A stretch of 64,000 nt of DNA, taken from NCBI RefSeq assembly GCF_002368415.1, contig NZ_AP018290.1:3175614-3239613 (forward strand). Direction: 5' to 3'. The position numbers and the translations under genes were made by a program. This document shows, one piece after another, positions 1 through 64,000 of this stretch. Position 1 is the stretch's first letter. Every line of letters starts with the position of its first letter. Source of the DNA: Calothrix sp. NIES-4105. Lineage in GTDB: Bacteria; Cyanobacteriota; Cyanobacteriia; Cyanobacteriales; Nostocaceae. The notes below the pieces were generated by a model. That model ran no database searches. It was not told the origin of the DNA and was given only the letters and a program-made list of their open reading frames with translations.

Positions 1-301
1 AACTAGGTGCAACTTTAAAACCTTCCAAATATATATTTGCCCATTGCACAAATGGTAAATTCCGAATAGCATCCAAATCAGCAGGTTCGTAACGACAGAT
101 GTAAGCGTTTTCTGGAACGTATTCAAGAATAGAGGCGCCCCGGTCTGCTAGTTGACTTTTTTGCTCGCGCGTTAGCGGTTGAGTTGCTTGGATTATTATA
201 TAGTTAGAGGTGGAACTATCTGGACTAATAAGACTGGCATATCCCATTGCATTGCTTTGCGCTGGGTCAATCGATATGCCATTGATAGTGATTTTCGTCA
301 T
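1..301 (-). CDS. S8 (subtilisin-like) family peptidase, N-terminal part
   Basis: About 100 codons read leftwards from an ATG at 299-301 and run off the window edge. A Shine-Dalgarno-like GAGGTG lies 4 nt upstream of the start. The product begins MTKITINGISIDP and contains LTREQKSQLADRGA and YICRYEPADLDAIRNLPFVQ. I recognise this as the prosegment-like N-terminus of cyanobacterial S8-family serine peptidases, which precedes the catalytic domain. The catalytic triad lies outside the window, so the assignment rests on the N-terminus alone. The nearby giant gene also carries a subtilase domain; any functional link is inference. Confidence 0.55.
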   Translation of the reverse strand, partial: MTKITINGISIDPAQSNAMGYASLISPDSSTSNYIIIQATQPLTREQKSQLADRGASILEYVPENAYICRYEPADLDAIRNLPFVQWANIYLEGFKVAPS

Positions 302-967
302 AGACACCTCATTCTGACTGCAAAAGCTAGCAAGCGTATTCTAGCTTGACGTATAAATTTTATTACTTACTTTTTATAGTTGTATTGTTTGTAAGAAAAC
401 GTAAAAAACGGTATTTGATTATATAGCTATTAATACGAAATGCGTAGGTTGGGTGGAGGAACCCAACATTTGCAAGACAAAAGTCGTGTAACGCGAGCGT
501 ATTTTTTTACCACAGAGGCGCAGAGTACACAGAGGGAAGAGTTATTAATAGTCAAGTTCAAATAACCTGTTTAGTAGATAGTACAAATCATCTAAATTAA
601 ATTCTCCTTCGTTTTCAGATTTTCCATCAGTCTTTAAATATTCAAATGCATTCTCTGCTGGCGCCGGCATTGACTTCTGTTTTACGCCATTGCTCCACAG
701 TTTTTTTAACTTCTTCTATTTCCTCAAAATTAACTTTTCCCTCTTCCTTTGTGTCCTTTGTGACCTTTGTGGTTCATAAAAGGAACAAACCACATAATCC
801 GGAGGATTTCCCGCAGGGTAGACACAAAGGACACAAAGAGAGGATAAGAGAAAAATAAAAAGATGTGTGTACACGGTAGTTCCCTACGAGAGGGAAAGGG
901 GAGAAGATTTAAAACCGTTAATTGTCAAGTGTTGGAAACCCTGAGATGGCAATCAATTAATGTCATG
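302..967. other. Repeat-rich intergenic region
   Basis: No intact gene. It holds a palindromic element of the GTAGGTTGGGTGGAG...AACCCAAC type (443-467) and a CACAGAGG...CAGAGTACACAGAGGG element (509-536). A CTTTGTGTCCTTTGTG element (741-774) is partly repeated in inverted orientation at 812-846. All belong to families that recur elsewhere in the window. A short decayed coding segment lies on the minus strand at 545-720. Confidence 0.7.
545..720 (-). pseudogene. Short decayed coding remnant, unknown family
   Basis: On the minus strand, 545-670 encodes 41 residues from an ATG, ending FNLDDLYYLLNRLFELDY. The DNA just upstream reads coding-like in a different frame (NFEEIEEVKKTVEQWRKTEVN) and stops shortly after the GGCGCC site near 659-664. 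Two acidic, helical-looking pieces in different frames suggest one small gene broken by a frameshift. I do not recognise the family. The 41-codon ORF alone could also be a real small gene. Confidence 0.25.
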
Positions 968-1642
968 TTATGCGGAGGTTTTTTTCTGCAAGCGCCGTTT
1001 CATGGCGGCGCCAAAACCAAAAGCAGCAAGAGAACCAAAAACAGTTAAGGGTTCAGGAACGGGTTCGTAATTTCCGTTTCTTAACGCAAGTCGTGATGAG
1101 CCAGTAGTATCATTTACATCAATAACACCAATACCAACCGTATAATTACCACCAGTATTAAAAGTATAGGAGAAAGGAGTACCGCTAGTTAAATTCAAGA
1201 TTGAATTACCAATGGCTACAAAAGCACGGTCTGCATTCACAGTATCGTAGGTTAAAAAGTCCCAATCAAAGCTGAACACATCCCCAGCTTGCACACCTGT
1301 AAAGATAGTTTTAATTACAGAACCTTCTGTCGCATCTACACCAAGACTTCCAGGAGCAATACCGATAAAAGTTTCTAAGTCATCAATGAAAAAATTTGGG
1401 TTGTTACCGGAAACGTTATAGTTGGCGCCACCATCATCGCTACCATCAGAGAATGCGTTAGTTAGTGTAGCTTGATTTAGAGAGGTGGTAAAATCACCAG
1501 AGCCTGTCCAATTGCTGAAATTAACACTGGCTGCAAATGCAGGAGAAGCGATCATTGTGCTACTAGCTGCAAATATGCTGTAAGTAATAGCCTTTTTTTT
1601 GAAGCGTTTTAGCAATGATTTGAAAGATGTTTTAGCTGACAT
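968..1642 (-). CDS. PEP-CTERM sorting domain protein
   Basis: 224 residues. The N-terminus has a basic stretch (KSLLKRFKKK), a hydrophobic core and an AFAA cleavage-like site near residue 38, so it is probably exported. The C-terminus has the PEP-CTERM signature: PVPEP, a hydrophobic segment, then MKRRLQKK. This signal is known to direct exosortase processing at the cell envelope. The body is Asn/Gly/Thr-rich and beta-like, as in other cyanobacterial PEP-CTERM proteins; no enzymatic motif is visible. A GGAG ribosome-binding site lies 7 nt before the ATG. It is an extracellular or surface protein of unknown ligand. No exosortase gene is in the window. Confidence 0.85.
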   Translation of the reverse strand: MSAKTSFKSLLKRFKKKAITYSIFAASSTMIASPAFAASVNFSNWTGSGDFTTSLNQATLTNAFSDGSDDGGANYNVSGNNPNFFIDDLETFIGIAPGSLGVDATEGSVIKTIFTGVQAGDVFSFDWDFLTYDTVNADRAFVAIGNSILNLTSGTPFSYTFNTGGNYTVGIGVIDVNDTTGSSRLALRNGNYEPVPEPLTVFGSLAAFGFGAAMKRRLQKKTSA

Positions 1643-1731
1643 AGAAACTCCGTTAGTTTTAGTGAGTGTTTTTAAAGAATTTGGTAGATGCCAGCTTGTT
1701 TGAAGGACAGGCAGTTAGCTATCCTACGTGA

Positions 1732-4700
1732 TTAAAATACAAAATTGTTGGGATTATTTAAGGCGCCACCACTGGCAACGTTTACGGTGATGAAAGGTCG
1801 GAAAATGTCTCTACCTGTAAGACCATCTGCATCTACTTCCACACCAAAGTTATTGCTAACACTACCCTGTACAACTCTGACGTAACCATCGGTAAAAGCA
1901 TTAGTACCGCTATAACCACCACTTACCAAGCTATCAAGTAATTGGGTAAACACTATTTTGTCAAAGCCAACCTCGAAGTCTGTGATGGTGTCACCTCTGT
2001 CGCGAATGCTTGTGTAGACAAAGCGGTCGTTACCTAAACCACCTGTGAGTGTGTCGCTTCCTACACCACCTGTAAGTTCATCATCTCCGGCGCCACCAAT
2101 TATAATGTCTCTTCCGCTACCTGTAGTCAGGATATCGTTGCCAGAACCACCTGTTACGGTTACGCCAGATGAGGTATCGTTATCCACGATAGTGAATACT
2201 GCAGTATTTTGGGCGCCAATTGTTGCCCCACCTTTAGGATTGCTTAGAGATAAATTGACGGTTTCGTTACCCTCAATTAAACCATCGTCAAAAATGGGGA
2301 TGACTACAGTCTTACTCAATTCGCCATCAGCAAAGAGAACGGGAATTAAGGCGTTGTTGTAATCTGTGCCAGCAGTAGCGGTACCATCAGTGAGTGTGAG
2401 TTGCGCTTCAACTTCTCCATCACTACCTTCTGTACGGTTGATGGTGACAGCAGTAATAGCTGTGCCGTCTTCTTTGATGCTAAATTCGGGAGTGCTAAAA
2501 GCTAGCTTACCAGAATTAGGAATGCGTTGGTTGCCAAAGTTAATATTAGTGGCAATTTCTCCAGCAGCTAGGGTAACACTATGACTCAATTTCAAGGAAC
2601 CACTGGGCAAATATAGCGGGTCATCGCTGGAGTTGTTATTGGGGTTGGAGTTACCAGGATTTACCACTTGGCTATTCAGATTCAGAATACCTTCTGCCAA
2701 TGCCAGCATGTTTACCCGTGGAAAGTTAAGTCCTGTATTGGTAACATTATCGTTTTCGTTATCACCGTCATTAATAATAATACTAGTGTTATCGATAAGG
2801 CTGCGGAATTCACTGAGGGTGAGTTTGCGTCCGAGTTTTTCAACAGCGATTTGCTGTGCAAGTACGGCAACCCCAGAGATGAAGGGGGTAGCTTTGCTAG
2901 TACCGCCCATTGTTTGGGTACCACCTGTGGCATTAGCACCTGTAACCAGGATACCTGGGGCAAAGACATCTAATAAAGTGGCGTGGCGTTGAGAGAAACT
3001 GGCAATTCGGTCTGCGTCTGTTGTATAGTCAGTTGCACCACCACTAAAGGTTTTGGAACCACCGAAATTATCTGCCCAGACGGCGCCTACTGCAATTGTA
3101 TTCGGGTCGGCAGCAGGATAGGCAAGTCCAGGCTTACTGTTGAATTGGTAGAAACTGTTACCAGCAGCAGCGGCAATAATGATATTTTTGGAGGCGATTG
3201 CTGCTAATTCATCACCGATACCGTAGCGGGAGTCGGAATTAACCCAGTTTTGACCATCTCCAACAGAAAGATTGACAGATGCAATATTATATTTGTCTGC
3301 GTTTTGATTGACCCATTGCAGTGCGGCTTCCAGTTCGGAGAAGTAACCAGTACCGTTATCTTTAAAGACTTTCAGGACGATGATGTTGGCGCCAGAAGCG
3401 ACAGAAGCGGCGATACTGGCGATGTGGGAACCGTGTCCGCTTCTATCGCTGGCATTGTTGTCTTTGTCGGCAAAGTCGTATTGGTAGATAATGCGGTCAG
3501 CAATGCCATCACCGTTATTGTCGGCGCCGAAGAGAGGATGGTCTAAGTCGATACCAGTGTCAATAATGACAGTAGCGTAACCCTGTCCTTTGATGTTGGC
3601 AAAGCGCGCATCTGCTTGGAAATCATCGAGGTTAATTAAGTTAGTAGCTGTAATCGGTTGGGTGTTGGTGGTGGTACTAAGGGGTGCGCTGGGGGTGAAG
3701 ATTTCTGTATTGGAAGCAGTGGTGCTAATTTCAACTAGGGGGTGGGTTTGTTTCCAACCATCTTGAACTACTTGAGCGACGTTATAAGTACCAGGACGAA
3801 GGTCATTAAAGGTGTAAGTACCTTGGGAGTCGGTAAGGGTTGAGGTTTCACTTGCATCTAGCTGGCTATTATTGTTGGCATCTAAATAAACTCTCCAACC
3901 TGGTAACGTAGACTCTCCATTATCTTTTATGCTATTCCCGTTGATATCATTCCAGGCAATACCGCGAATTTCGACATCGTTGTCTTGAATAGCAACGTTG
4001 ATATTGGGCAGCGTTAAACTGTTGTAATTACCATCGGTACTAGTGATGCTGTGAGTAATTGTACTGTTGTGGTTGCCTTCTGGGGTGGTGTCGTTAACTG
4101 CATTAACAGTGATGGTTTGAGGAGTGTTCCAGTTAACAGTAGTGAAGGTAAGGGTGGTTTTATCGCTGGTAATTTGATTTCCTGGCGCCAGTGTAATAGT
4201 AACATCAGCTGTAGGTTGGGTTCTTAGAACGAGGGTATAGGTATCAGAATTACCAGCTTCGGTAACTATTGTACTACCGTTCGTCTGGGTGAAGGTGACA
4301 CCAGGTGTTGCGGGTGTGGAAATAGTAAATGTTGCTGTTCTGGCAATATCACCGTTATTTCCTGCATTATCCTGAATGGTGGTTGCATCAACCCGTAATT
4401 GATAGGTACCTGGGGTATTAGTAAAGTTGTTTAAGCCATTAATGCGGTAGGTGGTATCGGACAGGTATTCTATAGTGACGGTATTGGGTAAAGTGATAGT
4501 TTCACCGTCACGGGTAAGAGTAATGTCGCTTCTGTCAAAGGTATTGAGATTGATTTGTTCGGAGAATTTGACATCAATATAGTTAACAGGGTTAAGGGTT
4601 GGGGTTTCTGGTAGGTTGAGGAATTGGCTAATAGTCGGTTTAGTGATATCAGCAAACAGGTTTAGAGGTGTGGTGGTTATATTTCCAGCAGCATCTACAA

Positions 4701-7700
4701 CTTGAATTTCTAACTCTCTGGCGCCTGCACTAGATAACTGTACGCTAGCATTAAAGTTAGTTCCGATAACAGATGCTTGTGCTAAAGATTGATTGAGAAC
4801 TTTATCGCGAACGTATACTTTTAATCCAGTTTCGCTGAGGGAACCTGTAATATCAATTGAGGTACTATTAACGCGAATTTGACCAGATTCATTTACAACG
4901 CCATTTGTGATTTGAATATTTGTTGCTGAAGAAGGAGCAATTGTATCCAAAGTCCAATTCTCAGTCAGGGAGTTAGTTACAACATTTCCATTAGTATCCT
5001 TAATTCCACTACCAACTACAGCCAAACTGTAACTTCCATCAGTAGATTGTAAGCCAGTTAAAGCATTGAGGCGATAGGTTGTGTCATTTAACTGAGTTAA
5101 ATTGGCACTATTTGTAATTAAATTTGTTGTACCATCACGGGTGAGAATGACATCGTTGAGGTCAAATGTTGTGGAATCAATAGCTTTAGAGAAGGCAATA
5201 TCAAGGCTAGTAACTTTCGTATTTCTAGGACTGGTTACATCAGTAATTGATAGCAATTTAGGAGCATTAGTATTTAATGCCCAAGTAAAACCTTTGGCGC
5301 CAACTCCTGTATTACCATCTGTATCAATTACACCCCTAGCATTAACTAAAAATGTGTATTCGCCATCAACATTGGTTAAATCACCCAGGTTACTAATTTG
5401 GTAAGTGCTAGCGTTAATTGGGGTGATAGTAACGGTATTCTTAATTAAATCGCCACCACCATCACGGTTGAGGAACAAATCGTTAAAATCAAAGCTGCTG
5501 GGGTTAATTGCTTCGGTAAAAGTAACAGTAATCGGGTTATTAATGGGAGTGTTCAAACGGGTAGAAGTGAAACCAACGATACCAGCAACAGCGGGACGGT
5601 CGCCAGTAAATACCCAAGATTCGTTAACAATTCCTGTGCCAGAAAGTCCTTCAAAATCCTCTACTCCAGCCGCATTGACACTAAGTTGATATTGTCCAAC
5701 ATTGCCTGTAATGCCTTGCAAGTTGCCAATGCGATAAGTGTTAGTATTTACCTGTGAAATACTAAGATTATTAGTATTTAACGCAACACCATCAAGGGTC
5801 AAGCTGATATCACTGTTATCAAAAGTGGCTGCTTTGATAGGTTCGGTAAAGACAACATCAATGGTATTAACGGTTGTGTTGCGGGGGTTGGGGTCAACGT
5901 CAACAATGTCTCTAACTTTTGGCGGGGTTTGGTCGCCTGTAGTATAGGTAATGGTGTAGGTTTTGGCGCCTGCGGTAGCGTTGTTGTCGAGTAAATGTAA
6001 GATATTTTCGTAGATTGGGCGCCCAGTAGCGGGGAAAGTGCGGTCAGTTGTCCACACATTATCTAAAACAACTTCTGTACCATCAGCACGAACAACCCGC
6101 TTGATTTGGAATTGTCCGTTACCAGGGTCTAATAAACGCAGGTAATTCCATCCTGACTCCACATTTGCACTGACTTGAACTGTTAAATCTTCAAAGGTTG
6201 CGGCGCCGTCTGCAGCAGTGTTGGTGACAGCTTTTACAGGCGCCGTGCCACCACTGCTAAAGTAAAGTGTATCGGGGGTAAAGTTTGCATCAAATTGGTC
6301 GTTAACTAGAAAATCTGAAAGGTCATCGGGGTTAGCATGGTCAACCTTAACTTTGCGGATAAGTTCGTGGATTTTGACTTCTTTAATTAAAGAAAGTTCG
6401 GCGTTGCCAAGACCGTTAACATGTTCAAAAGTAGCGTCGTAGTCAATAAATTTACCTTGCAAACTTGACTTAAGTAACCAGTCAGCAACAGCGGTTTCTC
6501 CAGCTTTGATATCGCCAAAGTTGACAGAAAGCGAGGGGGTAACAGCTTCGTTATTGACTTGACTACCAATAATTTGGAAATCAATCAGTAACCCTTTTTC
6601 ATTCTCGATAATTTTGGGTTGAGCAGAAGTAATTTTAAGGTTTTTCGCATCACCTTTACCTTCGTTGCGGACTAAAACACCAAGGGAGAAGGGAACTGAT
6701 GGTTCAACTGTGTCAGTAAAGGGGTCATCTGCGAAGACATCCCGTTGCTGGAAGTAGTCGAGATATAGTTCCGCTTGAGGATAGACGGTGATAGGAGTAG
6801 AGAGTAAAGGAACGGTGATAAGTTGGCCGTTTTCTGTATAGGAGAGAGTACCACCAATACTGTATTGAGTAGGAACTTCAGGTGCAGCAAGGTTAGTGGG
6901 GATGAATGTCCATTCGGCGCCACCAATACCTTCATCTTGGGGGGTGTTGGGGTCATCTCCTCTGAGGATACCTGTACCATCAACAGCAGTAATGTTTTTG
7001 AGGATGGGGTTGGTAATACCAAAGAGGTCGTTGACGACGTTACCTTGTGCGTCTTTGACTTGCAGGGTGACAGTGAGGTTTTCAAGGTTAGTAGTGTTAC
7101 CGTTGTCAATTTCTAGTTCGCCAAGGAAAGCAGAACGGGTCATTACAGCTTCTTGGTCAATGCTGATACGGACTTGGGCACAAACTCCGTCAGAAGGTTT
7201 TTTGAAAAAACGAGGGTCTAGAGGGTCAGTTCCATCTTGATTCTCACTAGCATCATCAACACCATCACCATCAGAATCTTTTGCAATGGGTTTGGTATTG
7301 ATTAAAGTTTCAAATATATCTGTCAATCCATCGCCATCAATATCTGATTGAGCATCATTAGCAATATTTGGATTGAGTCCTACCTTTCTTTCATAGGAGT
7401 CTACTATTTGATCGCCATCACTATCTACGTCAGTAATAGCAAATTGACCAATACCTATATCATCACCGTTACGAACCATAACATAGAGAGTGGGAGTATA
7501 GGTAGCAATAGGATTACGAGTATTTAGGATATTAAGCAAGCCATCAGCGGATACTTGGACAAATTCATCCTCTTCCATGACAAAATATTTAGTGCCAGAA
7601 GCAGAAGATGTAATATCTATAGTAGTACCATCTGAATTTTTTCTATTGACTTGAAGCTGTATATTTTCCCCTACTTTAAGGAAAAACTGGCCATTCGCAC

Positions 7701-10700
7701 TGACATCTAAAGTTGAAATTGATGCTAAATGTTGTGAGAAAAGTTCCTCTTGTTTCAACGAAAGAGGCAAGGTTGTAAAATTATTGCTTGCCGCTGAAGA
7801 AGTTATATCTAAATTAGATACGGGTTTTGCCTCAGACAGAAAATTAGGTTTCAGGATATTTTCTTGAGATAATAAATTAAAGCCTGCTAGTCCCTGAAGA
7901 ATTTCTCGAAGAAGCGCTGCCCCAGAAGGAACGACCTGTTGTGCAATTAACTTAGCAAGAAAAGAAAGTTGCCCTGCTTGATACACCTGCTCAAAGCATG
8001 GAACAACAGCCTCCTCGAAAAACCTTTGATGCTCACTATCGTCAAGAGTTCCCTTACGAGCTGCATCGGCAAAACCAGGAGTTAATTCATTGATAAAGTG
8101 TGATAATCCACCCAAAAGCGCTGCAATATCTTTTAGAGGAACGAGAATGGTAACGCCTCCAATTGAGATTGGAATTCGTACATTGCCAAGCCAATCAGGA
8201 AGATTGCTTAATATTCTGTCAGAAATTGATTCTTTCCCATTGCGTGCGTTTTCAGCAATTTCACAAAATAATTCTTTTACAAAGCCACCTCCCCAAGAGT
8301 TTTCATTAGCTGCCGCTTTCTGTGCAATGCACAATTTTTGGTTTGCAAGAGCAGCACTTAACGTGTCACGTTTTTTGTTGTAATCATTTTGAAGTGCTTG
8401 GATAACATCCTCGTATTCACATTCTTCTGGAGGTTCGCACGGTGTTGGACTACTAAAGCCGATTGGAGCAATTATAATTCCACTAGCAAATCCACCAAAA
8501 GGATTAATGAAACCACTACCTAAACAATTACCTTCTACATTATTAATAGCAATCGCCGAACCTTTTGATAAATTATTACCTCCACAAATGTATGACCAAG
8601 ACAATCCACCAGAAAGACTACAGGGTATAGAAGGAATTGATTGAGTAATTATTTGAAAATTACTGCTATTTAAATTAAGAGTATCAAAATCAGCAATTCG
8701 AGTAATTTTTACTGGAATAGTTAAAGAACTTTTTGCTGATAGGCTTCCAGCATTTTCAATTAGTGGCTCAATTTTGTAAAATGGATGTTCACCAAAGTTT
8801 AGCCTGACATCATTTGCAGCAATAAGCCCATGATTAGTGATAGTCATATCAATTTGCATGACCTCACCTATGACATCTAAATCAGCTAAATCAATTAATG
8901 GTGGATCGATTGTGAGTGTTGGAACTGGTACATTAGTTTCAAAAACACTTTCAACACTGATGTTGTAACGGTCTTCAATCTCTGTCGGTGTAACATTCCA
9001 AATATATCTAACTGTCTGACGTGACAGGAAGGCATTAATGTTTTCTGTCTCACCAGCATCAAGCTGTATTGTTTGACGGAAAGTTTCGTGATTATCTGAT
9101 GTAATTTCCAGCTTGTAAAAGCCTTCATTAATATTCGACAAGTTAATCATCCCTGTCTCGTCTGTTACTGCATTTTTAACTACTTCATTTGTAAAGTAGT
9201 TCCGCAGGGTAACTGTTGCATTTGCTAATTTGGGTGAACCTTCGGCAAAGTAGAATAATTCATCAACTGTGTTAATCCGGATTTCACCAATTGCATTACT
9301 CACCGCGCGGAAGTTAAAAGGAAGTAATAAATCTCCATCATTTCCGACTGCATCTAAGACAATATTGCCTGTATATTCTGTTAACGCTAAATCTGCCTCT
9401 GGAGTTAGCAGTAACGTTACTTTTGTTGATTCCCCAGGCGCCAAAGCATTAATCTTAGTAGGTGATGCTAACTTCAACCAAGATACATTAGGAACCAACA
9501 ACTCAATATTTTCTGCAACCGCACCCCCTTCATTTTTCACTTCAAACTCTACCGCAGTTTGATTGCCTCGCAACATTCCACTACTAACGAGGTTTGTAGA
9601 AGCTACCAAACGGGGAACATTTCTTTCTAAATTAACGCTAACTGGTAAACTGGCTGTTACTCCTTCTGCACTCGTGAGCTTAATATTAAAACTATCTTGG
9701 GTAATTGCAGAATTATTAGGCGCCGTAATCGTATAACTAATAGTATCGTTGCCCGAACCTGCTAATGTCGAAGGTGTATTAACTTGAATATTCCAATCAC
9801 TCGGCGCCCCTTCTACTGTATAGGTAAGTCCATTCAAAGCAACATCTGTCAGGTTCTCTAAGTTTACCTGTGCAGTAAATGTTTTGTCTGCAATCACTTT
9901 ATAAGCAGCACTATTACTCGCAAAACGCATTCCTAACAGTTTAAAGCTGTCTTCTGCTGCTGTATCTTCAGTCGGGTTATTAGGGAAATAAGCATTAATT
10001 TGATATTGTCCGCCTTCTGCCGCTAACGGTTTAAATGTACTGGTAAAATTACCATTCGCATCTGTGAAAGCTGACAACTCTCGCACGAAACCATTATTTT
10101 TCACCGCGATGGTGACAAATTCAAAAGGAACGGGTGAATTATCGCCATTACTTAATGCTTGTCCCTGGAAAGTTACAGATTGTCCAGCTATACCAATTTC
10201 TGTATTTGTGGAGACTGTCGCGCGATAAGCAGCAGCAACGGAAATTGGGAGAATTGTTGTATTGTTATTATCACCAATACTTCCCCCTTCATTAACTGTA
10301 TTGGTTGCATCGGTTTGAGCAATTAAATAATATTGCCCTGTGCTTCTAGGAACAAAGAAGGGAACGTTTCTTTCATAAAATTGCCCAACCGGAAATTCAC
10401 CTTTAAATTGAAATTCACTTAAAAGAGTATCACTACTGTCTAATTTATTATCAGTAGAAAGATAAATGCGGTCTATTGATGGATTTGCTTCTGTTGTTGT
10501 TGCTTGTGCCAATCCTTTATTTTCAACTTTGTAGCTAAAGAAAGCTTGTTTTCCACTTAATAGAGGAGTGGTTGCGCTCAAATTAGATACAACTAAATCC
10601 GGAACATTAATATCAGTTACCGTCAGGTTACGAGAACCACTACTAAACCCAGTGGCTGATGCTGTAATAATAGCCGTTTGCGCTCCATCTGCAACACCAT

Positions 10701-13700
10701 CATCAACTGCATTTATGGCAAAGGTTGCAGAAGCTTGACCCGCTAAAATTGTGACTTGGGTGGGAACTGTTGCTTCCGTGGTATCACTAGAAGCAAGAGT
10801 AACAACTAAATCCTGATCGGTTATAACGTTGCGGGTAACAGTACCTATAGCGGCGCCATTTCCGGCATTTTCTGCAACAATCTCCTTATTAATTGATACA
10901 CCCAAAGTAGGCGCCTGTCCATTATCCAAAATTGTCAGGACTGCTGTACTTTGGGTTCCCAGCACTGCACCACCAGTGGGGTTGCTTAAGCTGAGGTTAA
11001 CGGTTTCATTTGGTTCAACTGTAATATCGTTATTAACTGGAATGAAAACGGTCTTACTGGTTTCTCCATCCGTAAAGGAAACAGTTATTGGGGTATTGTT
11101 ATAATCGCTCGGAGCAGTTGCCGTCCCGTCAGTTAAATTAATAGTGGCGCCAACAACTCCTGTTAATCTGCCAGTACGAGTAACAGTAACAGCAGTTACA
11201 GCTTCTCCATTCTCGCGGATACTAAAGTTAGCAGTACTAAAATCAAGGGCAACATCATCATCAAGAATTTTAACGCTAGCACTACCTTGATTACCAATGG
11301 TAGCGCCACCAGTAGGATTTGTCAGATTAATTGTAAAGCTTTCATCCCCCTCAACTTTGGCATCATTACGGATGCGGATGGCATTATTTCCCCCTAAAGA
11401 AGCTAACTCAACGGGGATAACTTTACTTGTTTCTCCGTCAGCTAGGGTGACACTAAAGGAACCATTGTAAAAGTCGTTATTAACTGAACTCGCCACACAA
11501 CCGCAACCTGTAGCAGTACCATCAGTAAAGGTAATTGTGGCACTTACTGCTCCCGTTGCCCTTCCCGTGCGGGTTACAATGATATCAGTAACGGCAGTAC
11601 CATCTTCACGAACTGTATAATTACCTGTACTAAAGTTTAGTTGAGTATCGTCATCGGCGATTGCTACAACTGCTGTATTCTGATTACCAATTGTCGCACC
11701 ACCTGTGGGTGAGGTGAGAGTCAGGTTTATTGTCTCCGTTCCTTCAACTAGAGTATCGTTGATGACCGGAATGGTAATAGTTTTCGGCGCTGTGTCCCCA
11801 TTGGCAAAGGTGACAGTAATAGGATTATTGTTATAGTCACTAGGCGCCGTTGCTGTACCATTACTTAAGGAAATTGTGGCGCCGACTTCCCCATCACTTC
11901 CACCTGTACGGGTGACAGTTACTGTAGTAATTGGCGTACCATCTTCGTTAACGCTGTAAGTAGGATTACTGAAGCTTAAAATCCCTTGTCGAGGTGTGTC
12001 GTTATTGAAAATGGTTAGAGTAGCAGTATTTTGAGTGCCAATAGTTGCACCATTAGTGGGGTTACTCAGCGCTAAGTTGATAGTTTCATTGCTTTCAAAT
12101 AGCGTGTCATCAACGATAGGAATGGTGACAATTTTGGAAGTTTCCCCATCGGCAAAGGTTACAGTTATAGGATTGCTGTTGTAGTCAGTGGGCGCCGTTG
12201 CAGTACCATTACTAGGTGTTAAAGTCGCACTAACTTCCCCATCGCTTCCACCCGCACGGGTGATAGTAACAGCTATAACAGGAGTGCCGTCTTCATTAAC
12301 GCTATATGTAGAACGACTAAAAGCTAAGGTTCCTGGAACAGCAAAATCATTATCAATGATGGTAAAGACAGCGGTATTTTGCGTTCCCAACGTAACACCA
12401 TTACTGGGGTTAGTAAGAGCAAGGTTAATAGTTTCATTCGCTTCAAAACTGGTGTCATCAACTATGGGAATAGTAACTATTTTGCTGGTTTCGCCATCTG
12501 CAAAGGTTACGGGGATGGAAGAATTATTGTAATCAGCAGGTGCGGTTGCTGTACCATTGGTAAGCGCTAGGGTAACGCTAATTTGACCTATGCTACTTCC
12601 CACGCGGGTGAAAGTGACTTGTGCAGTTCCATTTTCGCTGACACTGTAAGTTCCACTAGCAAAAGCAACTTCATTAATAGGGGCAACGTATTCAAAAGCA
12701 TTGGAAGTCAGATTTAACCCCGTAACATTTTGAAAAACTGCAATTAATTCATCCGGTTCGCTACCTGCTTTGTCAATATAAAGATTAGTGTTGCTACCAG
12801 AAACTTCTAAACGATAGTTACTGGCAGAACCCTGTAACTGAACCTTATCTTCGCTGGGGTTGAAGTCAGTGAGCGTGGCATAGTCGTTATTGCCATTAGT
12901 TAAAGTATTGCGGTCATCGTAATAAATGTTGGCACTGTCACCTAAGATAAAGCGATCGCTTCCCGTCCCTCCACTTAAGCTGTCTCTTTCACCGATACCA
13001 GGGTTGTTGCTGTTGACATCAATACCAGTTAGAGTATCATTTCCGGCGCCACCAAACAGCCCTAAACGAAATCCCTCGTCACTACCAGCACCACCAAATA
13101 ACTGGTCATCACCATCACCTCCATCCACTCGGTCACTACCATCTCCACCACTGAGGGTATCATTGCCTGCTTCTCCATAAATTAGGCTAGTACCATTTCC
13201 TGTGGTGACATTATCATTGCCAGCACCAGCATAAATTTCATCGGCATTGAAATAATCAGTACTTCCCTGTGTTGCAGTGATATTAATTGTGTCATTCCCG
13301 CTACCAGTCCTAAGATTTATCCGCTCAATTTCTTTGAAGCTAGTGCCATCAGAGACTGTTCCGTTACTCGTATCTGTATAGTTGACATTTAGATTTGTTG
13401 AAAGTGCCGACCTATCAAGATTAAGCACGTCATACCCAACACCACCAATAACCGTGTCAACCCCTGTACCTGGGTCGAGGAAATCATCGCCATCTCCCCC
13501 ATCTAAAGTATCATTACCAGCTTCACCATATAGTTCATCATTACCCGCTTCGCCAAAAATCGCATCATTACCGGCGCCGCCATACAAACCAATTCGCTCG
13601 AAATCTCCAGGGTATGACTCGAAACCACTATCATCTCCTGCTCCACCGCGAATCGTATCATCGCCATCACCACCTTCAATTTTGTCACGCCCTGAACCAG

Positions 13701-16131
13701 TTTGAATTGTGTCGTTTCCAGCACCACTACGTACCCAAGTGTTGCCTGTGGTTTGTGCAGTCGTTATCGTGTCGTTGCTACTGCCTGTGAGTATGTTAAA
13801 GCTTTCAATATTTTGGAAACTGGTACCGTTGGATACTGTACCGCTAGTGGCATTAGTAAAGCTAATTGAAAGATTAGTCGTACTCGCAGATAGATTTAAG
13901 AATAATCCATCATTACCTGCTCCCCCGTCTACTTGGTCTATTCCTGTACCAGGGTCAAGGTAATCATCGCCATCTCCCCCATTTAAAGTATCATTGCCAG
14001 CTTCACCGTAAAGTTCATCATTACCTGCTTCACCAAAAATCGCATCATTGCCAGTGCCACCAAATAAACCAATCGCCTGTAAATTTCCAGCGTATCTCTC
14101 AAATCCGCTATCATCTCCGGCGCCACCGCGAATTGTATCGTCGCCATCACCGCCTTCGATTTTATCCCGTCCGGCGCCTGTTTGGATTGTGTCATTTCCA
14201 GCACCACTACGCACACGAGTGGCACCTGTGGTTTGTGCAGTTGTTATAGTATCATTGCCACTACCTGTCTGTAGGTCAAAGCTTTCAATATTCTGGAAAC
14301 TAGTACCGTTAGAGACTGTACCGTCAGTGGCATTGGTAAAGCTAATTGAAAGATTAGTCGTACTCGCAGATAGATTTAAGAATAATCCGTCATTACCTGC
14401 TCCCCCGTCTACTTGGTCTATTCCTGTACCTGGGTCGAGGAAATCATCGCCATCTCCCCCATTTAAAGTATCATTGCCAGCTTCACCGTAAAGTTCATCA
14501 TTACCTGCTTCGCCAAAAATCGCATCATTGCCGGCACCACCAAATAAACCAATCGCCTGTAAATTTCCAGCGTATCTCTCAAATCCGCTATCATCTCCGG
14601 CGCCACCGCGAATTGTATCGTCGCCATCACCGCCTTCGATTTTATCCCGTCCGGCGCCTGTTTGGATTGTGTCGTTTCCAGCACCACTACGCACACGGGT
14701 TGCACCTGTGGTTTGTGCAGTTGTTATATTATCATTGCCACTACCTATCTGTAGGTCAAAGCTTTCAATATTCTGGAAACTAGTACCGTTAGAGACGGTA
14801 CCGTCAGTGGCATTGGTAAAGCTAATTGAAAGATTAGTCGTACTCGCAGATAGATTTAAGAATAATCCATCATTACCTGCTGCTCCATCTACTTGGTCTA
14901 CTCCTGTACCTGGGTCGAGGAAATCATCGCCATCTCCCCCATTTAAAGTATCATTGCCAGCTTCACCGTAAAGTTCATCATTACCTGCTTCGCCAAAAAT
15001 CGCATCATTCCCAGTGCCACCAAATAAACCAATCGCCTGTAAATTTCCAGCGTATCTCTCAAATCCGCTATCATCTCCGGCGCCACCACGAATCGTATCA
15101 TCGCCATCACCGCCTTCGATTTTGTCGCGTCCGGCGCCAGTTTGGATTGTGTCGTTTCCAGCACCACTACGCACACGGGTTGCACCTGTGGTTTGTGCAG
15201 TTGTTATAGTATCATTGCCACTACCTGTCTGTAAGTCAAAGCTTTCAATATTCTGGAAACTAGTACCGTTAGAGACTGTACCGTCAGTGGCATTGGTAAA
15301 GCTAATTGAAAGATTAGTCGTACTCGCAGATAGATTTAAGAATAATCCATCATTACCTGCTGCTCCATCTACTTGGTCTACTCCTGTACCTGGGTCGAGG
15401 AAATCATCGCCATCTCCCCCATTTAAAGTATCATTGCCAGCTTCACCGTAAAGTTCATCATTACCTGCTTCGCCAAAAATCGCATCATTCCCAGTGCCAC
15501 CAAATAAACCAATCGCCTGTAAATTTCCAGCGTATCTCTCAAATCCGCTATCATCTCCGGCGCCACCACGAATCGTATCATCGCCATCACCGCCTTCGAT
15601 TTTGTCGCGTCCGGCGCCAGTTTGGATTGTGTCGTTTCCAGCACCACTACGCACACGGGTTGCACCTGTGGTTTGTGCAGTTGTTATAGTATCATTGCCA
15701 CTACCTGTCTGTAAGTCAAAGCTTTCAATATTCTGGAAACTAGTACCGTTAGAGACTGTACCGTCAGTGGCATTGGTAAAGCTAATTGAAAGATTAGTCG
15801 TACTCGCAGATAGATTTAAGAATAATCCATCATTACCTGCTCCCCCGTCTACTTGGTCTATTCCTGTACCTGGGTCGAGGAAATCATCACCAGCACCTCC
15901 AAAGAGAGAATCATCACCATCACCTCCATTAAGTTGGTCGCTACCGTCTCCACCGTTGAGAGTATCATTACCTGCACCTCCATTAAGACTGTCATTACCT
16001 TCACCTCCATCAAGCTCATCGTTTCCTGCCAAACCACTAAGGGTATCATTGCCTCCATAACCAAAAATTTTGTCATTGTCAGCAGTACCTGTTAGCGTGT
16101 CATTATTTGGTGTACCGAAAATATCTGCCAT
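1732..16131 (-). CDS. Giant RTX / Calx-beta / subtilisin-like surface or secreted protein (4,799 aa)
   Basis: One uninterrupted 14.4-kb frame. Order from the N-terminus: RTX calcium-binding nonapeptides (GGxGxD) and five near-identical 160-residue units (about 1-1130); six Calx-beta domains (about 1150-1740); a CARDB-like segment (about 1845); a helical Cys-containing domain; thrombospondin type-3-like DxDGDG repeats (about 2900-2980); four bacterial Ig-like domains (about 3400-3935); an SdrD-B-like domain (GIAWNDINGNSIKDNGE, about 4050). Then comes an S8 peptidase domain with triad Asp4191 (IIDTGID), His4233 (SGHGSH) and Ser4412 (GGTSKATPF), one more Calx-beta domain and terminal RTX repeats. 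There is no N-terminal signal peptide; a C-terminal RTX tail is typical of type I secretion. No T1SS genes are in the window. Likely a calcium-dependent extracellular protease/adhesin; substrate unknown. AAGGA lies about 10 nt upstream of the ATG. Confidence 0.93.
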   Translation of the reverse strand: MADIFGTPNNDTLTGTADNDKIFGYGGNDTLSGLAGNDELDGGEGNDSLNGGAGNDTLNGGDGSDQLNGGDGDDSLFGGAGDDFLDPGTGIDQVDGGAGNDGLFLNLSASTTNLSISFTNATDGTVSNGTSFQNIESFDLQTGSGNDTITTAQTTGATRVRSGAGNDTIQTGAGRDKIEGGDGDDTIRGGAGDDSGFERYAGNLQAIGLFGGTGNDAIFGEAGNDELYGEAGNDTLNGGDGDDFLDPGTGVDQVDGAAGNDGLFLNLSASTTNLSISFTNATDGTVSNGTSFQNIESFDLQTGSGNDTITTAQTTGATRVRSGAGNDTIQTGAGRDKIEGGDGDDTIRGGAGDDSGFERYAGNLQAIGLFGGTGNDAIFGEAGNDELYGEAGNDTLNGGDGDDFLDPGTGVDQVDGAAGNDGLFLNLSASTTNLSISFTNATDGTVSNGTSFQNIESFDLQIGSGNDNITTAQTTGATRVRSGAGNDTIQTGAGRDKIEGGDGDDTIRGGAGDDSGFERYAGNLQAIGLFGGAGNDAIFGEAGNDELYGEAGNDTLNGGDGDDFLDPGTGIDQVDGGAGNDGLFLNLSASTTNLSISFTNATDGTVSNGTSFQNIESFDLQTGSGNDTITTAQTTGATRVRSGAGNDTIQTGAGRDKIEGGDGDDTIRGGAGDDSGFERYAGNLQAIGLFGGTGNDAIFGEAGNDELYGEAGNDTLNGGDGDDYLDPGTGIDQVDGGAGNDGLFLNLSASTTNLSISFTNATSGTVSNGTSFQNIESFNILTGSSNDTITTAQTTGNTWVRSGAGNDTIQTGSGRDKIEGGDGDDTIRGGAGDDSGFESYPGDFERIGLYGGAGNDAIFGEAGNDELYGEAGNDTLDGGDGDDFLDPGTGVDTVIGGVGYDVLNLDRSALSTNLNVNYTDTSNGTVSDGTSFKEIERINLRTGSGNDTINITATQGSTDYFNADEIYAGAGNDNVTTGNGTSLIYGEAGNDTLSGGDGSDRVDGGDGDDQLFGGAGSDEGFRLGLFGGAGNDTLTGIDVNSNNPGIGERDSLSGGTGSDRFILGDSANIYYDDRNTLTNGNNDYATLTDFNPSEDKVQLQGSASNYRLEVSGSNTNLYIDKAGSEPDELIAVFQNVTGLNLTSNAFEYVAPINEVAFASGTYSVSENGTAQVTFTRVGSSIGQISVTLALTNGTATAPADYNNSSIPVTFADGETSKIVTIPIVDDTSFEANETINLALTNPSNGVTLGTQNTAVFTIIDNDFAVPGTLAFSRSTYSVNEDGTPVIAVTITRAGGSDGEVSATLTPSNGTATAPTDYNSNPITVTFADGETSKIVTIPIVDDTLFESNETINLALSNPTNGATIGTQNTATLTIFNNDTPRQGILSFSNPTYSVNEDGTPITTVTVTRTGGSDGEVGATISLSNGTATAPSDYNNNPITVTFANGDTAPKTITIPVINDTLVEGTETINLTLTSPTGGATIGNQNTAVVAIADDDTQLNFSTGNYTVREDGTAVTDIIVTRTGRATGAVSATITFTDGTATGCGCVASSVNNDFYNGSFSVTLADGETSKVIPVELASLGGNNAIRIRNDAKVEGDESFTINLTNPTGGATIGNQGSASVKILDDDVALDFSTANFSIRENGEAVTAVTVTRTGRLTGVVGATINLTDGTATAPSDYNNTPITVSFTDGETSKTVFIPVNNDITVEPNETVNLSLSNPTGGAVLGTQSTAVLTILDNGQAPTLGVSINKEIVAENAGNGAAIGTVTRNVITDQDLVVTLASSDTTEATVPTQVTILAGQASATFAINAVDDGVADGAQTAIITASATGFSSGSRNLTVTDINVPDLVVSNLSATTPLLSGKQAFFSYKVENKGLAQATTTEANPSIDRIYLSTDNKLDSSDTLLSEFQFKGEFPVGQFYERNVPFFVPRSTGQYYLIAQTDATNTVNEGGSIGDNNNTTILPISVAAAYRATVSTNTEIGIAGQSVTFQGQALSNGDNSPVPFEFVTIAVKNNGFVRELSAFTDANGNFTSTFKPLAAEGGQYQINAYFPNNPTEDTAAEDSFKLLGMRFASNSAAYKVIADKTFTAQVNLENLTDVALNGLTYTVEGAPSDWNIQVNTPSTLAGSGNDTISYTITAPNNSAITQDSFNIKLTSAEGVTASLPVSVNLERNVPRLVASTNLVSSGMLRGNQTAVEFEVKNEGGAVAENIELLVPNVSWLKLASPTKINALAPGESTKVTLLLTPEADLALTEYTGNIVLDAVGNDGDLLLPFNFRAVSNAIGEIRINTVDELFYFAEGSPKLANATVTLRNYFTNEVVKNAVTDETGMINLSNINEGFYKLEITSDNHETFRQTIQLDAGETENINAFLSRQTVRYIWNVTPTEIEDRYNISVESVFETNVPVPTLTIDPPLIDLADLDVIGEVMQIDMTITNHGLIAANDVRLNFGEHPFYKIEPLIENAGSLSAKSSLTIPVKITRIADFDTLNLNSSNFQIITQSIPSIPCSLSGGLSWSYICGGNNLSKGSAIAINNVEGNCLGSGFINPFGGFASGIIIAPIGFSSPTPCEPPEECEYEDVIQALQNDYNKKRDTLSAALANQKLCIAQKAAANENSWGGGFVKELFCEIAENARNGKESISDRILSNLPDWLGNVRIPISIGGVTILVPLKDIAALLGGLSHFINELTPGFADAARKGTLDDSEHQRFFEEAVVPCFEQVYQAGQLSFLAKLIAQQVVPSGAALLREILQGLAGFNLLSQENILKPNFLSEAKPVSNLDITSSAASNNFTTLPLSLKQEELFSQHLASISTLDVSANGQFFLKVGENIQLQVNRKNSDGTTIDITSSASGTKYFVMEEDEFVQVSADGLLNILNTRNPIATYTPTLYVMVRNGDDIGIGQFAITDVDSDGDQIVDSYERKVGLNPNIANDAQSDIDGDGLTDIFETLINTKPIAKDSDGDGVDDASENQDGTDPLDPRFFKKPSDGVCAQVRISIDQEAVMTRSAFLGELEIDNGNTTNLENLTVTLQVKDAQGNVVNDLFGITNPILKNITAVDGTGILRGDDPNTPQDEGIGGAEWTFIPTNLAAPEVPTQYSIGGTLSYTENGQLITVPLLSTPITVYPQAELYLDYFQQRDVFADDPFTDTVEPSVPFSLGVLVRNEGKGDAKNLKITSAQPKIIENEKGLLIDFQIIGSQVNNEAVTPSLSVNFGDIKAGETAVADWLLKSSLQGKFIDYDATFEHVNGLGNAELSLIKEVKIHELIRKVKVDHANPDDLSDFLVNDQFDANFTPDTLYFSSGGTAPVKAVTNTAADGAATFEDLTVQVSANVESGWNYLRLLDPGNGQFQIKRVVRADGTEVVLDNVWTTDRTFPATGRPIYENILHLLDNNATAGAKTYTITYTTGDQTPPKVRDIVDVDPNPRNTTVNTIDVVFTEPIKAATFDNSDISLTLDGVALNTNNLSISQVNTNTYRIGNLQGITGNVGQYQLSVNAAGVEDFEGLSGTGIVNESWVFTGDRPAVAGIVGFTSTRLNTPINNPITVTFTEAINPSSFDFNDLFLNRDGGGDLIKNTVTITPINASTYQISNLGDLTNVDGEYTFLVNARGVIDTDGNTGVGAKGFTWALNTNAPKLLSITDVTSPRNTKVTSLDIAFSKAIDSTTFDLNDVILTRDGTTNLITNSANLTQLNDTTYRLNALTGLQSTDGSYSLAVVGSGIKDTNGNVVTNSLTENWTLDTIAPSSATNIQITNGVVNESGQIRVNSTSIDITGSLSETGLKVYVRDKVLNQSLAQASVIGTNFNASVQLSSAGARELEIQVVDAAGNITTTPLNLFADITKPTISQFLNLPETPTLNPVNYIDVKFSEQINLNTFDRSDITLTRDGETITLPNTVTIEYLSDTTYRINGLNNFTNTPGTYQLRVDATTIQDNAGNNGDIARTATFTISTPATPGVTFTQTNGSTIVTEAGNSDTYTLVLRTQPTADVTITLAPGNQITSDKTTLTFTTVNWNTPQTITVNAVNDTTPEGNHNSTITHSITSTDGNYNSLTLPNINVAIQDNDVEIRGIAWNDINGNSIKDNGESTLPGWRVYLDANNNSQLDASETSTLTDSQGTYTFNDLRPGTYNVAQVVQDGWKQTHPLVEISTTASNTEIFTPSAPLSTTTNTQPITATNLINLDDFQADARFANIKGQGYATVIIDTGIDLDHPLFGADNNGDGIADRIIYQYDFADKDNNASDRSGHGSHIASIAASVASGANIIVLKVFKDNGTGYFSELEAALQWVNQNADKYNIASVNLSVGDGQNWVNSDSRYGIGDELAAIASKNIIIAAAAGNSFYQFNSKPGLAYPAADPNTIAVGAVWADNFGGSKTFSGGATDYTTDADRIASFSQRHATLLDVFAPGILVTGANATGGTQTMGGTSKATPFISGVAVLAQQIAVEKLGRKLTLSEFRSLIDNTSIIINDGDNENDNVTNTGLNFPRVNMLALAEGILNLNSQVVNPGNSNPNNNSSDDPLYLPSGSLKLSHSVTLAAGEIATNINFGNQRIPNSGKLAFSTPEFSIKEDGTAITAVTINRTEGSDGEVEAQLTLTDGTATAGTDYNNALIPVLFADGELSKTVVIPIFDDGLIEGNETVNLSLSNPKGGATIGAQNTAVFTIVDNDTSSGVTVTGGSGNDILTTGSGRDIIIGGAGDDELTGGVGSDTLTGGLGNDRFVYTSIRDRGDTITDFEVGFDKIVFTQLLDSLVSGGYSGTNAFTDGYVRVVQGSVSNNFGVEVDADGLTGRDIFRPFITVNVASGGALNNPNNFVF
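13471..15870 (-). repeat. Five tandem 480-bp in-frame repeats inside the giant gene
   Basis: The block beginning TGGGTCGAGGAAATCATC or a close variant recurs at 13471, 13951, 14431, 14911 and 15391, always 480 bp apart, with the next boundary at 15871. Each unit encodes 160 residues: an LSISFTNAT beta-rich half and a GGAGDD/GEAGND RTX half. Units at 14911 and 15391 are almost base-for-base identical; the unit at 13471 is the most diverged (NTWVRS, FESYPG). This pattern indicates recent expansion or gene conversion. Confidence 0.95.
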
Positions 16132-16410
16132 AAGATGATATTCCTTTTTCCATTAAATAGTGTTTTTATTCGTATGCGGACACTACCTGATATGTCAAAA
16201 CATCACACATCAAGTAGCTATAAATAGCTGTACAGAAGTGATGAATAATTAATCAAAACATTTATGCAACCAGAAAAATATACAATTGAAATATCTCACA
16301 TCTGCTAATAGCAGCAATGTCATACTTCATGCTTTCATTTATAGCTATCCTGCATAATTTGTATTCACATAGTGTGCGTGAAACAATTGAATTGATAAAT
16401 TCAGCATTTT

Positions 16411-16518
16411 TCACGAATGATTTAGAATTGCTATATATTCGAGGGTTAAGATTGTTGGGTTATGTCGTTTTGCTGCGATCGCGATTGCAAATTCTTGAAT
16501 ATCGAGGCTTTGGCTCAT
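16411..16518 (-). pseudogene. N-terminal remnant of a conserved cyanobacterial protein
   Basis: Read on the minus strand from an ATG at 16516-16518, the sequence gives MSQSLDIQEFAIAIAAKR followed by HNPTILT, then degenerates and stops after 35 codons. From memory, the DIQEF(A/G)xAIAAKxHNPTILT pattern begins a widespread cyanobacterial protein of about 170 residues with unknown function. Only the first 30 or so codons remain. One of the two HIP1 palindromes in the window lies inside this remnant. Confidence 0.4.
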
Positions 16519-16853
16519 GCTAGATCAATGCTCCGTGAGTTAAATTATGACAAGATAAAATATTTACAACCAGGCATCAGTCTGATTGTAAGGTCAAATA
16601 TTCTGCTGAATATACTTGGTAGACACTCCCTGCACAATTTTTAAACACTCTGCGAATAAGTACTGTTAACTCTTGTTTTATTAAACACTGTAGTAGCATA
16701 TCATTTACTTAGATTATTTAGAAAAATAAAAATGATAATTAGTATAAATTTATATTCTCTTCACACTTGAGCAGAGTTTAGAAAGGTATAAAGCAAACAA
16801 TTTAATTTTATATGAAGTAGATTGTTTGTACGAGAATGTTGTGATATCGTATC

Positions 16854-16963
16854 TGACATCTTGCACCACGAGCTTGTTGAGAATAAAAGCGCTTGTAATG
16901 CTTATTCTTGCGTAGGGTGGGCAATGCCCACCTTACCCTTGTTGAGAAGGTGCATTCCGGTGA
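16854..16963. mobile_element. MITE-like palindromic element, copy 1
   Basis: A 110-bp element. The left end TGACATCTTGCACC matches the ends of the copy at 19746-19853. The right end GGTGCATTCCGGTGA matches the ends of the copy at 31542-31655. Internally it has a GTAGGGTGGGCAATGCCCACC palindrome and GTTGAGAA boxes shared with the other copies. It has no coding capacity. The mismatched ends suggest recombination between two subfamilies. Confidence 0.6.
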
Positions 16964-17281
16964 GGTATGTAACTTACTTAGCATCGAATATTGTTTATCG
17001 TTACTATTTAGCACTACAACAGATTATTTTACAACGCGCGGCACCGTTGCTAGCTATGATTGGCGCCATGAGTAAGAATGACTTAGAGCTAGCAGACTCT
17101 GGTAAATGGAGATGATCTACTACTATTTGTAAAAATTTAGCGACTTTTTCCGTAATACCCGTAAGTGAAGGTGAAGTTATTTACTATATAGTGCATCAGG
17201 GTAGGAGGGCGTTTGTGAATATTTAGACTCGATGTTTTCGGAGAATTTATCAAATTTGTAACCTCAAAACTAGAGAAAAAT

Positions 17282-18208
17282 ATGAAACCAGTAGCTTCGG
17301 AGTGCGCTGCTTTAACCTCCAAGGGAAAAGATACTATCGATGTCATTTTCGTTTTGAAAAGTTGGAAAAAGCTTTCCAATATAGCTGGGATAAGCTTATT
17401 ATATGTTGGTATAACTTTAACACTTTTTAATACAACCGCGACTAAAGCATCTGCACATTTACCAGCGACACAAATAAATATTACTCAACAATATACAGCA
17501 ACTAAAGCAGAAACAAAGCAAAGTAGAAGTAACCGTCAATATCAAACCCTGCGTCGTAAGAATCAAGGTCTAGAAGTTGAATATTTGCAACTTCGGTTGC
17601 GAGAATGGGGCTATTTTAAACAAGGAATAACGGGCATTTTTGGTGCTGATACTGAAAATGCTGTCAAGAGATTCCAGCAAGATGCAGACATTTTCCCCAG
17701 TGGAATAGTAGACGCTCAAACTTGGAATGCTATTGATAAAAAACCAAATACTTCACAATCAGGAACTTCACAGCGCTGTAATCGACCCACATTACAACCG
17801 GGTTCTGAGGGTCAAGATGTGCGAGACTTACAGCAGCGTTTATACGATTTAGGCTACCTCAAAATTCGTCCTTCAACTTACTTTGGACAAGCTACCAAAC
17901 AAGCGTTAATTCGTTATCAACAGCAGCAAGACTTACCTGCAACTGGGACTGTAAACGCGCGGACTTGGGAAGCATTAAAACTTTCGTGTAAGAGTAACGC
18001 AGTTTTTGTGATCGCGGTACCAGTTATAAATCGATTCACTTTAGAAGACGTCAAAGATTACTTCCCTGGCGCCTTTGTTTTCAATACAGAATCAGGTTAC
18101 TACGTTCATGCTGGTCAATTTTCCAACCAACAAGAAGCAAAAAAACGTCTTGATTTTTTGCGCGGTAAAGGATTTAATGCACAATTAATCAGAAGAAGCA
18201 GCACTTAG
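17282..18208 (+). CDS. Exported peptidoglycan-binding protein with two PG_binding_1 domains
   Basis: 308 residues. A hydrophobic segment at about 38-58 (GISLLYVGITLTLF) suggests a signal anchor or uncleaved signal. Two PG_binding_1-type domains follow: one around EVEYLQLRLREWGYF...TWNAI and one around DVRDLQQRLYDLGYL...TWEAL, each with the usual G(I/F)FG/YFG-A-T-x-A-V pattern. The C-terminal 45 residues (YYVHAGQFSNQQEAKKRL) resemble a SPOR-type fold, which also binds the cell wall. No catalytic domain is seen, so it is probably a cell-wall binding or targeting protein. It appears monocistronic. Confidence 0.8.
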   Translation: MKPVASECAALTSKGKDTIDVIFVLKSWKKLSNIAGISLLYVGITLTLFNTTATKASAHLPATQINITQQYTATKAETKQSRSNRQYQTLRRKNQGLEVEYLQLRLREWGYFKQGITGIFGADTENAVKRFQQDADIFPSGIVDAQTWNAIDKKPNTSQSGTSQRCNRPTLQPGSEGQDVRDLQQRLYDLGYLKIRPSTYFGQATKQALIRYQQQQDLPATGTVNARTWEALKLSCKSNAVFVIAVPVINRFTLEDVKDYFPGAFVFNTESGYYVHAGQFSNQQEAKKRLDFLRGKGFNAQLIRRSST

Positions 18209-18239
18209 CGTGTTAATTTTATAAATTAAATTTTCAATC

Positions 18240-18266
18240 TTGTGGAATGGGCATCCTTGCCCGTTC
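18240..18266. repeat. Small palindromic repeat (GGGCATCCTTGCCC type)
   Basis: TGTGGAATGGGCATCCTTGCCC forms a short hairpin just after the peptidoglycan-binding gene. Relatives occur at 47990-48018 and 56740-56770 with the same TGTGGGATGGGC...GCCC core. It may act as a weak terminator, but no T-run follows. Confidence 0.5.
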
Positions 18267-18344
18267 TATATTGTCATACATTCATGTTTTATAAGAAACT
18301 ATGACGATAATTATTCTAACTATGTATGGTTGCCAATGGCGACC

Positions 18345-19451
18345 TTACGAATAATATTTTGTTTTTGCTAGGGAGGCTACTTCAATTGCACATCCCCAAG
18401 ATAGTGTTACTCCAGAACCACCATGTCCATAGTTATGAATTATTGAAGAATTGGGTTCAGCTTCCAAACGTATATTTTCTTTACGACTAGGACGCAATCC
18501 GACTCTTACAGGTTCTGCATTATCAATATTTGCGTCTTCAAGAATTGGTAAAAAGTCTATGCATCGTTCTAATATATTGCGTACAGGTTGATGATTGTTA
18601 AGTCCTATGTCAGTACTCCATTCATCTGATTCAACTATTCCACCTAGTAGAAGCATATCATCTCCTCTAGGAATTATATAAATCATATCTTGATTAGATG
18701 TAGAGTCATCAAATGACATGCAATAAGATTTTAGTACGGGCGCCATTGTTGTACTATTATTAAGAACTCGCACTAATGCTCCACGCAAAGGATACATAGT
18801 GTCATCCAAAGCAAGTTCTATCGAACCTAAACCACTACAATTGACAATAACATCGGCGCCAAATTCAGCTTTTAAATCCTTTTCTTGCTCCAACAAACTT
18901 CCTGATATTTTGCGTTGAATGATATTGATACCTGAATTCTCAGCTTGTTTAAGCAACCAGTCCATATACATATCAGTGTCAACAATTGGCGCTAAAAAAG
19001 TATATGCATCTTTAAGTTCCTCATTAGCATTGATATCATTGTCTTGAATTAAATGTGAATTTCTCTCAAATCCTTGTACCTTAGTACTAAATTCAAGCAT
19101 TTTATTATATTCTCTATCATTATCTTCAATTGGACGCTTAAAAAAGAATACTACAGGACGCATCCGCACTCCAGTTTCTGAGTTTGATGCAAGTTCTGCA
19201 AATATATTATATGAAGTAATACACCATTCTTTTGAACGCGCGATAGATTTCTCATTACGATGATGTCCACATACTGCTGGTGGATATTCCCATAAAGCTC
19301 CAGCAACCACAGAAGTTATATTTGGCGCAAAATCTTCTGCTACCACAGTAACTTTAAAACCTTCTTTTTCTAAACATAGAGCTGATGTTAATCCATTAAC
19401 ACCAGCACCAATTACTAAAGCTTGAGAATGCTTTGTAGAAAAGTTACTCAT
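18345..19451 (-). CDS. FAD-dependent D-amino-acid oxidase family protein
   Basis: 368 residues. The N-terminal Rossmann motif is VIGAGVNG (residues 13-20), followed by the TSVVAGALWEYPP segment characteristic of D-amino-acid oxidases. The C-terminus has the family signature NYGHGGSGVTLSWG, which contributes to FAD binding. The family oxidatively deaminates D-amino acids to 2-oxo acids with release of H2O2; D-aspartate oxidase is close enough that the substrate cannot be fixed. The start is an ATG without a clear Shine-Dalgarno. It stands alone between repeat-rich spacers. Confidence 0.8.
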   Translation of the reverse strand: MSNFSTKHSQALVIGAGVNGLTSALCLEKEGFKVTVVAEDFAPNITSVVAGALWEYPPAVCGHHRNEKSIARSKEWCITSYNIFAELASNSETGVRMRPVVFFFKRPIEDNDREYNKMLEFSTKVQGFERNSHLIQDNDINANEELKDAYTFLAPIVDTDMYMDWLLKQAENSGINIIQRKISGSLLEQEKDLKAEFGADVIVNCSGLGSIELALDDTMYPLRGALVRVLNNSTTMAPVLKSYCMSFDDSTSNQDMIYIIPRGDDMLLLGGIVESDEWSTDIGLNNHQPVRNILERCIDFLPILEDANIDNAEPVRVGLRPSRKENIRLEAEPNSSIIHNYGHGGSGVTLSWGCAIEVASLAKTKYYS

Positions 19452-19897
19452 ATATCATAAACATTAAAGACTACTATATGGGCAAACTTTACCGCATCCG
19501 CGTAGTAATAACGGTTTCAAAGCATCCTTATTCAAATCCAAAGAAAGTTAATAAGAGACAAATTTTGGCAACGGATTATGAACGGATGTAACGGATGATT
19601 TATTAGTTACAAACTAGATTTTTTTCGGCACCATTTCATCAAGTTTAATCTATGCTAAGATAGAATATTAGTCATTACAAACGTAGGTTGGGTGGAGCGG
19701 AGCACGTAACCCAACGAAGATAAGAGAAGTAAATTTTCGGTAAACTGACATCTTGCACCTTCTCAATAACAGTAAGGTGGCTATGCCGCACCTACAGTAA
19801 AATAAACATTACAAGCTCTTTTATTCTCAATAAGTCCAAGGTGCAAGATGTCAGTAAAGACGTTACATGTAACGTCTCTACATTAATTTTGTTTGTT
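19452..19897. other. Intergenic repeat cluster
   Basis: No gene. It contains a GGCAACGGATTATGAACGG element (19566-19597), a GTAGGTTGGGTGGAG...AACCCAAC palindrome (19682-19715), a MITE-like element (19746-19853) and a GACGTTACATGTAACGTC palindrome at about 19859. Each has relatives elsewhere in the window. Confidence 0.7.
19746..19853. mobile_element. MITE-like palindromic element, copy 2, perfect terminal inverted repeats
   Basis: A 108-bp element bounded by a perfect 16-bp inverted repeat, TGACATCTTGCACCTT / AAGGTGCAAGATGTCA. Inside are a GTAAGGTGGC...GCACCTAC near-palindrome and CTCAATAA boxes at both ends. A possible TAAA or GTAAA direct repeat flanks it. It has no coding capacity, so it would have to be moved by a transposase acting in trans. 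Confidence 0.75.
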
Positions 19898-20575
19898 TTA
19901 ATAACTTTTAAATAATGCATAAATATAAGCTATGGCTTCAGGAATTACGCTTCGTATCCCTTCGCTTGAAGTCCACCATCTTTTTGTATCGTAACTGCCA
20001 GTTTCGGCTGCAATTATACCAATTTTTGTATTAGGAAGTACTTTTTTGTATAGCATCCAGCTACGTCGTGCGTGAACGTTATCGCTGAATAAGTTAAGTG
20101 ATTCAAGTTTAAGTTGGGATGTTGCTACTTTTTCTTTTAATGCAACAGCAGTAGCGTAAGTTCTATCTTTTTTTACATCTGGTGTTGGTATCGGTATAAT
20201 TTTCTCATCCGAGGCGCCCATTGCTTTTAATGTTGCTGCGGCAAGGTTTGCAAAATCTTTATATTCAGATAAATAAAAACCGCGTTGTAAGGGAACGCCT
20301 GTAGTCACTATATAAGTATATGAGCCGACTGTAAATTCATTCAAAGCTTGTTTTAGTGCTTCATCCGCGAGCCATCCTTCGACTACCAGTATATCGGCTT
20401 TGATAGGAGAGGTAACGGCGAGAAACGATTGAACGTTAGTAATTACGATTAAAATCAGAACAAGAACAATTGTGCTTGTAACTATCCAACCTTGCAGTGT
20501 TAATGTCCACATTTCTCGCCGTTTTATTAGTTGAAAATGAAAAGGTTTTTTCCTTTTACGAGCTTGATTACGCAT
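19898..20575 (-). CDS. YdcF/ElyC-like (DUF218-type) membrane-anchored protein
   Basis: 225 residues. A basic N-terminus (RNQARKRKKPFHF) precedes one transmembrane helix at about 28-53. The extracytoplasmic-type domain begins ADILVVEGWLADEAL and contains TTGVPL and an RTYATAVALKE segment, resembling the DUF218/YdcF/SanA fold. In that family some members affect cell-envelope biogenesis; the biochemical activity is unsettled. It overlaps the end of the DUF2301 gene (20568-21215) by 8 nt on the same strand, so the two are probably co-translated. Confidence 0.6.
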   Translation of the reverse strand: MRNQARKRKKPFHFQLIKRREMWTLTLQGWIVTSTIVLVLILIVITNVQSFLAVTSPIKADILVVEGWLADEALKQALNEFTVGSYTYIVTTGVPLQRGFYLSEYKDFANLAAATLKAMGASDEKIIPIPTPDVKKDRTYATAVALKEKVATSQLKLESLNLFSDNVHARRSWMLYKKVLPNTKIGIIAAETGSYDTKRWWTSSEGIRSVIPEAIAYIYALFKSY

Positions 20576-21215
20576 TTAATTGTGCTTCACGTTCCTGCTT
20601 CTGTCCTTTCAAGTAAGCAAACACTGATTTGTCGCCAATATCCGGAGGAATTGCTTGGATGAGCTTACGTGTTGCGAATACTACAAAGAAAATAGCACAA
20701 ATGCCTAATAACGCGCGTTCCCACTGTAATGGTAGGATTCCTAGTAAGTGTCCTAATAATAGTGTGGGCACGAGTGGAGTTAAGATTTTTGTTTCTAAGC
20801 GATTAAAACAAAAAGCTTCTTTGAAGAAAATACCTGTGAGCGCTGCAAATGTAAAACCTACTCCCAATATGGTTAATGGATGGGTATATACTGTGACTGC
20901 AAATGGTTGTGGGTCTGTATGTCCTACTACAAAGGCTGATATACTACCAATTACCCAAAAGGCTTGTAACGCGCGATGCAGTGCTGCCATGTAAATGTGT
21001 ATGAATAATAAGCTGACTCCGAGGGCAAGGCTAAAGCATGTGTATAAGGCTGTTAGGTATGGGTAGATATTTGGATTGTTGTTGAATAATACTAGTGCGG
21101 CGCCTGTTGCAAAACATGCTGCTGCGACTGCAAGACCCGCGCGGTAGATTATTACTCCTCGACGGTCTTCTTTATCTACTGTGAATTCTCCAAATTGTCC
21201 TTGATATATTTCCAT
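20568..21215 (-). CDS. DUF2301 integral membrane protein
   Basis: 215 residues with five or six hydrophobic helices, for example GLAVAAACFATGAALVLF and AFWVIGSISAFVVG. The N-terminal MEIYQGQFGEFTV and the TGIFFKEAFCFNRLE segment match my memory of the cyanobacterial DUF2301 family, which has no assigned function. It overlaps the YdcF-like gene downstream by 8 nt. The product presumably resides in the plasma or thylakoid membrane. Confidence 0.7.
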   Translation of the reverse strand: MEIYQGQFGEFTVDKEDRRGVIIYRAGLAVAAACFATGAALVLFNNNPNIYPYLTALYTCFSLALGVSLLFIHIYMAALHRALQAFWVIGSISAFVVGHTDPQPFAVTVYTHPLTILGVGFTFAALTGIFFKEAFCFNRLETKILTPLVPTLLLGHLLGILPLQWERALLGICAIFFVVFATRKLIQAIPPDIGDKSVFAYLKGQKQEREAQLNA

Positions 21216-21255
21216 ATAATTCTATGAATGCGGACGGGTTTATGTTTGTTTTGGT

Positions 21256-21358
21256 GTGGGCGGGTTTGGGGGCGGGTTTGGGGGCGGGTTTGGGGACGGG
21301 TTTGTGGGCGGGTTTAATATATTGTAATAAATACAAGATTTTGGTTAACCCGCCCCTA
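21256..21358. repeat. GCGGGTTTGGGG tandem repeat followed by a GGGCGGGTTT...AACCCGCCC hairpin
   Basis: About five copies of a 12-13 bp GCGGGTTTGGGG unit (21256-21316) run into a hairpin with arms GGGCGGGTTTA (21306) and TTAACCCGCCCC (ending 21356). The same hairpin family occurs at 34121-34264 and 41194-41251. The stop codon of the adjacent minus-strand gene lies at the edge of the hairpin, so it may also serve as a 3' end structure. Confidence 0.75.
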
Positions 21359-22141
21359 CGATTTCAATTCTACTGTTTGCGCTAATTGTACATTCAACTG
21401 TTCTTGGGCGTTTCCTCTGTTTATTGCTATTTCTACCCAACCTTCGCTGCCAACTAGTGCAACTGCATTACCAACGGGTACTGTGTTGTAAGTTTCTCCT
21501 CCTTTGATTTTTAAGTCGCCTATAATTACATACCAGTTTTCATTTTCAACATAACTTCCAGGTATGTTGGTTATCAAGTTCCCGAAAATATCTATATATT
21601 GGATGCAACCTACGGCGCCAGTGGTAATTTGACACCCAAACGGAAAATCAAGTTCTACCAAACTATCTATATTAATTTCTCTACCTAGATTTTGAATCGC
21701 TACACCATTGGCAAGATGTGCAGCGCAAGGGGCAAAGATATCTCGACCGTGAAAGGTATGACTAGGATTAGTGACTCTCCAATATTGTGGGTTTGTTAGT
21801 TCTACTGCTCGAATTGCTCGACTTTGACTTAATACCCCACTAATAATCCCATTATCTGGCGCCACCAAATACCCATGTTCATATTCTACGGCAATGGCAC
21901 GTCGGGTACTTCCAACTCCTGGGTCAACTACTGCCAAGTGTACTGTGCCATCTGGGAAATAGGAACAAGCGCTCATTAAGCAAAACCGAGCAGCAGCAAT
22001 GTTTTGCGGTGGAATTTGATGTGTCAAGTCTATAACCTTGATTTCTGGGTTGATTCGAGAAATTACACCCTTCATTACACCGACATAAATATCACTTAGA
22101 CCAAAATCGCTTAACAGGGTAAGCTGTGGTGGTGAAATCAT
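21356..22141 (-). CDS. SAM hydroxide adenosyltransferase (SAM hydrolase) family protein (DUF62)
   Basis: About 261 residues from the ATG at 22139-22141. Family motifs are visible: LLSDFGLSDIYVGVMKG near the start, VVDPGVGS, and APDNGI. The fold is shared with fluorinase and chlorinase. Most bacterial members hydrolyse S-adenosylmethionine to adenosine and methionine, so that is the likely role. A TTG at 22204 would add 21 Cys-rich residues (SNCLSCSKQDKYLC) not expected for this family, so I prefer the internal ATG, although neither start has a clear Shine-Dalgarno. Confidence 0.8.
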   Translation of the reverse strand: MISPPQLTLLSDFGLSDIYVGVMKGVISRINPEIKVIDLTHQIPPQNIAAARFCLMSACSYFPDGTVHLAVVDPGVGSTRRAIAVEYEHGYLVAPDNGIISGVLSQSRAIRAVELTNPQYWRVTNPSHTFHGRDIFAPCAAHLANGVAIQNLGREINIDSLVELDFPFGCQITTGAVGCIQYIDIFGNLITNIPGSYVENENWYVIIGDLKIKGGETYNTVPVGNAVALVGSEGWVEIAINRGNAQEQLNVQLAQTVELKS

Positions 22142-22275
22142 CGTGTTATCACATAGATACTTATCTTGCTTGCTACATGATAAACAATTAGAATTCTGTA
22201 ACAACAGTTACCGAATTTATGCTATATTATGAATACAAGACATAGATATTTATTAATGAGTAGAGGCTAATTACT

Positions 22276-22431
22276 ATGATTCGTAACAGATTTGAGGCTG
22301 CTGAACAAGCGCGCGAGACTCATAAGCAAAGCATTAAGAAGAATTTAGAGCATCGTCTACAGGTTGCTAGAGCCGCAGGCGATGAGAAATTAATCCGTCA
22401 AATTGAAGCTGAGATGCAGTATTTCAATTAA
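22276..22431 (+). CDS. Small helical protein, 51 aa, conserved-looking
   Basis: Starts with ATG after a GAGG about 9 nt upstream and encodes 51 residues: MIRNRFEAAEQARETHKQ... ending IEAEMQYFN. It is highly charged, probably a single long helix or coiled coil, with heptad-like spacing (KKNLEHRLQVARAAGDEK). I recall similar 50-residue hypothetical proteins in heterocystous cyanobacteria, with no known function. It is divergent from the SAM hydrolase gene. Confidence 0.6.
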   Translation: MIRNRFEAAEQARETHKQSIKKNLEHRLQVARAAGDEKLIRQIEAEMQYFN

Positions 22432-22733
22432 CGCACAACACCTTGACTGCGGCGCCGTTGGCACATTCGCACATCTAGGTATCCAATAAAAAAGGGGATG
22501 TACAGTATACATCCTCTCCACGCGGCGCCATTTTATAAACTAGTTTTGCCGCACGCCCTTAAAATAATTTTCTAAAAATACACCTATAGTTTTGGTAGTT
22601 ACCGAAAAAACCAAATACTTTTTGTAGCTCCAAATAGTTAATCATACTACTAAAGTTAAGTTTTATTAATAAATGTAAATAAAATATAAATAGGCACTGT
22701 CAGTTCATGAAACAGGTGCCTAGATATTCTTGG
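22432..22733. other. Intergenic region with two GGCGCC sites and small hairpins
   Basis: No gene. It contains GGCGCC at about 22451 and 22524, a GGATGTACAGTATACATCC palindrome at about 22496, and the terminator-like hairpin described separately. Confidence 0.6.
22690..22722 (-). terminator. Probable intrinsic terminator of the methyltransferase gene
   Basis: On the minus strand, AGGCACCTGT...ACAGTGCCT forms a 9-bp stem with one bulged C, followed by ATTTATATTTTATTT. It lies 12 nt beyond the stop codon of the adenine methyltransferase gene, the right position and orientation for a terminator. Confidence 0.6.
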
Positions 22734-23906
22734 TTATAGAATAATTCCCAACATAGCCAAAATTTCATTGACAGGAGCTTTGTTAATTTCTAGCTCCAGA
22801 ATTATACTGAACAAATGTTTTGGGATATATGTACTTTTAGAAATTGTTTTCTTTCCCATATTTAATTGCCAATCATACCAAGGTTGTTCATACTGTTTTC
22901 CATTTCTTTTGGTTACAGTTCGCCAATGAATTCTTCCCGTTCCTTTTCCTCTACCTCTCCTTTTAGTACTACTGGTTGAGTTAACAGGTAGTACCGTTTG
23001 TGAATCTTGCTCGATAGTTGAGACAGTACTACTGGTTAAGTTAACAGGTAGTACCGTTTGTGAATCTTGCTCGATAGTTGAGACAGTACTACTGGTTGAG
23101 TTAATAGGTAGTACCGTTCGTGAATCTTGCTCGATAGTTGAGACAGTACTACTGGTTGAGTTAACAGGTAGTACCGTTTGTGAATCTTGCTCGATAGTTG
23201 AGACAGTACTACTGGTTGAGTTAACAGGTAGTACCGTTTGTGAATCTTGCTCGATAGTTGAGACAGTACTACTGGTTGAGTTAACAGGTAGTACTTCGTC
23301 GGTTGATGGCTGATTGTCTTCATCTGACTTCCAAATTGGAAGGTAGACTATACCATACTGTTCAAATATTTGTCTAAATTTATACTGATTATTTCCCCAG
23401 TAAACTAAACAGTGAGACTGTGTTGCTAGCAAGTTGGGTTTCAAATCAGCATCTAGAAAAATAATCCGCTCTTTCCAAAAACAAACTGGTTGAGTTTTTA
23501 ATACTGAATTTAACCAGTCTGTATCTGTTGCAGCAGGTAAAAGAGCTATCGCTTCACTTACTCTCCCATTTAACAATTCGGCTTGTAATTTTGCTATCCA
23601 TTCGGCTGGATGAGAAAACGGTGGGTTGATAAAAAGGCGCCCATACCACTCATGTTGCAATCCATCATCTATTTTGGTGTAATGGGAACGCGCAGGAATA
23701 TTCTTATTTCCCTCAGCACAAGGGTCTAAGTCAATCTCGTTTAAAACCTGTAATACCAGTTCAATAATGTTTGGTGGAGTACACCATTCATCTAAATGTT
23801 GTGAAGCCGAAGTGTAGTAACTACTCGAATTAGATTTAACGACATCAGTGCGCGTTGCTGCCGTTTTTAGGCACAATCTATCGTGCCGATCGATTACGTT
23901 AACCAT
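22734..23906 (-). CDS. Phage-type DNA N6-adenine methyltransferase with an internal 20-residue repeat array
   Basis: 390 residues in three parts. Residues 35-192 match the phage Dam-like adenine methyltransferase family: DEWCTPP (39-45), LDPCA (60-64) and catalytic NPPF (94-97). Residues 205-309 hold five full copies plus a partial copy of VLPVNSTSSTVSTIEQDSQT. Residues 310-390 form a basic domain with RGRGKGTGRIHWRTVTKRNG, a motif I associate with nucleic-acid-binding tails in cyanobacterial proteins. The enzyme should methylate adenine in DNA; its target site is unknown. The repeats are encoded by the same palindrome found in nearby intergenic repeats. It is probably phage or plasmid derived. 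Confidence 0.8.
   Translation of the reverse strand: MVNVIDRHDRLCLKTAATRTDVVKSNSSSYYTSASQHLDEWCTPPNIIELVLQVLNEIDLDPCAEGNKNIPARSHYTKIDDGLQHEWYGRLFINPPFSHPAEWIAKLQAELLNGRVSEAIALLPAATDTDWLNSVLKTQPVCFWKERIIFLDADLKPNLLATQSHCLVYWGNNQYKFRQIFEQYGIVYLPIWKSDEDNQPSTDEVLPVNSTSSTVSTIEQDSQTVLPVNSTSSTVSTIEQDSQTVLPVNSTSSTVSTIEQDSRTVLPINSTSSTVSTIEQDSQTVLPVNLTSSTVSTIEQDSQTVLPVNSTSSTKRRGRGKGTGRIHWRTVTKRNGKQYEQPWYDWQLNMGKKTISKSTYIPKHLFSIILELEINKAPVNEILAMLGIIL
22966..23294 (-). repeat. 60-bp coding minisatellite containing the GTACTACTGGTT palindrome
   Basis: Five 60-bp units, repeated almost without change, each carrying AGTACTACTGGTTGAGTTAA and then CAGGTAGTAC plus a CGTTTGTGAATCTTGCTCG spacer. Half-units occur at both ends. 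The palindromic half is nearly the same as intergenic elements at about 25878, 26430, 31526, 31914 and 32183. The frame stays open through all copies because 60 is a multiple of three. Confidence 0.95.
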
Positions 23907-24200
23907 TTGAGTGTAGCCATTGTGATTTTTCCGCAGAAATCTCTTTTTATATTTGTTACCGTTCCCACTTCACCACCGAATAGCTATTTTCCATAATTAA
24001 TGAGCGTGAACTTCATCCGGGTGTGTCGGGTTGCAGTATTAAGTTTTATGCTCCCTTGAGTGATGAAAAGCCTGAATACTTACAAACTGTTACCTCCGCG
24101 ATTAATTTGATAATATTGAAGTGTAAGTTAATTCGCTATTAAAAATTAAGCCACTACTGAATATTATATACTAAATTCAGTCATGGCGTAAACCAAACTT

Positions 24201-24551
24201 ATGAATTTTTCACAGGCTTTGGATAAAACCCTCGAAAAGTACGGAATTACTGCTAAATGGCTGTCTGAGCAAACAGGTGTTTCTCAGCAGATGATTAGTG
24301 GCTTTCGGCGGGGACAACAGCGAATTTATTCTGATAGTCTCGAGCGACTACTAGCTGGATTACCCTCGGAAGCAAAGAATTATCTGTTATGCCAATTAGG
24401 AGAAGTTGACACAGGCAAGATTGATATACGCTCACTAGTGCTATCGGCAACACCGACCGAAAAAGCAGAAATTTTAAATACGCTTGCTAATTGGGTGCTT
24501 TTAAGCAAAGAAGAGTTAGCACAAAGTATTGAATTAGTCAAGGCTGGATAA
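24201..24551 (+). CDS. Small HTH (XRE/Cro-type) DNA-binding protein
   Basis: 116 residues. The N-terminal helix-turn-helix is MNFSQALDKTLEKYGI / AKWLSEQTGVSQQMISGFRR / GQQRIYSDSLERLLAGL, the usual Xre layout. The remaining 60 residues form an acidic, helical region that may serve dimerisation. Small phage- or plasmid-like repressors and antitoxins have this form. No toxin partner is adjacent. A clear terminator follows at 24674. It sits between the adenine methyltransferase and the XisI gene, in an accessory patch. Confidence 0.75.
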   Translation: MNFSQALDKTLEKYGITAKWLSEQTGVSQQMISGFRRGQQRIYSDSLERLLAGLPSEAKNYLLCQLGEVDTGKIDIRSLVLSATPTEKAEILNTLANWVLLSKEELAQSIELVKAG

Positions 24552-24673
24552 ATCGTATCAAACAAATTGAGCGAACGAAAGCTAGACGGAAGCATGTGCG
24601 TAAGCACTGACTACCTGACAATTGTATAATTTATAAATTATTAATACACAAAAAACCGATTATGTTATGACTT

Positions 24674-24711
24674 CGCTTAATCTTCTTTGATGCTTTAAGC
24701 GTATTTTTTTG
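24674..24711 (+). terminator. Intrinsic terminator after the HTH gene
   Basis: CGCTTAA and TTAAGCG form a 7-bp stem with a 14-nt loop, followed by TATTTTTTT. It is in the correct orientation for the HTH gene ending at 24551. Confidence 0.7.
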
Positions 24712-24772
24712 ATTTAATATTAGGCCGTAACCTGTTGAGTATTAAGAATACACAATTACTGAACTGTATTGA

Positions 24773-25108
24773 TTATGCCACACCAAAATCAGTATACTGA
24801 CGGACTTGAGCAGGGTGAAAGCCCAAGATAATGTCCTCTCTAAGAACTCCTGCTTCCAACAAATCCTCGGCTACAGGACGATTAGTGCCATCATGTTGAA
24901 TCCAGATTTTACCTTGGATTATATCAATATGAACTACTGAACCATGTACCCGACGTTGCCCATCCCAACCTACGTGCATTACTTCATAATGGTTTCTTTG
25001 GGGGTCGATAATCGCTTCGGTTTCAATCTCACCGTGAGAAGGTTTATACTTTGCATACTCATCAATTAACTGGCTGACTATTTGCCGATAACGTTCTAAG
25101 GTATCCAT
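24773..25108 (-). CDS. XisI family protein without an adjacent XisH
   Basis: 111 residues matching the XisI family (fdxN-element excision controlling factor): MDTLERYRQIVSQLI, IIDPQRNHYEVMHVGWDG, RVHGSVVHIDI, KIWIQHDGT and DILGFHP-like IILGFHPAQVR. In Anabaena, XisH and XisI are needed with XisF for excision of the fdxN element. The genes are common elsewhere as an xisH-xisI pair. No xisH is visible here; the upstream gene encodes a GIY-YIG protein. A GAGGA Shine-Dalgarno precedes the ATG. Confidence 0.9.
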   Translation of the reverse strand: MDTLERYRQIVSQLIDEYAKYKPSHGEIETEAIIDPQRNHYEVMHVGWDGQRRVHGSVVHIDIIQGKIWIQHDGTNRPVAEDLLEAGVLREDIILGFHPAQVRQYTDFGVA

Positions 25109-25172
25109 TGCACAATCCTCACTTGTTCTTCATCAAATACCAAAAGTTTAATTTGCAAGCTTTATATCTTAA

Positions 25173-25751
25173 CTAATCTTTACCAAAGGGTTGTCCCCAA
25201 TATTTCCAGTTTTCTTTGTTGAATGGAGACTTCCATTTTTTAATTAACTCTAATTCTAATCGCTGTCGCGGTCTTGTTGGTACGGGTGCATCCCACCAAA
25301 ATCCAATATTCACTGCTGTCTCTAATTTATACCGATGGTGTAAGTCGAGGTAATTTTCAATATATCGCTTGCAGTCGTGTACCCCTTTCCAACGTTTGTT
25401 GGATTTACATGTTTCACCGATGTATAAAAGTAATTTAGCTGTTGAATCTATTATGAAATATAAACAAGCTTGTCCAGAACTATCTACAGGCAGCCGATAA
25501 AAAGATAAAGCAGATAAGTGTAGGTTAAAAGGGTCAATGATATCTGGGTCAACGTGAGACTTGGGCAAGTTGAATAAACTAACTTCTTCTATTGATTCGC
25601 TTGTTCTTACCTGTTGTTGATGGATGGCAATTTGTTTCTTCCATTTAGAAAGTGCTATATCATCCATCAATAACACAGGGCTTCGGCTAATTGGCGCCCT
25701 TACTATTTCAGTTGGTGAGAACAAGTCTAGTTGATTTGGTTCCAATCGCAA
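25173..25751 (-). CDS. GIY-YIG nuclease-like protein
   Basis: 192 residues. The segment CLYFIIDSTAKLLLYIGETCKS (about 94-115) fits a GIY-YIG core in the form LYF...LYIGET, followed by a long helical region and QRLELELIKKWKSPFNKENW, where the Glu could be the metal ligand. Such proteins act on branched or damaged DNA or as homing-type nucleases; the role here is unknown. The annotated start is TTG; a second TTG two codons in has better spacing from GGGGA. It is co-oriented with xisI, 64 bp apart. Confidence 0.65.
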   Translation of the reverse strand: MRLEPNQLDLFSPTEIVRAPISRSPVLLMDDIALSKWKKQIAIHQQQVRTSESIEEVSLFNLPKSHVDPDIIDPFNLHLSALSFYRLPVDSSGQACLYFIIDSTAKLLLYIGETCKSNKRWKGVHDCKRYIENYLDLHHRYKLETAVNIGFWWDAPVPTRPRQRLELELIKKWKSPFNKENWKYWGQPFGKD

Positions 25752-25855
25752 TCCCCAATAAATGCAACGCAGGTCATGCTACCACTGGGGTGTTACATTT
25801 GTAAATAATAATTAAGTACTATTTTATACTGAGAACGTATATTCGTGGTGCCGAG

Positions 25856-26188
25856 CAACCGGGTAGGCGCCGTTCACAGTACTACCTGTTTACTTAACTA
25901 GTAGTACTTCATCTGCTAATTTAAAAGTCATAGTGTTGTAAATACCAATCTTCAAAAAATCAGATTAACGTAAATATTACTACTAAATTTTTTATGAATT
26001 ACGTGTTAATCGCAAAAAAAGCGGTATTTTATAGATTAACATGTATAACTGACTTATTTTTTTATACAGAGTTATTACAGAAATTCGCTACTATTTATTT
26101 AAATTACTGGGGCTGTTTTACTGGTGGTTATGATTTCTATCTTCTTTTTACTGGGGTTTATTAACTATATCCCCCAGTAAAACATTAT
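25856..26188. repeat. 335-bp structured repeat, copy 1
   Basis: Closely similar to 26408-26742, differing by scattered substitutions and small indels. It begins CAACCGGGTAGGCGCCGTTC, then an AGTACTACCTG...TAGTAGTACT palindrome, a hairpin with arms ACGTGTTAATC/GATTAACATGT, and a second hairpin GTTTTACTGG...CCCCCAGTAAAAC at the right end. No coding capacity is seen. It could be a non-autonomous mobile element or a structured RNA; this is inference. Confidence 0.8.
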
Positions 26189-26191
26189 CTT

Positions 26192-26404
26192 AAGTACGCG
26201 CTTCAAGGAAGAGACGCGGAGACTGGGGGACGCTCTTACGCGGGGATATCTCAGATGGGGATTGAACCCCAACGCTCGTTAGACAACAAGAGCGAAATTG
26301 GGGTTGAGCGACATGAAGGGGCTGCCGCCCCGGACGCGGGACGTAGATACTCTCCGCGTAAGAGCGTCTCTACGCCCCGCGTCTCTTCGATAAAGAAGGG
26401 CGCC
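26192..26404. repeat. Imperfect palindrome between the two 335-bp repeats
   Basis: The arms 26210-26246 (GAGACGCGGAGAC, GACGCTCTTACGCGG) and 26352-26388 (CCGCGTAAGAGCGTC, CCCCGCGTCTCTT) are inverted copies. The interior has GGGGATTGAACCCC and GGGGCTGCCGCCCC hairpins. It is markedly more GC-rich than its surroundings, in the style of cyanobacterial interspersed palindromes. Confidence 0.7.
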
Positions 26405-26407
26405 CAA

Positions 26408-26742
26408 CAACCGGGTAGGCACCGTTCACAGTACTACCTATTTACTTAACCAGTAGTACTTCATGTTGCTAACTTAGAAGTTCATAGTGTTGTAAATACC
26501 AATCCTCAAACAATAAGATTAACGTAAATATTACTACTTATGTTTTTTAAAATTACGTGTTAATCGCAAAAAAAAGCGCTATTTGATAGATTAACATGTA
26601 TAACTAACTTATTTTTTATACAGAGTTATTACATAAATTTGCTACTATTTATTTAAATTACTGGGGCTGTTTTACTGGTGGTTATGATTTCTATCTTATT
26701 TTTACTGGGGTTTATTGACTATATCCCCCAGTAAAACATTAT
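26408..26742. repeat. 335-bp structured repeat, copy 2
   Basis: A second copy of the element at 25856-26188 in the same orientation. Both hairpins are kept: the ACGTGTTAATC/GATTAACATGT stem is unchanged while its loop varies. This suggests that structure, or recent homogenisation, is maintained. Confidence 0.8.
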
Positions 26743-26914
26743 TCCAAACCTTAGCTTAAAGGCTTTACGAAATCTTTATTACTAAATTTAAGTATCAATA
26801 TTAGATGTAGAGACAAGGGTTTAATCACGTCTCTACACGTTTTGCACGTATGTTCACCGTAGCCGCGCCAAATTTTGTCTTGCTTGGACTGCTTCTTGAG
26901 TAGGGTTTTGGTGT

Positions 26915-27910
26915 TTACTCAGCAACAGTTGAGCTTAGACTTCTAGTATCCCACATAACGACATTGTGACTATGATGGGCGGTAACATGTTGACTGTTGA
27001 CGTGATTTAAGAGTATTGGTGATGAGGGCTGATGCAGTGCGATTAGTTGTGCTAAGGTTTTTTTCATTTGGGTGCGAGGAACTATTTCGTCAATGAACCC
27101 GTGTTTGAGTAAATCTTCAGCCGTTTGAAAATCTTCGGGTAGTTTTTCTCGCAGGGTTTGCTCGATCACGCGCCGACCAGCAAAGCCAATTGTCGCTTTG
27201 GGTTCTGCTATTATAATGTCTCCTAACATTGCGAAGCTTGCTGTTACTCCCCCTGTTGTTGGGTTTGTTAAAACGGGTATATATAATAGTCGCTCGTCTT
27301 GATGACGTTGTAATGCTCCTGATATTTTTGCCATCTGCATTAGCGATAGCATCCCTTCTTGCATTCTGGCGCCACCTGATGTACAAATAATTACGACAGC
27401 ACAGCGTTTTTGTGTTGCTTGTTCGATTAAACGGGTGAGTTTTTCACCTACTACTGACCCCATACTGGCGCCAATAAAACGAAAGTCCATAACACCTAGC
27501 GCAACTGGCAAACCGTCAATTTCTCCCAAACCTGTTTTGACAGCATCAGTCAAACCTGTTTTTTGCTGCATTTCCCGCAAACGGTCAATATATGGTTTAC
27601 GGTCGCGAAACTGTAATGGGTCTGCTGGACGTAAATGCTCATCTAATGGTTTCCATGTATTAGCATCGATTAACTGCCGAATGCGTTCATCGCTATCTAC
27701 CCGGTTGTGATATCCACACTCGGTGCAAACCATTTGATTTGCCGTTAAATCTTTGGTGTAGCTTAATACTCCACATTTAGGACATTTGTGCCAGAGTCCA
27801 TCTGCTATTTCACGCTCTTGACGTTCTGGTGTTGTAGACCCTGATTTTCGGCGATTTGCAAACCAATCTAAAAGTGATTTTAAACCGCGTTCTGCTTCGT
27901 TGTTTGCCAT
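26915..27910 (-). CDS. accD: Acetyl-CoA carboxylase carboxyltransferase subunit beta
   Basis: 331 residues. The N-terminal zinc ribbon is CPKC...CTEC (residues about 44-66). The carboxyltransferase core includes [43 protein letters not shown] and [12 protein letters not shown], all typical of AccD. With AccA it transfers CO2 from biotinyl-AccB to acetyl-CoA, giving malonyl-CoA for fatty-acid synthesis. Length and motifs are normal. It is not next to accA, as is usual in cyanobacteria. Confidence 0.97.
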
Positions 27911-28185
27911 TTGTTTTCTTATGCGTCGTGGGTAGTACGTTTTTATGAGCGGTCATCTTATAAGCAAGACAGACCTTTCATCAATATCTTTGGTTGCCAG
28001 CTTAACGAAAATATGTATACCAATTCAAGTATTTTGCTCGAATACCACTACTAACTACCAATAAAGGTTGGTACATTAAATCACACTTGAAGAGGATTAT
28101 TAAATCGCTACAAAATAATACTATCAAAATATAAAAAATTGTTGAGGTAATGAAATTTACAGTTGCAATGTGACGCAAAGTGTGT

Positions 28186-28995
28186 CTAGGGAAATAATCG
28201 TAAATAGCTTGATATAATCATTTCACCGACCAATAGGGTAATTAGAGAACCCAACGCAAGACACGGACCAAATGGCATTTTTTTTCCCCATTTTCTACGC
28301 GAAAGTACTACACCTATTGAGCCAGCTACTACACCTACTACACAGCTAATCAAAATTGCTAGTAGTAAATGTCTCCATCCTAACCAGGCGCCCATCATCG
28401 CAGCGAGTTTTGCATCACCTCCACCCATTGCCTCTTTCTGGAATATTACCCAGCCGATGAAGGAAATTGCATCAAACAGCCATATTCCTACAACTGCACC
28501 TAATATGGCGCCGAAAATTTGGTTGAAACTATTCCAGTTAGTAGACTGCACAAAAGCCAAAACCGTATGAAACAAAACCCCTAAAACTAAACCAGATTTA
28601 GTTAGTGGGTTTGGTAAAGTCATTGTATCGAAGTCAATTAGCGATAAAGCGAGTAACCAACTACAAAAAATCCAATATCCTATAGTCTGCGGCGAATACT
28701 GAAATACCCAAAATACCAACAGAAACAACAACCCTGTAACACTCTCAACTACAGGGTAACGCATCGAAATTTTGCTTTTACAGTAACGACAACGCCCTTT
28801 CAACCATAACCATCCCAACACGGGAACATTGTCATAAGCTTTTAGCTTGTTCAAACACGCTGGACATCGCGATGGTGGAGAAATGACCGATAACCCAGCA
28901 GGCAGACGGTAGACGACTACATTTATAAAACTACCAATCGATGCACCCAAAGCTCCTACAATCAGACTTGCCGGAACTAACATCAAAATATCCAT
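28186..28995 (-). CDS. pilD: Prepilin peptidase (type IV leader peptidase)
   Basis: 269 residues, polytopic. The N-terminal cytoplasmic loop has the two Cys pairs CPAC and CRYC. Catalytic aspartates are in SLIDFDTMTLP and GGGDAKLAAMMG, the GxGD protease signature. It cleaves and N-methylates type IV pilin precursors, which serve motility and DNA uptake. It is complete, with eight probable membrane segments. No pilin genes lie nearby. Confidence 0.93.
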   Translation of the reverse strand: MDILMLVPASLIVGALGASIGSFINVVVYRLPAGLSVISPPSRCPACLNKLKAYDNVPVLGWLWLKGRCRYCKSKISMRYPVVESVTGLLFLLVFWVFQYSPQTIGYWIFCSWLLALSLIDFDTMTLPNPLTKSGLVLGVLFHTVLAFVQSTNWNSFNQIFGAILGAVVGIWLFDAISFIGWVIFQKEAMGGGDAKLAAMMGAWLGWRHLLLAILISCVVGVVAGSIGVVLSRRKWGKKMPFGPCLALGSLITLLVGEMIISSYLRLFP

Positions 28996-29114
28996 ATATC
29001 GTTAAAGCTATCTGTCCAAAGTCCTTTGTCATTTGTACTTTGTACAAGTGTCATTTGTCACTTTTTATTTTTCTTTACTGAATGACAAATCCAATGACAG
29101 AAATAGAACAATAA

Positions 29115-29378
29115 CTAATACATGTACGATTCAATTTGACTCAAAGGTACAAAGCACTCTTCTGGTAACAGTACAGGATGCTGGGTAAAAATAACTTTAC
29201 CTCGGTGGTTAGAACGATTTATCGCTACACCCGAAGCATGTCCCGTAATTTCAGGATGAACTTCGCAGTATGTATGATATATCTGTCCAGCAGCTCTGAT
29301 GAGGGCAGGGTCAATCAAAGCTGGTTGCTGGCTTCTATTATTTGTGTAATTATTTTGTTCTTGTTTTAAAGCGTACAC
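29115..29378 (-). CDS. Conserved cyanobacterial hypothetical protein, 87 aa
   Basis: Starts at GTG (MYALKQEQNNYTNN) and contains AGQIYHTYCEVHPEITGHASG and RGKVIFTQHPVLLPEECFVP. The DNA reads well as coding and the gene sits 84 bp downstream of leuB in the same direction. I do not recognise a named domain, and there is no membrane segment or signal peptide. A regulatory or structural role is possible but unsupported. Confidence 0.6.
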   Translation of the reverse strand: MYALKQEQNNYTNNRSQQPALIDPALIRAAGQIYHTYCEVHPEITGHASGVAINRSNHRGKVIFTQHPVLLPEECFVPLSQIESYMY

Positions 29379-29462
29379 TTCTACTACTGATTTGTATTTA
29401 GGTTTACTTTAGTTTATCCAAAAATTCAGGCGCCGAATCAGCCCAAATTTCCATCTCAACTA

Positions 29463-30548
29463 TTATTCTTCAAGAGCTTGAAGTAATGCATCGCCTATGG
29501 CACGACAGCCTAATAGCTTCATACCCGGAGACATTATATCCCCTGTACGTAAACCACGCTGTAAAATTAGCGATACACTTTTTTCAATCTGGTCAGCCGC
29601 AGCGGGTTGATTTAAACCGTATCGTAACATCATTGCAGCACTTAAGACCTGTGCTAAAGGATTAGCTTTGTCTTGTCCTGCAATATCAGGTGCAGAACCA
29701 TGAACTGGCTCAAATACTCCTGGCCCGGTTGCACCCAGACTAGCAGATGGTAGCATACCTATACTGCCTGTCAACATCGCGGCGGCATCCGACAGAATAT
29801 CACCAAACAAGTTACCCGTTAGTATCGTGTCGAACTGTTTAGGCGCCCGTAGAAGTTGCATTGCAGCATTATCGACATAAAGATGTGATAGTTCGACTGT
29901 TGGATACTCTGCTGCTAATTTAGTAATAGTTTCGCGCCATAGCTGGGATACATCCAACACATTAGCTTTATCTACAGAACACAATTTACCACCACGTTTC
30001 TGTGCAGCTTCAAAAGCAACTCTCCCAATACGATTTATTTCCGACTCTGTATAAACCATCGTATTAACACCACGCTTTTCGCCTGTCTCCGAGGCAAAAA
30101 TTCCTCTTGGCTTACCAAAGTAAATACCTCCGGTCAACTCGCGCACCACCATAATATCAACACCTTCGACAACTTCTTTTTTTAGTGTTGAGGCATCAAT
30201 TAACTCAGGAATAATTTTCGCAGGTCGTAAATTAGCAAATAACTCCAAACCCGCGCGTAGTGCTAGCAAACCTCCTTCAGGACGTTGGGGTGGTGGTAAT
30301 GAGTCCCATTTATAACCGCCAATAGCAGCGAGTAGTACTGCATCACTATTACGACATTTTTCTAAACTTTCTTGCGGTAACGGTTCCCCCGCCAAGTCAA
30401 TAGCGGCGCCACCAATCGGAACTTCTTGAAAATGAAACTCAATATCAAACTTCTTGCCTACGACTTTTAGCACATCCACAGCAACATTCATGATTTCGGG
30501 ACCGATGCCATCGCCTGGTAAAAGAGTAATACGGAATTGCTGTGTCAT
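29463..30548 (-). CDS. leuB: 3-isopropylmalate dehydrogenase
   Basis: 361 residues. It has the [12 protein letters not shown] nucleotide-proximal start, [39 protein letters not shown], the catalytic region [10 protein letters not shown]...[14 protein letters not shown], and [23 protein letters not shown]. It carries out oxidative decarboxylation of 3-isopropylmalate with NAD+ in leucine biosynthesis. Length is normal and no lesions are visible. The other leu genes are not in the window. Confidence 0.97.
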
Positions 30549-30770
30549 AGAATTATGGAAATATTCTTAAAGTGCCAATAAATTACATATCATACCCAGG
30601 AAGTGCATTAATTAGATGGAATTTTTCTGGCAACGGATGAGAGCGGATGTAGCAGATGAGTTACTGGTATAAAACAAAGCCCACGTAGGTTGGGTGGAGG
30701 CTAAAGGGAACCCAACGTCATCAACTAATAAAGCTAGAAAACCTATTAATATGGATAATAAAGGTTGAAA
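30549..30770. repeat. Interspersed repeats between leuB and the small duplicated-motif gene
   Basis: Contains a CTGGCAACGGATGAGAGCGG element (30628-30660) and a CGTAGGTTGGGTGGAGG...AACCCAACG palindrome (30684-30717). Both families recur at about 19566/19682, and the first also at 47893. Confidence 0.65.
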
Positions 30771-30992
30771 ATGATTAAAATGGCTAGTAGTGATTACACG
30801 CACGACAAAGATGAAATTTTAGGAAATCCTACAGTTGATGAGATTTTCTCGCGTATTGAAAAGCGACGACAACAGGATGAAATAGGTAAGGGTGACTATA
30901 CACGCGATAGGGACGAAATAGTAGGAAATCCCACAATTGAAGAAGTGGTTGCCGGAATAAAACGGATGCGTCAGGAGGAAAAAAATGATTAA
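30771..30992 (+). CDS. Small acidic/basic protein with an internal duplication, 73 aa
   Basis: ATG at 30771 follows AAAGG by about 9 nt; an in-frame TTG at 30765 is a less likely start. The product is two copies of one motif: DYTHDKDEILGNPTVDEIF...KRRQQ and DYTRDRDEIVGNPTIEEVV...KRMRQ. It is hydrophilic with no membrane segment. The motif (DYTxDxDEIxGNPTxxE) is unknown to me. The duplication suggests a repeated binding unit. Confidence that it is a real gene is moderate to good because the repeat keeps its frame and composition. Confidence 0.65.
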   Translation: MIKMASSDYTHDKDEILGNPTVDEIFSRIEKRRQQDEIGKGDYTRDRDEIVGNPTIEEVVAGIKRMRQEEKND

Positions 30993-31242
30993 GGCATAAC
31001 CCGCTAGAATTATACCAGTAACTATACTGAGTTATTTGCACCTACAAATAAACTACTAATATCTAATAACTAGTACCAAATTGATTAGTAGAAGTCGGGG
31101 AATTCTTTAGAGTGTTACCCGTTCGACTCTTTGTGACATAGTACGCTGCTATGAGTGAGTGGTTGTCCTTCTCGCTCCTACTTAGATTAATTATTAAATC
31201 AATAATTAGCCTTTTCGTACTAAAGAAATGCTCTTGCAATCT

Positions 31243-31489
31243 CTACGCATGTTTACGTACTGGGATATTGAGGTTGGCAATCGCCACAGGGATAGAAAAT
31301 GATTTAACCAGTGACTTTTTAATATTCCCATCTACAGAAACATACACAACATCTATGGTTTTAGCATTTAAGTCAATACCTAAAGTTCCGTTATTCTGAG
31401 TCAACGTCGGTACGAGTGGTACATAAGTTGAAAAGTGTAAATACCAAGCATTATTTTTATGCTCTCTTCTGAAACAACGAACTGTTTTG
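31243..31489 (-). pseudogene. TnpB-type (IS200/IS605 OrfB) transposase remnant
   Basis: A minus-strand frame without a start codon reads VRCFRREHKNNAWYLHF, then NNGTLGIDLNAKTIDVV, then SVDGNIKKS. This matches the stretch of TnpB-like proteins leading into the first RuvC aspartate (WYLH...G.LGIDLN...DGN). It then degenerates and hits a TAG at 31243-31245. The upstream end abuts the first unit of the 269-bp tandem repeat at 31485. Only about 80 codons remain. Confidence 0.45.
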
Positions 31490-32252
31490 AGCTTCTTAAA
31501 TGATGTGCCTACATTGACGCAATTTGGTACTACTGGTTAACTCACCGGAATGCACCTTCAAGGGCAAGGGTAAGGTGGGCAGTGCCCACCCTACGCAAAA
31601 ATAGGCAGAACACGCGCTCTTTCATTCTCAATAAGCTTGTGGTGCATTCCGGTCAGTTAACTGAACCAGTAGTACTCGCGGGCGCGCCACTTCTTCGGTG
31701 TAGATTAAATTAACCAGTAGTACTCTTTGATAACAGTATATTCGTTTAAATCTATACTGCCAGTAAAAATAAAAAGTGGGCTTTTAGACTATATAAATAC
31801 TGAATTTAAACTATTTCCAGATTAAATAATACCAGTATAAAGATTGAGTTAGTTGCAGCAACATGCCAACAATTTTGAGCTTCTTAAATGATGTGCCTAC
31901 ATTGACGCAATTTGGTACTACTGGTTAACTGAACCAGTAGTACTCGCGGGCGCGCCACTTCTTCGGTGTAGATTAAATTAACCAGTAGTACTCTTTGATA
32001 ACAAGTATATTCGTTTAAATCTATACTGCCAGTAAAAATAAAAAGTGGGCTTTCAGACTATATAAATAGTGAATTTCAACTATTTCCAGATTAAATAATA
32101 CCAGTATAAAGATTGAGTTGGTTGCAGCAACATGCCTACAATTTTGAGCTTCTTAAATGATGTGCCTACGTTGACGCAATTTGGTACTACTGGTTGAGTT
32201 AACCAGTAGTACTCGCGGGCGCACCACTTCTTCGGTGTAGATTAAATTAACC
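31485..32252. repeat. 269-bp tandem repeat, two full units and one partial
   Basis: Units start TTTTGAGCTTCTTAAATGAT at 31485, 31873 and 32142. The second spacing is 269 bp. The first is 388 bp because unit 1 carries a 120-bp insertion. Each unit has an AGTACTAC...GTAGTACT palindrome, CGCGGGCG(C)GCC and ACTTCTTCGGTGTAGATTAA. Unit 3 stops after the palindrome segment. Together with the TnpB remnant this makes 30993-32361 a gene-free repeat zone; a CTCTGTGTACTCTGTGCC element lies at 32279-32315. Confidence 0.9.
31542..31655. mobile_element. MITE insertion with target-site duplication
   Basis: 114 bp bounded by TCACCGGAATGCACC and GGTGCATTCCGGTCA, 15-bp inverted repeats with one mismatch. GTTAAC flanks it on both sides (31536-31541 and 31656-31661). 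Unit 2 of the surrounding tandem array (about 31924-31935) has the uninterrupted site GGTTAACTGAACC with a single GTTAAC. The element therefore inserted into unit 1 and duplicated about 6 bp. Internally it has GGTGGGCAGTGCCCACC, as in copy 1. Confidence 0.85.
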
Positions 32253-32361
32253 TCATGGGCGCTAATTTCAACTTCCTCTAATTCCTCCCTCTGTGTACTC
32301 TGTGCCTTTGTGGTAAAAAAAATCAAATGAACTGCACAAGCGAGACGCCTATGCTACGAGG

Positions 32362-32934
32362 TTATGGGCTATGATATGCGGAGATGAAGGCTTTTACGGA
32401 GTTTCCACAGTCGTTTAGAGTTGTGTAATTTAAACTCTCTCGTTCTTTGAATTTGGCTATTAGTTTGGCGCCTAGTAATTTGTTTATCTCAATAAATTGA
32501 TTTCTTGAAGCTGATTGTAAGGCTTTTTGGATTGCCGAGGGCTTAGAGGATGTTTCAAGTTGATTTGCTAATTCAGTTACGCTAACACCAGATGCAGCAG
32601 CTAGTACAAGAGGATGTGCAGTCGCACGTATCGTATCTATTCCGTAAATGGTAAATAGTGTTGACGTGAGCTTAATATGCGAGTAAAGCAATGCTGCTAT
32701 TTCAGATGAAACTCCTGCTGTGTTAAAAAAATCACCGCTAAAGTCGTTATTAATATTTTTTTGTAAGGTATAAAGTGCTGACTCGCTAATAGCGTGTTTA
32801 GCCATTTTGGCTTTATTCCCTTTCCAAGATAAGTCAGAAACGAACAGTTGTCCCCACTCCCTACCATGCTCAATTGCAAGGGCAACGGTTTGTCCAATCA
32901 CGTGCAGCCTGATTCCAGAGATATCCAAAAGCAT
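32362..32934 (-). CDS. Hypothetical protein, 190 aa, predicted alpha-helical
   Basis: Starts MLLDISGIRLHVIGQTVALA and contains KMAKHAISESALYTLQKNI and TIRATAHPLVLAAASGVSVTELANQLE. It is Ala/Ser/Leu-rich and helical with no signal peptide or strong membrane segment. I do not recognise the family. The frame is complete and composition looks coding. It stands alone downstream of the repeat zone and divergent from the ABC exporter genes. Confidence 0.55.
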   Translation of the reverse strand: MLLDISGIRLHVIGQTVALAIEHGREWGQLFVSDLSWKGNKAKMAKHAISESALYTLQKNINNDFSGDFFNTAGVSSEIAALLYSHIKLTSTLFTIYGIDTIRATAHPLVLAAASGVSVTELANQLETSSKPSAIQKALQSASRNQFIEINKLLGAKLIAKFKERESLNYTTLNDCGNSVKAFISAYHSP

Positions 32935-33160
32935 AAAAAAAATTGGTTCAGAAACGAAATTTGAAAAGCCTACAATTTCATTGTTCCCACTATTATTATC
33001 AAACTAACAGCAGATAAAAATGATTAAATAAATCTTTATTGTTTTTGTAATTACTATATAAAGTTTCAATGAATACCGTTACATTTTCCGTAACAAGTGT
33101 AACAAAGCTTGTAAATAGAAGATAAATTAGTATTTACTTATGTAATTTGACCGTACAGCT

Positions 33161-34111
33161 ATGGTGACAGAATTATCAATACAAACTATAGGATTAACTA
33201 AGCAGTTTGACCGACACATTGCTGTTAACGATGTCGAATTGGAAATAGGTACTGGTGAAGTCTATGGTTTAATCGGTCCTAACGGTGCTGGTAAAACAAC
33301 TTTAATCAGGATGTTGGCAGCTGTCGAGGAACCTACCCAAGGTTCAATTTACATTGATGGCAACCTCCTTGTGCGCGACAGAAGTAACCCAACTCTTAAA
33401 CGTCGTTTAGGATATCTACCTGATGATTACCCTTTGTACGATGAACTTACTGTTTGGGATTACCTTGAATATTTTGCCAGATTATATAAGTTACGTGAAC
33501 CACGTCGCACCCAACGGTTACATGAGGTGCTGGAACTGATTCAACTTGGAAACAAACGCAATAGCTTGATTTCAACCTTATCGCGCGGGATGAAGCAGCG
33601 TTTGAGTTTAGCACGCACTATTATTCATGAACCAATAGTGTTGCTACTAGATGAACCTGTTTCTGGACTTGACCCAATCGCGCGCGTGCAGTTCCGCGAA
33701 ATCATTAAAGCGCTCCAAGAAGCAGGGATGACGATATTAATTTCCTCACATGTTCTTAGTGATTTAGCAGAACTTTGCACATCTGTGGGGATTATGGAAT
33801 TAGGGTGTTTGGTTGAAAGCACATCGCTTACGGAACTTTACCATCGTCTATCTCGTCAGCAAATCGAAATTTCGACTCTGGGAAAAATTGACGAGTTACT
33901 AGGCGAATTAAAAAATAACCCATTTGTACAAGAGTGGGAAGTAATGCCAACTAAAGACAAAATAAGGGTAAATTTTTCTGGTCAGCAACAAGACTGTGCT
34001 GATTTACTACGTTCTTTAATTGATGCAAGAGTCCCTTTAACCAATTTCCATTGTACTCAAGAGGATTTAGAAACAATCTTCTTGAAAATGGGTCATAAGC
34101 AAGCGTCATAA
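33161..34111 (+). CDS. ABC transporter ATP-binding protein (ABC-2 exporter type)
   Basis: 316 residues. Walker A GPNGAGKTT (39-47), ABC signature LSRGMKQRLSLA, Walker B VLLLDEPVSGLDP and the switch-His segment ILISSHVLSDLAELC are all present. The C-terminal 80 residues form the small domain usual in CcmA/NatA-like exporter ATPases. It powers the permease encoded at 34290-36203, separated by a duplicated 84-bp repeat. The substrate cannot be deduced; drug, lipid or polysaccharide export are possible. Confidence 0.92.
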   Translation: MVTELSIQTIGLTKQFDRHIAVNDVELEIGTGEVYGLIGPNGAGKTTLIRMLAAVEEPTQGSIYIDGNLLVRDRSNPTLKRRLGYLPDDYPLYDELTVWDYLEYFARLYKLREPRRTQRLHEVLELIQLGNKRNSLISTLSRGMKQRLSLARTIIHEPIVLLLDEPVSGLDPIARVQFREIIKALQEAGMTILISSHVLSDLAELCTSVGIMELGCLVESTSLTELYHRLSRQQIEISTLGKIDELLGELKNNPFVQEWEVMPTKDKIRVNFSGQQQDCADLLRSLIDARVPLTNFHCTQEDLETIFLKMGHKQAS

Positions 34112-34270
34112 ATGTTAGGAGGGGCGGGTTTATCTATATCCTTCGTTAATAACGAAAATTTAGGTGAACCCGCCCGTACAGTCGGCGCGTCATAAATGTT
34201 AGGAGGGGCGGGTTTATCTATATCCTTCGTTAATAACGAAAATTTAGGTGAACCCGCCCGTACAGGAGTT
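34103..34270. repeat. 84-bp tandem duplication with GGGCGGGTTT hairpins between ABC genes
   Basis: GCGTCATAAATGTTAGGAGG and the following 64 bp are repeated at 34103 and 34187. Each unit contains a GGGGCGGGTTTA...GAACCCGCCCGTAC hairpin (34121-34180, 34205-34264). The duplicated block includes the last codons and TAA stop of the ATPase gene, so a second copy of that 3' end sits in the spacer. Confidence 0.9.
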
Positions 34271-34289
34271 AGGATTTAGGAATAAATAT

Positions 34290-36203
34290 ATGGTTCAAGT
34301 TTTTGAAAGAATTGGTGAATGGAATCCACAATTCGCTAGGGAAATCAAAGGGCGCCTAAAACTTTTTCCAATTTTAGTTACTAGCGTAATATCTTTAATC
34401 GTTCAATTCGTTATCTACCTAGCTCAACTAGGTCAAATTCCTGGCAAAGAATATCGGATGAACGAGCAGTACTGTGGAATTGGAACGTCTTATCAGGAAC
34501 AACTCTCCGATATTAGTCAAGTTCTTACTAAGCTGCAAAATAGCTTTTTCCGTTACAGTAGCAAAGAATTTTTTGATGCTGAAAAACTTGAACAAGTAAA
34601 AATTCAATTAGAACAGGCTAAAAATAGACGTATTAGTCTTGAAAATGTTCTATATAAACAACCTTGCCCGCGCGGTCAAATTGATATGACTCAATGGTGG
34701 CGCGACCATTGGGAGTATATTTTTCAATCATTAAGTGTGATTTTTATTATCACTCTATTAGTTGCAGGAACTTATTTACTGATAAATAACTTAGCACAAG
34801 AAGAACGTCGAGGTACACTCAATTTTATTCGTCTGAGTCCGCAATCAGAAGTAAGCATTTTAACTGGTAAAATGCTAGGTGTGCCAATTCTAGTTTACTT
34901 ATTTGTTGCGTTTGCTATTCCTTTTCATATTTTCTCTGGGAAAGCTGCTGGTATCGCTTATAGTCATATTTTCAGTTATTACGCTGTTTTGCTTGGCAGT
35001 TGTATTTTCTTTTTTAGTGCAGCTTTTCTATTCAGCTTAACCACGCGCTTTTTAAGTGGTTTTCAACCTTGGTTAGGCGCCGGTGCGGTTTTAATGTTTT
35101 TGACTTTTACATTTACGACCTTATCATACGGGTCACATCTCCAAAATGGCGCCGCTTGGTTTAGAATGTTTAGCCCATTTGATGCAACCAGCTATCTATT
35201 TCCTAATTTAGTTAATGATTACAATAGTAATCGCTGGGCAAGATATAAAGATATACAGTTTTTCTATATTCCAATAGGCGCCAACACAGCGAGCTTCATT
35301 GGAATGCATTTAGCAAATTATGGTCTTTGGACTTACGGAATTTGGCAAGGACTATTAAGACGTTTCCGCAACCCAAACATTCCAGTAATAGGCAAACAAC
35401 AAAGTTACTTCTTAGTAGCTTTCGTGCAAATTTTGTTATGGGGATTCACATTTCAAAACGCTAAAAATTTCTATCCAAATTCGCCTCTAGGTAAACCAGA
35501 AGAACCATACTATGATATCAATACGCAAATATTACATAACCTGCCAATCTTCGCACTATTTAACTTCGTGCTACTATTTGGCTTGATATTTATTCTCTCA
35601 CACGAACGCCAAACAATTCAGGATTGGGCGCGTTACCGTCATACGGACAGTTCTAACCGTGGTGGTTGGTGGCATAAATCTCTGTTTAGAGATTTAATCT
35701 TTGGAGAAAAAAGTCCAGCACTGCTCGCGTTTGCTCTCCACTTGTCGATAATGGCTATTCCTATTACCATTTGGGTCATTAGGAGCGAACAACTTAATGT
35801 TAATAAAAACTACACAATCAACTGGCTAATTCAAGATGCTGGCAGATTTAAAGTAATCCTAGGTATTGCATTATTAGCTGTTTTATGGGCTATTGGCGCC
35901 ACTGTTGCCCAACGAATGTTGCTGCTAAAAACATCAAAACGATATTTATGGGCACTTGGTACAAGCAGCACGTTAATGTTCGCACCTGCATTAGTATTAG
36001 TAATTCTCAACAATACAATCTCCAAAAACTCACCTCTCTGGCTTTTCTCAATTTACCCTTGGGCAGGTTTGGCAGAGACAAGTTTACCGATTATATTTAT
36101 GTCACTATTTACACAAGTAATGGTGCTTGGGTTCTTAAATATTCGCTTGACAAAACAAATCAAGCTTGCAGGTGAATCTGCTACAAAAGCGTTAAAAGTT
36201 TAA
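34290..36203 (+). CDS. ABC transporter permease (ABC-2 type), 637 aa
   Basis: The preferred start is ATG at 34290 (MVQVFERIGEWNPQFAREIKG) with AGGA about 10 nt upstream. A GTG at 34248 would translate the intergenic hairpin and is unlikely. About ten hydrophobic helices are visible, including LFPILVTSVISLIVQFVIYL, VIFIITLLVAGTYLLI and later IWVIRSEQ/ALLAVLWAIGATVA. The cytoplasmic motif NNLAQEERRGTLNFIRLSP is typical of ABC-2 permeases. It pairs with the upstream ATPase. No accessory or outer-membrane component is nearby, so the substrate is unknown. Confidence 0.85.
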   Translation: MVQVFERIGEWNPQFAREIKGRLKLFPILVTSVISLIVQFVIYLAQLGQIPGKEYRMNEQYCGIGTSYQEQLSDISQVLTKLQNSFFRYSSKEFFDAEKLEQVKIQLEQAKNRRISLENVLYKQPCPRGQIDMTQWWRDHWEYIFQSLSVIFIITLLVAGTYLLINNLAQEERRGTLNFIRLSPQSEVSILTGKMLGVPILVYLFVAFAIPFHIFSGKAAGIAYSHIFSYYAVLLGSCIFFFSAAFLFSLTTRFLSGFQPWLGAGAVLMFLTFTFTTLSYGSHLQNGAAWFRMFSPFDATSYLFPNLVNDYNSNRWARYKDIQFFYIPIGANTASFIGMHLANYGLWTYGIWQGLLRRFRNPNIPVIGKQQSYFLVAFVQILLWGFTFQNAKNFYPNSPLGKPEEPYYDINTQILHNLPIFALFNFVLLFGLIFILSHERQTIQDWARYRHTDSSNRGGWWHKSLFRDLIFGEKSPALLAFALHLSIMAIPITIWVIRSEQLNVNKNYTINWLIQDAGRFKVILGIALLAVLWAIGATVAQRMLLLKTSKRYLWALGTSSTLMFAPALVLVILNNTISKNSPLWLFSIYPWAGLAETSLPIIFMSLFTQVMVLGFLNIRLTKQIKLAGESATKALKV

Positions 36204-36364
36204 AGTGCTGAGTGCTGAGTGCTGAGTAAAAGTGACGCTAGTAGATAGTAAGGTGGGCAGTGCCCACCATACAAGATTAGTGTCTGCAACCCAAGCATTA
36301 AAAATATAGAAACCTAGTCCAGTCGGATTTTTATAAAAAACATGATATTAAGAGACGTGATATA
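36204..36364. repeat. Short repeats after the ABC operon
   Basis: Contains GTGCTGAGTGCTGAGTGCTG (related to 43396-43427 and 59890-59940), AAGGTGGGCAGTGCCCACC at about 36250 (the MITE core on its own) and GAGACGTGATATATCACGTC just before the next gene (hairpin, possible terminator). Confidence 0.6.
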
Positions 36365-37267
36365 TCACGTCTCTACATTCATTTTTGATTTAATTATTTT
36401 TTTCAATAATTCTGGAATTTGTGATGGACGTTCGGCAATGGGAATATCAGCTTCGGTAAATGCTGTTAGTTTATTCTTTGCTGTACCAAAATCTGAGTCG
36501 CGTCCAATTACTGCAGCAAGTGTTCCTGTTTGGCGCCAGTGTTTACCGCGCGGTGCTTCTTTTCCTGCTATATAACCAATAACGGGTGTATCTATAACTT
36601 CAGCAATGTAACGCGCGGCAGCTTCTTCACTACCACCGCCAGGTTGACCAACAAGTACAATAGCTTCGGTTGCTTCGTCTTCATCAAGAATTTGTAACCA
36701 CTGAATAAATGACGAACCAACAATTGCATCGCTGCCAATGCTAACACTTATAGATTGACCTAACTTGCCTTGAGTTAATTCTCTGGCAATTTCATAAGTA
36801 AGAGTCGTACTTCGGCTCAATATTGCAACTGAACCTGGAGTATAAAATTCACTGGGTTGAGTACCTAACAAAATTTTCCCTGGCACGATAATACCAGGAC
36901 TGTTGGGTCCAATCACCAAAGTTTCTGTAGCTTCTGCTGTACGCAATAGCTGCACCATGTCTAAAGGTGGAACCCCAGGTGAAATAATCACAATTTGACG
37001 AATACCGGATGCAATTGCTTCTAACGCTGCATCCAAAACTTCATAAGGATGTACGTTTAAAATCGTAGTGTCTATTACCCCATATTGCTGTGTAACTTCT
37101 TCGACTAAATCGAATATTGGCAAATCGTGTAACGTCTTGCCACCACATCCAGGATTGATCCCAGCGATTAAATTAGTCCCATACGCTTTCATCTGCGCGA
37201 TTTGCGTTGGTGATATAAATTCACAAAAGCCTTGAATTATAACTTTGCTATCCGGCGTTAAGTTCAT
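36365..37267 (-). CDS. sucD: Succinyl-CoA ligase alpha-subunit-like CoA-binding protein lacking the phosphohistidine
   Basis: 300 residues with the SucD fold: the CoA-binding half (VIIQGFCEFIS, GINPGCGGKTLHDLPIF, IISPGVPPLD, GPNSPGII) and the ligase half (ISVSIGSDAIVGSSF, LVGQPGGGSEEAAARY, YIAGKEAPRGK). In E. coli SucD the catalytic His246 lies in GKRMGHAGA. The aligned segment here is GKHWRQTGTLAA, with Gln at residue 246. The enzyme may be non-canonical or use another mechanism. The beta-like partner is encoded just upstream at 37486-38709. The gene symbol marks family, not proven activity. Confidence 0.75.
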   Translation of the reverse strand: MNLTPDSKVIIQGFCEFISPTQIAQMKAYGTNLIAGINPGCGGKTLHDLPIFDLVEEVTQQYGVIDTTILNVHPYEVLDAALEAIASGIRQIVIISPGVPPLDMVQLLRTAEATETLVIGPNSPGIIVPGKILLGTQPSEFYTPGSVAILSRSTTLTYEIARELTQGKLGQSISVSIGSDAIVGSSFIQWLQILDEDEATEAIVLVGQPGGGSEEAAARYIAEVIDTPVIGYIAGKEAPRGKHWRQTGTLAAVIGRDSDFGTAKNKLTAFTEADIPIAERPSQIPELLKKIIKSKMNVET

Positions 37268-37485
37268 AAAATACGCAGTAAGTTTTTCACTCTCTAGATA
37301 GGTGTCTCACCTGTCCGTCATATGCCATAACAGGCTTTTTGGCCTATTCTACGGGTCAATACAGCCGAATCATCTATATATAAATCATAAACTTTTTTTG
37401 GCATAAACTTTTTTGGAAAGAATTCAAAATTTAAATTAATTTTTGTTAATACCTCCTATTACACCTTTGTTCAGGACATAATTTA

Positions 37486-38709
37486 CTACTTTTTATGCAC
37501 AATAGGTTTAGCAAGACGTACAGCTTCACTTACTGCCTCATCCAAGTTTTCTGTCATGACTATTGAGATGTCGCTTCCGTGTTTTAATGCTGTTAGCTCT
37601 TTTTTGGCGCCATTAAGGTCTGAACCAGCGAGTCTAACAACTAAACGCGGTAAGTTTTCACGTTTGTGTTTATTCCCCAATCGTGTACCGTTTGATTTAT
37701 GCTCCTGATTATAATGATGGACAAATTCAGTAATGACTTCTGCTATTTCAATCGCTTGAGGAATACTACCCAAAAGATTAATCAGAATAACCTGAATACT
37801 TTTGTCAGCACTCATTATTCTTAAAGCTTTTTCTAGACGGGTTTTAAATGTCGTTGGAGAAGTATCAAGGGGAGATGCATGACGTAAGTTTAGACAAATT
37901 CCTGGTTTACCACCTCCCAAAGTAACCAAATCCATTGTGGTTAATACTGAGCCGGCGCCATTACCCATAATACCTATCTTGCCGTGAAGCTCTACTCCTT
38001 CCCATTCTCCAAAATCTTGATTTTTACCATTACCGTTACATCGGTTAGCCATTTTGGTTGCCATCAACGCAATATCAGGATGACGCGAAATTGCACGCTC
38101 GTTAACACTGATACTGCCGTTTAATGCCATCGCTTCACCATCAGAATTTATACCAAGAGGATTAATTTCAACTAAATCAAGGTCTTTCTCAATTAATAAA
38201 TGGTACATTTTCTCGATGACGCTGCTAACGGTTTGCATTCGCTTTCCCTGCAACCCCATTTTCAACGCCAGTCGTCTCGCATAAAACGGTGAAAACTCAT
38301 GCTCGACGACGACATGCTGCATTTTCTCCCCAGATGAATCTAAATCGATATCGGGTTCTTGACAACCTAACAATATTGGACGGCATACCGCTGTATCAAT
38401 TACAACAGCTAAATATAACTCCTGTTCAGCATCATATTTTGTTTCTGCTAATAGCACTTCTGGGAATTCACCCATTATCGGTAAATTAAAAATATTTTGG
38501 GCTGCTGCTATTGCGTCTATTGTTGTCTCAACAAACCTGACACCACCAACTTTTAACCTTGCTCCCCCATAGACTTGCGATTTGATAACAATTGGATAAG
38601 GAATTTTTAACCTCTTTAAATCTGTTGGATGGTCAATTCGCTGTGATGGCAGTACTGGAATGCCAATCTGCCCAAACCATTCTTTTACCTGATACTCTAG
38701 TAAATCCAT
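37486..38709 (-). CDS. sucC: Succinyl-CoA ligase beta-subunit-like ATP-grasp protein
   Basis: 407 residues from ATG 38709 (MDLLEYQVKEWF), with AAGG about 9 nt upstream; a GTG three codons earlier is less likely. The ATP-grasp half has YPIVIKSQVYGGARLKVGGVRF and DLVEINPLGINSDGEAMALNG. The C-terminal ligase domain has IGIMGNGAGSVLTTMDLVTLGGG, equivalent to the NGAGLAMATMD loop of SucC. It is followed after 218 bp by the SucD-like gene, so the two probably form a heteromeric CoA ligase. In cyanobacteria this would complete a modified TCA route, but the missing phosphohistidine in the partner makes activity uncertain. Confidence 0.78.
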   Translation of the reverse strand: MDLLEYQVKEWFGQIGIPVLPSQRIDHPTDLKRLKIPYPIVIKSQVYGGARLKVGGVRFVETTIDAIAAAQNIFNLPIMGEFPEVLLAETKYDAEQELYLAVVIDTAVCRPILLGCQEPDIDLDSSGEKMQHVVVEHEFSPFYARRLALKMGLQGKRMQTVSSVIEKMYHLLIEKDLDLVEINPLGINSDGEAMALNGSISVNERAISRHPDIALMATKMANRCNGNGKNQDFGEWEGVELHGKIGIMGNGAGSVLTTMDLVTLGGGKPGICLNLRHASPLDTSPTTFKTRLEKALRIMSADKSIQVILINLLGSIPQAIEIAEVITEFVHHYNQEHKSNGTRLGNKHKRENLPRLVVRLAGSDLNGAKKELTALKHGSDISIVMTENLDEAVSEAVRLAKPIVHKK

Positions 38710-39307
38710 ACCACGCACCTTTGAAATACCACTTCACTTTCTGGGGTTACAGTCGCATTTTTAAGTCGCTGTACCCCCAAAGCAAAAGTCGGCTTAATTT
38801 ACTCATAATTTCTTTCGCTAACATTAATTCTATCCAATTAAGTTGATGCGGTAAATAACCACATCAATTTACTTTATTAAATAAATAAAAATCGGCGCCA
38901 TCAATTGCATTTCAGTAGAACCGCTGACATTATAATCAGAAGGCTTTTTTTTTAACAAATTTAATCAGTACCTCTCTAATTGACTCTCTAAGCTCGCTTC
39001 TCACATTTTTAGCTATGCGTTCATTAGCATCTAAAGCCAGCAAATTCAGTATAGTATGTAGTCATTTTATGCTTATAATTTTACTTATAAGTTCAATTCC
39101 ATCCAAGCTATATAAAAATCTTATTGTTTAAATGCTAATAACACCAGTATTACATTTGTAGCTTAACTTATAAGTTTTTGTCATTTATTTTACTAAACCT
39201 TAGACAGATGAAATTTGTAACAAAAAGTGAATGTACCAACTCGATGACTCCACCCCCCGACGCGCTCAATACCGTTTTTTCACAATCTGTGCTAAAACGT
39301 TAGGCGG
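38710..39307. other. Intergenic region between divergent genes
   Basis: About 600 bp, AT-rich, with no credible gene. It holds a GGGGTTACAG...CTGTACCCCC hairpin (about 38737-38778) just upstream of the sucC-like gene, one GGCGCC (38893), and presumably promoters for both flanking genes. Confidence 0.6.
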
Positions 39308-39373
39308 TTGTATAGGAAAATAGTAACTGCTCATAGTGTGTCTTTGTTAACAAACCCAAGCCTATCATCACCA

Positions 39374-41194
39374 ATGAAATCAGCAGCACAGCAGGAAGAT
39401 TTAGATTTTCTATCGTCCATTCTGGAAGAAAGCTTGCTTGCCATTAGTCATAGCAAATGCTTTGAGATCAAATGTGCCGTTCAAGACCATTTGATGGTTT
39501 TGATACAGCATCCTAAAACCGTCACAGTAGAAACTGGGCATATTTTTGCAGTTATTGCGTCCGTGCTTCAATCAGAAACCGCGTATCAAACACAAGAAGT
39601 ACGAATGTTTGTTCGTTACATTGGGGAAAAGCTTCCCTATGCTCAAAAAACGCTGTTTATCGTTCCAAATACCCCAATTAATACGTTTAAAACATCAAAT
39701 TCATTAGATTCTGATGTTTTTTCAAGTGTAATTCCCGAACTTGATGTTGAAGCGCAACCTGACTCCGAAACTCCCTCTCAAAGCGGGATATTTGATTCTT
39801 CTGCTTCGCTACTAACTATAACTGCGGATGTGATTGAGGAAGATAACAACCCCTTGAAGGGGGCGCCATTACGTCCACCTAGAAAAAACACCTACATCAG
39901 TTTAATATTAATTGGAACATTAGTTCTATCTATTGTTGCCATATTTGGCGCCAGTGGTTTCTTCTTAGTAAGTCCCTGTATATTATCTACATGTAAAGAA
40001 TTAACAACGGCAAAACAATTACAAAATGAATGGACTCAACTAGCGAATAACGTCAAAACCGAAGAAGATTTATTACAACTTCAACGAAAGCTAGATAAAG
40101 CAATTGCATCATTACAAAGAATACCAGGTTGGTCGCCTTCCTATCAGAATGCAGAAGAAGTCGCAACAGCTTTATCGAGCAAGTCGCAACAAATTAAACT
40201 GTTAACACAAGCTTTACAGTCAGGCACCACAGCTTCGCGTGTATCAAGAAGCTTAACAAATGACATCAGTAATTTACAGTCGCGTTCATTATTATGGCGC
40301 CAAGCAATTGCCCCATTAGAAGCAATTAGTACAGATAGTAAATTTTACAGTTTTGCACAGTCAAAATTATCACAATATCGTACTGGTTTACAGTCGGTAA
40401 ATGTCCAGATGCAAGCGCAGAGCAAATGGAAGAAAAAAGTAAACGATGCTATTGCTGCAGCGAAAGTAGCTCTAAAGCGCGAAAGTATCGCTAAATCATT
40501 ACCAGACTTACAGCGTGCGCTTTCTACTTGGCAAATTGTTGTAAATGCTTTAATTGCTGTACCTCAAAATAGTCAAGCTTATGCTGACGCGCGAAAGCTC
40601 TTGAACGATTATCAGCCAAGACTACTTGCAATTCGCGACCGCGTTTCAAGACAAGAGCAAGCTGCAACAAGTTTAGCCTCAGCAACAGCTACCGCGAAAC
40701 TTGCCCAACAGTACGAACAGCAAAACCAGTGGCAACCGGCAGCTATTCGCTGGCAACAAGCAATAAATACAATTAAGCAAATTCCTGCCGATAGTTCTTT
40801 GTATAATCAAGTACAACCTTTACTTCAAATGTATTCATCAGCATTTGAGCAAGCACAAACCAAATTACAAATAATGACAATGACTGGTGCGACAGCTAGC
40901 ACAGCTTCAACTCGTGCTAGTTTAGAGAAAACTTGTAAAGGAAGCGTTCGGATTTGTGATTTCACTGTAGACGAGAGATTTATAACCGTTCGCATGACTC
41001 TAGAATACGAAAGGACTTTAGAAATTAACACTACAGGCGCCAATAGTCAAAACATACAAAATATCAAGACTGTTCAAAAGCATTTAGAAACTTTACAACA
41101 AGCGCTAGAGGCAATTGGTGACAATGCGAATACGGCTGTTTTAGTTTTTGATGCACAAGGACAACAAATTTTCACCCATATTCCACGGCAATAG
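39374..41194 (+). CDS. Single-pass membrane protein with a long helical-repeat domain, about 606 aa
   Basis: The open frame extends back to a TTG at 39308, but the first ATG is at 39374 (MKSAAQQEDLDFLSSILEES); neither has a strong ribosome-binding site. An N-terminal soluble region is followed by a transmembrane helix at about 180-205 (SLILIGTLVLSIVAIFGA). Then come repeated helices with WQxAxxxWxxAIxxIxxIPxxSxxYxQ patterns, which read like TPR/coiled-coil repeats typical of cyanobacterial envelope or signalling proteins. The last 90 residues form a small globular domain (ICDFTVDERFITVRMTLEYE). Function unknown. Confidence 0.75.
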   Translation: MKSAAQQEDLDFLSSILEESLLAISHSKCFEIKCAVQDHLMVLIQHPKTVTVETGHIFAVIASVLQSETAYQTQEVRMFVRYIGEKLPYAQKTLFIVPNTPINTFKTSNSLDSDVFSSVIPELDVEAQPDSETPSQSGIFDSSASLLTITADVIEEDNNPLKGAPLRPPRKNTYISLILIGTLVLSIVAIFGASGFFLVSPCILSTCKELTTAKQLQNEWTQLANNVKTEEDLLQLQRKLDKAIASLQRIPGWSPSYQNAEEVATALSSKSQQIKLLTQALQSGTTASRVSRSLTNDISNLQSRSLLWRQAIAPLEAISTDSKFYSFAQSKLSQYRTGLQSVNVQMQAQSKWKKKVNDAIAAAKVALKRESIAKSLPDLQRALSTWQIVVNALIAVPQNSQAYADARKLLNDYQPRLLAIRDRVSRQEQAATSLASATATAKLAQQYEQQNQWQPAAIRWQQAINTIKQIPADSSLYNQVQPLLQMYSSAFEQAQTKLQIMTMTGATASTASTRASLEKTCKGSVRICDFTVDERFITVRMTLEYERTLEINTTGANSQNIQNIKTVQKHLETLQQALEAIGDNANTAVLVFDAQGQQIFTHIPRQ

Positions 41195-41334
41195 GGGCGG
41201 GTTTACAAAATTGTAATTATTTGCCTAGGATATAGGTTAACCCGCCCGTACTAGCGAATTAGAATTCAGAGGTAGGGTGCGTGACGCTACTAACAATTAT
41301 TAAACGAAGCTAATAGTCTCGTAGCGTCACGCAC
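41194..41334. repeat. Two hairpin repeats
   Basis: GGGGCGGGTTTAC...GGTTAACCCGCCCGTA (41194-41251) belongs to the same family as 21306 and 34121. It is followed by a perfect 14-bp inverted repeat, GTGCGTGACGCTAC (41277-41290) and GTAGCGTCACGCAC (41321-41334). They lie between convergent genes and could terminate both. Confidence 0.8.
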
Positions 41335-41351
41335 AGGAGCGAGGAGCGGAG

Positions 41352-42128
41352 TTAACGAATTAGTTGTGCGTTCGAGTTGAAGAACTGCCGTGATAATCCT
41401 CGTGTGACTAATATAGTAGTTAGTAGGTTGGCAAAGGCGATCATAAACAAAACCACAATTTGGTATGAAATTGCTTCGTCTGCTTTGACACCACCAAGTA
41501 GTTGTCCTGTGAAAAAACTCGGTATTGTTGCCATACCTACTAATGTCATTTGATTGATAGTGGGCATTATTGACGCACGTATAGCATCTTTACGGTACTG
41601 TGCTACTGCTTGAAGGGGTGTGGCGCCTAAACTTAGATGTGTTTCAATTTCTAACTGACTTGCATCTATTACTTTAACTAGTCTTTCTCCTGAAGAAGCT
41701 GCTGCATTCATGGCACCACCTATTACCATGAGTGCTAACGGTATTACATATCGTGGCTCAAAAAGGCGTTGAGGCTGAATTATTAAATAATTTGTATAAA
41801 AAATAGCCAATGCTGTACTAATAAACATTGCTCCCCACACTAGCGGTAAAACGAGGGGAATTTTTTGGCTGATACGATTTCGGGCAATTATGGCGCCGAT
41901 AGTGGTAATTACTGCTAAAATCGCCAAAACTGCAACAGCATTATCAAGGACAAAGATAAAATCTAGTACATACCCTAAAACCATCAATTGAAGAATAGTT
42001 CTCCCAGTTGCCGTAAGTAATTTAATCTCTAGTCCGAGTTTTTCCCAAGCTGACAACCCGATGGTAATAGCCATCAGCGCTACGGCTATAACTAAGTCTG
42101 TAAAATCTAACTTGATGATTTCTGGCAT
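41352..42128 (-). CDS. fetB: FetB/UPF0014-family ABC permease
   Basis: About 258 residues from ATG 42128 (MPEIIKLDFTDLVIAV). The longer TTG-started frame to 42236 would leave only 3 bp to the divergent gene and adds an odd Tyr/Ile-rich leader. Seven or so helices and the family signature LGATPLQAVAQYRKDAIRASIMPTI / MATIPSFFTGQLLGG are clear. In E. coli FetA/FetB has been linked to iron export and oxidative-stress resistance; other members were called YbbM. No FetA-like ATPase is adjacent. The specific substrate is inference. Confidence 0.8.
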   Translation of the reverse strand: MPEIIKLDFTDLVIAVALMAITIGLSAWEKLGLEIKLLTATGRTILQLMVLGYVLDFIFVLDNAVAVLAILAVITTIGAIIARNRISQKIPLVLPLVWGAMFISTALAIFYTNYLIIQPQRLFEPRYVIPLALMVIGGAMNAAASSGERLVKVIDASQLEIETHLSLGATPLQAVAQYRKDAIRASIMPTINQMTLVGMATIPSFFTGQLLGGVKADEAISYQIVVLFMIAFANLLTTILVTRGLSRQFFNSNAQLIR

Positions 42129-42239
42129 AGGGATGGGAACTTTGAATGTAACGATTTGTTCTTGATGGATATCTATATATATGTAGTAGATTGATCTTTC
42201 ATAGCCGATAATCTGATAAAACCAACTCAAAGACAACCT

Positions 42240-43382
42240 ATGATACAGAGTGTAAAATCTGTTCCTGCATTTGACAATAAACTACAATACGCTGCAATTG
42301 AGGCTGAAGTTAGTGCTGCTGTCCTTTCTATTCTTTCATCGGGACGCTATATCGGTGGACCCATCATTGATGACTTTGAGCAAGCATTTGCCGAATATCA
42401 CGACGTTTCTCACTGCATAGCTTGTAACTCTGGTACTGATGCACTTTACTTAGCTTTACGCGCGTTAGATATTAGTGCAGGTGATGAAGTCATTACTACT
42501 CCGTTTACTTTTATCGCCACTTCTGAAGTTATCAGCGCTGTTGGCGCCAAACCTGTATTTGTCGATATTGATGCTAATACATATAATCTCAATTTACAGC
42601 AAGTCGCAGCTGCAATTACTCCCAACACAAAAGCCATCATTCCGGTACATTTGTTCGGTCAACCTGTAGATATGACTGCGTTGATGGAAATTGCCGATGC
42701 TCATAAAATAGCAGTTATTGAAGATTGCGCTCAATCAACAGGAGCTACTTGGAACGATAGAAAAGTTGGTAGCATTGGACATATAGGCGCCTTTAGCTTC
42801 TATCCAACAAAAAATCTTGGTGGTTGTGGTGATGGAGGTGCAATTACAACAAATGACCCTGAAATAGCTCAAAGAATGCGAGTCATTAAAAATCATGGAC
42901 AAACCAATCAATATTACTACAACGAGGTTGGTGTAAACAGCCGTTTGGACAGCATCCAAGCGGTTATTCTTAAAATTAAACTCAAATATTTAGATGATTG
43001 GAACGCTAAAAGAAAAGATATAGCATCTCGTTACAGTCAGTTTCTCTCCAAAGTACCTGGCATTGTTATTCCCCAAGAACTTGCAAGTGGTTCAGGTGTT
43101 TGGAACCAATATACTATTCGCATTCTTGATTCAAAACGTGAAATACTGCGTAAAACACTACAAGACATGGGAGTAAATACAATGATTTACTATCCCATGC
43201 CTTTACACTTACAACCTGTATATAAAGATTTAGGGTATAAAGAAGGACAATTACCTGTTTGTGAACAACTAAGTAAGGAAGTCACATCATTACCCATGTT
43301 TCCTGAACTTTCATCTGAACAACAAGACCAAGTAATTTACTCTATTAAAGAAGCAACTCAACATTCGTACAGACACGATTAA
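42240..43382 (+). CDS. DegT/DnrJ/EryC1/StrS family PLP aminotransferase
   Basis: 380 residues. Motifs: SSGRYIGGP, the NSGTDALYLALRAL phosphate-binding segment, GDEVITTPFTFIAT, PVHLFGQPVDM, VIEDCAQSTGA and the PLP-lysine motif FYPTKNLGGCGDGG. The family transaminates keto-sugars for lipopolysaccharide, exopolysaccharide and secondary-metabolite biosynthesis. No sugar-nucleotide genes are adjacent, so the substrate is unknown. It is divergent from the FetB-like gene and convergent with the Ycf23 homologue. Confidence 0.9.
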   Translation: MIQSVKSVPAFDNKLQYAAIEAEVSAAVLSILSSGRYIGGPIIDDFEQAFAEYHDVSHCIACNSGTDALYLALRALDISAGDEVITTPFTFIATSEVISAVGAKPVFVDIDANTYNLNLQQVAAAITPNTKAIIPVHLFGQPVDMTALMEIADAHKIAVIEDCAQSTGATWNDRKVGSIGHIGAFSFYPTKNLGGCGDGGAITTNDPEIAQRMRVIKNHGQTNQYYYNEVGVNSRLDSIQAVILKIKLKYLDDWNAKRKDIASRYSQFLSKVPGIVIPQELASGSGVWNQYTIRILDSKREILRKTLQDMGVNTMIYYPMPLHLQPVYKDLGYKEGQLPVCEQLSKEVTSLPMFPELSSEQQDQVIYSIKEATQHSYRHD

Positions 43383-43410
43383 TCGTGTCTCTACACTCAG
43401 CACTCAGCAC
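43383..43410. repeat. Short intergenic repeats between convergent genes
   Basis: The sequence just before and after the stop codon contains ACACGATTAATCGTGTCTC (a perfect palindrome across the stop) and ACTCAGCACTCAGCACT. The palindrome overlaps the last codons of the aminotransferase gene and could terminate both genes. Confidence 0.5.
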
Positions 43411-44172
43411 TTAATACTCAGCACTAAAGGTATGAGAGGAAGTGCTAGTAGTAGCTAGCGCTTCTACGATACCGCGTACAGCAGCAATCATTGCGACTTC
43501 GCTGTTGAGTTGGTTAACTGCTGAACCAACACCGACACCTGCGGCGCCTGCAGATGTTGCAAGTGGTGCGGTGACGCTAGAAATACCAGAAGCACATAGC
43601 ACAGGTACTGCAACCGCGCGTGAAATTTCGTAAGCTGCTGCTAAAGTTGGAGCAGCTTTTTCGATTAAACCTATCGTACCGCCATGTGTAGGCTTGGTAT
43701 TGATTCCGCCTTCGGTTTGAATAATATCAGCACCTGCTTGTACTAAATCTTCTGCAAGCTGAACTTGTTTATCAAGTGTCAAAATATGAGGAACTGTAAC
43801 CGACAGCGTTACATTAGGAAGCAACTCGCGCGTTTGATTAGTTAATGCCAAAACTTCAGCAGCTTCAAATCTTCGTCCTTGTGCATAGAACGAATCAAAG
43901 TTTCCAATTTCTATTAAATCCGCACCTGCTGCTACTGAAGAAATAAATTTTTCTGGCTCAACTGCAGATACACAAATCGGTAGATTTGTCAAACTTTTAG
44001 CTAATTTTACCAGTTTTGGGTCAGCAGCGATATCAACAAAAGTGGCGCCACCAAGTTCAGCAGCTCTTACAACGGCAGCAACATTATAGGGGTCGAAGTT
44101 ATTCAGACCGCTAATTACTTTTAGCGCGCGGCGAATTGTGAACGCACGTTGAAGAGTAGAATGCATCGTCAT
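43411..44172 (-). CDS. ycf23: Ycf23/DUF561 family protein
   Basis: 253 residues with a TIM-barrel-like pattern: LKVISGLNNFDPYNVAAVV, GATFVDIAADPKLV, ICVSAVEPEKF, GADLIEIGNFDSFY, GADIIQTEGGI, VPVLCASGIS and AAGVGVGSAVN. This matches the DUF561/Ycf23 family, encoded in some red-algal plastids and widespread in cyanobacteria. The phosphate-binding loops suggest an enzyme, but no reaction is established. Length is normal for the family. Confidence 0.85.
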   Translation of the reverse strand: MTMHSTLQRAFTIRRALKVISGLNNFDPYNVAAVVRAAELGGATFVDIAADPKLVKLAKSLTNLPICVSAVEPEKFISSVAAGADLIEIGNFDSFYAQGRRFEAAEVLALTNQTRELLPNVTLSVTVPHILTLDKQVQLAEDLVQAGADIIQTEGGINTKPTHGGTIGLIEKAAPTLAAAYEISRAVAVPVLCASGISSVTAPLATSAGAAGVGVGSAVNQLNSEVAMIAAVRGIVEALATTSTSSHTFSAEY

Positions 44173-44440
44173 GATTTTTGTGTATATCGTTTAATTAAAA
44201 CTATTGTCACATTATAGGTAACGATTCGCTAGTGGCTTTAGGTATAATGCAATATTTCTCCGTTGGAGTAAGTGTTTACGTTTTATCTACACCTTTTGAA
44301 TGAATCTAAGTAATGGTTAATTATCACAAATTTAAATTATCAAAGTATTGTGCTGTGCGTGACATCATGCTTAGGGGGGATGTAGAATGCGGCTGACAGC
44401 TTAAATCAAGTTTAAAAAATGGGATAACATTCCTCTATTT

Positions 44441-44842
44441 ATGCCTGAAATCAGCAATGTAACTAGTACCATTGCCTTTTTTGGTACGATAATTGGTATT
44501 TGTGCAGCTTCGTTTCAAGTATTGGATCAAATCGAAAAGCGACGTGATGCATGGTTTAAAAAATTACATGCAGATGAAAATGATAATTTAAAATCTGCTT
44601 TACCACAGCCGACTCAAATCTTACCAAATATACTACCAAATGAGTGTCATGTCGATTGGGGGGAAGCTGTTGATGTTTCAGTTTTCTATGGACGCGCGCA
44701 GGAACTTGCCACTTTAGAGGAGTGGATAATCAACGATAATTGTCGCTTGATAGTGCTGTTAGGTATGGGGGGTATTGGTAAAACCTCGCTTTCAGTTAAG
44801 TTAGCGCAAAAATTGTTGAAACAAAAACTTTCGAGTTTGTAA
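44441..44842 (+). CDS. NB-ARC/WD40 protein, 5' fragment before a frameshift
   Basis: 133 residues. An N-terminal hydrophobic segment (STIAFFGTIIGICAASFQVL) is followed by VFYGRAQELATLEEWI and the P-loop VLLGMGGIGKTSLSVKLAQKLL. The frame then ends at SSL-TAA. The neighbouring -1 frame reads KTFEFVIWRSLGNAPPL, exactly what follows the P-loop in this STAND family. The switch lies on CAAAAAC at about 44821-44827. This and 44854-47925 are one gene split by a frameshift, sequencing error or slippage site. Confidence 0.8.
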   Translation: MPEISNVTSTIAFFGTIIGICAASFQVLDQIEKRRDAWFKKLHADENDNLKSALPQPTQILPNILPNECHVDWGEAVDVSVFYGRAQELATLEEWIINDNCRLIVLLGMGGIGKTSLSVKLAQKLLKQKLSSL

Positions 44843-44853
44843 TTTGGCGCTCT

Positions 44854-47800
44854 TTGGGTAATGCTCCACCATTACAAGATATACTAGCAGATGTAATTAA
44901 ATTTCTTTCAAAACAAGAAACAGATTTACCACTCGATACTGGCGCCCTAATAACATTGCTGAAAAGATATTTGTGTGCGTCGCGTTGTTTATTGATACTC
45001 GATAATTTTGAGTCTATTTTAACTGAGGGTGATAAAGCGGGTGAGTATCGTCCGGGGTATGAGGACTATGGTACACTTCTCAAACGTGTTGGTAGTGAGG
45101 TTCATACAAGCTGTTTAATTATTACCAGTCGAGAAAAACCATTTGAAGTTGCAGCGAGTGAAGGTGAAACGCTTCCAGTTCGTTCATTGCAATTAAGTGG
45201 TTTGCTTGCAGCAGATTCTGGAGTTATTTTTCAGGAACGGGGAGTTAGTGGTACTCTTGATGAACAAATTCGACTTGTAGATTCTTATCAAGGTAATCCT
45301 TTAGCACTTAAAATTATTTCTACTACTATCAAAGATATATTTAACGGTAGTATTACAGAATTTTTATCTCAAGATTCGATTGTTTTTGGTACTATTAAAA
45401 CTTTACTTGAAACACAATTCAATCGCTTATCTGATTTAGAAAAGGAAGTTATATATTGGTTAGCGATTAATCGTGAACCTGTAACGATGCTAGAATTACT
45501 TGATGATATAATTACACTTGAAAAGGCGCCTAAATTAATTGAGACGCTCGAATCATTAATGCGACGTTCGCTCATTGAAAAAGCCAGAGATGCGACTGAC
45601 ACATCCACATTTACACTGCAAAATGTGGTTATGGAGTACATAACAGATGTATTTATAGAGCAAATAGTAACTGAAATTCATGAGGGAATATTTAAGTTAT
45701 TTAATACTCACGCTCTCATCAAAGCGACTACTCGTGATTATATTCGTTCTTCACAAATTCGTTTAATTCTTAACCCGATACTTTATCTATTAAATTCTGA
45801 AATTAAACGAGGTAATGAGTTATTAGAAATACTACGTAATCAAACCGAGACTCAAGTCGGATATGCGGCAGGAAACGTTATTAATTTATTAGTTAATCTT
45901 AAAATAAATTTGAGTGGCTTTGATTTTTCAGAACTAATAATCAAACAAGCATACTTACAAGGAGTGAATCTACGCTTGTGTAATTTTAGTAAATCAGATT
46001 TTGAAAAATGTATTTTTACTCAATCATTTGGTAGCATTCAATCAGTTGCATTTAGTCCCAACGGTCAACTTGCTGCAAGTGATACCAATGGACAAATTAT
46101 TTTGTGGCAAGTTGCAGATAGTAAACAGTTCCTCAGCTTTAAAGCACATTTAAGTTGGGTGTGGTCAGTTGCATTTAACTGTGATGGTACGATGTTTGCT
46201 AGCTGTAGTTCTGACCATACTATATGTTTGTGGAGTCTTGAGGATGGTCGTCTCATTAAAACTTTACAAGGACATACAAGTGAGGTTCGGTCAGTTGCTT
46301 TTAGCTGCGATAGTAATACTTTTGCAAGTGGTAGTTCTGACCATACTATACGTATTTGGAACTTAACAACAGGTAAACACCTCAAAATTTTGCAGGGACA
46401 TACAAATGTAGTAAGTGCTGTTGCGTTTAGTCCTGATACAGAAACTATTGTTAGTGGCAGTTACGACCAAACTATACGGTTATGGAATGTTGCTACAGGT
46501 GAATGTGTAAAAGTTCTCCAGGGACATATTAATCAAATACGCTCGGTTGCGTTTTCGCCTGACGGTAGTATTATTGCTAGCGGTAGCGATGACCGAACTA
46601 TTCGTATATGGGATGTAGCAACAGGAGAATGTCTAAGTATTTTGCAAGGACACCTGAGTCAAGTACGTTCAGTTGCTTTTAGTCATGATGGACTTTTACT
46701 TGCGAGTGCGGGTAGGGATTTAACTATAAAACTATGGATTATTTTATATAATCAATATTCCATTGAAACACAATTAATTGCTTCTTTAGCAGGACATACT
46801 CAATCAATTGAGTCAGTAGCTTTTAGTCCTAATGATAAAATCTTAGTTAGTGGTAGTTTTGACCAAACAGTAAGACTATGGGATGTAAATAACGAAAAAT
46901 GTCTTAATACACTTCAAGGATATGCAAATTCAATATGGTCAGTAGCTTTTAGTCAGGACGGACAAATACTTGCTAGTGCCAGCGATGATTTTGCTGTTAG
47001 ATTTTGGAGTGTTGCGACTAGTGAACTATTGCGTACCTTTAATAAACATACAAATCGAGTTTGGTCAGTAGCTTTTAGTCCAGATGGTCAAATTCTTGCA
47101 AGTGGTAGTGATGATAAAACGATTCGACTTGTAGATGTGAATACAGGTGAACTTCTCAAAACTTTGCGCGTACATACCTATCATATTAAGTCACTTCAAT
47201 TTAGTCCAAATGGAAAAATGCTTGCGAGTACAGGCGCCGATGAAACAATCTGTATATGGGACGTAGGTGAAGGTAAGTGCATAAATATATTACACAAACA
47301 TTTACGACGTGTTGAATCAATAGCTTTTAGTTCTGACGGTATTTTTTTGGCTAGCGGTAGTAATGACCGCACGATTAAATTATGGTTACAAAGTACAGGT
47401 GAATATATCCAAACCTTACAAGGACATGCAGCAGAAGTAAATTCAGTTACATTTAGCCCGAACGGAAAAACTCTTGCCAGTGCAAGCTCAGATGGTACAT
47501 TAAAATTATGGTCTGTAAATAATGCTGAATGCATTAAAACTCTACAAGGTCACGCTTATGCAGTTCAGTCAGTAATATTTAGTCCCGACGGTAGATATTT
47601 AATTAGTGCTAGCACCGACGAAACAATCAAGGTATGGAATATTAAAACAGGTGAATGTATTAAAACTTTACACGAACATATTGGTGTAGTTTGGTCTGTT
47701 GCCATTAATTCAAGAGGCGCCGTTATTGCCAGCGGTAGTCAAGATGAGACAATCAAAATATGGGATATAAATACAGGTGAATGTCTTAACACTCTAAGAG

Positions 47801-47925
47801 CAAAACGCCCTTATGAAGGAATGAATATAACTGGAGTCAAAGGTTTAACCGAAGCAACTATTTCTACTTTATTAGCTTTGGGCGCCGTCGAACTGGCAAC
47901 GGATGAACACGGATGTAACGGATAA
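44854..47925 (+). CDS. NB-ARC/WD40 (STAND) protein, main 3' part with 14 WD repeats
   Basis: 1,023 residues in the frame that continues the P-loop fragment; its apparent TTG start is not a real initiation site. It contains the Walker B-like CLLILDNFESIL, sensor CLIITSREKP and GNPLALKIIS, and a winged-helix-like region. Then come 14 WD40 repeats (SVAFSPDG...LASGSDDxTIRLWD), enough for two seven-bladed propellers. STAND proteins are switch ATPases used in signalling and, in many bacteria, antiviral sensing; here the effector end would be the small N-terminal region. The last 10 residues (LATDEHGCNG) are encoded by an intergenic repeat. Confidence 0.85.
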   Translation: MGNAPPLQDILADVIKFLSKQETDLPLDTGALITLLKRYLCASRCLLILDNFESILTEGDKAGEYRPGYEDYGTLLKRVGSEVHTSCLIITSREKPFEVAASEGETLPVRSLQLSGLLAADSGVIFQERGVSGTLDEQIRLVDSYQGNPLALKIISTTIKDIFNGSITEFLSQDSIVFGTIKTLLETQFNRLSDLEKEVIYWLAINREPVTMLELLDDIITLEKAPKLIETLESLMRRSLIEKARDATDTSTFTLQNVVMEYITDVFIEQIVTEIHEGIFKLFNTHALIKATTRDYIRSSQIRLILNPILYLLNSEIKRGNELLEILRNQTETQVGYAAGNVINLLVNLKINLSGFDFSELIIKQAYLQGVNLRLCNFSKSDFEKCIFTQSFGSIQSVAFSPNGQLAASDTNGQIILWQVADSKQFLSFKAHLSWVWSVAFNCDGTMFASCSSDHTICLWSLEDGRLIKTLQGHTSEVRSVAFSCDSNTFASGSSDHTIRIWNLTTGKHLKILQGHTNVVSAVAFSPDTETIVSGSYDQTIRLWNVATGECVKVLQGHINQIRSVAFSPDGSIIASGSDDRTIRIWDVATGECLSILQGHLSQVRSVAFSHDGLLLASAGRDLTIKLWIILYNQYSIETQLIASLAGHTQSIESVAFSPNDKILVSGSFDQTVRLWDVNNEKCLNTLQGYANSIWSVAFSQDGQILASASDDFAVRFWSVATSELLRTFNKHTNRVWSVAFSPDGQILASGSDDKTIRLVDVNTGELLKTLRVHTYHIKSLQFSPNGKMLASTGADETICIWDVGEGKCINILHKHLRRVESIAFSSDGIFLASGSNDRTIKLWLQSTGEYIQTLQGHAAEVNSVTFSPNGKTLASASSDGTLKLWSVNNAECIKTLQGHAYAVQSVIFSPDGRYLISASTDETIKVWNIKTGECIKTLHEHIGVVWSVAINSRGAVIASGSQDETIKIWDINTGECLNTLRAKRPYEGMNITGVKGLTEATISTLLALGAVELATDEHGCNG

Positions 47926-48018
47926 TCTCTTGTAGCACAGGTGTCCTCGCCTGTCTGGTAATATATATAACATTTTATGTTGCATCAAAGGGACGGGCAA
48001 GGATGCCCATCCCACAAG
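47893..48018. repeat. Interspersed repeats at the 3' end of the WD40 gene
   Basis: CTGGCAACGGATGAACACGG (from 47893) overlaps the end of the WD40 gene and belongs to the 19566/30628 family. GTAGCACAGGTGTCCTCGCC lies at about 47934. GGGACGGGCAAGGATGCCCATCCC (47990-48018) belongs to the 18240/56740 family. Confidence 0.7.
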
Positions 48019-48061
48019 AGTTTATTATTATATACATGATGCCTTCCACCACAGCTTGTAT

Positions 48062-48661
48062 ATGACTACTCCAGTTCTTGATAAACCTATTGCCTCAAAA
48101 ACTTCGTATGTTTTACTATATAACGTCAGTTGGGAACAATTAGAACAGCTTGATATCAACCTGCAAGGAACGGGCGCGCGGTTGACTTACTTAGATGGTA
48201 TTCTCGAAATTATGTCTCCACTATCTGATGACCACGAAGATGCAAAAAGTACACTAAGTAGATTACTAGAGGTGTATTTGCGTGTAAAGCAAATTCGTTT
48301 TTACATAAGGGGAAGCGCAACATTGGGTAAGCGTTCAGATGGCACTCGTCGCGAACCAGATGAGTCTTATAATTTGGGAACCAAAAAACCTACTCCAGAT
48401 TTAATATTAGAAATTACTGTTACAAGCGGTGGTATCAATAGGTCAGAAGTTTATAGACGTTTGAAAGTACCAGAGGTTTGGTATTGGGAAGATGGTGTAC
48501 TCTCTGTTTATAGTTTGCAACAAGACAAATACGAAAAGGTTAGTAAAAGTATTTTATTACCAGATATAGATTTAGAATTACTTGCACGATATTCGCGTAT
48601 GTCCGACCAGTATGATGCTATTAATGAATATAGCCAGGTTCTTGTCAACAAAAGCACCTAA
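48062..48661 (+). CDS. Uma2 (DUF820) family PD-(D/E)XK-like protein, copy 1
   Basis: 199 residues from ATG 48062. Typical Uma2 pattern: LTYLDGILEIMSPLSDDHE, then PTPDLILEITVTSGG with the PD...ExT active-site residues, then RLKVPEVWYWEDGVLSVY. Uma2 proteins are abundant in cyanobacteria and have a restriction-endonuclease-like fold, but their biological role is not established. It is followed 8 bp later by the DUF6745-like gene, so it is likely co-transcribed with it. Confidence 0.88.
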   Translation: MTTPVLDKPIASKTSYVLLYNVSWEQLEQLDINLQGTGARLTYLDGILEIMSPLSDDHEDAKSTLSRLLEVYLRVKQIRFYIRGSATLGKRSDGTRREPDESYNLGTKKPTPDLILEITVTSGGINRSEVYRRLKVPEVWYWEDGVLSVYSLQQDKYEKVSKSILLPDIDLELLARYSRMSDQYDAINEYSQVLVNKST

Positions 48662-48669
48662 GCAGACAA

Positions 48670-50004
48670 ATGTTAACCCCTGAACAGCGCTTGCAACTAC
48701 TTTCTTATCAAGCAAAATGGCTTTCTGTAGCTAGCTCAACTTCAAGAGTAGACAAAACGCAAGCAACTAAAATCATCCAAAAGCTTTATCAGCGTCTTGG
48801 GTTGCCATCACCCTATATAGTCTTAGTTCCAAGTCCATCCGGAGCTAAACAATGGATACAATCACAAATACGCGCGCTTTATTCTAAACACGCTGTATTG
48901 CGAATTTTATCTTGGGCGCCAGTGATACTATTTTCAGGTATAGGATTTTTTGTTGGCTTCTTAATTGGAAGCCTATTATTTGAATTATTTTTCCCACCTC
49001 TGATTAAATTACTCAAGCCATTACCAAACGAGTTAATTATTATAAGATATTTACTTTCATTTATATTAATATCTATGATGTTTAGTTTGCCATTTATAAC
49101 AATGGCAAAAACTTACCGCCGTTTTAAAAAATTTCGATTTATATTAAAAAAGCTATTCATACGGCGTTTTTTTGGTGCTGCTTTTGCTGAGGTAATAAAT
49201 CATTTTTTTGAATTGCAATTTGAGGAAGTTAGCTCACAAGTCAACGCAGCACTACTTAGTCAAATTTATAATATACTCGATTCCAATTCTCAAATTTATA
49301 CACAGGTATCTACAAAAATAAATGTAGTTTTAAGCAAGTACTGGAGCTATGAAACGCGCGTTAACAATTCTCGTTATCCGACAATTTTATTATTGCCAAC
49401 GTACTTACAACAAATGAGTCAGTTAGATTTTTTGACAGACTTAGGTTACATAACTAATCATGAAGACTATCAACTTATTCAAGAAATAGCAAATAACTGT
49501 GGTTGGATAATTCCGTTTGAGCGAGTATGTATACTCTGCGATAGACCCATTTTATTACAATTTGATGAACAAAAACAACTGCATGGAGATGGGGCGCCTG
49601 CAATTGAATGGTCAGATGGTACTCGTTATTATTATCACCACGGTACAGAAATATTCGAGCATTACGGAAAAATTCCTACAAGCGAGTGGAAAGTTAAATG
49701 GACGATAACTGAACGTGATAGCGAAATGCGGCGCCTTATTACTAAAGTGATAGGATATAAACGCATGTGCGACTCATTGCCAACCATTGAACTTGACCGT
49801 TGGCAAGAATATATTTTAGTACAAATTGACGATAAAAAAAATTTACTATACTATGATTCATACTTGCCACCACTTGAGATTGAATCAATTGTGTTGCTAA
49901 AAAAAATTTGTTCGACTACTGGGCAAGTTGATATAGCGCGCGTGCCTTCTGATATTAAATCTGCTTCCGAAGCTGTTAATTGGATTCATAATAAAAATTC
50001 ATAG
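48670..50004 (+). CDS. DUF6745-like protein with two N-terminal membrane helices
   Basis: 444 residues. Two hydrophobic helices lie at about 78-100 (WAPVILFSGIGFFVGFLIG) and 118-142. The C-terminal half has CILCDRPILLQFDEQKQLHGDGAPAIEWSDG...YYHHG, the pattern I know from the cyanobacterial DUF6745 family. That family lacks an assigned function. ATG 48670 is 8 bp after the Uma2 stop codon. The membrane helices place at least part of the protein in a membrane. Confidence 0.65.
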   Translation: MLTPEQRLQLLSYQAKWLSVASSTSRVDKTQATKIIQKLYQRLGLPSPYIVLVPSPSGAKQWIQSQIRALYSKHAVLRILSWAPVILFSGIGFFVGFLIGSLLFELFFPPLIKLLKPLPNELIIIRYLLSFILISMMFSLPFITMAKTYRRFKKFRFILKKLFIRRFFGAAFAEVINHFFELQFEEVSSQVNAALLSQIYNILDSNSQIYTQVSTKINVVLSKYWSYETRVNNSRYPTILLLPTYLQQMSQLDFLTDLGYITNHEDYQLIQEIANNCGWIIPFERVCILCDRPILLQFDEQKQLHGDGAPAIEWSDGTRYYYHHGTEIFEHYGKIPTSEWKVKWTITERDSEMRRLITKVIGYKRMCDSLPTIELDRWQEYILVQIDDKKNLLYYDSYLPPLEIESIVLLKKICSTTGQVDIARVPSDIKSASEAVNWIHNKNS

Positions 50005-50039
50005 ATTTAAAATAGGCGCCAAACGCGGAACCCATACTA

Positions 50040-50693
50040 TTATATTTGTTGCTGTACCCAACGACGAAATGCTTTAAGTGTTGCATTTCTACCAGCAGTT
50101 TTACTTTGCTCAAGATATTGAGGAATAATTTCAATCAAAGGCAGGCTTGGAAAATTCAAACTTTGCTGTGATTCGACATAAGAACCTGCTTGCAGTAAAT
50201 TAATTTGCAGTATACCTTTATCAAAGCGCCAAAGTTCAGGGACTTTTAAGGCTTCGTAAATATTTGGATGAGTTCGTGAAGTAACATCAATTTCTAATGC
50301 CAAATCTGGTGGAGGGTCTTTTTGTAAATCAAGTCTTGCTTTACCACGAATCTTAATTTCGTTTTGAATATAGAAGCATTGGCCAGGTTCTATACCTTGA
50401 TCCATAGCCTGATTTTTAAATGTTGTAGAACCAAGACTTATAAATTCAATATCTAGTTCTTCCAAAAGCGCTTTTATTAAATCACTAATAATTTCTTTAC
50501 TAAATTCATGTTCTGGCAAGGGCGGCATAATTTCCAATACTCCCCTATCATAGGCAATTCGCGCTGCCCGATGTTCTCCTAGCTCATCAAGAATTGTCTC
50601 AAACTCTTCCCATGTAACATCACGCAACAATACACGTTGCCCAGGTGGAACGTTAATACGTTTAATGTTTAAGAGCATGACTGCTACTCCCAC
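50040..50693 (-). CDS. Uma2 (DUF820) family PD-(D/E)XK-like protein, copy 2
   Basis: 217 residues. Motifs: VTWEEFETILDELGEHR, RIAYDRGVLEIMPPLPEHE, PPPDLALEIDVTSRT (active-site PD...ExD) and LKVPELWRFDKG. It is complete and clearly diverged from the copy at 48062-48661, so not a recent duplicate. The preferred start may be the second Met (MLLNIKRI) at residue 6. It is convergent with the DUF6745-like gene. Confidence 0.88.
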   Translation of the reverse strand: MGVAVMLLNIKRINVPPGQRVLLRDVTWEEFETILDELGEHRAARIAYDRGVLEIMPPLPEHEFSKEIISDLIKALLEELDIEFISLGSTTFKNQAMDQGIEPGQCFYIQNEIKIRGKARLDLQKDPPPDLALEIDVTSRTHPNIYEALKVPELWRFDKGILQINLLQAGSYVESQQSLNFPSLPLIEIIPQYLEQSKTAGRNATLKAFRRWVQQQI

Positions 50694-50768
50694 TCATTGA
50701 GCCTATAATACAGCTTAATTCAACTGGGCGCCTCGTTGCCATAATTACGTTATATATAAATGTGCTTT

Positions 50769-51104
50769 TTAAGAGCGCACTAGTAACTTTAAGAGCCTTG
50801 CAGCTTCTTGAACAATGTATCGTCTGCTTGTAAAGACTTGTATACCTGGAACTACAACATAATCAATGTCATCTGTAATTATTTTTATATTTCCGGCGCC
50901 TGCTCGACTAATTGCTTCAAGTATTAATAAATCATATCCGTCAAGAGCTTGACTTTTAAATCTGTTCAAGGCTGAGTCAGTTGTTTCATCATTAACATTC
51001 AAATTTACAGGAACAGCAATATCCTTAACTTGCTCCCAAGAAGACTCAACTGCCGCAACAACTTTCAGTCGTTCTGTAGGATAATTATGACGATATTCTT
51101 TTAA
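50769..51104 (-). pseudogene. PIN-domain toxin remnant, N-terminus lost
   Basis: The frame reads TLKEYRHNYPTERLKVVAAV, SSWEQVKDIAVPVNLNV, YDLLILEAISRAGAGNIKII and TDDIDYVVVPGIQVFT. This is the C-terminal half of a cyanobacterial PIN-domain RNase, including the acidic TDD near its end. There is no start codon for the homologous region; the only in-frame start is a TTG at 51002, and the N-terminal acidic residues are missing. The 5' end runs directly into the C-terminus of the partner gene (51101-51400), as though a deletion joined them. Confidence 0.6.
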
Positions 51105-51400
51105 TGTAAAACTGCCTGAATGGTGGTGTTAGGCGCCTCTGTAATTAAAGCACTGTATATTTCTGTTTGCGAACGGTTTTCTGCCAGAGCGAGAGTTTCT
51201 ACAACTTCCGCCATTCTTCGTTTGAAGTCAATTATTTCTGGTTTGAGAGGTAGTAGAATTTCAAAACCATCCAAAGTCCAGATAGAAGCTTTATCTCCTT
51301 GTTTTTGTTGAAGCTGCCAACCATGTGCTACCAAGTATTCTTATACTTGTTGCGGTTCAATATATTGAAATTTTTCTACATACGGTTCGACTGCTGTCAT
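51101..51400 (-). pseudogene. DUF4365-partner protein with an in-frame stop codon
   Basis: From ATG 51400 the frame reads MTAVEPYVEKFQYIEPQQV, then TAA at 51341-51343 (codon 20), then continues EYLVAHGWQLQQKQGDKASI and WTLDGFEILLPLKPEI to RMAEVVETLALAENRSQTEI. The two halves clearly form one protein, so the stop is a nonsense mutation. The ATG overlaps the stop of the DUF4365 gene (ATGA). The shorter frame from TTG 51334 could still be made. Function is unknown; I know this gene as a companion of DUF4365 genes. Confidence 0.65.
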
Positions 51401-51894
51401 AGGTTTTCTCCGGCAGCTATACGCTCCATTATAATTTTGAGTGCATCAGGGCGCGCATATATTTTGACGCGGAATTTCGACGGTGATAGTCGTTTGTTTA
51501 TCAAGCGGTGGTCGTCCCTGTAGTGATAGCGAGAGTTCGCGCAACGTTTTATACACAATGCTTCTTCGGTTTGGGATAACCAGTTGTTCACATCTTCTGG
51601 TATCAGGACAACTACTAATAGTTGTGGCACAAAGGGGTCATTTTCTCGAAGTTCGTCATAATTTTTAGCTGTAAGTCGGTATTTTATGGATTCGTCAAAG
51701 ATGATGTCTTGGGATGTGGATTTGATTTGTACATCAAATCTCGGTAGACGCTTGGAGTTAATCTTACCTGGTACCGTAATTGTAGCGTCAATGCCACTGT
51801 CATCTAATCTACGTGTAGCTGCTTGCATAGAGTAGCCTATACTACTAGTAACAGCGTATACATAAGCGTAACTAAAATCTTCTTTTTGGGTATT
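51397..51894 (-). pseudogene. DUF4365 protein, probable loss of start codon
   Basis: An ATG at 51828 gives 143 residues, but homology continues upstream in frame: LNTQKEDFSYAYVYAVTSSI precedes GYSMQAATRRLDDSGID. No ATG, GTG or TTG is found where the family starts; the expected initiator seems to be CTC at about 51895. The body has DVQIKSTSQDI and LLVVVLIPEDVNNWL, typical of DUF4365, a presumed nuclease-like family linked to mobile or defence loci. The shortened form may be expressed but is probably inactive. Confidence 0.6.
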
Positions 51895-52220
51895 GAGGCT
51901 GATTTGATGATGTTTACATTGTTGCGCGCGATTCCAATTTGATTAATAAAGATATTTTAAGACTAACGGCTGCACAATTATTACGTGCTTCGGTACTGCT
52001 CAGGAGGCGCCTGCATATCAATGAAAGCGTGCAAGCAAGACGAGCAGTGATGGAGCAAACGCCTCTGCTTAATTAAACTGGGCGCGTTCGTTGCCATAAT
52101 TACTGGGGATTATAAATTAAAAGGCTCTAACCCTGATTTGTTGGCAAAACTGCTGCCCGAAGCGATACTAAACCGTTCAGTTTAGTTTTGTAACTACAAC
52201 AGTGTAAGCTCTAAAAAAAT

Positions 52221-52478
52221 TTTGCAGTTACCCCGGACGGTCAAAGACTTGTATCAGCTAGTTCTATAATATATGATACGGATGATGCAGACGAGTCAAT
52301 TGATTGTGAGTCGTTTATTGAAATATGGGATTTAAATACTGGGGAAAAACTTCATTCAATAAAGGACTACGACCGAGAAATTTACTGTATTGCTATCACT
52401 CCTGATGGAACAAAAATTATTAGTGGCTATCGGGACGGCAGCATTAAGATATGGGGAATACCTGATTTGAACGAATAG
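52221..52478 (+). pseudogene. WD40-repeat remnant
   Basis: An 86-codon frame with no start reads FAVTPDGQRLVSASS, FIEIWDLNTGEKLHSI, CIAITPDGTKIISGYRDG and SIKIWGIPDLNE, then TAG. These are about two WD40 blades of the TPDG...LVSxS...IxIWD type, distinct from those of the gene at 44.4-47.9 kb. The remainder of the gene is gone. Confidence 0.65.
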
Positions 52479-52753
52479 ATTTTTCCTAATTATTTTTAAT
52501 ACACGCTTTGATATAAAGTTTGTTTCATACGTGGATTATAAATTGATAAGAATAATGCTGAATATAGTACTATCTATAGTGCGTGACAATACTTTAGCTT
52601 TTTATTCAATGTTTAGCGTTAGGATACTGTCATGTAGCCCACACTGTGTTGTTAATCTAATATCCCCATATATTTAGCATAAAAAAGTCTAACACTGCTT
52701 TATTGGCGCCCATAGCATCAAGCTTAAGTACTAGCTAGTGACAAATAAATCTT

Positions 52754-52858
52754 TTAAGCTCGTACCTGCAACTTTGCCTGTCTTGCAGCTTCTTCTCTTT
52801 TAACACAGTAATTTGAGTATGACTCCATTTCTCGGATTAGTAAATTTTTGTTTTTCAT
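52754..52858 (-). CDS. Possible small protein, 34 aa, with a strong ribosome-binding site
   Basis: ATG at 52856-52858 is preceded by GGAGGT with 9-nt spacing, the clearest Shine-Dalgarno in this region. The product is MKNKNLLIREMESYSNYCVK followed by REEAARQAKLQVRA: charged and helical, no membrane segment. I do not recognise it. It may be a genuine small gene or the surviving 5' end of a larger one. Confidence 0.4.
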   Translation of the reverse strand: MKNKNLLIREMESYSNYCVKREEAARQAKLQVRA

Positions 52859-52929
52859 CTGATAAATACCTCCAATTTTTCATTATGTACTAATTTTAGC
52901 ATAGTCTACTATTTACTAAAAACTTTTGT

Positions 52930-53010
52930 ATATATTTTACTGTATATAGTCATGGTACGGTTACATTACTGTGAACTACGAAGAGCTTATTAGTAACATT
53001 AAAAACACTA
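52930..53010 (+). pseudogene. Truncated duplicate of the DUF1016 gene's 5' end
   Basis: TATATTTTACTGTATATAGT then CATGGT...TTACTGTGAACTACGAAGAGC corresponds to 53180-53260, which includes the DUF1016 promoter region and first codons. The copy diverges after about 15 codons (NYEELISNIKNT). The authentic copy has AGGAG 4 nt before its GTG; the stub has lost it. Confidence 0.6.
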
Positions 53011-53225
53011 TTATAACAACCCGTACCCATATACCTAACGTCAAGCCGTAATCTAAGTTCGTTAGCGCCATCAAAAGATTTTCAATGATATGTAATAATA
53101 CTTTCCAACTCAGGCGAAATGATTATTCTTTTAGATTTTAAAATATAAATATTTTATATAGAGATTATACCCAAACGTTTCTATATATGCTTTACTATTT
53201 ATAATCATGGTGCAGGAGTATTACT

Positions 53226-54092
53226 GTGAACTACGAAGAACTTATTAGTGATATTAGTAACATTAACGACACAACTTTAGCTACAGTTGCGCGCGCGGTT
53301 AATCAAATTTTGACTATTCGTAACTGGTTTATAGGCGCCTATATTTTCGAGTATGAGCAAAATGGAGTTGATAGGGCAGCATATGGCACACAGTTGCTTA
53401 AGAAGCTTGCTGATGACTTAAAACGTAGAAAGATTGAAGGTTTATCTGAGCGTAACTTGAAAAACTTTCGGCAGTTTGCGCTGGCTTATCCTGCTTTGGC
53501 AAAAAATGAAAATGTATCTACTTTTTTACCTGTACTTGGTATATCAGGAAACGCTCTTCAAATTCGGCAGGCAGTGCCTGCCGAATTTCAAAAAGCATAC
53601 CAGGAGTTATTTCCAGCCTTAAAAGCTCTTGAATTACAAAACCCTTCACCCTCATGGCAAGATAGCAATTATTACCAACGCTTGGTTTCTACTCTTTCAT
53701 GGACGCATATAGTTGAATTGACTCGTATAGACGATAAAACTAAACGAGCTTTTTACGAATTAGAGTGTATTAAAAGCAACTGGTCTTATCGAGAATTAAT
53801 GCGTCAAATTAGCAGTATGCTTTATGAGCGGGTAGGGTTATCTAAGGACAAAGAAGCAGTTTTGACACTTGCAAATGAAGGACAAATAATTGATACTCCC
53901 CAAAGCATATTACGCGACCCTTATATTTTAGAGTTTTTGAGGCTAGAAGAAAGAGCCAGCTACTCAGAGTCTGACCTCGAAGAAGCTTTAATTAATCATC
54001 TGCAAGACTTCATGCGTGAGTTGGGGCGAGATTATTGTTTTGTTGACCGCCAATTCAGGGTTACAGTTGGCGCTCCCGCATTATTTTCTTGA
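53226..54092 (+). CDS. DUF1016 (YhcG-like) PDDEXK nuclease, N-terminal part before a frameshift
   Basis: 288 residues from GTG 53226, preceded by AGGAG. It begins NYEELISDISNINDTTLA and contains WFIGAYIFEYEQNGVDRAAYG, LSERNLKNFRQFALAYP and SWTHIVELTRIDD, the DUF1016 N-terminal helical domain. It ends at a TGA shortly after FVDRQFRVTVGAP, at the start of the nuclease core. The core resumes in the +1 frame (54063-54399). The lesion lies around GTTGGCGCTCCCGCA. These proteins are predicted PD-(D/E)XK nucleases found near restriction systems and mobile DNA. Confidence 0.8.
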   Translation: MNYEELISDISNINDTTLATVARAVNQILTIRNWFIGAYIFEYEQNGVDRAAYGTQLLKKLADDLKRRKIEGLSERNLKNFRQFALAYPALAKNENVSTFLPVLGISGNALQIRQAVPAEFQKAYQELFPALKALELQNPSPSWQDSNYYQRLVSTLSWTHIVELTRIDDKTKRAFYELECIKSNWSYRELMRQISSMLYERVGLSKDKEAVLTLANEGQIIDTPQSILRDPYILEFLRLEERASYSESDLEEALINHLQDFMRELGRDYCFVDRQFRVTVGAPALFS

Positions 54093-54399
54093 CCTGTTAT
54101 TCTACCATCGGTCTTTGCAATGCCTGATTGCTATTGATATGAAATTAGGGAAGTTTAAACATGATTATGCTGGGCAAATGAATTTCTACCTGAATTACTT
54201 GAAGGAGAATGTCGCGTATCCTCATGAGAATCCTCCTGTTGGTATTCTTCTTTGTGCTGAAAAGGATGCTGAAGCTGTCCATTATGCTACGGCAGGACTT
54301 GATAATCAATTGTTTGTGTCACGTTATATGGTGGCACTTCCTTCTGAAGAGATGTTGAAACAGTGGTTAAGAGAGGAGCAAGATAAGTTGATGCAATAG
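54063..54399 (+). CDS. DUF1016 PDDEXK nuclease, C-terminal catalytic part after the frameshift
   Basis: The +1 frame continues the nuclease: LPHYFLDLLFYHRSLQCLIA then IDMKLGKFKHDYAGQMNFYL, with catalytic D...(I)D-K of the PD-(D/E)XK core, then PPVGILLCAEKDAEAVHYA and DNQLFVSRYMVALP. Formal start codons upstream in this frame (from 54016) lie inside the other fragment and are unlikely to be used. With the helical domain and catalytic core in different frames, the product is probably inactive unless a frameshift is read through. Confidence 0.75.
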
Positions 54400-54693
54400 T
54401 TTGATTTATTAAAAAATCCCCCCTAACCCCCCGCTCAGGAGCTACGGTGTACACACATCTTTAATAATTCCCCTTACACTCCCCCCTTTGCGCCCTTTGT
54501 GTCTTTGTGGTTTATCTCTTTAAAGAACCACAAAGACACAAAGGACACGAAGAAAGAAAAGAAAGAGAAGAAAAAGAGACTTGTGTATACACGGTAGGCT
54601 CAGGAGGGGGGGACAAGAGGGCGCCTCCTTAATAAGGGGGAAATAAGAGGAAAATCTTAGCCCCCCTTCCACGCGGGGGGTTGGGGGGATCAA
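54400..54693. repeat. Large inverted-repeat cluster
   Basis: The outer arms are C-runs/G-runs (TCCCCCCTAACCCCCCGCTC at about 54415 and AGGAGGGGGGG/GGGGGGTTGGGGGGAT on the right). In the centre is a perfect 19-bp stem: CCTTTGTGTCTTTGTGGTT (54494-54512) and AACCACAAAGACACAAAGG (54526-54544). No gene is present. It belongs to the CACAAAG family seen at 509, 741, 812, 32279 and 56567. Confidence 0.85.
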
Positions 54694-56139
54694 TTATGCT
54701 GTTTCGTAATTTGATGAATTGGTTGGGAAGATTAATAGTTGGCTTTCTTCGCGTTTGGGTACAATATGCTCAGGGATAGGCGCCTCTAAACAATCCATCA
54801 TTTTTTGAGCTAGAATTTGGACATTTGGTTCACTTAGCATACCTAAATGTGTGCCTGGTATACTATGAATGTCTACTCCTTGTGTTAATTCATCCCAACC
54901 TCGTAATGGTTTGTACTGGCACCATCTCAATACTTCTTTGGTGGTAAATAACGTTACTTTACCTGGATAAGGTTGCGGTGAATAGTCTGCCATTGTTGCT
55001 TGCTTGATAGCTTCGATTAGTTTCATGTTGTAAGGGTTAGAGTCTTCTGAAAAACTCGACTCGTTCCACAGGTCAAATTTACTGCTGGGTTTCCCTGTTA
55101 ATACTGACTTTAACCAATCGATTTTTGCTAAGGCATAGTTCCATTTGCTTTGTAATGGAAGTTTTATTAAGCTCTGTAAGTATGCTGAAATAGTCCGCGA
55201 TAGTGAAGGGTTATCTATGTATAGTTTGGGAGCGTAGGTGTCAAACATGAAGAGTAAATCTATTTTCTGCCCTTGAGCAATTAGTTGTTGAGCTATCTCG
55301 AAAGCAATTATTCCCCCGCTGGAGAACCCAGCTAGTTGATACGAGCCATTGGGTTGGATTGTTTGAATTTGCTTAATGTAATAAGATGCCATGTCTTCAA
55401 CTTTTGTATGAGGCGCCTCACCATTAAGTCCTTGTGCTTGCAGTCCATAAATAGGTTGGTCTGAACGAAGATGACGAACTAACGTTTGGTAGCCGATGAT
55501 GTTACCACCAAGAGCATGGATGAAGAATAATGGTTTTTTATTGCTGTCACCTTGTTGAATAAGTACGAGCGATGACCAAGAAGCTTCTTCTTGCTGATTG
55601 AGTATATTTGCTAATTGCTTGATTGTTGGCGCCTGAAATAAGGTTGCAAGAGGAAGCTTTTTCGCAAATCTTTTTTCGATTTGTGTAAATAGTTTTACAG
55701 CTAGCAGCGAATGTCCCCCTAAATTGAAGAAATTATCTGTAACTCCAATTGGTGCTACACCTAAAACTTCTTGCCAAATCTCGGTTAATTGAGCTTCAAT
55801 GGCATTGTCAGGCGCCACAAATGTTTTTTCGCTCTTCTGTCGTGTTTGGTTGGGTATGGGTAAAGCGCGACGGTCTACTTTTCCATTAGCGGTGAGTGGA
55901 ATATGCTCTATTGCTACAAAGGCAGATGGTACCATGTACTCTGGTAATTTTTCTTGAAGGAAATGTCGTAACTCATCGATTGCAGTATGATGATTTTGCT
56001 TAATTACAACATATGCTACTAAGCGTTTATTTTCTGGCTCATCTTCGCGCGCGATAACTATTGTGTCCTGCACGCTCGTATGTTGTGCCAAGATACTTTC
56101 AATTTCTCCTAACTCGATGCGGAAACCGCGAATTTTCAC
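54694..56139 (-). CDS. NRPS terminal-module fragment: end of A domain, PCP, thioesterase
   Basis: 481 residues from a GTG. Residues 1-95 are the C-terminal subdomain of an adenylation domain (KIRGFRIELGEIE, LPEYMVPSAF, NGKVDRRAL with the A10 lysine at 87). Residues 110-185 are a peptidyl carrier domain with GGHSL and the phosphopantetheine serine at 144. Residues 190-460 are a type I thioesterase with GFSSGG (nucleophile Ser274). The frame is open further upstream (GNIEFLGRIDHQV), so the ORF is a truncated gene. The A-domain core is missing, so it cannot select an amino acid. Probably a relic. Confidence 0.85.
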   Translation of the reverse strand: MKIRGFRIELGEIESILAQHTSVQDTIVIAREDEPENKRLVAYVVIKQNHHTAIDELRHFLQEKLPEYMVPSAFVAIEHIPLTANGKVDRRALPIPNQTRQKSEKTFVAPDNAIEAQLTEIWQEVLGVAPIGVTDNFFNLGGHSLLAVKLFTQIEKRFAKKLPLATLFQAPTIKQLANILNQQEEASWSSLVLIQQGDSNKKPLFFIHALGGNIIGYQTLVRHLRSDQPIYGLQAQGLNGEAPHTKVEDMASYYIKQIQTIQPNGSYQLAGFSSGGIIAFEIAQQLIAQGQKIDLLFMFDTYAPKLYIDNPSLSRTISAYLQSLIKLPLQSKWNYALAKIDWLKSVLTGKPSSKFDLWNESSFSEDSNPYNMKLIEAIKQATMADYSPQPYPGKVTLFTTKEVLRWCQYKPLRGWDELTQGVDIHSIPGTHLGMLSEPNVQILAQKMMDCLEAPIPEHIVPKREESQLLIFPTNSSNYETA

Positions 56140-56146
56140 TTGGTGA

Positions 56147-56245
56147 TCAATTCGACCAAGGAATTCTATATTGCCAACTGTTAAATAACATACCCTGCTG
56201 CATAGGTGAAAGTTGATATGAATCTTCTATATTTATTGGCTTCAT
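56147..56245 (-). pseudogene. First codons of an NRPS condensation domain, fused to the terminal-module fragment
   Basis: From ATG 56245 the frame reads MKPINIEDSYQLSPMQQGML then FNS, the canonical start of an NRPS condensation domain (C1 motif LSPMQQGML). It immediately runs into sequence that, in another frame, is the A-domain motif GNIEFLGRIDHQ, and stops at TGA 56147. A large internal deletion near 56180 has joined the beginning of an NRPS gene to its last module. Confidence 0.75.
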
Positions 56246-56773
56246 ATGATGTTGCTTCCAGATATTTTGAGCAAAAAATTACTTTGATTAGCTAATCAAA
56301 GTTACATTAAATGTACGAATTTAAACTTAGGAAGAAGGGAACCCAGGTTAAAAAATCTCAGAAAATGAGGCGATGCTGTTCAGATACTTGATTTCTTAAA
56401 GAAGTCGGGTATCTAATCAACGCTAAACTTACTTTACAGTGGAAACCGCAATATTCTATAGAGAAATTATAAAGAGTAGGACATGTTTCATAAAGATAAA
56501 GCGAAAATACTGTATCTCCAGTAACTTGACAATTTCACTTTTATAATGCTGAAAAAATTATAAATCTTTGTGACCTTTGTGTTCTTTGTGGTTAAATTTG
56601 GAGGGTAGGCGCCAATTTTAAATCTCTCTGTACAGACCGAATTAATTCGGTTTCTACCTCTGTGTACAGACGCGATTAATCGCGTCTCTACCGAAAAATA
56701 TATGTACTATTAAAATTAATGACGTGAAGCAGTAGTATAGGACGGGGCAAGAGAAAGCCCATCCCACAAGATT
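56246..56773. other. Intergenic region with several small palindromes
   Basis: No gene. It holds the former NRPS promoter region, a CTTTGTGACCTTTGTGTTC element (56567-56594), ACCGAATTAATTCGGT (about 56638) and GACGCGATTAATCGCGTC (about 56669) palindromes, and a GGACGGGGCAAGAGAAAGCCC element (56740-56770) near the end of tex that may act as its terminator. Confidence 0.6.
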
Positions 56774-58933
56774 TTATTGTTTAACTGCTTTCATTGATAA
56801 ACTAATGCGCTTGAGTTTTTCGTTAACTTCCATGACTCGAACTTTAACAACTTGCCCGACTTTAACTATATTTTTGGGGTCGTCTACAAATCTATCGGCA
56901 AGTTGGGATATATGTACTAACCCGTCTTGGTGAACACCAACATCGACAAAGGCGCCAAAATTGGCCACATTAGTTACAATACCCTCTAATTCGATTCCAA
57001 CCTTCAAGTCGGTAATTTCTTTGATTCCCTCTTTAAAAGTGGCATATTTAAATTCCGCGCGCGGGTCACGTCCTGGTTTTTCAAGTTCGCCAAGGATATC
57101 ACGCAGTGTTGGTTCACCAATAGTATCGGTAACGTATTTTTTCAAACCTGTTTTTTTCAGGTTTTCGGCAATTAACGTTACCTGGTTTAATGGAACCTTG
57201 AGGTCTTTGGCTATATTTTCTACCACTTTGTAACTTTCTGGGTGTACCGCTGTATTATCTAAAGGATTTTCACCACCTCTAATTCTTAAAAAACCTGCTG
57301 CTTGCTCAAAAGCTTTCGGTCCAAGTTTGGCAACTTTCAATAATTGGCGCCGATTTTTGAAGACACCATTGGCATCACGATAAGCAACTATATTATTAGC
57401 TACTGCTGATGTAATACCGGAAACAAAAGTTAATAATTCTTTGGAAGCAGTATTTAAGTCTACACCAACGTAGTTTACACAGCTTTCCACAGTTTCTTCG
57501 AGCTTCTTCTTTAATAATTTCTGGTCTACATCATGTTGATATTGTCCCACCCCTATTGACTTAGGGTCAATTTTGACTAGCTCTGCGAGTGGGTCTTGCA
57601 GGCGCCGACCAATACTAATGGCGCCGCGCACGGTAACATCAAGGTCGGGGAACTCCTCTAAAGCTTGTTTACTCGCTGAATATATAGATGCTCCTGACTC
57701 GTTTACTATAACTTTAACGGGTTTGCGGTCAACTGTTTTTAACACATCAGCTATAAATTCGTCGGTTTCGCGTGATGCTGTACCGTTACCAATAGCTATC
57801 AACTCTATTTTGTATTTCTCAATCAAATTTTTAACTGACTGTGCAGCTTGGACACGTCCCGAAGCACCAGTATGCGGGAAAACAGCTTGATACTCTAAAA
57901 ATTTACCCGTTTGATCGAGAATTGCTATTTTACATCCAGTTCTAAAACCTGGGTCTACCGCCATTGTTGGCTTCATCCCTGCAGGCGCCGATAATAACAA
58001 CTCACGTAAGTTAGTTTCAAACGTCTTTATTGACTCAATATCAGCATAAAGCTTTTTCTCACCAATAACTTCATTCACCAGCGAGGTTTTCATCAAGCGG
58101 TTAAATGCATCTTTGAGCATTTCTTGATAAAACGCGCGTATCGGACGGTGCTTTGTCTTGATTTCCTGAGATTCAATATACGAAAGTACCGTATCTTCGT
58201 CGTAAGATATTTCAAAACTTAATATTCCCTCATTCTCACCGCGACACAGCGCTAACAAGTTGTGAGGTGCAATATTTCTCACCTTGGCACTAAAGCTACG
58301 ATACATCTCAAACTTTGTCGTTCCTTCGGGGTGTTCGTCTTTGATGCGCGACACAAACATTCCTTCGTCTAACAGATAATCGCGTAAATATGCCCGCAAT
58401 TCGGCTTTATCTGCAACTTCCTCTGCTAAAATATCAGCGGCGCCTTTGAGTGCATCGTCACCACTCTTTACACCCTGAGCTTCAGAAACATATTTAACTG
58501 CTTCTTGTTCTAAAGGAACGAGAGGGCCATTTTTAACATTTAATGACTTAATAAACCCAGCCAAAGGTTCTAGTCCTTTCTCACGGGCAACAGTAGCGCG
58601 CGTGCGACGCTTTGGACGATAAGGTAAATATAAATCTTCTAACTCGTTTTTTTGCAAACAAGCGTCAATTTTTGCTTTTAACTCAGATGTCAGCTTACCT
58701 TGTTCGTTAATTGAATTAAGTATTGCCGCTTTTCGTTCTTCTAACTCTGTCAAATAACTATATCTATCTGATAAGTCACGCAACTGCACTTCGTCCATCT
58801 CACCAGTGCGTTCCTTACGGTAGCGCGCGATAAAGGGAATTGTCGCACCTTCACCCAAAAGTTCAAGCGCGCTTTCAATTTGAAAGGGTTTAAGGTTAAG
58901 TTCGGTTGCTAAAAGCTGTGGAATATTAAGCAT
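56774..58933 (-). CDS. tex: Tex family RNA-binding transcription accessory protein
   Basis: 719 residues, normal for Tex. The N-terminal helical region begins LLATELNLKPFQIESALELL and ends with IPFIARYRKERTGEMDE, a Tex hallmark. A YqgF/RNase-H-like domain follows (MAVDPGFRTGCKIAILD, IAIGNGTASRETDEF, VNESGASIYSASKQA). Then come HhH repeats (YVGVDLNTASKELLTFVSGI) and a C-terminal S1 domain (LEGIVTNVANFGAFVDVGVHQ). Tex binds RNA and affects transcription and translation of stress or virulence genes in other bacteria. No lesions are visible. Confidence 0.96.
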   Translation of the reverse strand: MLNIPQLLATELNLKPFQIESALELLGEGATIPFIARYRKERTGEMDEVQLRDLSDRYSYLTELEERKAAILNSINEQGKLTSELKAKIDACLQKNELEDLYLPYRPKRRTRATVAREKGLEPLAGFIKSLNVKNGPLVPLEQEAVKYVSEAQGVKSGDDALKGAADILAEEVADKAELRAYLRDYLLDEGMFVSRIKDEHPEGTTKFEMYRSFSAKVRNIAPHNLLALCRGENEGILSFEISYDEDTVLSYIESQEIKTKHRPIRAFYQEMLKDAFNRLMKTSLVNEVIGEKKLYADIESIKTFETNLRELLLSAPAGMKPTMAVDPGFRTGCKIAILDQTGKFLEYQAVFPHTGASGRVQAAQSVKNLIEKYKIELIAIGNGTASRETDEFIADVLKTVDRKPVKVIVNESGASIYSASKQALEEFPDLDVTVRGAISIGRRLQDPLAELVKIDPKSIGVGQYQHDVDQKLLKKKLEETVESCVNYVGVDLNTASKELLTFVSGITSAVANNIVAYRDANGVFKNRRQLLKVAKLGPKAFEQAAGFLRIRGGENPLDNTAVHPESYKVVENIAKDLKVPLNQVTLIAENLKKTGLKKYVTDTIGEPTLRDILGELEKPGRDPRAEFKYATFKEGIKEITDLKVGIELEGIVTNVANFGAFVDVGVHQDGLVHISQLADRFVDDPKNIVKVGQVVKVRVMEVNEKLKRISLSMKAVKQ

Positions 58934-59443
58934 CGGATATATTGAGTCGAAAAAGCTGCATAGTCAAACCGAATTACTATAACTCGTTTCTGACTAATAG
59001 TTGTGAACCACATTAAACCTAATTATCCAACTTTTTGCAGTAGGTAACAAATTTCCCTATCTAACGGAATAGGTAAAACAAATCAATACTTTTTAGGTAT
59101 ATGTACTTAGGATGACTCAAAACGTATAAAACTTTAACAGTTTGTTACAATGTAAAGAAAATTTAACGTATTTATACTTATAGCTCATAATAAATCAACG
59201 AATTTAGGCAGTTTTCAGGTTTTTAGCTTTTATATTCCTTTGTAAGTATTAATATTCATATAATCTGGTGTTAAGATAACATACCAAATGGATTCGGAAA
59301 TTAACTCCCCATCCTTGTAATTTTAAGCAGGGTGCAGTAACAGAAGTTAAAAGTGAATGTAAAATTTACTACTTGTGTTATATTAGAAGATCGGAAGATT
59401 TACGTCTACGCACTTCTGCTTGTGAATTCAGAGGTTAAAAGAG
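58934..59443. other. AT-rich intergenic region between divergent genes
   Basis: About 510 bp upstream of both tex and the small membrane protein. No repeats of the window's main families and no coding stretch are apparent. It presumably holds both promoters; I cannot identify a specific site. Confidence 0.5.
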
Positions 59444-59704
59444 ATGGTCTTAGCATTTTTAATACCGCTTGTAACTGCTTTAATTAGTGGCTATTTGTAT
59501 AAAAAAAGCACTGACGAGATTGGTTATCTCGCTGGTGGAGTTGCAATTATTAGTTTCGTTATTAGCTTAATACTGGCGCCTTGGGAGATTCAGGTTTTGC
59601 TGCTAGTAGTTGTTTTGATTTCTACTCAAAAGCTACTACAGCAAAATGACTACCAAGTTCGTCTTGACGGTGGCACAAATAATAAAGATAGGCAGGAGGT
59701 TTAA
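59444..59704 (+). CDS. Small membrane protein, 86 aa
   Basis: ATG with GAGG about 10 nt upstream. Two or three hydrophobic helices: VLAFLIPLVTALISGYLY, YLAGGVAIISFVISLIL and IQVLLLVVVLIST, then a polar tail (NNKDRQEV). Of a type common in cyanobacteria but without known function. It appears to be expressed alone. Confidence 0.7.
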   Translation: MVLAFLIPLVTALISGYLYKKSTDEIGYLAGGVAIISFVISLILAPWEIQVLLLVVVLISTQKLLQQNDYQVRLDGGTNNKDRQEV

Positions 59705-59929
59705 AGAGAAATCAAGAATAAAGGGTAAAGGGTAAAGGTTTCTCCTTCCCCTTCCCGGATATTCCGTCTTAGTGCTATTTGTTTCGTTTTACATACTCAA
59801 CAACTACAGGTTCAAATTTAACTGATAGAACATCTGGACTAGCGGTTTCAACATCTTCAATATAAATAGAGGGTTAGGAGTTAAGATTTAAAACTCATAA
59901 CTCATAACTCAACACTCAACACTCAACAC
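59705..59929. repeat. Simple-sequence intergenic repeats
   Basis: Contains AAAGGGTAAAGGGTAAAGG (about 59718) and a run of ACTCATAACTCAACACTCAACACTCA units (about 59884-59940), related to the ACTCAGCACTC elements at 36204 and 43396. The run overlaps the stop region of the DUF4385 gene. Confidence 0.65.
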
Positions 59930-60421
59930 TCAGCACTCATAACTATTTTTATGTTGATTCATGAGTTGAAGATATTTGGGGTTAGTTTTTGCGGTTTGCC
60001 ACTTTTGTTTAAAAATTGCCGCTGACTCAGCTTTAATAGGGTCTTCTTGATTAGGCAAGATTAACTGTCTAGCTTGTTTCTGCGCTTCGAGCGACAATTC
60101 TTTTTGAGGATTGCTTTTATATTTCCTACCGCTTTTATGATTTGCATATCGACGCGCACGGGTATATCCCATTTGTAGGAATTTTCTTGCCATATCTGCG
60201 CCGACAAAATCGTCTTGTTCTAAATAAGCAAGAAACATGTCATATATTTTTTCGCTTGATTCTTTGGCTATCTCTGGAGTTTTAAATCGCCAATACGGAA
60301 GAATCTCTGATTTGTATGGCTCTACTAAGAGTACACCCTGTTCACCTTTGCCAACGCGGTACAATTCAGGATGCGCGCGGAAGTCTATAGTTTTAAAATC
60401 TAAAGAATAATCAAATGCCAT
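59930..60421 (-). CDS. DUF4385 family protein
   Basis: 163 residues beginning MAFDYSLDFKTIDFRAHPEL, with YRVGKGEQGVLLVEPYKSEI, PYWRFKTPEIA, DMARKFLQMGYTRARRYANH and KSGRKY. This matches the DUF4385 family, which occurs widely in bacteria and some viruses. Its function is not established. Length and termini look complete. Confidence 0.8.
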   Translation of the reverse strand: MAFDYSLDFKTIDFRAHPELYRVGKGEQGVLLVEPYKSEILPYWRFKTPEIAKESSEKIYDMFLAYLEQDDFVGADMARKFLQMGYTRARRYANHKSGRKYKSNPQKELSLEAQKQARQLILPNQEDPIKAESAAIFKQKWQTAKTNPKYLQLMNQHKNSYEC

Positions 60422-60498
60422 AGCAGAAGTTTATTTTTAATCTTAAGATTTAAGAGTAAAGTATCGCTTCTGTCCTAGTAAGTAACTTTGGTGCAGTT

Positions 60499-60960
60499 AT
60501 GCTATTAAGTTCTCCTCTTTTAAATACGACTCTTACGCGCGGTGATTTGCGACGAGTTCATCATATTGCGCTTAACGTCAAAGATATGCAAGCTTCTCGG
60601 AACTTTTACGGTCATATTTTGGGGTTACATGAACTGATGGGTGATGAAATACCCGAAACTTTAGCGAAACTAGTAGCAGAGGGAAAGGTGGCTAACTTTG
60701 TTACTCCTGATGGTACAGTGGTCGATTTATTTTGGGAACCTGATTTACAACCACCCGACCCAAATCCAGAACGTACCTTTACAAGAGCTTACCATCTCGC
60801 GTTCGACATATCACCTCAATCATTCGACCGCGCGGTACAGGTTTTACAGGAAAATCAAATTACAATCGCACATGGTCCAGTCAGTCGTCCTACTGGTAGA
60901 GGTGTATATTTCTATGACCCTGACGGGTTTATGGTTGAAATTCGCTGTGACCCAATATAA
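60499..60960 (+). CDS. VOC-fold (glyoxalase/dioxygenase superfamily) protein
   Basis: 153 residues. Motifs: LRRVHHIALNVKDMQASRNFY with the first metal-binding His, LGLHELMGDEIP, VDLFWEPDL, AYHLAFDISPQSFD and RGVYFYDPDGFMVEIRC with the terminal Glu ligand. The fold binds a divalent metal; members include glyoxalase I, dioxygenases and resistance proteins. The substrate cannot be predicted from sequence alone. Confidence 0.88.
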   Translation: MLLSSPLLNTTLTRGDLRRVHHIALNVKDMQASRNFYGHILGLHELMGDEIPETLAKLVAEGKVANFVTPDGTVVDLFWEPDLQPPDPNPERTFTRAYHLAFDISPQSFDRAVQVLQENQITIAHGPVSRPTGRGVYFYDPDGFMVEIRCDPI

Positions 60961-61029
60961 AATATTCGTAGGTTGGTGTCTTGGAACGAGATCCAACCAA
61001 TTACTCCATGTGATTAATTTTATAGCGTA

Positions 61030-61554
61030 TTAACAAGTTGAGCTTTTAAGACTCTTCTTTTGTTGTTGACTCTGCCATTCAAGAGCAACTTCTTTAAATT
61101 CTTCTATCTCATCAAAATCAACTTCCACAAACGCATTTTTAAATTCTACACCTAATGCTTCACTAACTGATAAAATTTCTAAAAAGCTAGCGCATTGATA
61201 ATCTGTCTTTTCACACTCTTTAATTCGTTCTTGTGAAATACCTAAAACATCAGCCAATTCCTTCTGGCTCAATTTTGCGGCAATACGAGCTTTTATTAGT
61301 ACATCTGGTAGTTTATTGAAATTTTCAACTTTAATTTTAATTGGTTGTTTTTTCTCACAATTCATTAATTGTTCATATTCAGTTATTTCTTCATGTAATT
61401 TATCTAAATGGCATTGCAGGGCACCTCGGTTTAATTCCCAGCGTTCAAAATCTTTTTTTTTCCTTTCTTCATCTTCCTCCATTGCAGCTAAAGATTTTTT
61501 AAACTTTAATACCCATTCTTGAGAGACTTTATATTCTAATTCACTTTTAATCAT
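61030..61554 (-). CDS. Coiled-coil plus XRE-type HTH protein, antitoxin-like
   Basis: 174 residues. The first 75 residues are charged and coiled-coil-like (KKSLAAMEEDEERKKKDFER, LDKLHEEITEYEQLMN). Residues about 85-140 hold an XRE HTH: LIKARIAAKLSQKELADVLG / ISQERIKECEKTDY. The tail is acidic. It overlaps the DUF6932 gene by 8 nt on the same strand and is downstream of it. The arrangement matches a two-gene toxin-antitoxin module in which the HTH protein neutralises and autoregulates; that role is inference. Confidence 0.75.
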   Translation of the reverse strand: MIKSELEYKVSQEWVLKFKKSLAAMEEDEERKKKDFERWELNRGALQCHLDKLHEEITEYEQLMNCEKKQPIKIKVENFNKLPDVLIKARIAAKLSQKELADVLGISQERIKECEKTDYQCASFLEILSVSEALGVEFKNAFVEVDFDEIEEFKEVALEWQSQQQKKSLKSSTC

Positions 61555-61996
61555 ATTCCCACCTTATTAAATCTATTGCTATAATGCCTTTTTTATTTCC
61601 TAATCTGTCACTTTGAAAAAAATCATATGAACTATCTCCATAATTACCTACAGGTTGATTAGATGGAAAAATTTCACCTTTATATTTTGCTTTCTGCCCA
61701 GCACGATCATAATGGTTATATAACTGGCGAGCGTTAATCCTAAGATTATAAGTATTTACAGTATCCTCATCATAACAAGCATCGAAATCTCCTGGTTTCT
61801 CCTTGCAGGTCGTAAAGCTGCCATCTATATAGATTGTTCTGCAACCAGCTATTTTAAGATGCGTCATTGCTAGTTTTAAACCGTTTATCAGGCGCCGTCT
61901 AGTAGAATTATAACTAAATCGTTGCTCAAATTCATCCCACTCCGCCCAATGCACTCCAGGCGGTAAACTGCCGTTTTCATCAAAATCTGGAATCAT
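61547..61996 (-). CDS. DUF6932-type nucleotidyltransferase-like protein
   Basis: 149 residues beginning MIPDFDENGSLPPGVHWAEW. The segment IYIDGSFTTCKEKPGDFDACYD has the GSF...DxDA layout of minimal (MNT-like) nucleotidyltransferases, where the aspartates bind metal. The C-terminus (KGIIAIDL) supplies a possible third acidic residue. I associate the opening motif with the DUF6932 family. It sits upstream of, and overlaps, an XRE HTH gene. A nucleotidyltransferase toxin that modifies tRNA or protein is plausible but not shown. Confidence 0.7.
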   Translation of the reverse strand: MIPDFDENGSLPPGVHWAEWDEFEQRFSYNSTRRRLINGLKLAMTHLKIAGCRTIYIDGSFTTCKEKPGDFDACYDEDTVNTYNLRINARQLYNHYDRAGQKAKYKGEIFPSNQPVGNYGDSSYDFFQSDRLGNKKGIIAIDLIRWEYD

Positions 61997-62215
61997 ATCT
62001 CACACCCTGACACTTGTTTAAGTATACATAATGATTCAATTTTGATGCAAATAAATCAATAAAAATCAATATTTAAATAAGTAGTTTTTATTACCAATAA
62101 ATGAGTTGTTAGTACTTAAAGGCAATGGCAACCACGTTATTTAACATGGTGCCGTTCGTGAAAATTGTAGGCAATATTTATTTAAAATGAGTAAACAGCA
62201 CTTTAATGTAAAAAA

Positions 62216-62503
62216 ATGTCAGAACAAGCTAAGTTGTATAGCGTTATAGAAGACGCAATGAGAAGACCTTTCTTCCCCTACGAACCTGCAAGACAGTCTT
62301 TAAAACAGTGGACAATGTTTGTCTTACGCGATAAGGGATTTAAAGTTGTGTATGCTCAAAATGCAGATTTTGCAATTGAAAGGGGTGGTGAAAAGCTTTA
62401 TTTTAAAGTTTCTGATACTAACCATGAATTAGATGGAAAATTTGCATGGATAGTGTGGGACAATGCTACTAAAACCCTGAGCGTTATTCCCCCGGCAAAC
62501 TGA
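62216..62503 (+). CDS. Hypothetical protein, 95 aa
   Basis: Starts MSEQAKLYSVIEDAMRRPFF and contains ARQSLKQWTMFVLRDKGFKV, DFAIERGGEKLYFKVSD and FAWIVWDNATKTLSVIPP. It looks like a small alpha/beta protein with a restriction-endonuclease-like or IbrB-like feel (GGEKLYFKV) but no certain motif. No membrane segment. The frame is complete. I do not recognise the family. Confidence 0.6.
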   Translation: MSEQAKLYSVIEDAMRRPFFPYEPARQSLKQWTMFVLRDKGFKVVYAQNADFAIERGGEKLYFKVSDTNHELDGKFAWIVWDNATKTLSVIPPAN

Positions 62504-62534
62504 TTCAAAGATATCAAATTAGATATTAAATACT

Positions 62535-62557
62535 GCACAGGCAAAGAAGGCCTGTGC
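62535..62557. terminator. Hairpin between convergent genes
   Basis: GCACAGGC and GCCTGTGC form a perfect 8-bp stem with a 7-nt loop, centred between two convergent genes. No T-run follows on either strand, so termination is only likely, not certain. Confidence 0.4.
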
Positions 62558-62572
62558 TACATTAACCCCAGT

Positions 62573-63316
62573 TTATGCTTTTGTAAATAACATTAAATGT
62601 TGCTGTGGTAGTAAGTTTTTTGTTTCTTGCCATGTTAAACCAACGGCTTGCATTTCTTTTTTAACTTGCTTTTGCGTCATTTTATGCAGCGCTTTAATCA
62701 TAATGAAAGGGTTTTCTCCCCGATATTCTACTAATGCTACTCGACCACCTGGTTTTAATGCTTTGAATATACCTTGCATCATTTCATGAGGATATTCAAA
62801 TTCATGATACGCATCTACCATTACTGCTAAGTCTATACTACTAGGCGCCAAATTAGGGTTAATCACAGTTGCTAAAACAGGTTCTATGTTAGAAATTTGC
62901 TTTTCTTGCTTAAAAAACTCGATAATATCTAACATTTCTGGTTGAATATCTACTGCCAAAACTTTACCCTGTGTCAAGGTCGGCGCCATCAAAAAGCTTA
63001 GATAACCTGTACCGGCGCCAATATCAGCAACAACATCTGAGGGTTTTAGTGAGAGCGCTTTAACTATCTTACTAGGTTGTTCTTCAGCTTCTCGACTGGG
63101 ACGTTCTAACCACATGGCGCCAGTATGTCCCATTACGTGCGCTATTTCCCGACCCATGTATATTTTACCAATGCCATCAGGATTATGAATCGCACGGTGT
63201 TCGTATTCGGTAGTTGTAATAGTACTGGCATTTACCGTAGTAGGGTAAATTAACAAGCTAGATATAAAAATAACTATGATTGTACAAAATAATTTTGCCC
63301 GGTTATGAATTATCAC
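62573..63316 (-). CDS. Exported class I SAM-dependent methyltransferase
   Basis: About 247 residues from GTG 63316; the open frame extends to ATG 63442, but that would overlap the aldo/keto reductase by 71 nt and span a hairpin. From the GTG the N-terminus is a signal-peptide-like stretch (AKLFCTIIVIFISSLLIYP, cleavage near VNAS). The methyltransferase core has motif I VVADIGAGTGYLSF, acidic VLAVDIQPEM and the post-motif LAVMVDAYHEFEYP. The target is unknown. Extracytoplasmic SAM enzymes are unusual; a membrane-anchored form is also possible. It is likely co-transcribed with the upstream reductase. Confidence 0.75.
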   Translation of the reverse strand: MIIHNRAKLFCTIIVIFISSLLIYPTTVNASTITTTEYEHRAIHNPDGIGKIYMGREIAHVMGHTGAMWLERPSREAEEQPSKIVKALSLKPSDVVADIGAGTGYLSFLMAPTLTQGKVLAVDIQPEMLDIIEFFKQEKQISNIEPVLATVINPNLAPSSIDLAVMVDAYHEFEYPHEMMQGIFKALKPGGRVALVEYRGENPFIMIKALHKMTQKQVKKEMQAVGLTWQETKNLLPQQHLMLFTKA

Positions 63317-63352
63317 GATTATTTGGTTAAAAATCAGAACATTAACAGCAAG

Positions 63353-63368
63353 TAGGCGCTTGCGCCTA
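63353..63368. terminator. GC-rich hairpin after the aldo/keto reductase
   Basis: TAGGCGC-TT-GCGCCTA is a 16-bp hairpin just beyond the reductase stop codon (minus strand). No strong T-run follows, so it may be only a processing or stabilising element. Confidence 0.35.
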
Positions 63369-63371
63369 TAA

Positions 63372-64000
63372 TTAGCGATACTCGTCTCCACAATCCCCAA
63401 TAATTTGATACAAATCTTCCGATTTTTGAGATATTGCGTCAATTTGCTTCAAATCATCACCATTTAACGCTAAGTCAAATACTTTCACGTTATCTTCCAA
63501 ATGCTCTGATATACTTAAGCGCGCGCCAACAATTACACCACCAACAGCGGGCTTATCTAATATATAACGTACAGCAATATTCGCAATACTACAGTTATGT
63601 TTATCAGCAAGTTGCTTTAAGGTTGACAGCAACTCTTGGAATAAACTCCAACCACCCCAAGCATCAACCATATTTTTATACTTACGCAAACTAACTGTTG
63701 CCAACTCAGCCCCGCGCGGTTCGGGTTTTCCTAAATATTTCTCTGACAACAACCCACCGCAAAGTGTACCGTAAGTAAATAGTTTAATATTGTGCTGCTG
63801 ACAAAAGTTAATCATATTAACTTCAGGGCGCCTGTCAACGAGCGAAAATTGAACTTGATTTGAAACAATTTTAATGCCTGCTTCTGTAATAATTTGTAGA
63901 TGCTCGGTATCAAAATTAGTCAAAGCTAAATGCTTAATTTTGCCCTCTGATTGTAACTCAGCCATATATTTAAGGGCATCAAGGTAATTACTATCGCGGT
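63372..64000 (-). CDS. Aldo/keto reductase family protein, C-terminal part
   Basis: Open to the window edge: the frame extends past the Met at 63965 to NYLDALKYMAELQSEGKIKH. It includes LALTNFDTEHLQIITEAGI, VSNQVQFSLVDRRPE, LFTYGTLCGGLLSEKYLG and a C-terminal NADPH-binding-type segment VGGVIVGARLSISEHLEDN. The N-terminal catalytic Tyr region is outside the window. The family reduces carbonyl compounds with NADPH; the substrate is unknown. Confidence 0.88.
   Translation of the reverse strand, partial: RDSNYLDALKYMAELQSEGKIKHLALTNFDTEHLQIITEAGIKIVSNQVQFSLVDRRPEVNMINFCQQHNIKLFTYGTLCGGLLSEKYLGKPEPRGAELATVSLRKYKNMVDAWGGWSLFQELLSTLKQLADKHNCSIANIAVRYILDKPAVGGVIVGARLSISEHLEDNVKVFDLALNGDDLKQIDAISQKSEDLYQIIGDCGDEYR

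What the first reader, a model, noticed from the sequence alone, without database searches (positions are those of the whole stretch)
1..64000. GGCGCC behaves as this genome's highly iterated palindrome in place of HIP1
I count about 110 GGCGCC sites across the window, roughly one per 570 bp, in coding and intergenic DNA alike. For DNA of about 40% GC about four would be expected by chance. The classical cyanobacterial HIP1 (GCGATCGC) appears only near 12951 and 16477. HIP1 abundance is established for many cyanobacteria and has been linked to solitary methyltransferases. A lineage that has switched to a 6-bp GGCGCC motif would be an informative exception.
Basis: partly seen in the sequence, partly recalled or inferred. 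Interest (0 to 1): 0.75.

Follow-up and report, generated by a model that had tools for sequence, protein, structure and literature searches.

The report
GGCGCC replaces HIP1 across a genus
A group of large cyanobacteria has lost the short palindrome that litters its relatives' genomes and carries thousands of copies of a different one, GGCGCC; this was already reported for one strain, but all seven genomes of the genus looked at here share it, together with a lone DNA-methylating enzyme that is predicted to mark it.

Summary
The window has 112 GGCGCC sites (3.7 expected from base composition) and two HIP1 sites. The 12.04-Mb genome has 18,131 GGCGCC, 7 of the reversed control CCGCGG, and 125 HIP1.

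It is not new: Elhai 2015 (PMC4390886) described GGCGCC as the alternate HIP of Calothrix PCC 7103 and D253; PCC 7103 is a congener.

What the calls add: (1) All 7 genomes of the genus held here are HIP1-poor and GGCGCC-rich (two by sample only); none of 113 sampled genomes of other genera in the family is GGCGCC-rich. (2) A solitary C5 methyltransferase sits at a conserved place; in other genera its homologue often adjoins a HindVP/BsaHI-type GRCGYC nuclease, not found here. (3) Losses are mostly C3-to-T, 80 against 35 expected, as if GG(m5C)GCC; other losses are 42 against 96, and synonymous transitions at positions 1, 2, 5, 6 are 12 against 46.6.

The motif looks methylated and maintained. 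Methylation is unmeasured, selection cannot be told from biased repair, and the methyltransferase alone does not suffice.

The parts
1..64000 (.). 112 GGCGCC sites spread over the window (first at 134, last at 63827), mean gap 574 bases
   Evidence: positions; spacing; called ORFs 1.91/kb, other 1.22/kb. The methyltransferase proposed to act on them lies outside the window, at G000:C1:10505798-10506793 (-)
12952..12959 (.). one of two HIP1 (GCGATCGC) sites, inside the 4799-aa ORF
16475..16482 (.). second HIP1 site, outside the called ORFs
13463..15892 (.). 480-bp tandem array (5.1 copies) within the 4799-aa ORF; carries 9 of the 112 GGCGCC sites, so these are not independent

Best explanation
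GGCGCC is an alternate highly iterated palindrome that took the place of HIP1 in an ancestor of one genus (the group holding Dulcicalothrix desertica PCC 7102 and Calothrix PCC 7103 and 7716) and has been inherited since (shown as a distribution; the single origin is inferred). A methyltransferase of a GRCGYC restriction-modification family stands alone here, without the nuclease that its homologues often have in other genera (shown; that it once had one and lost it is inferred). It probably methylates the inner cytosine, giving GG(m5C)GCC (inferred from the family's known chemistry and from a C3-to-T excess). Free of cutting (inferred), the sites multiplied to 1.15-1.71 per kb genome-wide in the five genomes counted, and they are now kept against mutation at synonymous positions as well, so a force acts on the motif itself (shown as a pattern; whether it is selection or biased repair is not shown). 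HIP1 was probably removed by GATC restriction (GATC depleted; DpnII-family nuclease in 5 of 5 genomes of the genus tested), but that alone does not explain it.
For: Distribution: 5 of 5 genomes of the genus in a 118-genome family sample have 1,150-1,711 GGCGCC per Mb; the 83 genomes with neither gene have a median of 4.7. HIP1 is 31-163 per genome in 7 of 7 and 990 or more in 111 of 113 genomes of other genera. Methyltransferase: intact at one syntenic place in 6 of 7 genomes, with the catalytic motifs looked for (in G076 that place shows only fragments at contig ends, plus a copy elsewhere); dN/dS 0.05-0.15. Homologue plus PF09519 nuclease (8 of the 21 nucleases interrupted or split): median 0.66 GGCGCC per Mb; nuclease motifs of the BsaHI family. 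M.BsaHI methylates the central C (PMC2413257). Footprint: losses of ancestral GGCGCC are C3-to-T in 26 of 31 (10.3 expected), or 80 of 122 with relaxed ancestry (35.1 expected); all other losses 42 against 96.0. GGTGCC is the one-off most raised in the genus against the outgroup pool, 1.56 and 0.57. Maintenance: synonymous transitions at positions 1, 2, 5, 6 are 12 against 46.6, synonymous transversions at positions 3 and 4 are 3 against 20.4; GGCGCC is the best conserved of 646 hexamers between PCC 7716 and this genome, 206 of 273 against 0.473 for all hexamers; Gly-Ala GGC-GCC pairs are identical in 98 of 123 against 47 of 88 for the other codon pairs.
Against: The same methyltransferase without the nuclease in genus g22 (4 of 4 sampled) goes with only 20-43 GGCGCC per Mb and 6,611-7,706 HIP1, so it does not suffice. 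DpnII-family nucleases occur in 8 of 113 other genomes, which keep 1,973-6,966 HIP1. G022 lost most HIP1 (535 in 10.7 Mb) with GATC at 0.02 of expectation, no DpnII-family match and no alternate palindrome in 160 kb. Against same-codon expectation, transitions at positions 3 and 4 are raised only slightly, 60 against 47.0, so the hotspot is plain only relative to the other positions; synonymous transversions at positions 1, 2, 5, 6 are only mildly short, 12 against 18.6. No methylation data. This genome has 12 other C5 methyltransferase ORFs over 300 aa, one of them (L011) also present in 7 of 7, and any could contribute. Only one gain of GGCGCC from GGTGCC is cleanly polarised. The p-values are not corrected for kinship.
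Confidence: 0.7

Rival explanations
1. On the maintaining force (compatible with the rest of the best explanation): Elhai's ratchet. A G-m5C-dependent mismatch repair keeps mutations that create GG(m5C)GCC, so the motif piles up as a by-product of repair, with no selection for it.
For: The methylated inner C that the model needs agrees with the footprint and with M.BsaHI. With relaxed ancestry, gains at 7 of 17 GGTGCC sites against 1.06 expected and at 2 of 3 GACGCC sites against 0.14. GACGCC and GACGTC are at 0.27 and 0.16 of expectation. Spacing is slightly more even than random: variance/mean 0.73-0.95 in 2-kb bins in the pooled samples of 5 genomes.
Against: Elhai thought a second GRCGYC methyltransferase may have been critical, but G101 has one match genome-wide and G118 one among its C5 methyltransferase loci. 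With strict ancestry there were 0 gains at 28 one-off sites (0.34 expected). Of the 11 relaxed gains, 3 have the outgroup already at GGCGCC (one of the GGTGCC and one of the GACGCC cases among them), which suggests a loss elsewhere, and 4 have no outgroup sequence. The G-m5C nicking enzyme is hypothetical (Elhai's own text).
Confidence: 0.3
2. On the maintaining force (compatible with the rest of the best explanation): selection for the motif itself, as a binding site for a chromosome-organising, repair or recombination protein that reads GG(m5C)GCC.
For: Conservation at synonymous positions far above codon expectation for transitions; best conserved hexamer of 646 against this genome, 24th of 1148, 1st of 1315 and 6th of 1042 in the closer pairs; the motif is also on the smaller contigs C2 and C3 (1,231 and 3,571 per Mb in one 13- and one 14-kb stretch).
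Against: No reader protein was looked for or found; reduced mutation by repair would give the same pattern.
Confidence: 0.35
3. Very-short-patch repair by a Vsr-like nuclease turns GGTGCC into GGCGCC, as in E. coli at Dcm sites.
For: Raised C-to-T and possibly raised T-to-C rates at one position fit a methylated C.
Against: Vsr (PF03852) has 0 matches in 7 of 7 genomes of the genus while 5 of 14 control genomes ring. GGTGCC is in excess, 1.56, not depleted. Losses at positions other than C3 are rarer than expected too, which T:G repair would not cause.
Confidence: 0.05
4. Compositional bias or repeats: the excess reflects CpG or GC-rich repeats.
For: CGCGCG is also raised, 4.4-fold in this genome.
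Against: G+C is 39%, CCGCGG is 7 in the genome, most one-offs are at or below expectation and the raised ones other than GGTGCC are raised in the outgroup pool too, and 565 of 575 surroundings are distinct.
Confidence: 0.01

Closest known systems
GGCGCC alternate HIP of Calothrix PCC 7103 and D253 (Elhai 2015, PMC4390886; abstract, sections 9, 13, 19, section 18 part 1 of 2, and found passages seen)
   Same: Same motif, same near-absence of HIP1 (14 per Mb there, 10 per Mb here), same GATC depletion, same predicted GRCGYC methyltransferase; PCC 7103 is in the same genus sample (G115).
   Different: Here the trait is shown in 7 of 7 genomes of the genus, one syntenic solitary gene is identified together with the nuclease partner its homologues have elsewhere, and substitution footprints are given. 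Elhai called exceptional HIPs sporadic, not in clades.
HIP1 (GCGATCGC)
   Same: Genome-wide short palindrome, about one per kb, over-represented many-fold, tied to methyltransferases (as described by Elhai).
   Different: Different sequence; the methylation predicted here is m5C inside GGCGCC rather than at GATC and CGATCG.
BsaHI / HgiDI / HindVP GRCGYC restriction-modification family (Neely and Roberts 2008, PMC2413257, parts 1-3 of 4 read)
   Same: Homologous C5 methyltransferase with nearly the same recognition loop as the nuclease-linked homologues; in other genera beside a PF09519 nuclease, 7 of 11 checked with all three published motifs exact.
   Different: No PF09519 gene in 5 of 5 genomes of this genus searched, and the target is abundant instead of depleted.

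Membership tests
Highly iterated palindrome (alternate HIP, Elhai's sense) | Palindrome grossly over-represented genome-wide, about one per kb | tested here: met
   18,131 in 12.04 Mb; 19.8-23.8 fold in samples of 7 genomes of the genus
Highly iterated palindrome (alternate HIP, Elhai's sense) | HIP1 low where related genomes have it high | tested here: met
   31-163 in 7 of 7; 111 of 113 genomes of other genera have 990 or more
Highly iterated palindrome (alternate HIP, Elhai's sense) | A methyltransferase able to act on the motif is encoded | tested here: met
   Homologue of nuclease-linked GRCGYC-type enzymes, intact in 6 of 7, fragments at contig ends plus another copy in the seventh; encoded only, activity not assayed
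Highly iterated palindrome (alternate HIP, Elhai's sense) | The motif is methylated in the cell | not testable with these tools
   Only an indirect C3-to-T footprint
GRCGYC C5 methyltransferase (BsaHI/HindVP type) | C5 methyltransferase motifs and target-recognition loop of the family | tested here: met
   PF00145 at 1.2e-65; PCQ, ENV, RxR, GNAVP present and a recognition loop differing by a few residues from nuclease-linked homologues. Not compared with the M.BsaHI sequence itself, which was not at hand
GRCGYC C5 methyltransferase (BsaHI/HindVP type) | Cognate HindVP-type nuclease (restriction-modification system) | tested here: not met
   PF09519 in 0 of 5 genomes of the genus (G118 and G119 not in that sample); no tblastn match in the genus loci fetched by then. 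Hence a solitary methyltransferase, not a restriction system
GRCGYC C5 methyltransferase (BsaHI/HindVP type) | Specificity GRCGYC shown biochemically | not tested
   Inferred from family, partner nuclease and low GGCGCC in nuclease-bearing genomes

The most novel reading that the evidence does not exclude
A whole genus has exchanged its genome-wide methylated palindrome: a restriction system decayed to a lone methyltransferase whose m5C mark at GGCGCC was taken over for the cell-level job that HIP1 does elsewhere, and the motif is now held by selection in spite of a raised deamination rate at its own centre.
Probability: 0.35. Interest if true: 0.75.

Novelty: new member of a known kind. Interest (0 to 1): 0.5.

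Why it matters
What HIP1 is for has long been an open question. A clade that switched and then diverged (dS up to about 0.9 at the methyltransferase gene) allows rates of gain and loss of a highly iterated palindrome to be measured against an outgroup, and it speaks against the argument that alternate HIPs do not persist in clades. It also gives a concrete gene to delete and a concrete base to look for.

Tried and rejected
Vsr-type repair: PF03852 not found in 7 of 7 genomes of the genus, and GGTGCC is in excess. Solitary methyltransferase as sole cause: rejected by genus g22. DpnII-type restriction as sole cause of HIP1 loss: rejected by 8 HIP1-rich genomes that carry it. A recognition loop changed to read only GGCGCC: not supported. 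The loop of this genome and of G101 differs from that of the g20 homologues by two residues, one of which (E) was in no nuclease-linked homologue printed, and four genomes of the genus share a G-to-S change after the TI pair that this genome and G101 lack, so that change is not common to the genus. Organism name through plasmids: two 1%-coverage matches only. NCBIfam and PADLOC gave no specificity. The O/E values were wrong (the expectation function was taken from the last genome of the loop); one search replaces them. One search was a first, smaller run of the test. One search was a first try whose translations read the wrong strand for most loci; one search replaces it. Two genomes outside the family with high GGCGCC counts were looked at: G187 has 55% G+C in an 8-kb sample, so its count looks ordinary; for G327 the 2,550 bases received contain no G or C letters and are probably masked. 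A later paper on selection for HIP1 (Xu, Lawrence and Durand 2018) is recalled from memory; a search for it did not list it, and it was not read.
Full report
OBSERVATION. The window holds 112 GGCGCC in 64,000 bases against 3.7 expected from base composition, and two HIP1 sites, at 12952 and 16475. The genome, 12,037,678 bases in 8 contigs, has 18,131 GGCGCC, 7 of the reversed control CCGCGG, and 125 HIP1. Sites lie in called ORFs at 1.91 per kb and elsewhere at 1.22 per kb; 565 of 575 sites in 356 kb of own DNA have different surroundings, so repeats do not explain them.

PRIOR ART. Elhai 2015 (PMC4390886; abstract, sections 9, 13 and 19, section 18 part 1 of 2, and found passages) reported GGCGCC as the alternate HIP of Calothrix PCC 7103 and of the fragments of strain D253, with GATC depletion and two GRCGYC methyltransferases in PCC 7103, and proposed a repair ratchet. 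My paper searches (ranked listings, those capped at 30 of 536 and 15 of 4,429) listed no later paper on GGCGCC as a HIP; the library holds open-licence papers only.

GENUS-WIDE. In 118 genomes of the family (56 genera), GGCGCC is 7,475-18,131 in the 5 genomes of this genus and 0-1,053 in the other 113. The two genomes of the genus not in that sample (G118, G119) have about 1,700 per Mb in the 271-304 kb fetched. HIP1 is 31-163 in all 7. Among the 113 others HIP1 is below 1,000 only in G082 (30), G022 (535) and G083 (990). In a 386-genome sample of the phylum (only the own genome from this genus), the table as I read it shows one other genome with over 1,000 GGCGCC and more than ten times its reversed control: G327, 2,493 against 38. 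Elhai wrote that exceptional HIPs occur sporadically, not in clades; this genus is a clade that has kept one.

THE METHYLTRANSFERASE. PF00145 gives 17 matches in this genome, from 13 ORFs over 300 aa and two fragments, some ORFs being matched twice. Across the seven genomes two groups are present in all: the gene at C1:10,505,798-10,506,793 (331 aa) and another one, L011. The first lies at one syntenic place, between an S-layer-homology-like protein and a RuBisCO-like, pyrC and phosphoglycerate-mutase neighbourhood (names recalled from the sequences, not from a call), with no recognised nuclease beside it. In three genomes (G115, G118, G076) a second methyltransferase (L003 type) with a partner ORF that has no Pfam, NCBIfam or PADLOC match in the one copy scanned has come to lie beyond the RuBisCO-like gene. 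In G076 the syntenic place shows only fragments at contig ends, with another copy elsewhere, so intactness there is shown for 6 of 7. In 29 genomes of other genera in the sample a homologue exists at E of 1e-40 or better, a few of them fragments. In 19 of the 25 homologue loci fetched from other genera it adjoins a related ORF, which in the 3 copies scanned is RE_HindVP, PF09519. PF09519 is in 22 of 118 genomes and 0 of 5 of this genus. Of 11 nuclease ORFs checked for the three motifs described for the BsaHI family (PMC2413257), 7 have all three, 2 have WGKNCF in place of WGKNQF, 1 has two variants (WGKNCF, SPERRLD) and 1 is a fragment without them; all 11 have E[IV]KLTA. GGCGCC per Mb: median 0.66 with both genes (21 genomes; in 8 of them the nuclease is interrupted or split), 18.8 with the methyltransferase only (8), 4.7 with neither (83); both against neither, Mann-Whitney p = 0.0007, not corrected for kinship. 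[quoted passage not shown] in passages seen of PMC8565308 an m5C method finds GRCGYC in Haemophilus influenzae Rd. The genus gene is under purifying selection, dN/dS 0.05-0.15, and its six copies form one starred group together with the second G076 copy. Two further copies of the family lie on contigs C2 and C3 of this genome.

FOOTPRINT. I aligned four close genomes (PCC 7716, 7103, 7102, FI2-JRJ7; 94.7-96.0% identical to each other) with this genome as outgroup (about 87%) over 99 kb five-way and 159 kb four-way. With strict ancestry (outgroup and at least 3 of 4 agree) there were 86 ancestral sites and 31 losses: 26 are C3-to-T (or G4-to-A), 10.3 expected from trinucleotide context; the other classes total 5 against 18.7. 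With relaxed ancestry (3 of 4 ingroup) there were 261 sites and 122 losses: 80 against 35.1, and 42 against 96.0. GGTGCC is over-represented in the genus, 1.56 of expectation against 0.57 in the outgroup pool, whose loci all surround a homologue of this methyltransferase and may hold a few loci twice; GTCGCC (1.30) and GCCGCC (1.20) are also above 1 but are so in the outgroup pool as well. This is what a methylated inner cytosine that deaminates would leave.

MAINTENANCE. At third codon positions, synonymous transitions at motif positions 1, 2, 5 and 6 number 2, 0, 2 and 8 against 8.8, 4.7, 7.9 and 25.2 expected from the same codons elsewhere; at positions 3 and 4 they are 38 and 22 against 32.8 and 14.2. 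Synonymous transversions at positions 1 to 6 are 0, 1, 2, 1, 2 and 9 against 3.5, 1.2, 13.5, 6.9, 2.8 and 11.1: strongly short at the centre, little at the ends. GGCGCC is the best conserved of 646 hexamers (n of at least 80) between PCC 7716 and this genome, 206 of 273 against 0.473 for all hexamers; it ranks 24th of 1148, 1st of 1315 and 6th of 1042 in the three closer comparisons. In Gly-Ala pairs conserved in both, GGC-GCC is identical in 98 of 123, the other codon pairs in 47 of 88 (p = 8e-5), and GGC-GCC makes up 57-62% of such pairs. Protein constraint therefore does not explain the conservation. Selection and a repair bias both would.

GAINS. Relaxed ancestry gives 11 gains at 104 one-off sites against 2.4 expected, 7 of them at 17 GGTGCC sites. 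Of the 11, three have the outgroup already at GGCGCC and are better read as losses elsewhere, four have no outgroup sequence, three have an outgroup hexamer that is neither state, and one (GGCACC to GGCGCC in PCC 7102) is cleanly polarised. The strict set, which also demands agreeing flanks, gives 0 of 28 against 0.34. The ratchet is thus neither shown nor excluded.

HIP1 LOSS. GATC is at 0.05-0.19 of base-composition expectation in the genus and 0.62 in the outgroup pool. A DpnII-family nuclease without stops is in 5 of 5 genomes of the genus and in 8 of 113 others, but those 8 keep 1,973-6,966 HIP1. G022 and G083 have GATC at 0.02 and 0.10, low HIP1 and no DpnII-family match; in neither does another palindrome stand out as GGCGCC does here, and HIP1 is still the top octamer palindrome of both samples. 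So GATC restriction fits HIP1 loss loosely and does not by itself produce an alternate HIP.

ELHAI'S SECOND COPY. Elhai suggested that a second GRCGYC methyltransferase may have been critical. G101 shows one match genome-wide at E of 1e-40 or better and still has 1,150 GGCGCC per Mb, so a second copy is not needed to keep the trait.

VERDICT. Real, already described in a sister strain, here extended to a genus with a named gene, a methylation-like footprint and evidence of maintenance. The function of the motif remains unknown; my lean is slightly to selection over biased repair, without a decisive test.

Noticed in passing
G000:C1, 379185-383620 (7 sites) and 867356-913095 (10 sites), among the first places listed: Some of the few HIP1 sites of this genome are clustered in short stretches, which may mark DNA acquired from HIP1-bearing cyanobacteria; GGCGCC density there was not examined.
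   Followed up: no
G327 (same order, other family): 2,493 GGCGCC in 6.2 Mb against 38 CCGCGG: a possible second, weaker GGCGCC lineage. The stretch fetched (L266) had no G or C letters.
   Followed up: partly
G022 (genus g23), L158-L165: HIP1 only 535 in 10.7 Mb, GATC at 0.02 of expectation and no replacing palindrome in 160 kb: a relative almost without HIPs.
   Followed up: partly
genus samples: In the five best-sampled genomes many palindromes are all but absent: CCGCGG, TGCGCA, TTCGAA, CCATGG, GTGCAC, CGTACG and GTCGAC at 0-2 against about 16-116 expected, pointing to several past or present restriction systems. CGCGCG is raised 2.3- to 5-fold in all seven.
   Followed up: no
L011 and orthologues: A second C5 methyltransferase is also present in 7 of 7 genomes of the genus (72-78% identical to this one); its target is unknown.
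   Followed up: no
window 1732-16131 (-): 4799-aa ORF with 17 RTX calcium-binding stretches, 6 Calx-beta stretches and a subtilase domain, with 480-bp internal repeats.
   Followed up: partly
G115 (PCC 7103): In the five-way aligned DNA PCC 7103 has more GGTGCC (36 against 20-23) and fewer GGCGCC (158 against 168-181) than the other four, as if the motif were decaying there.
   Followed up: no
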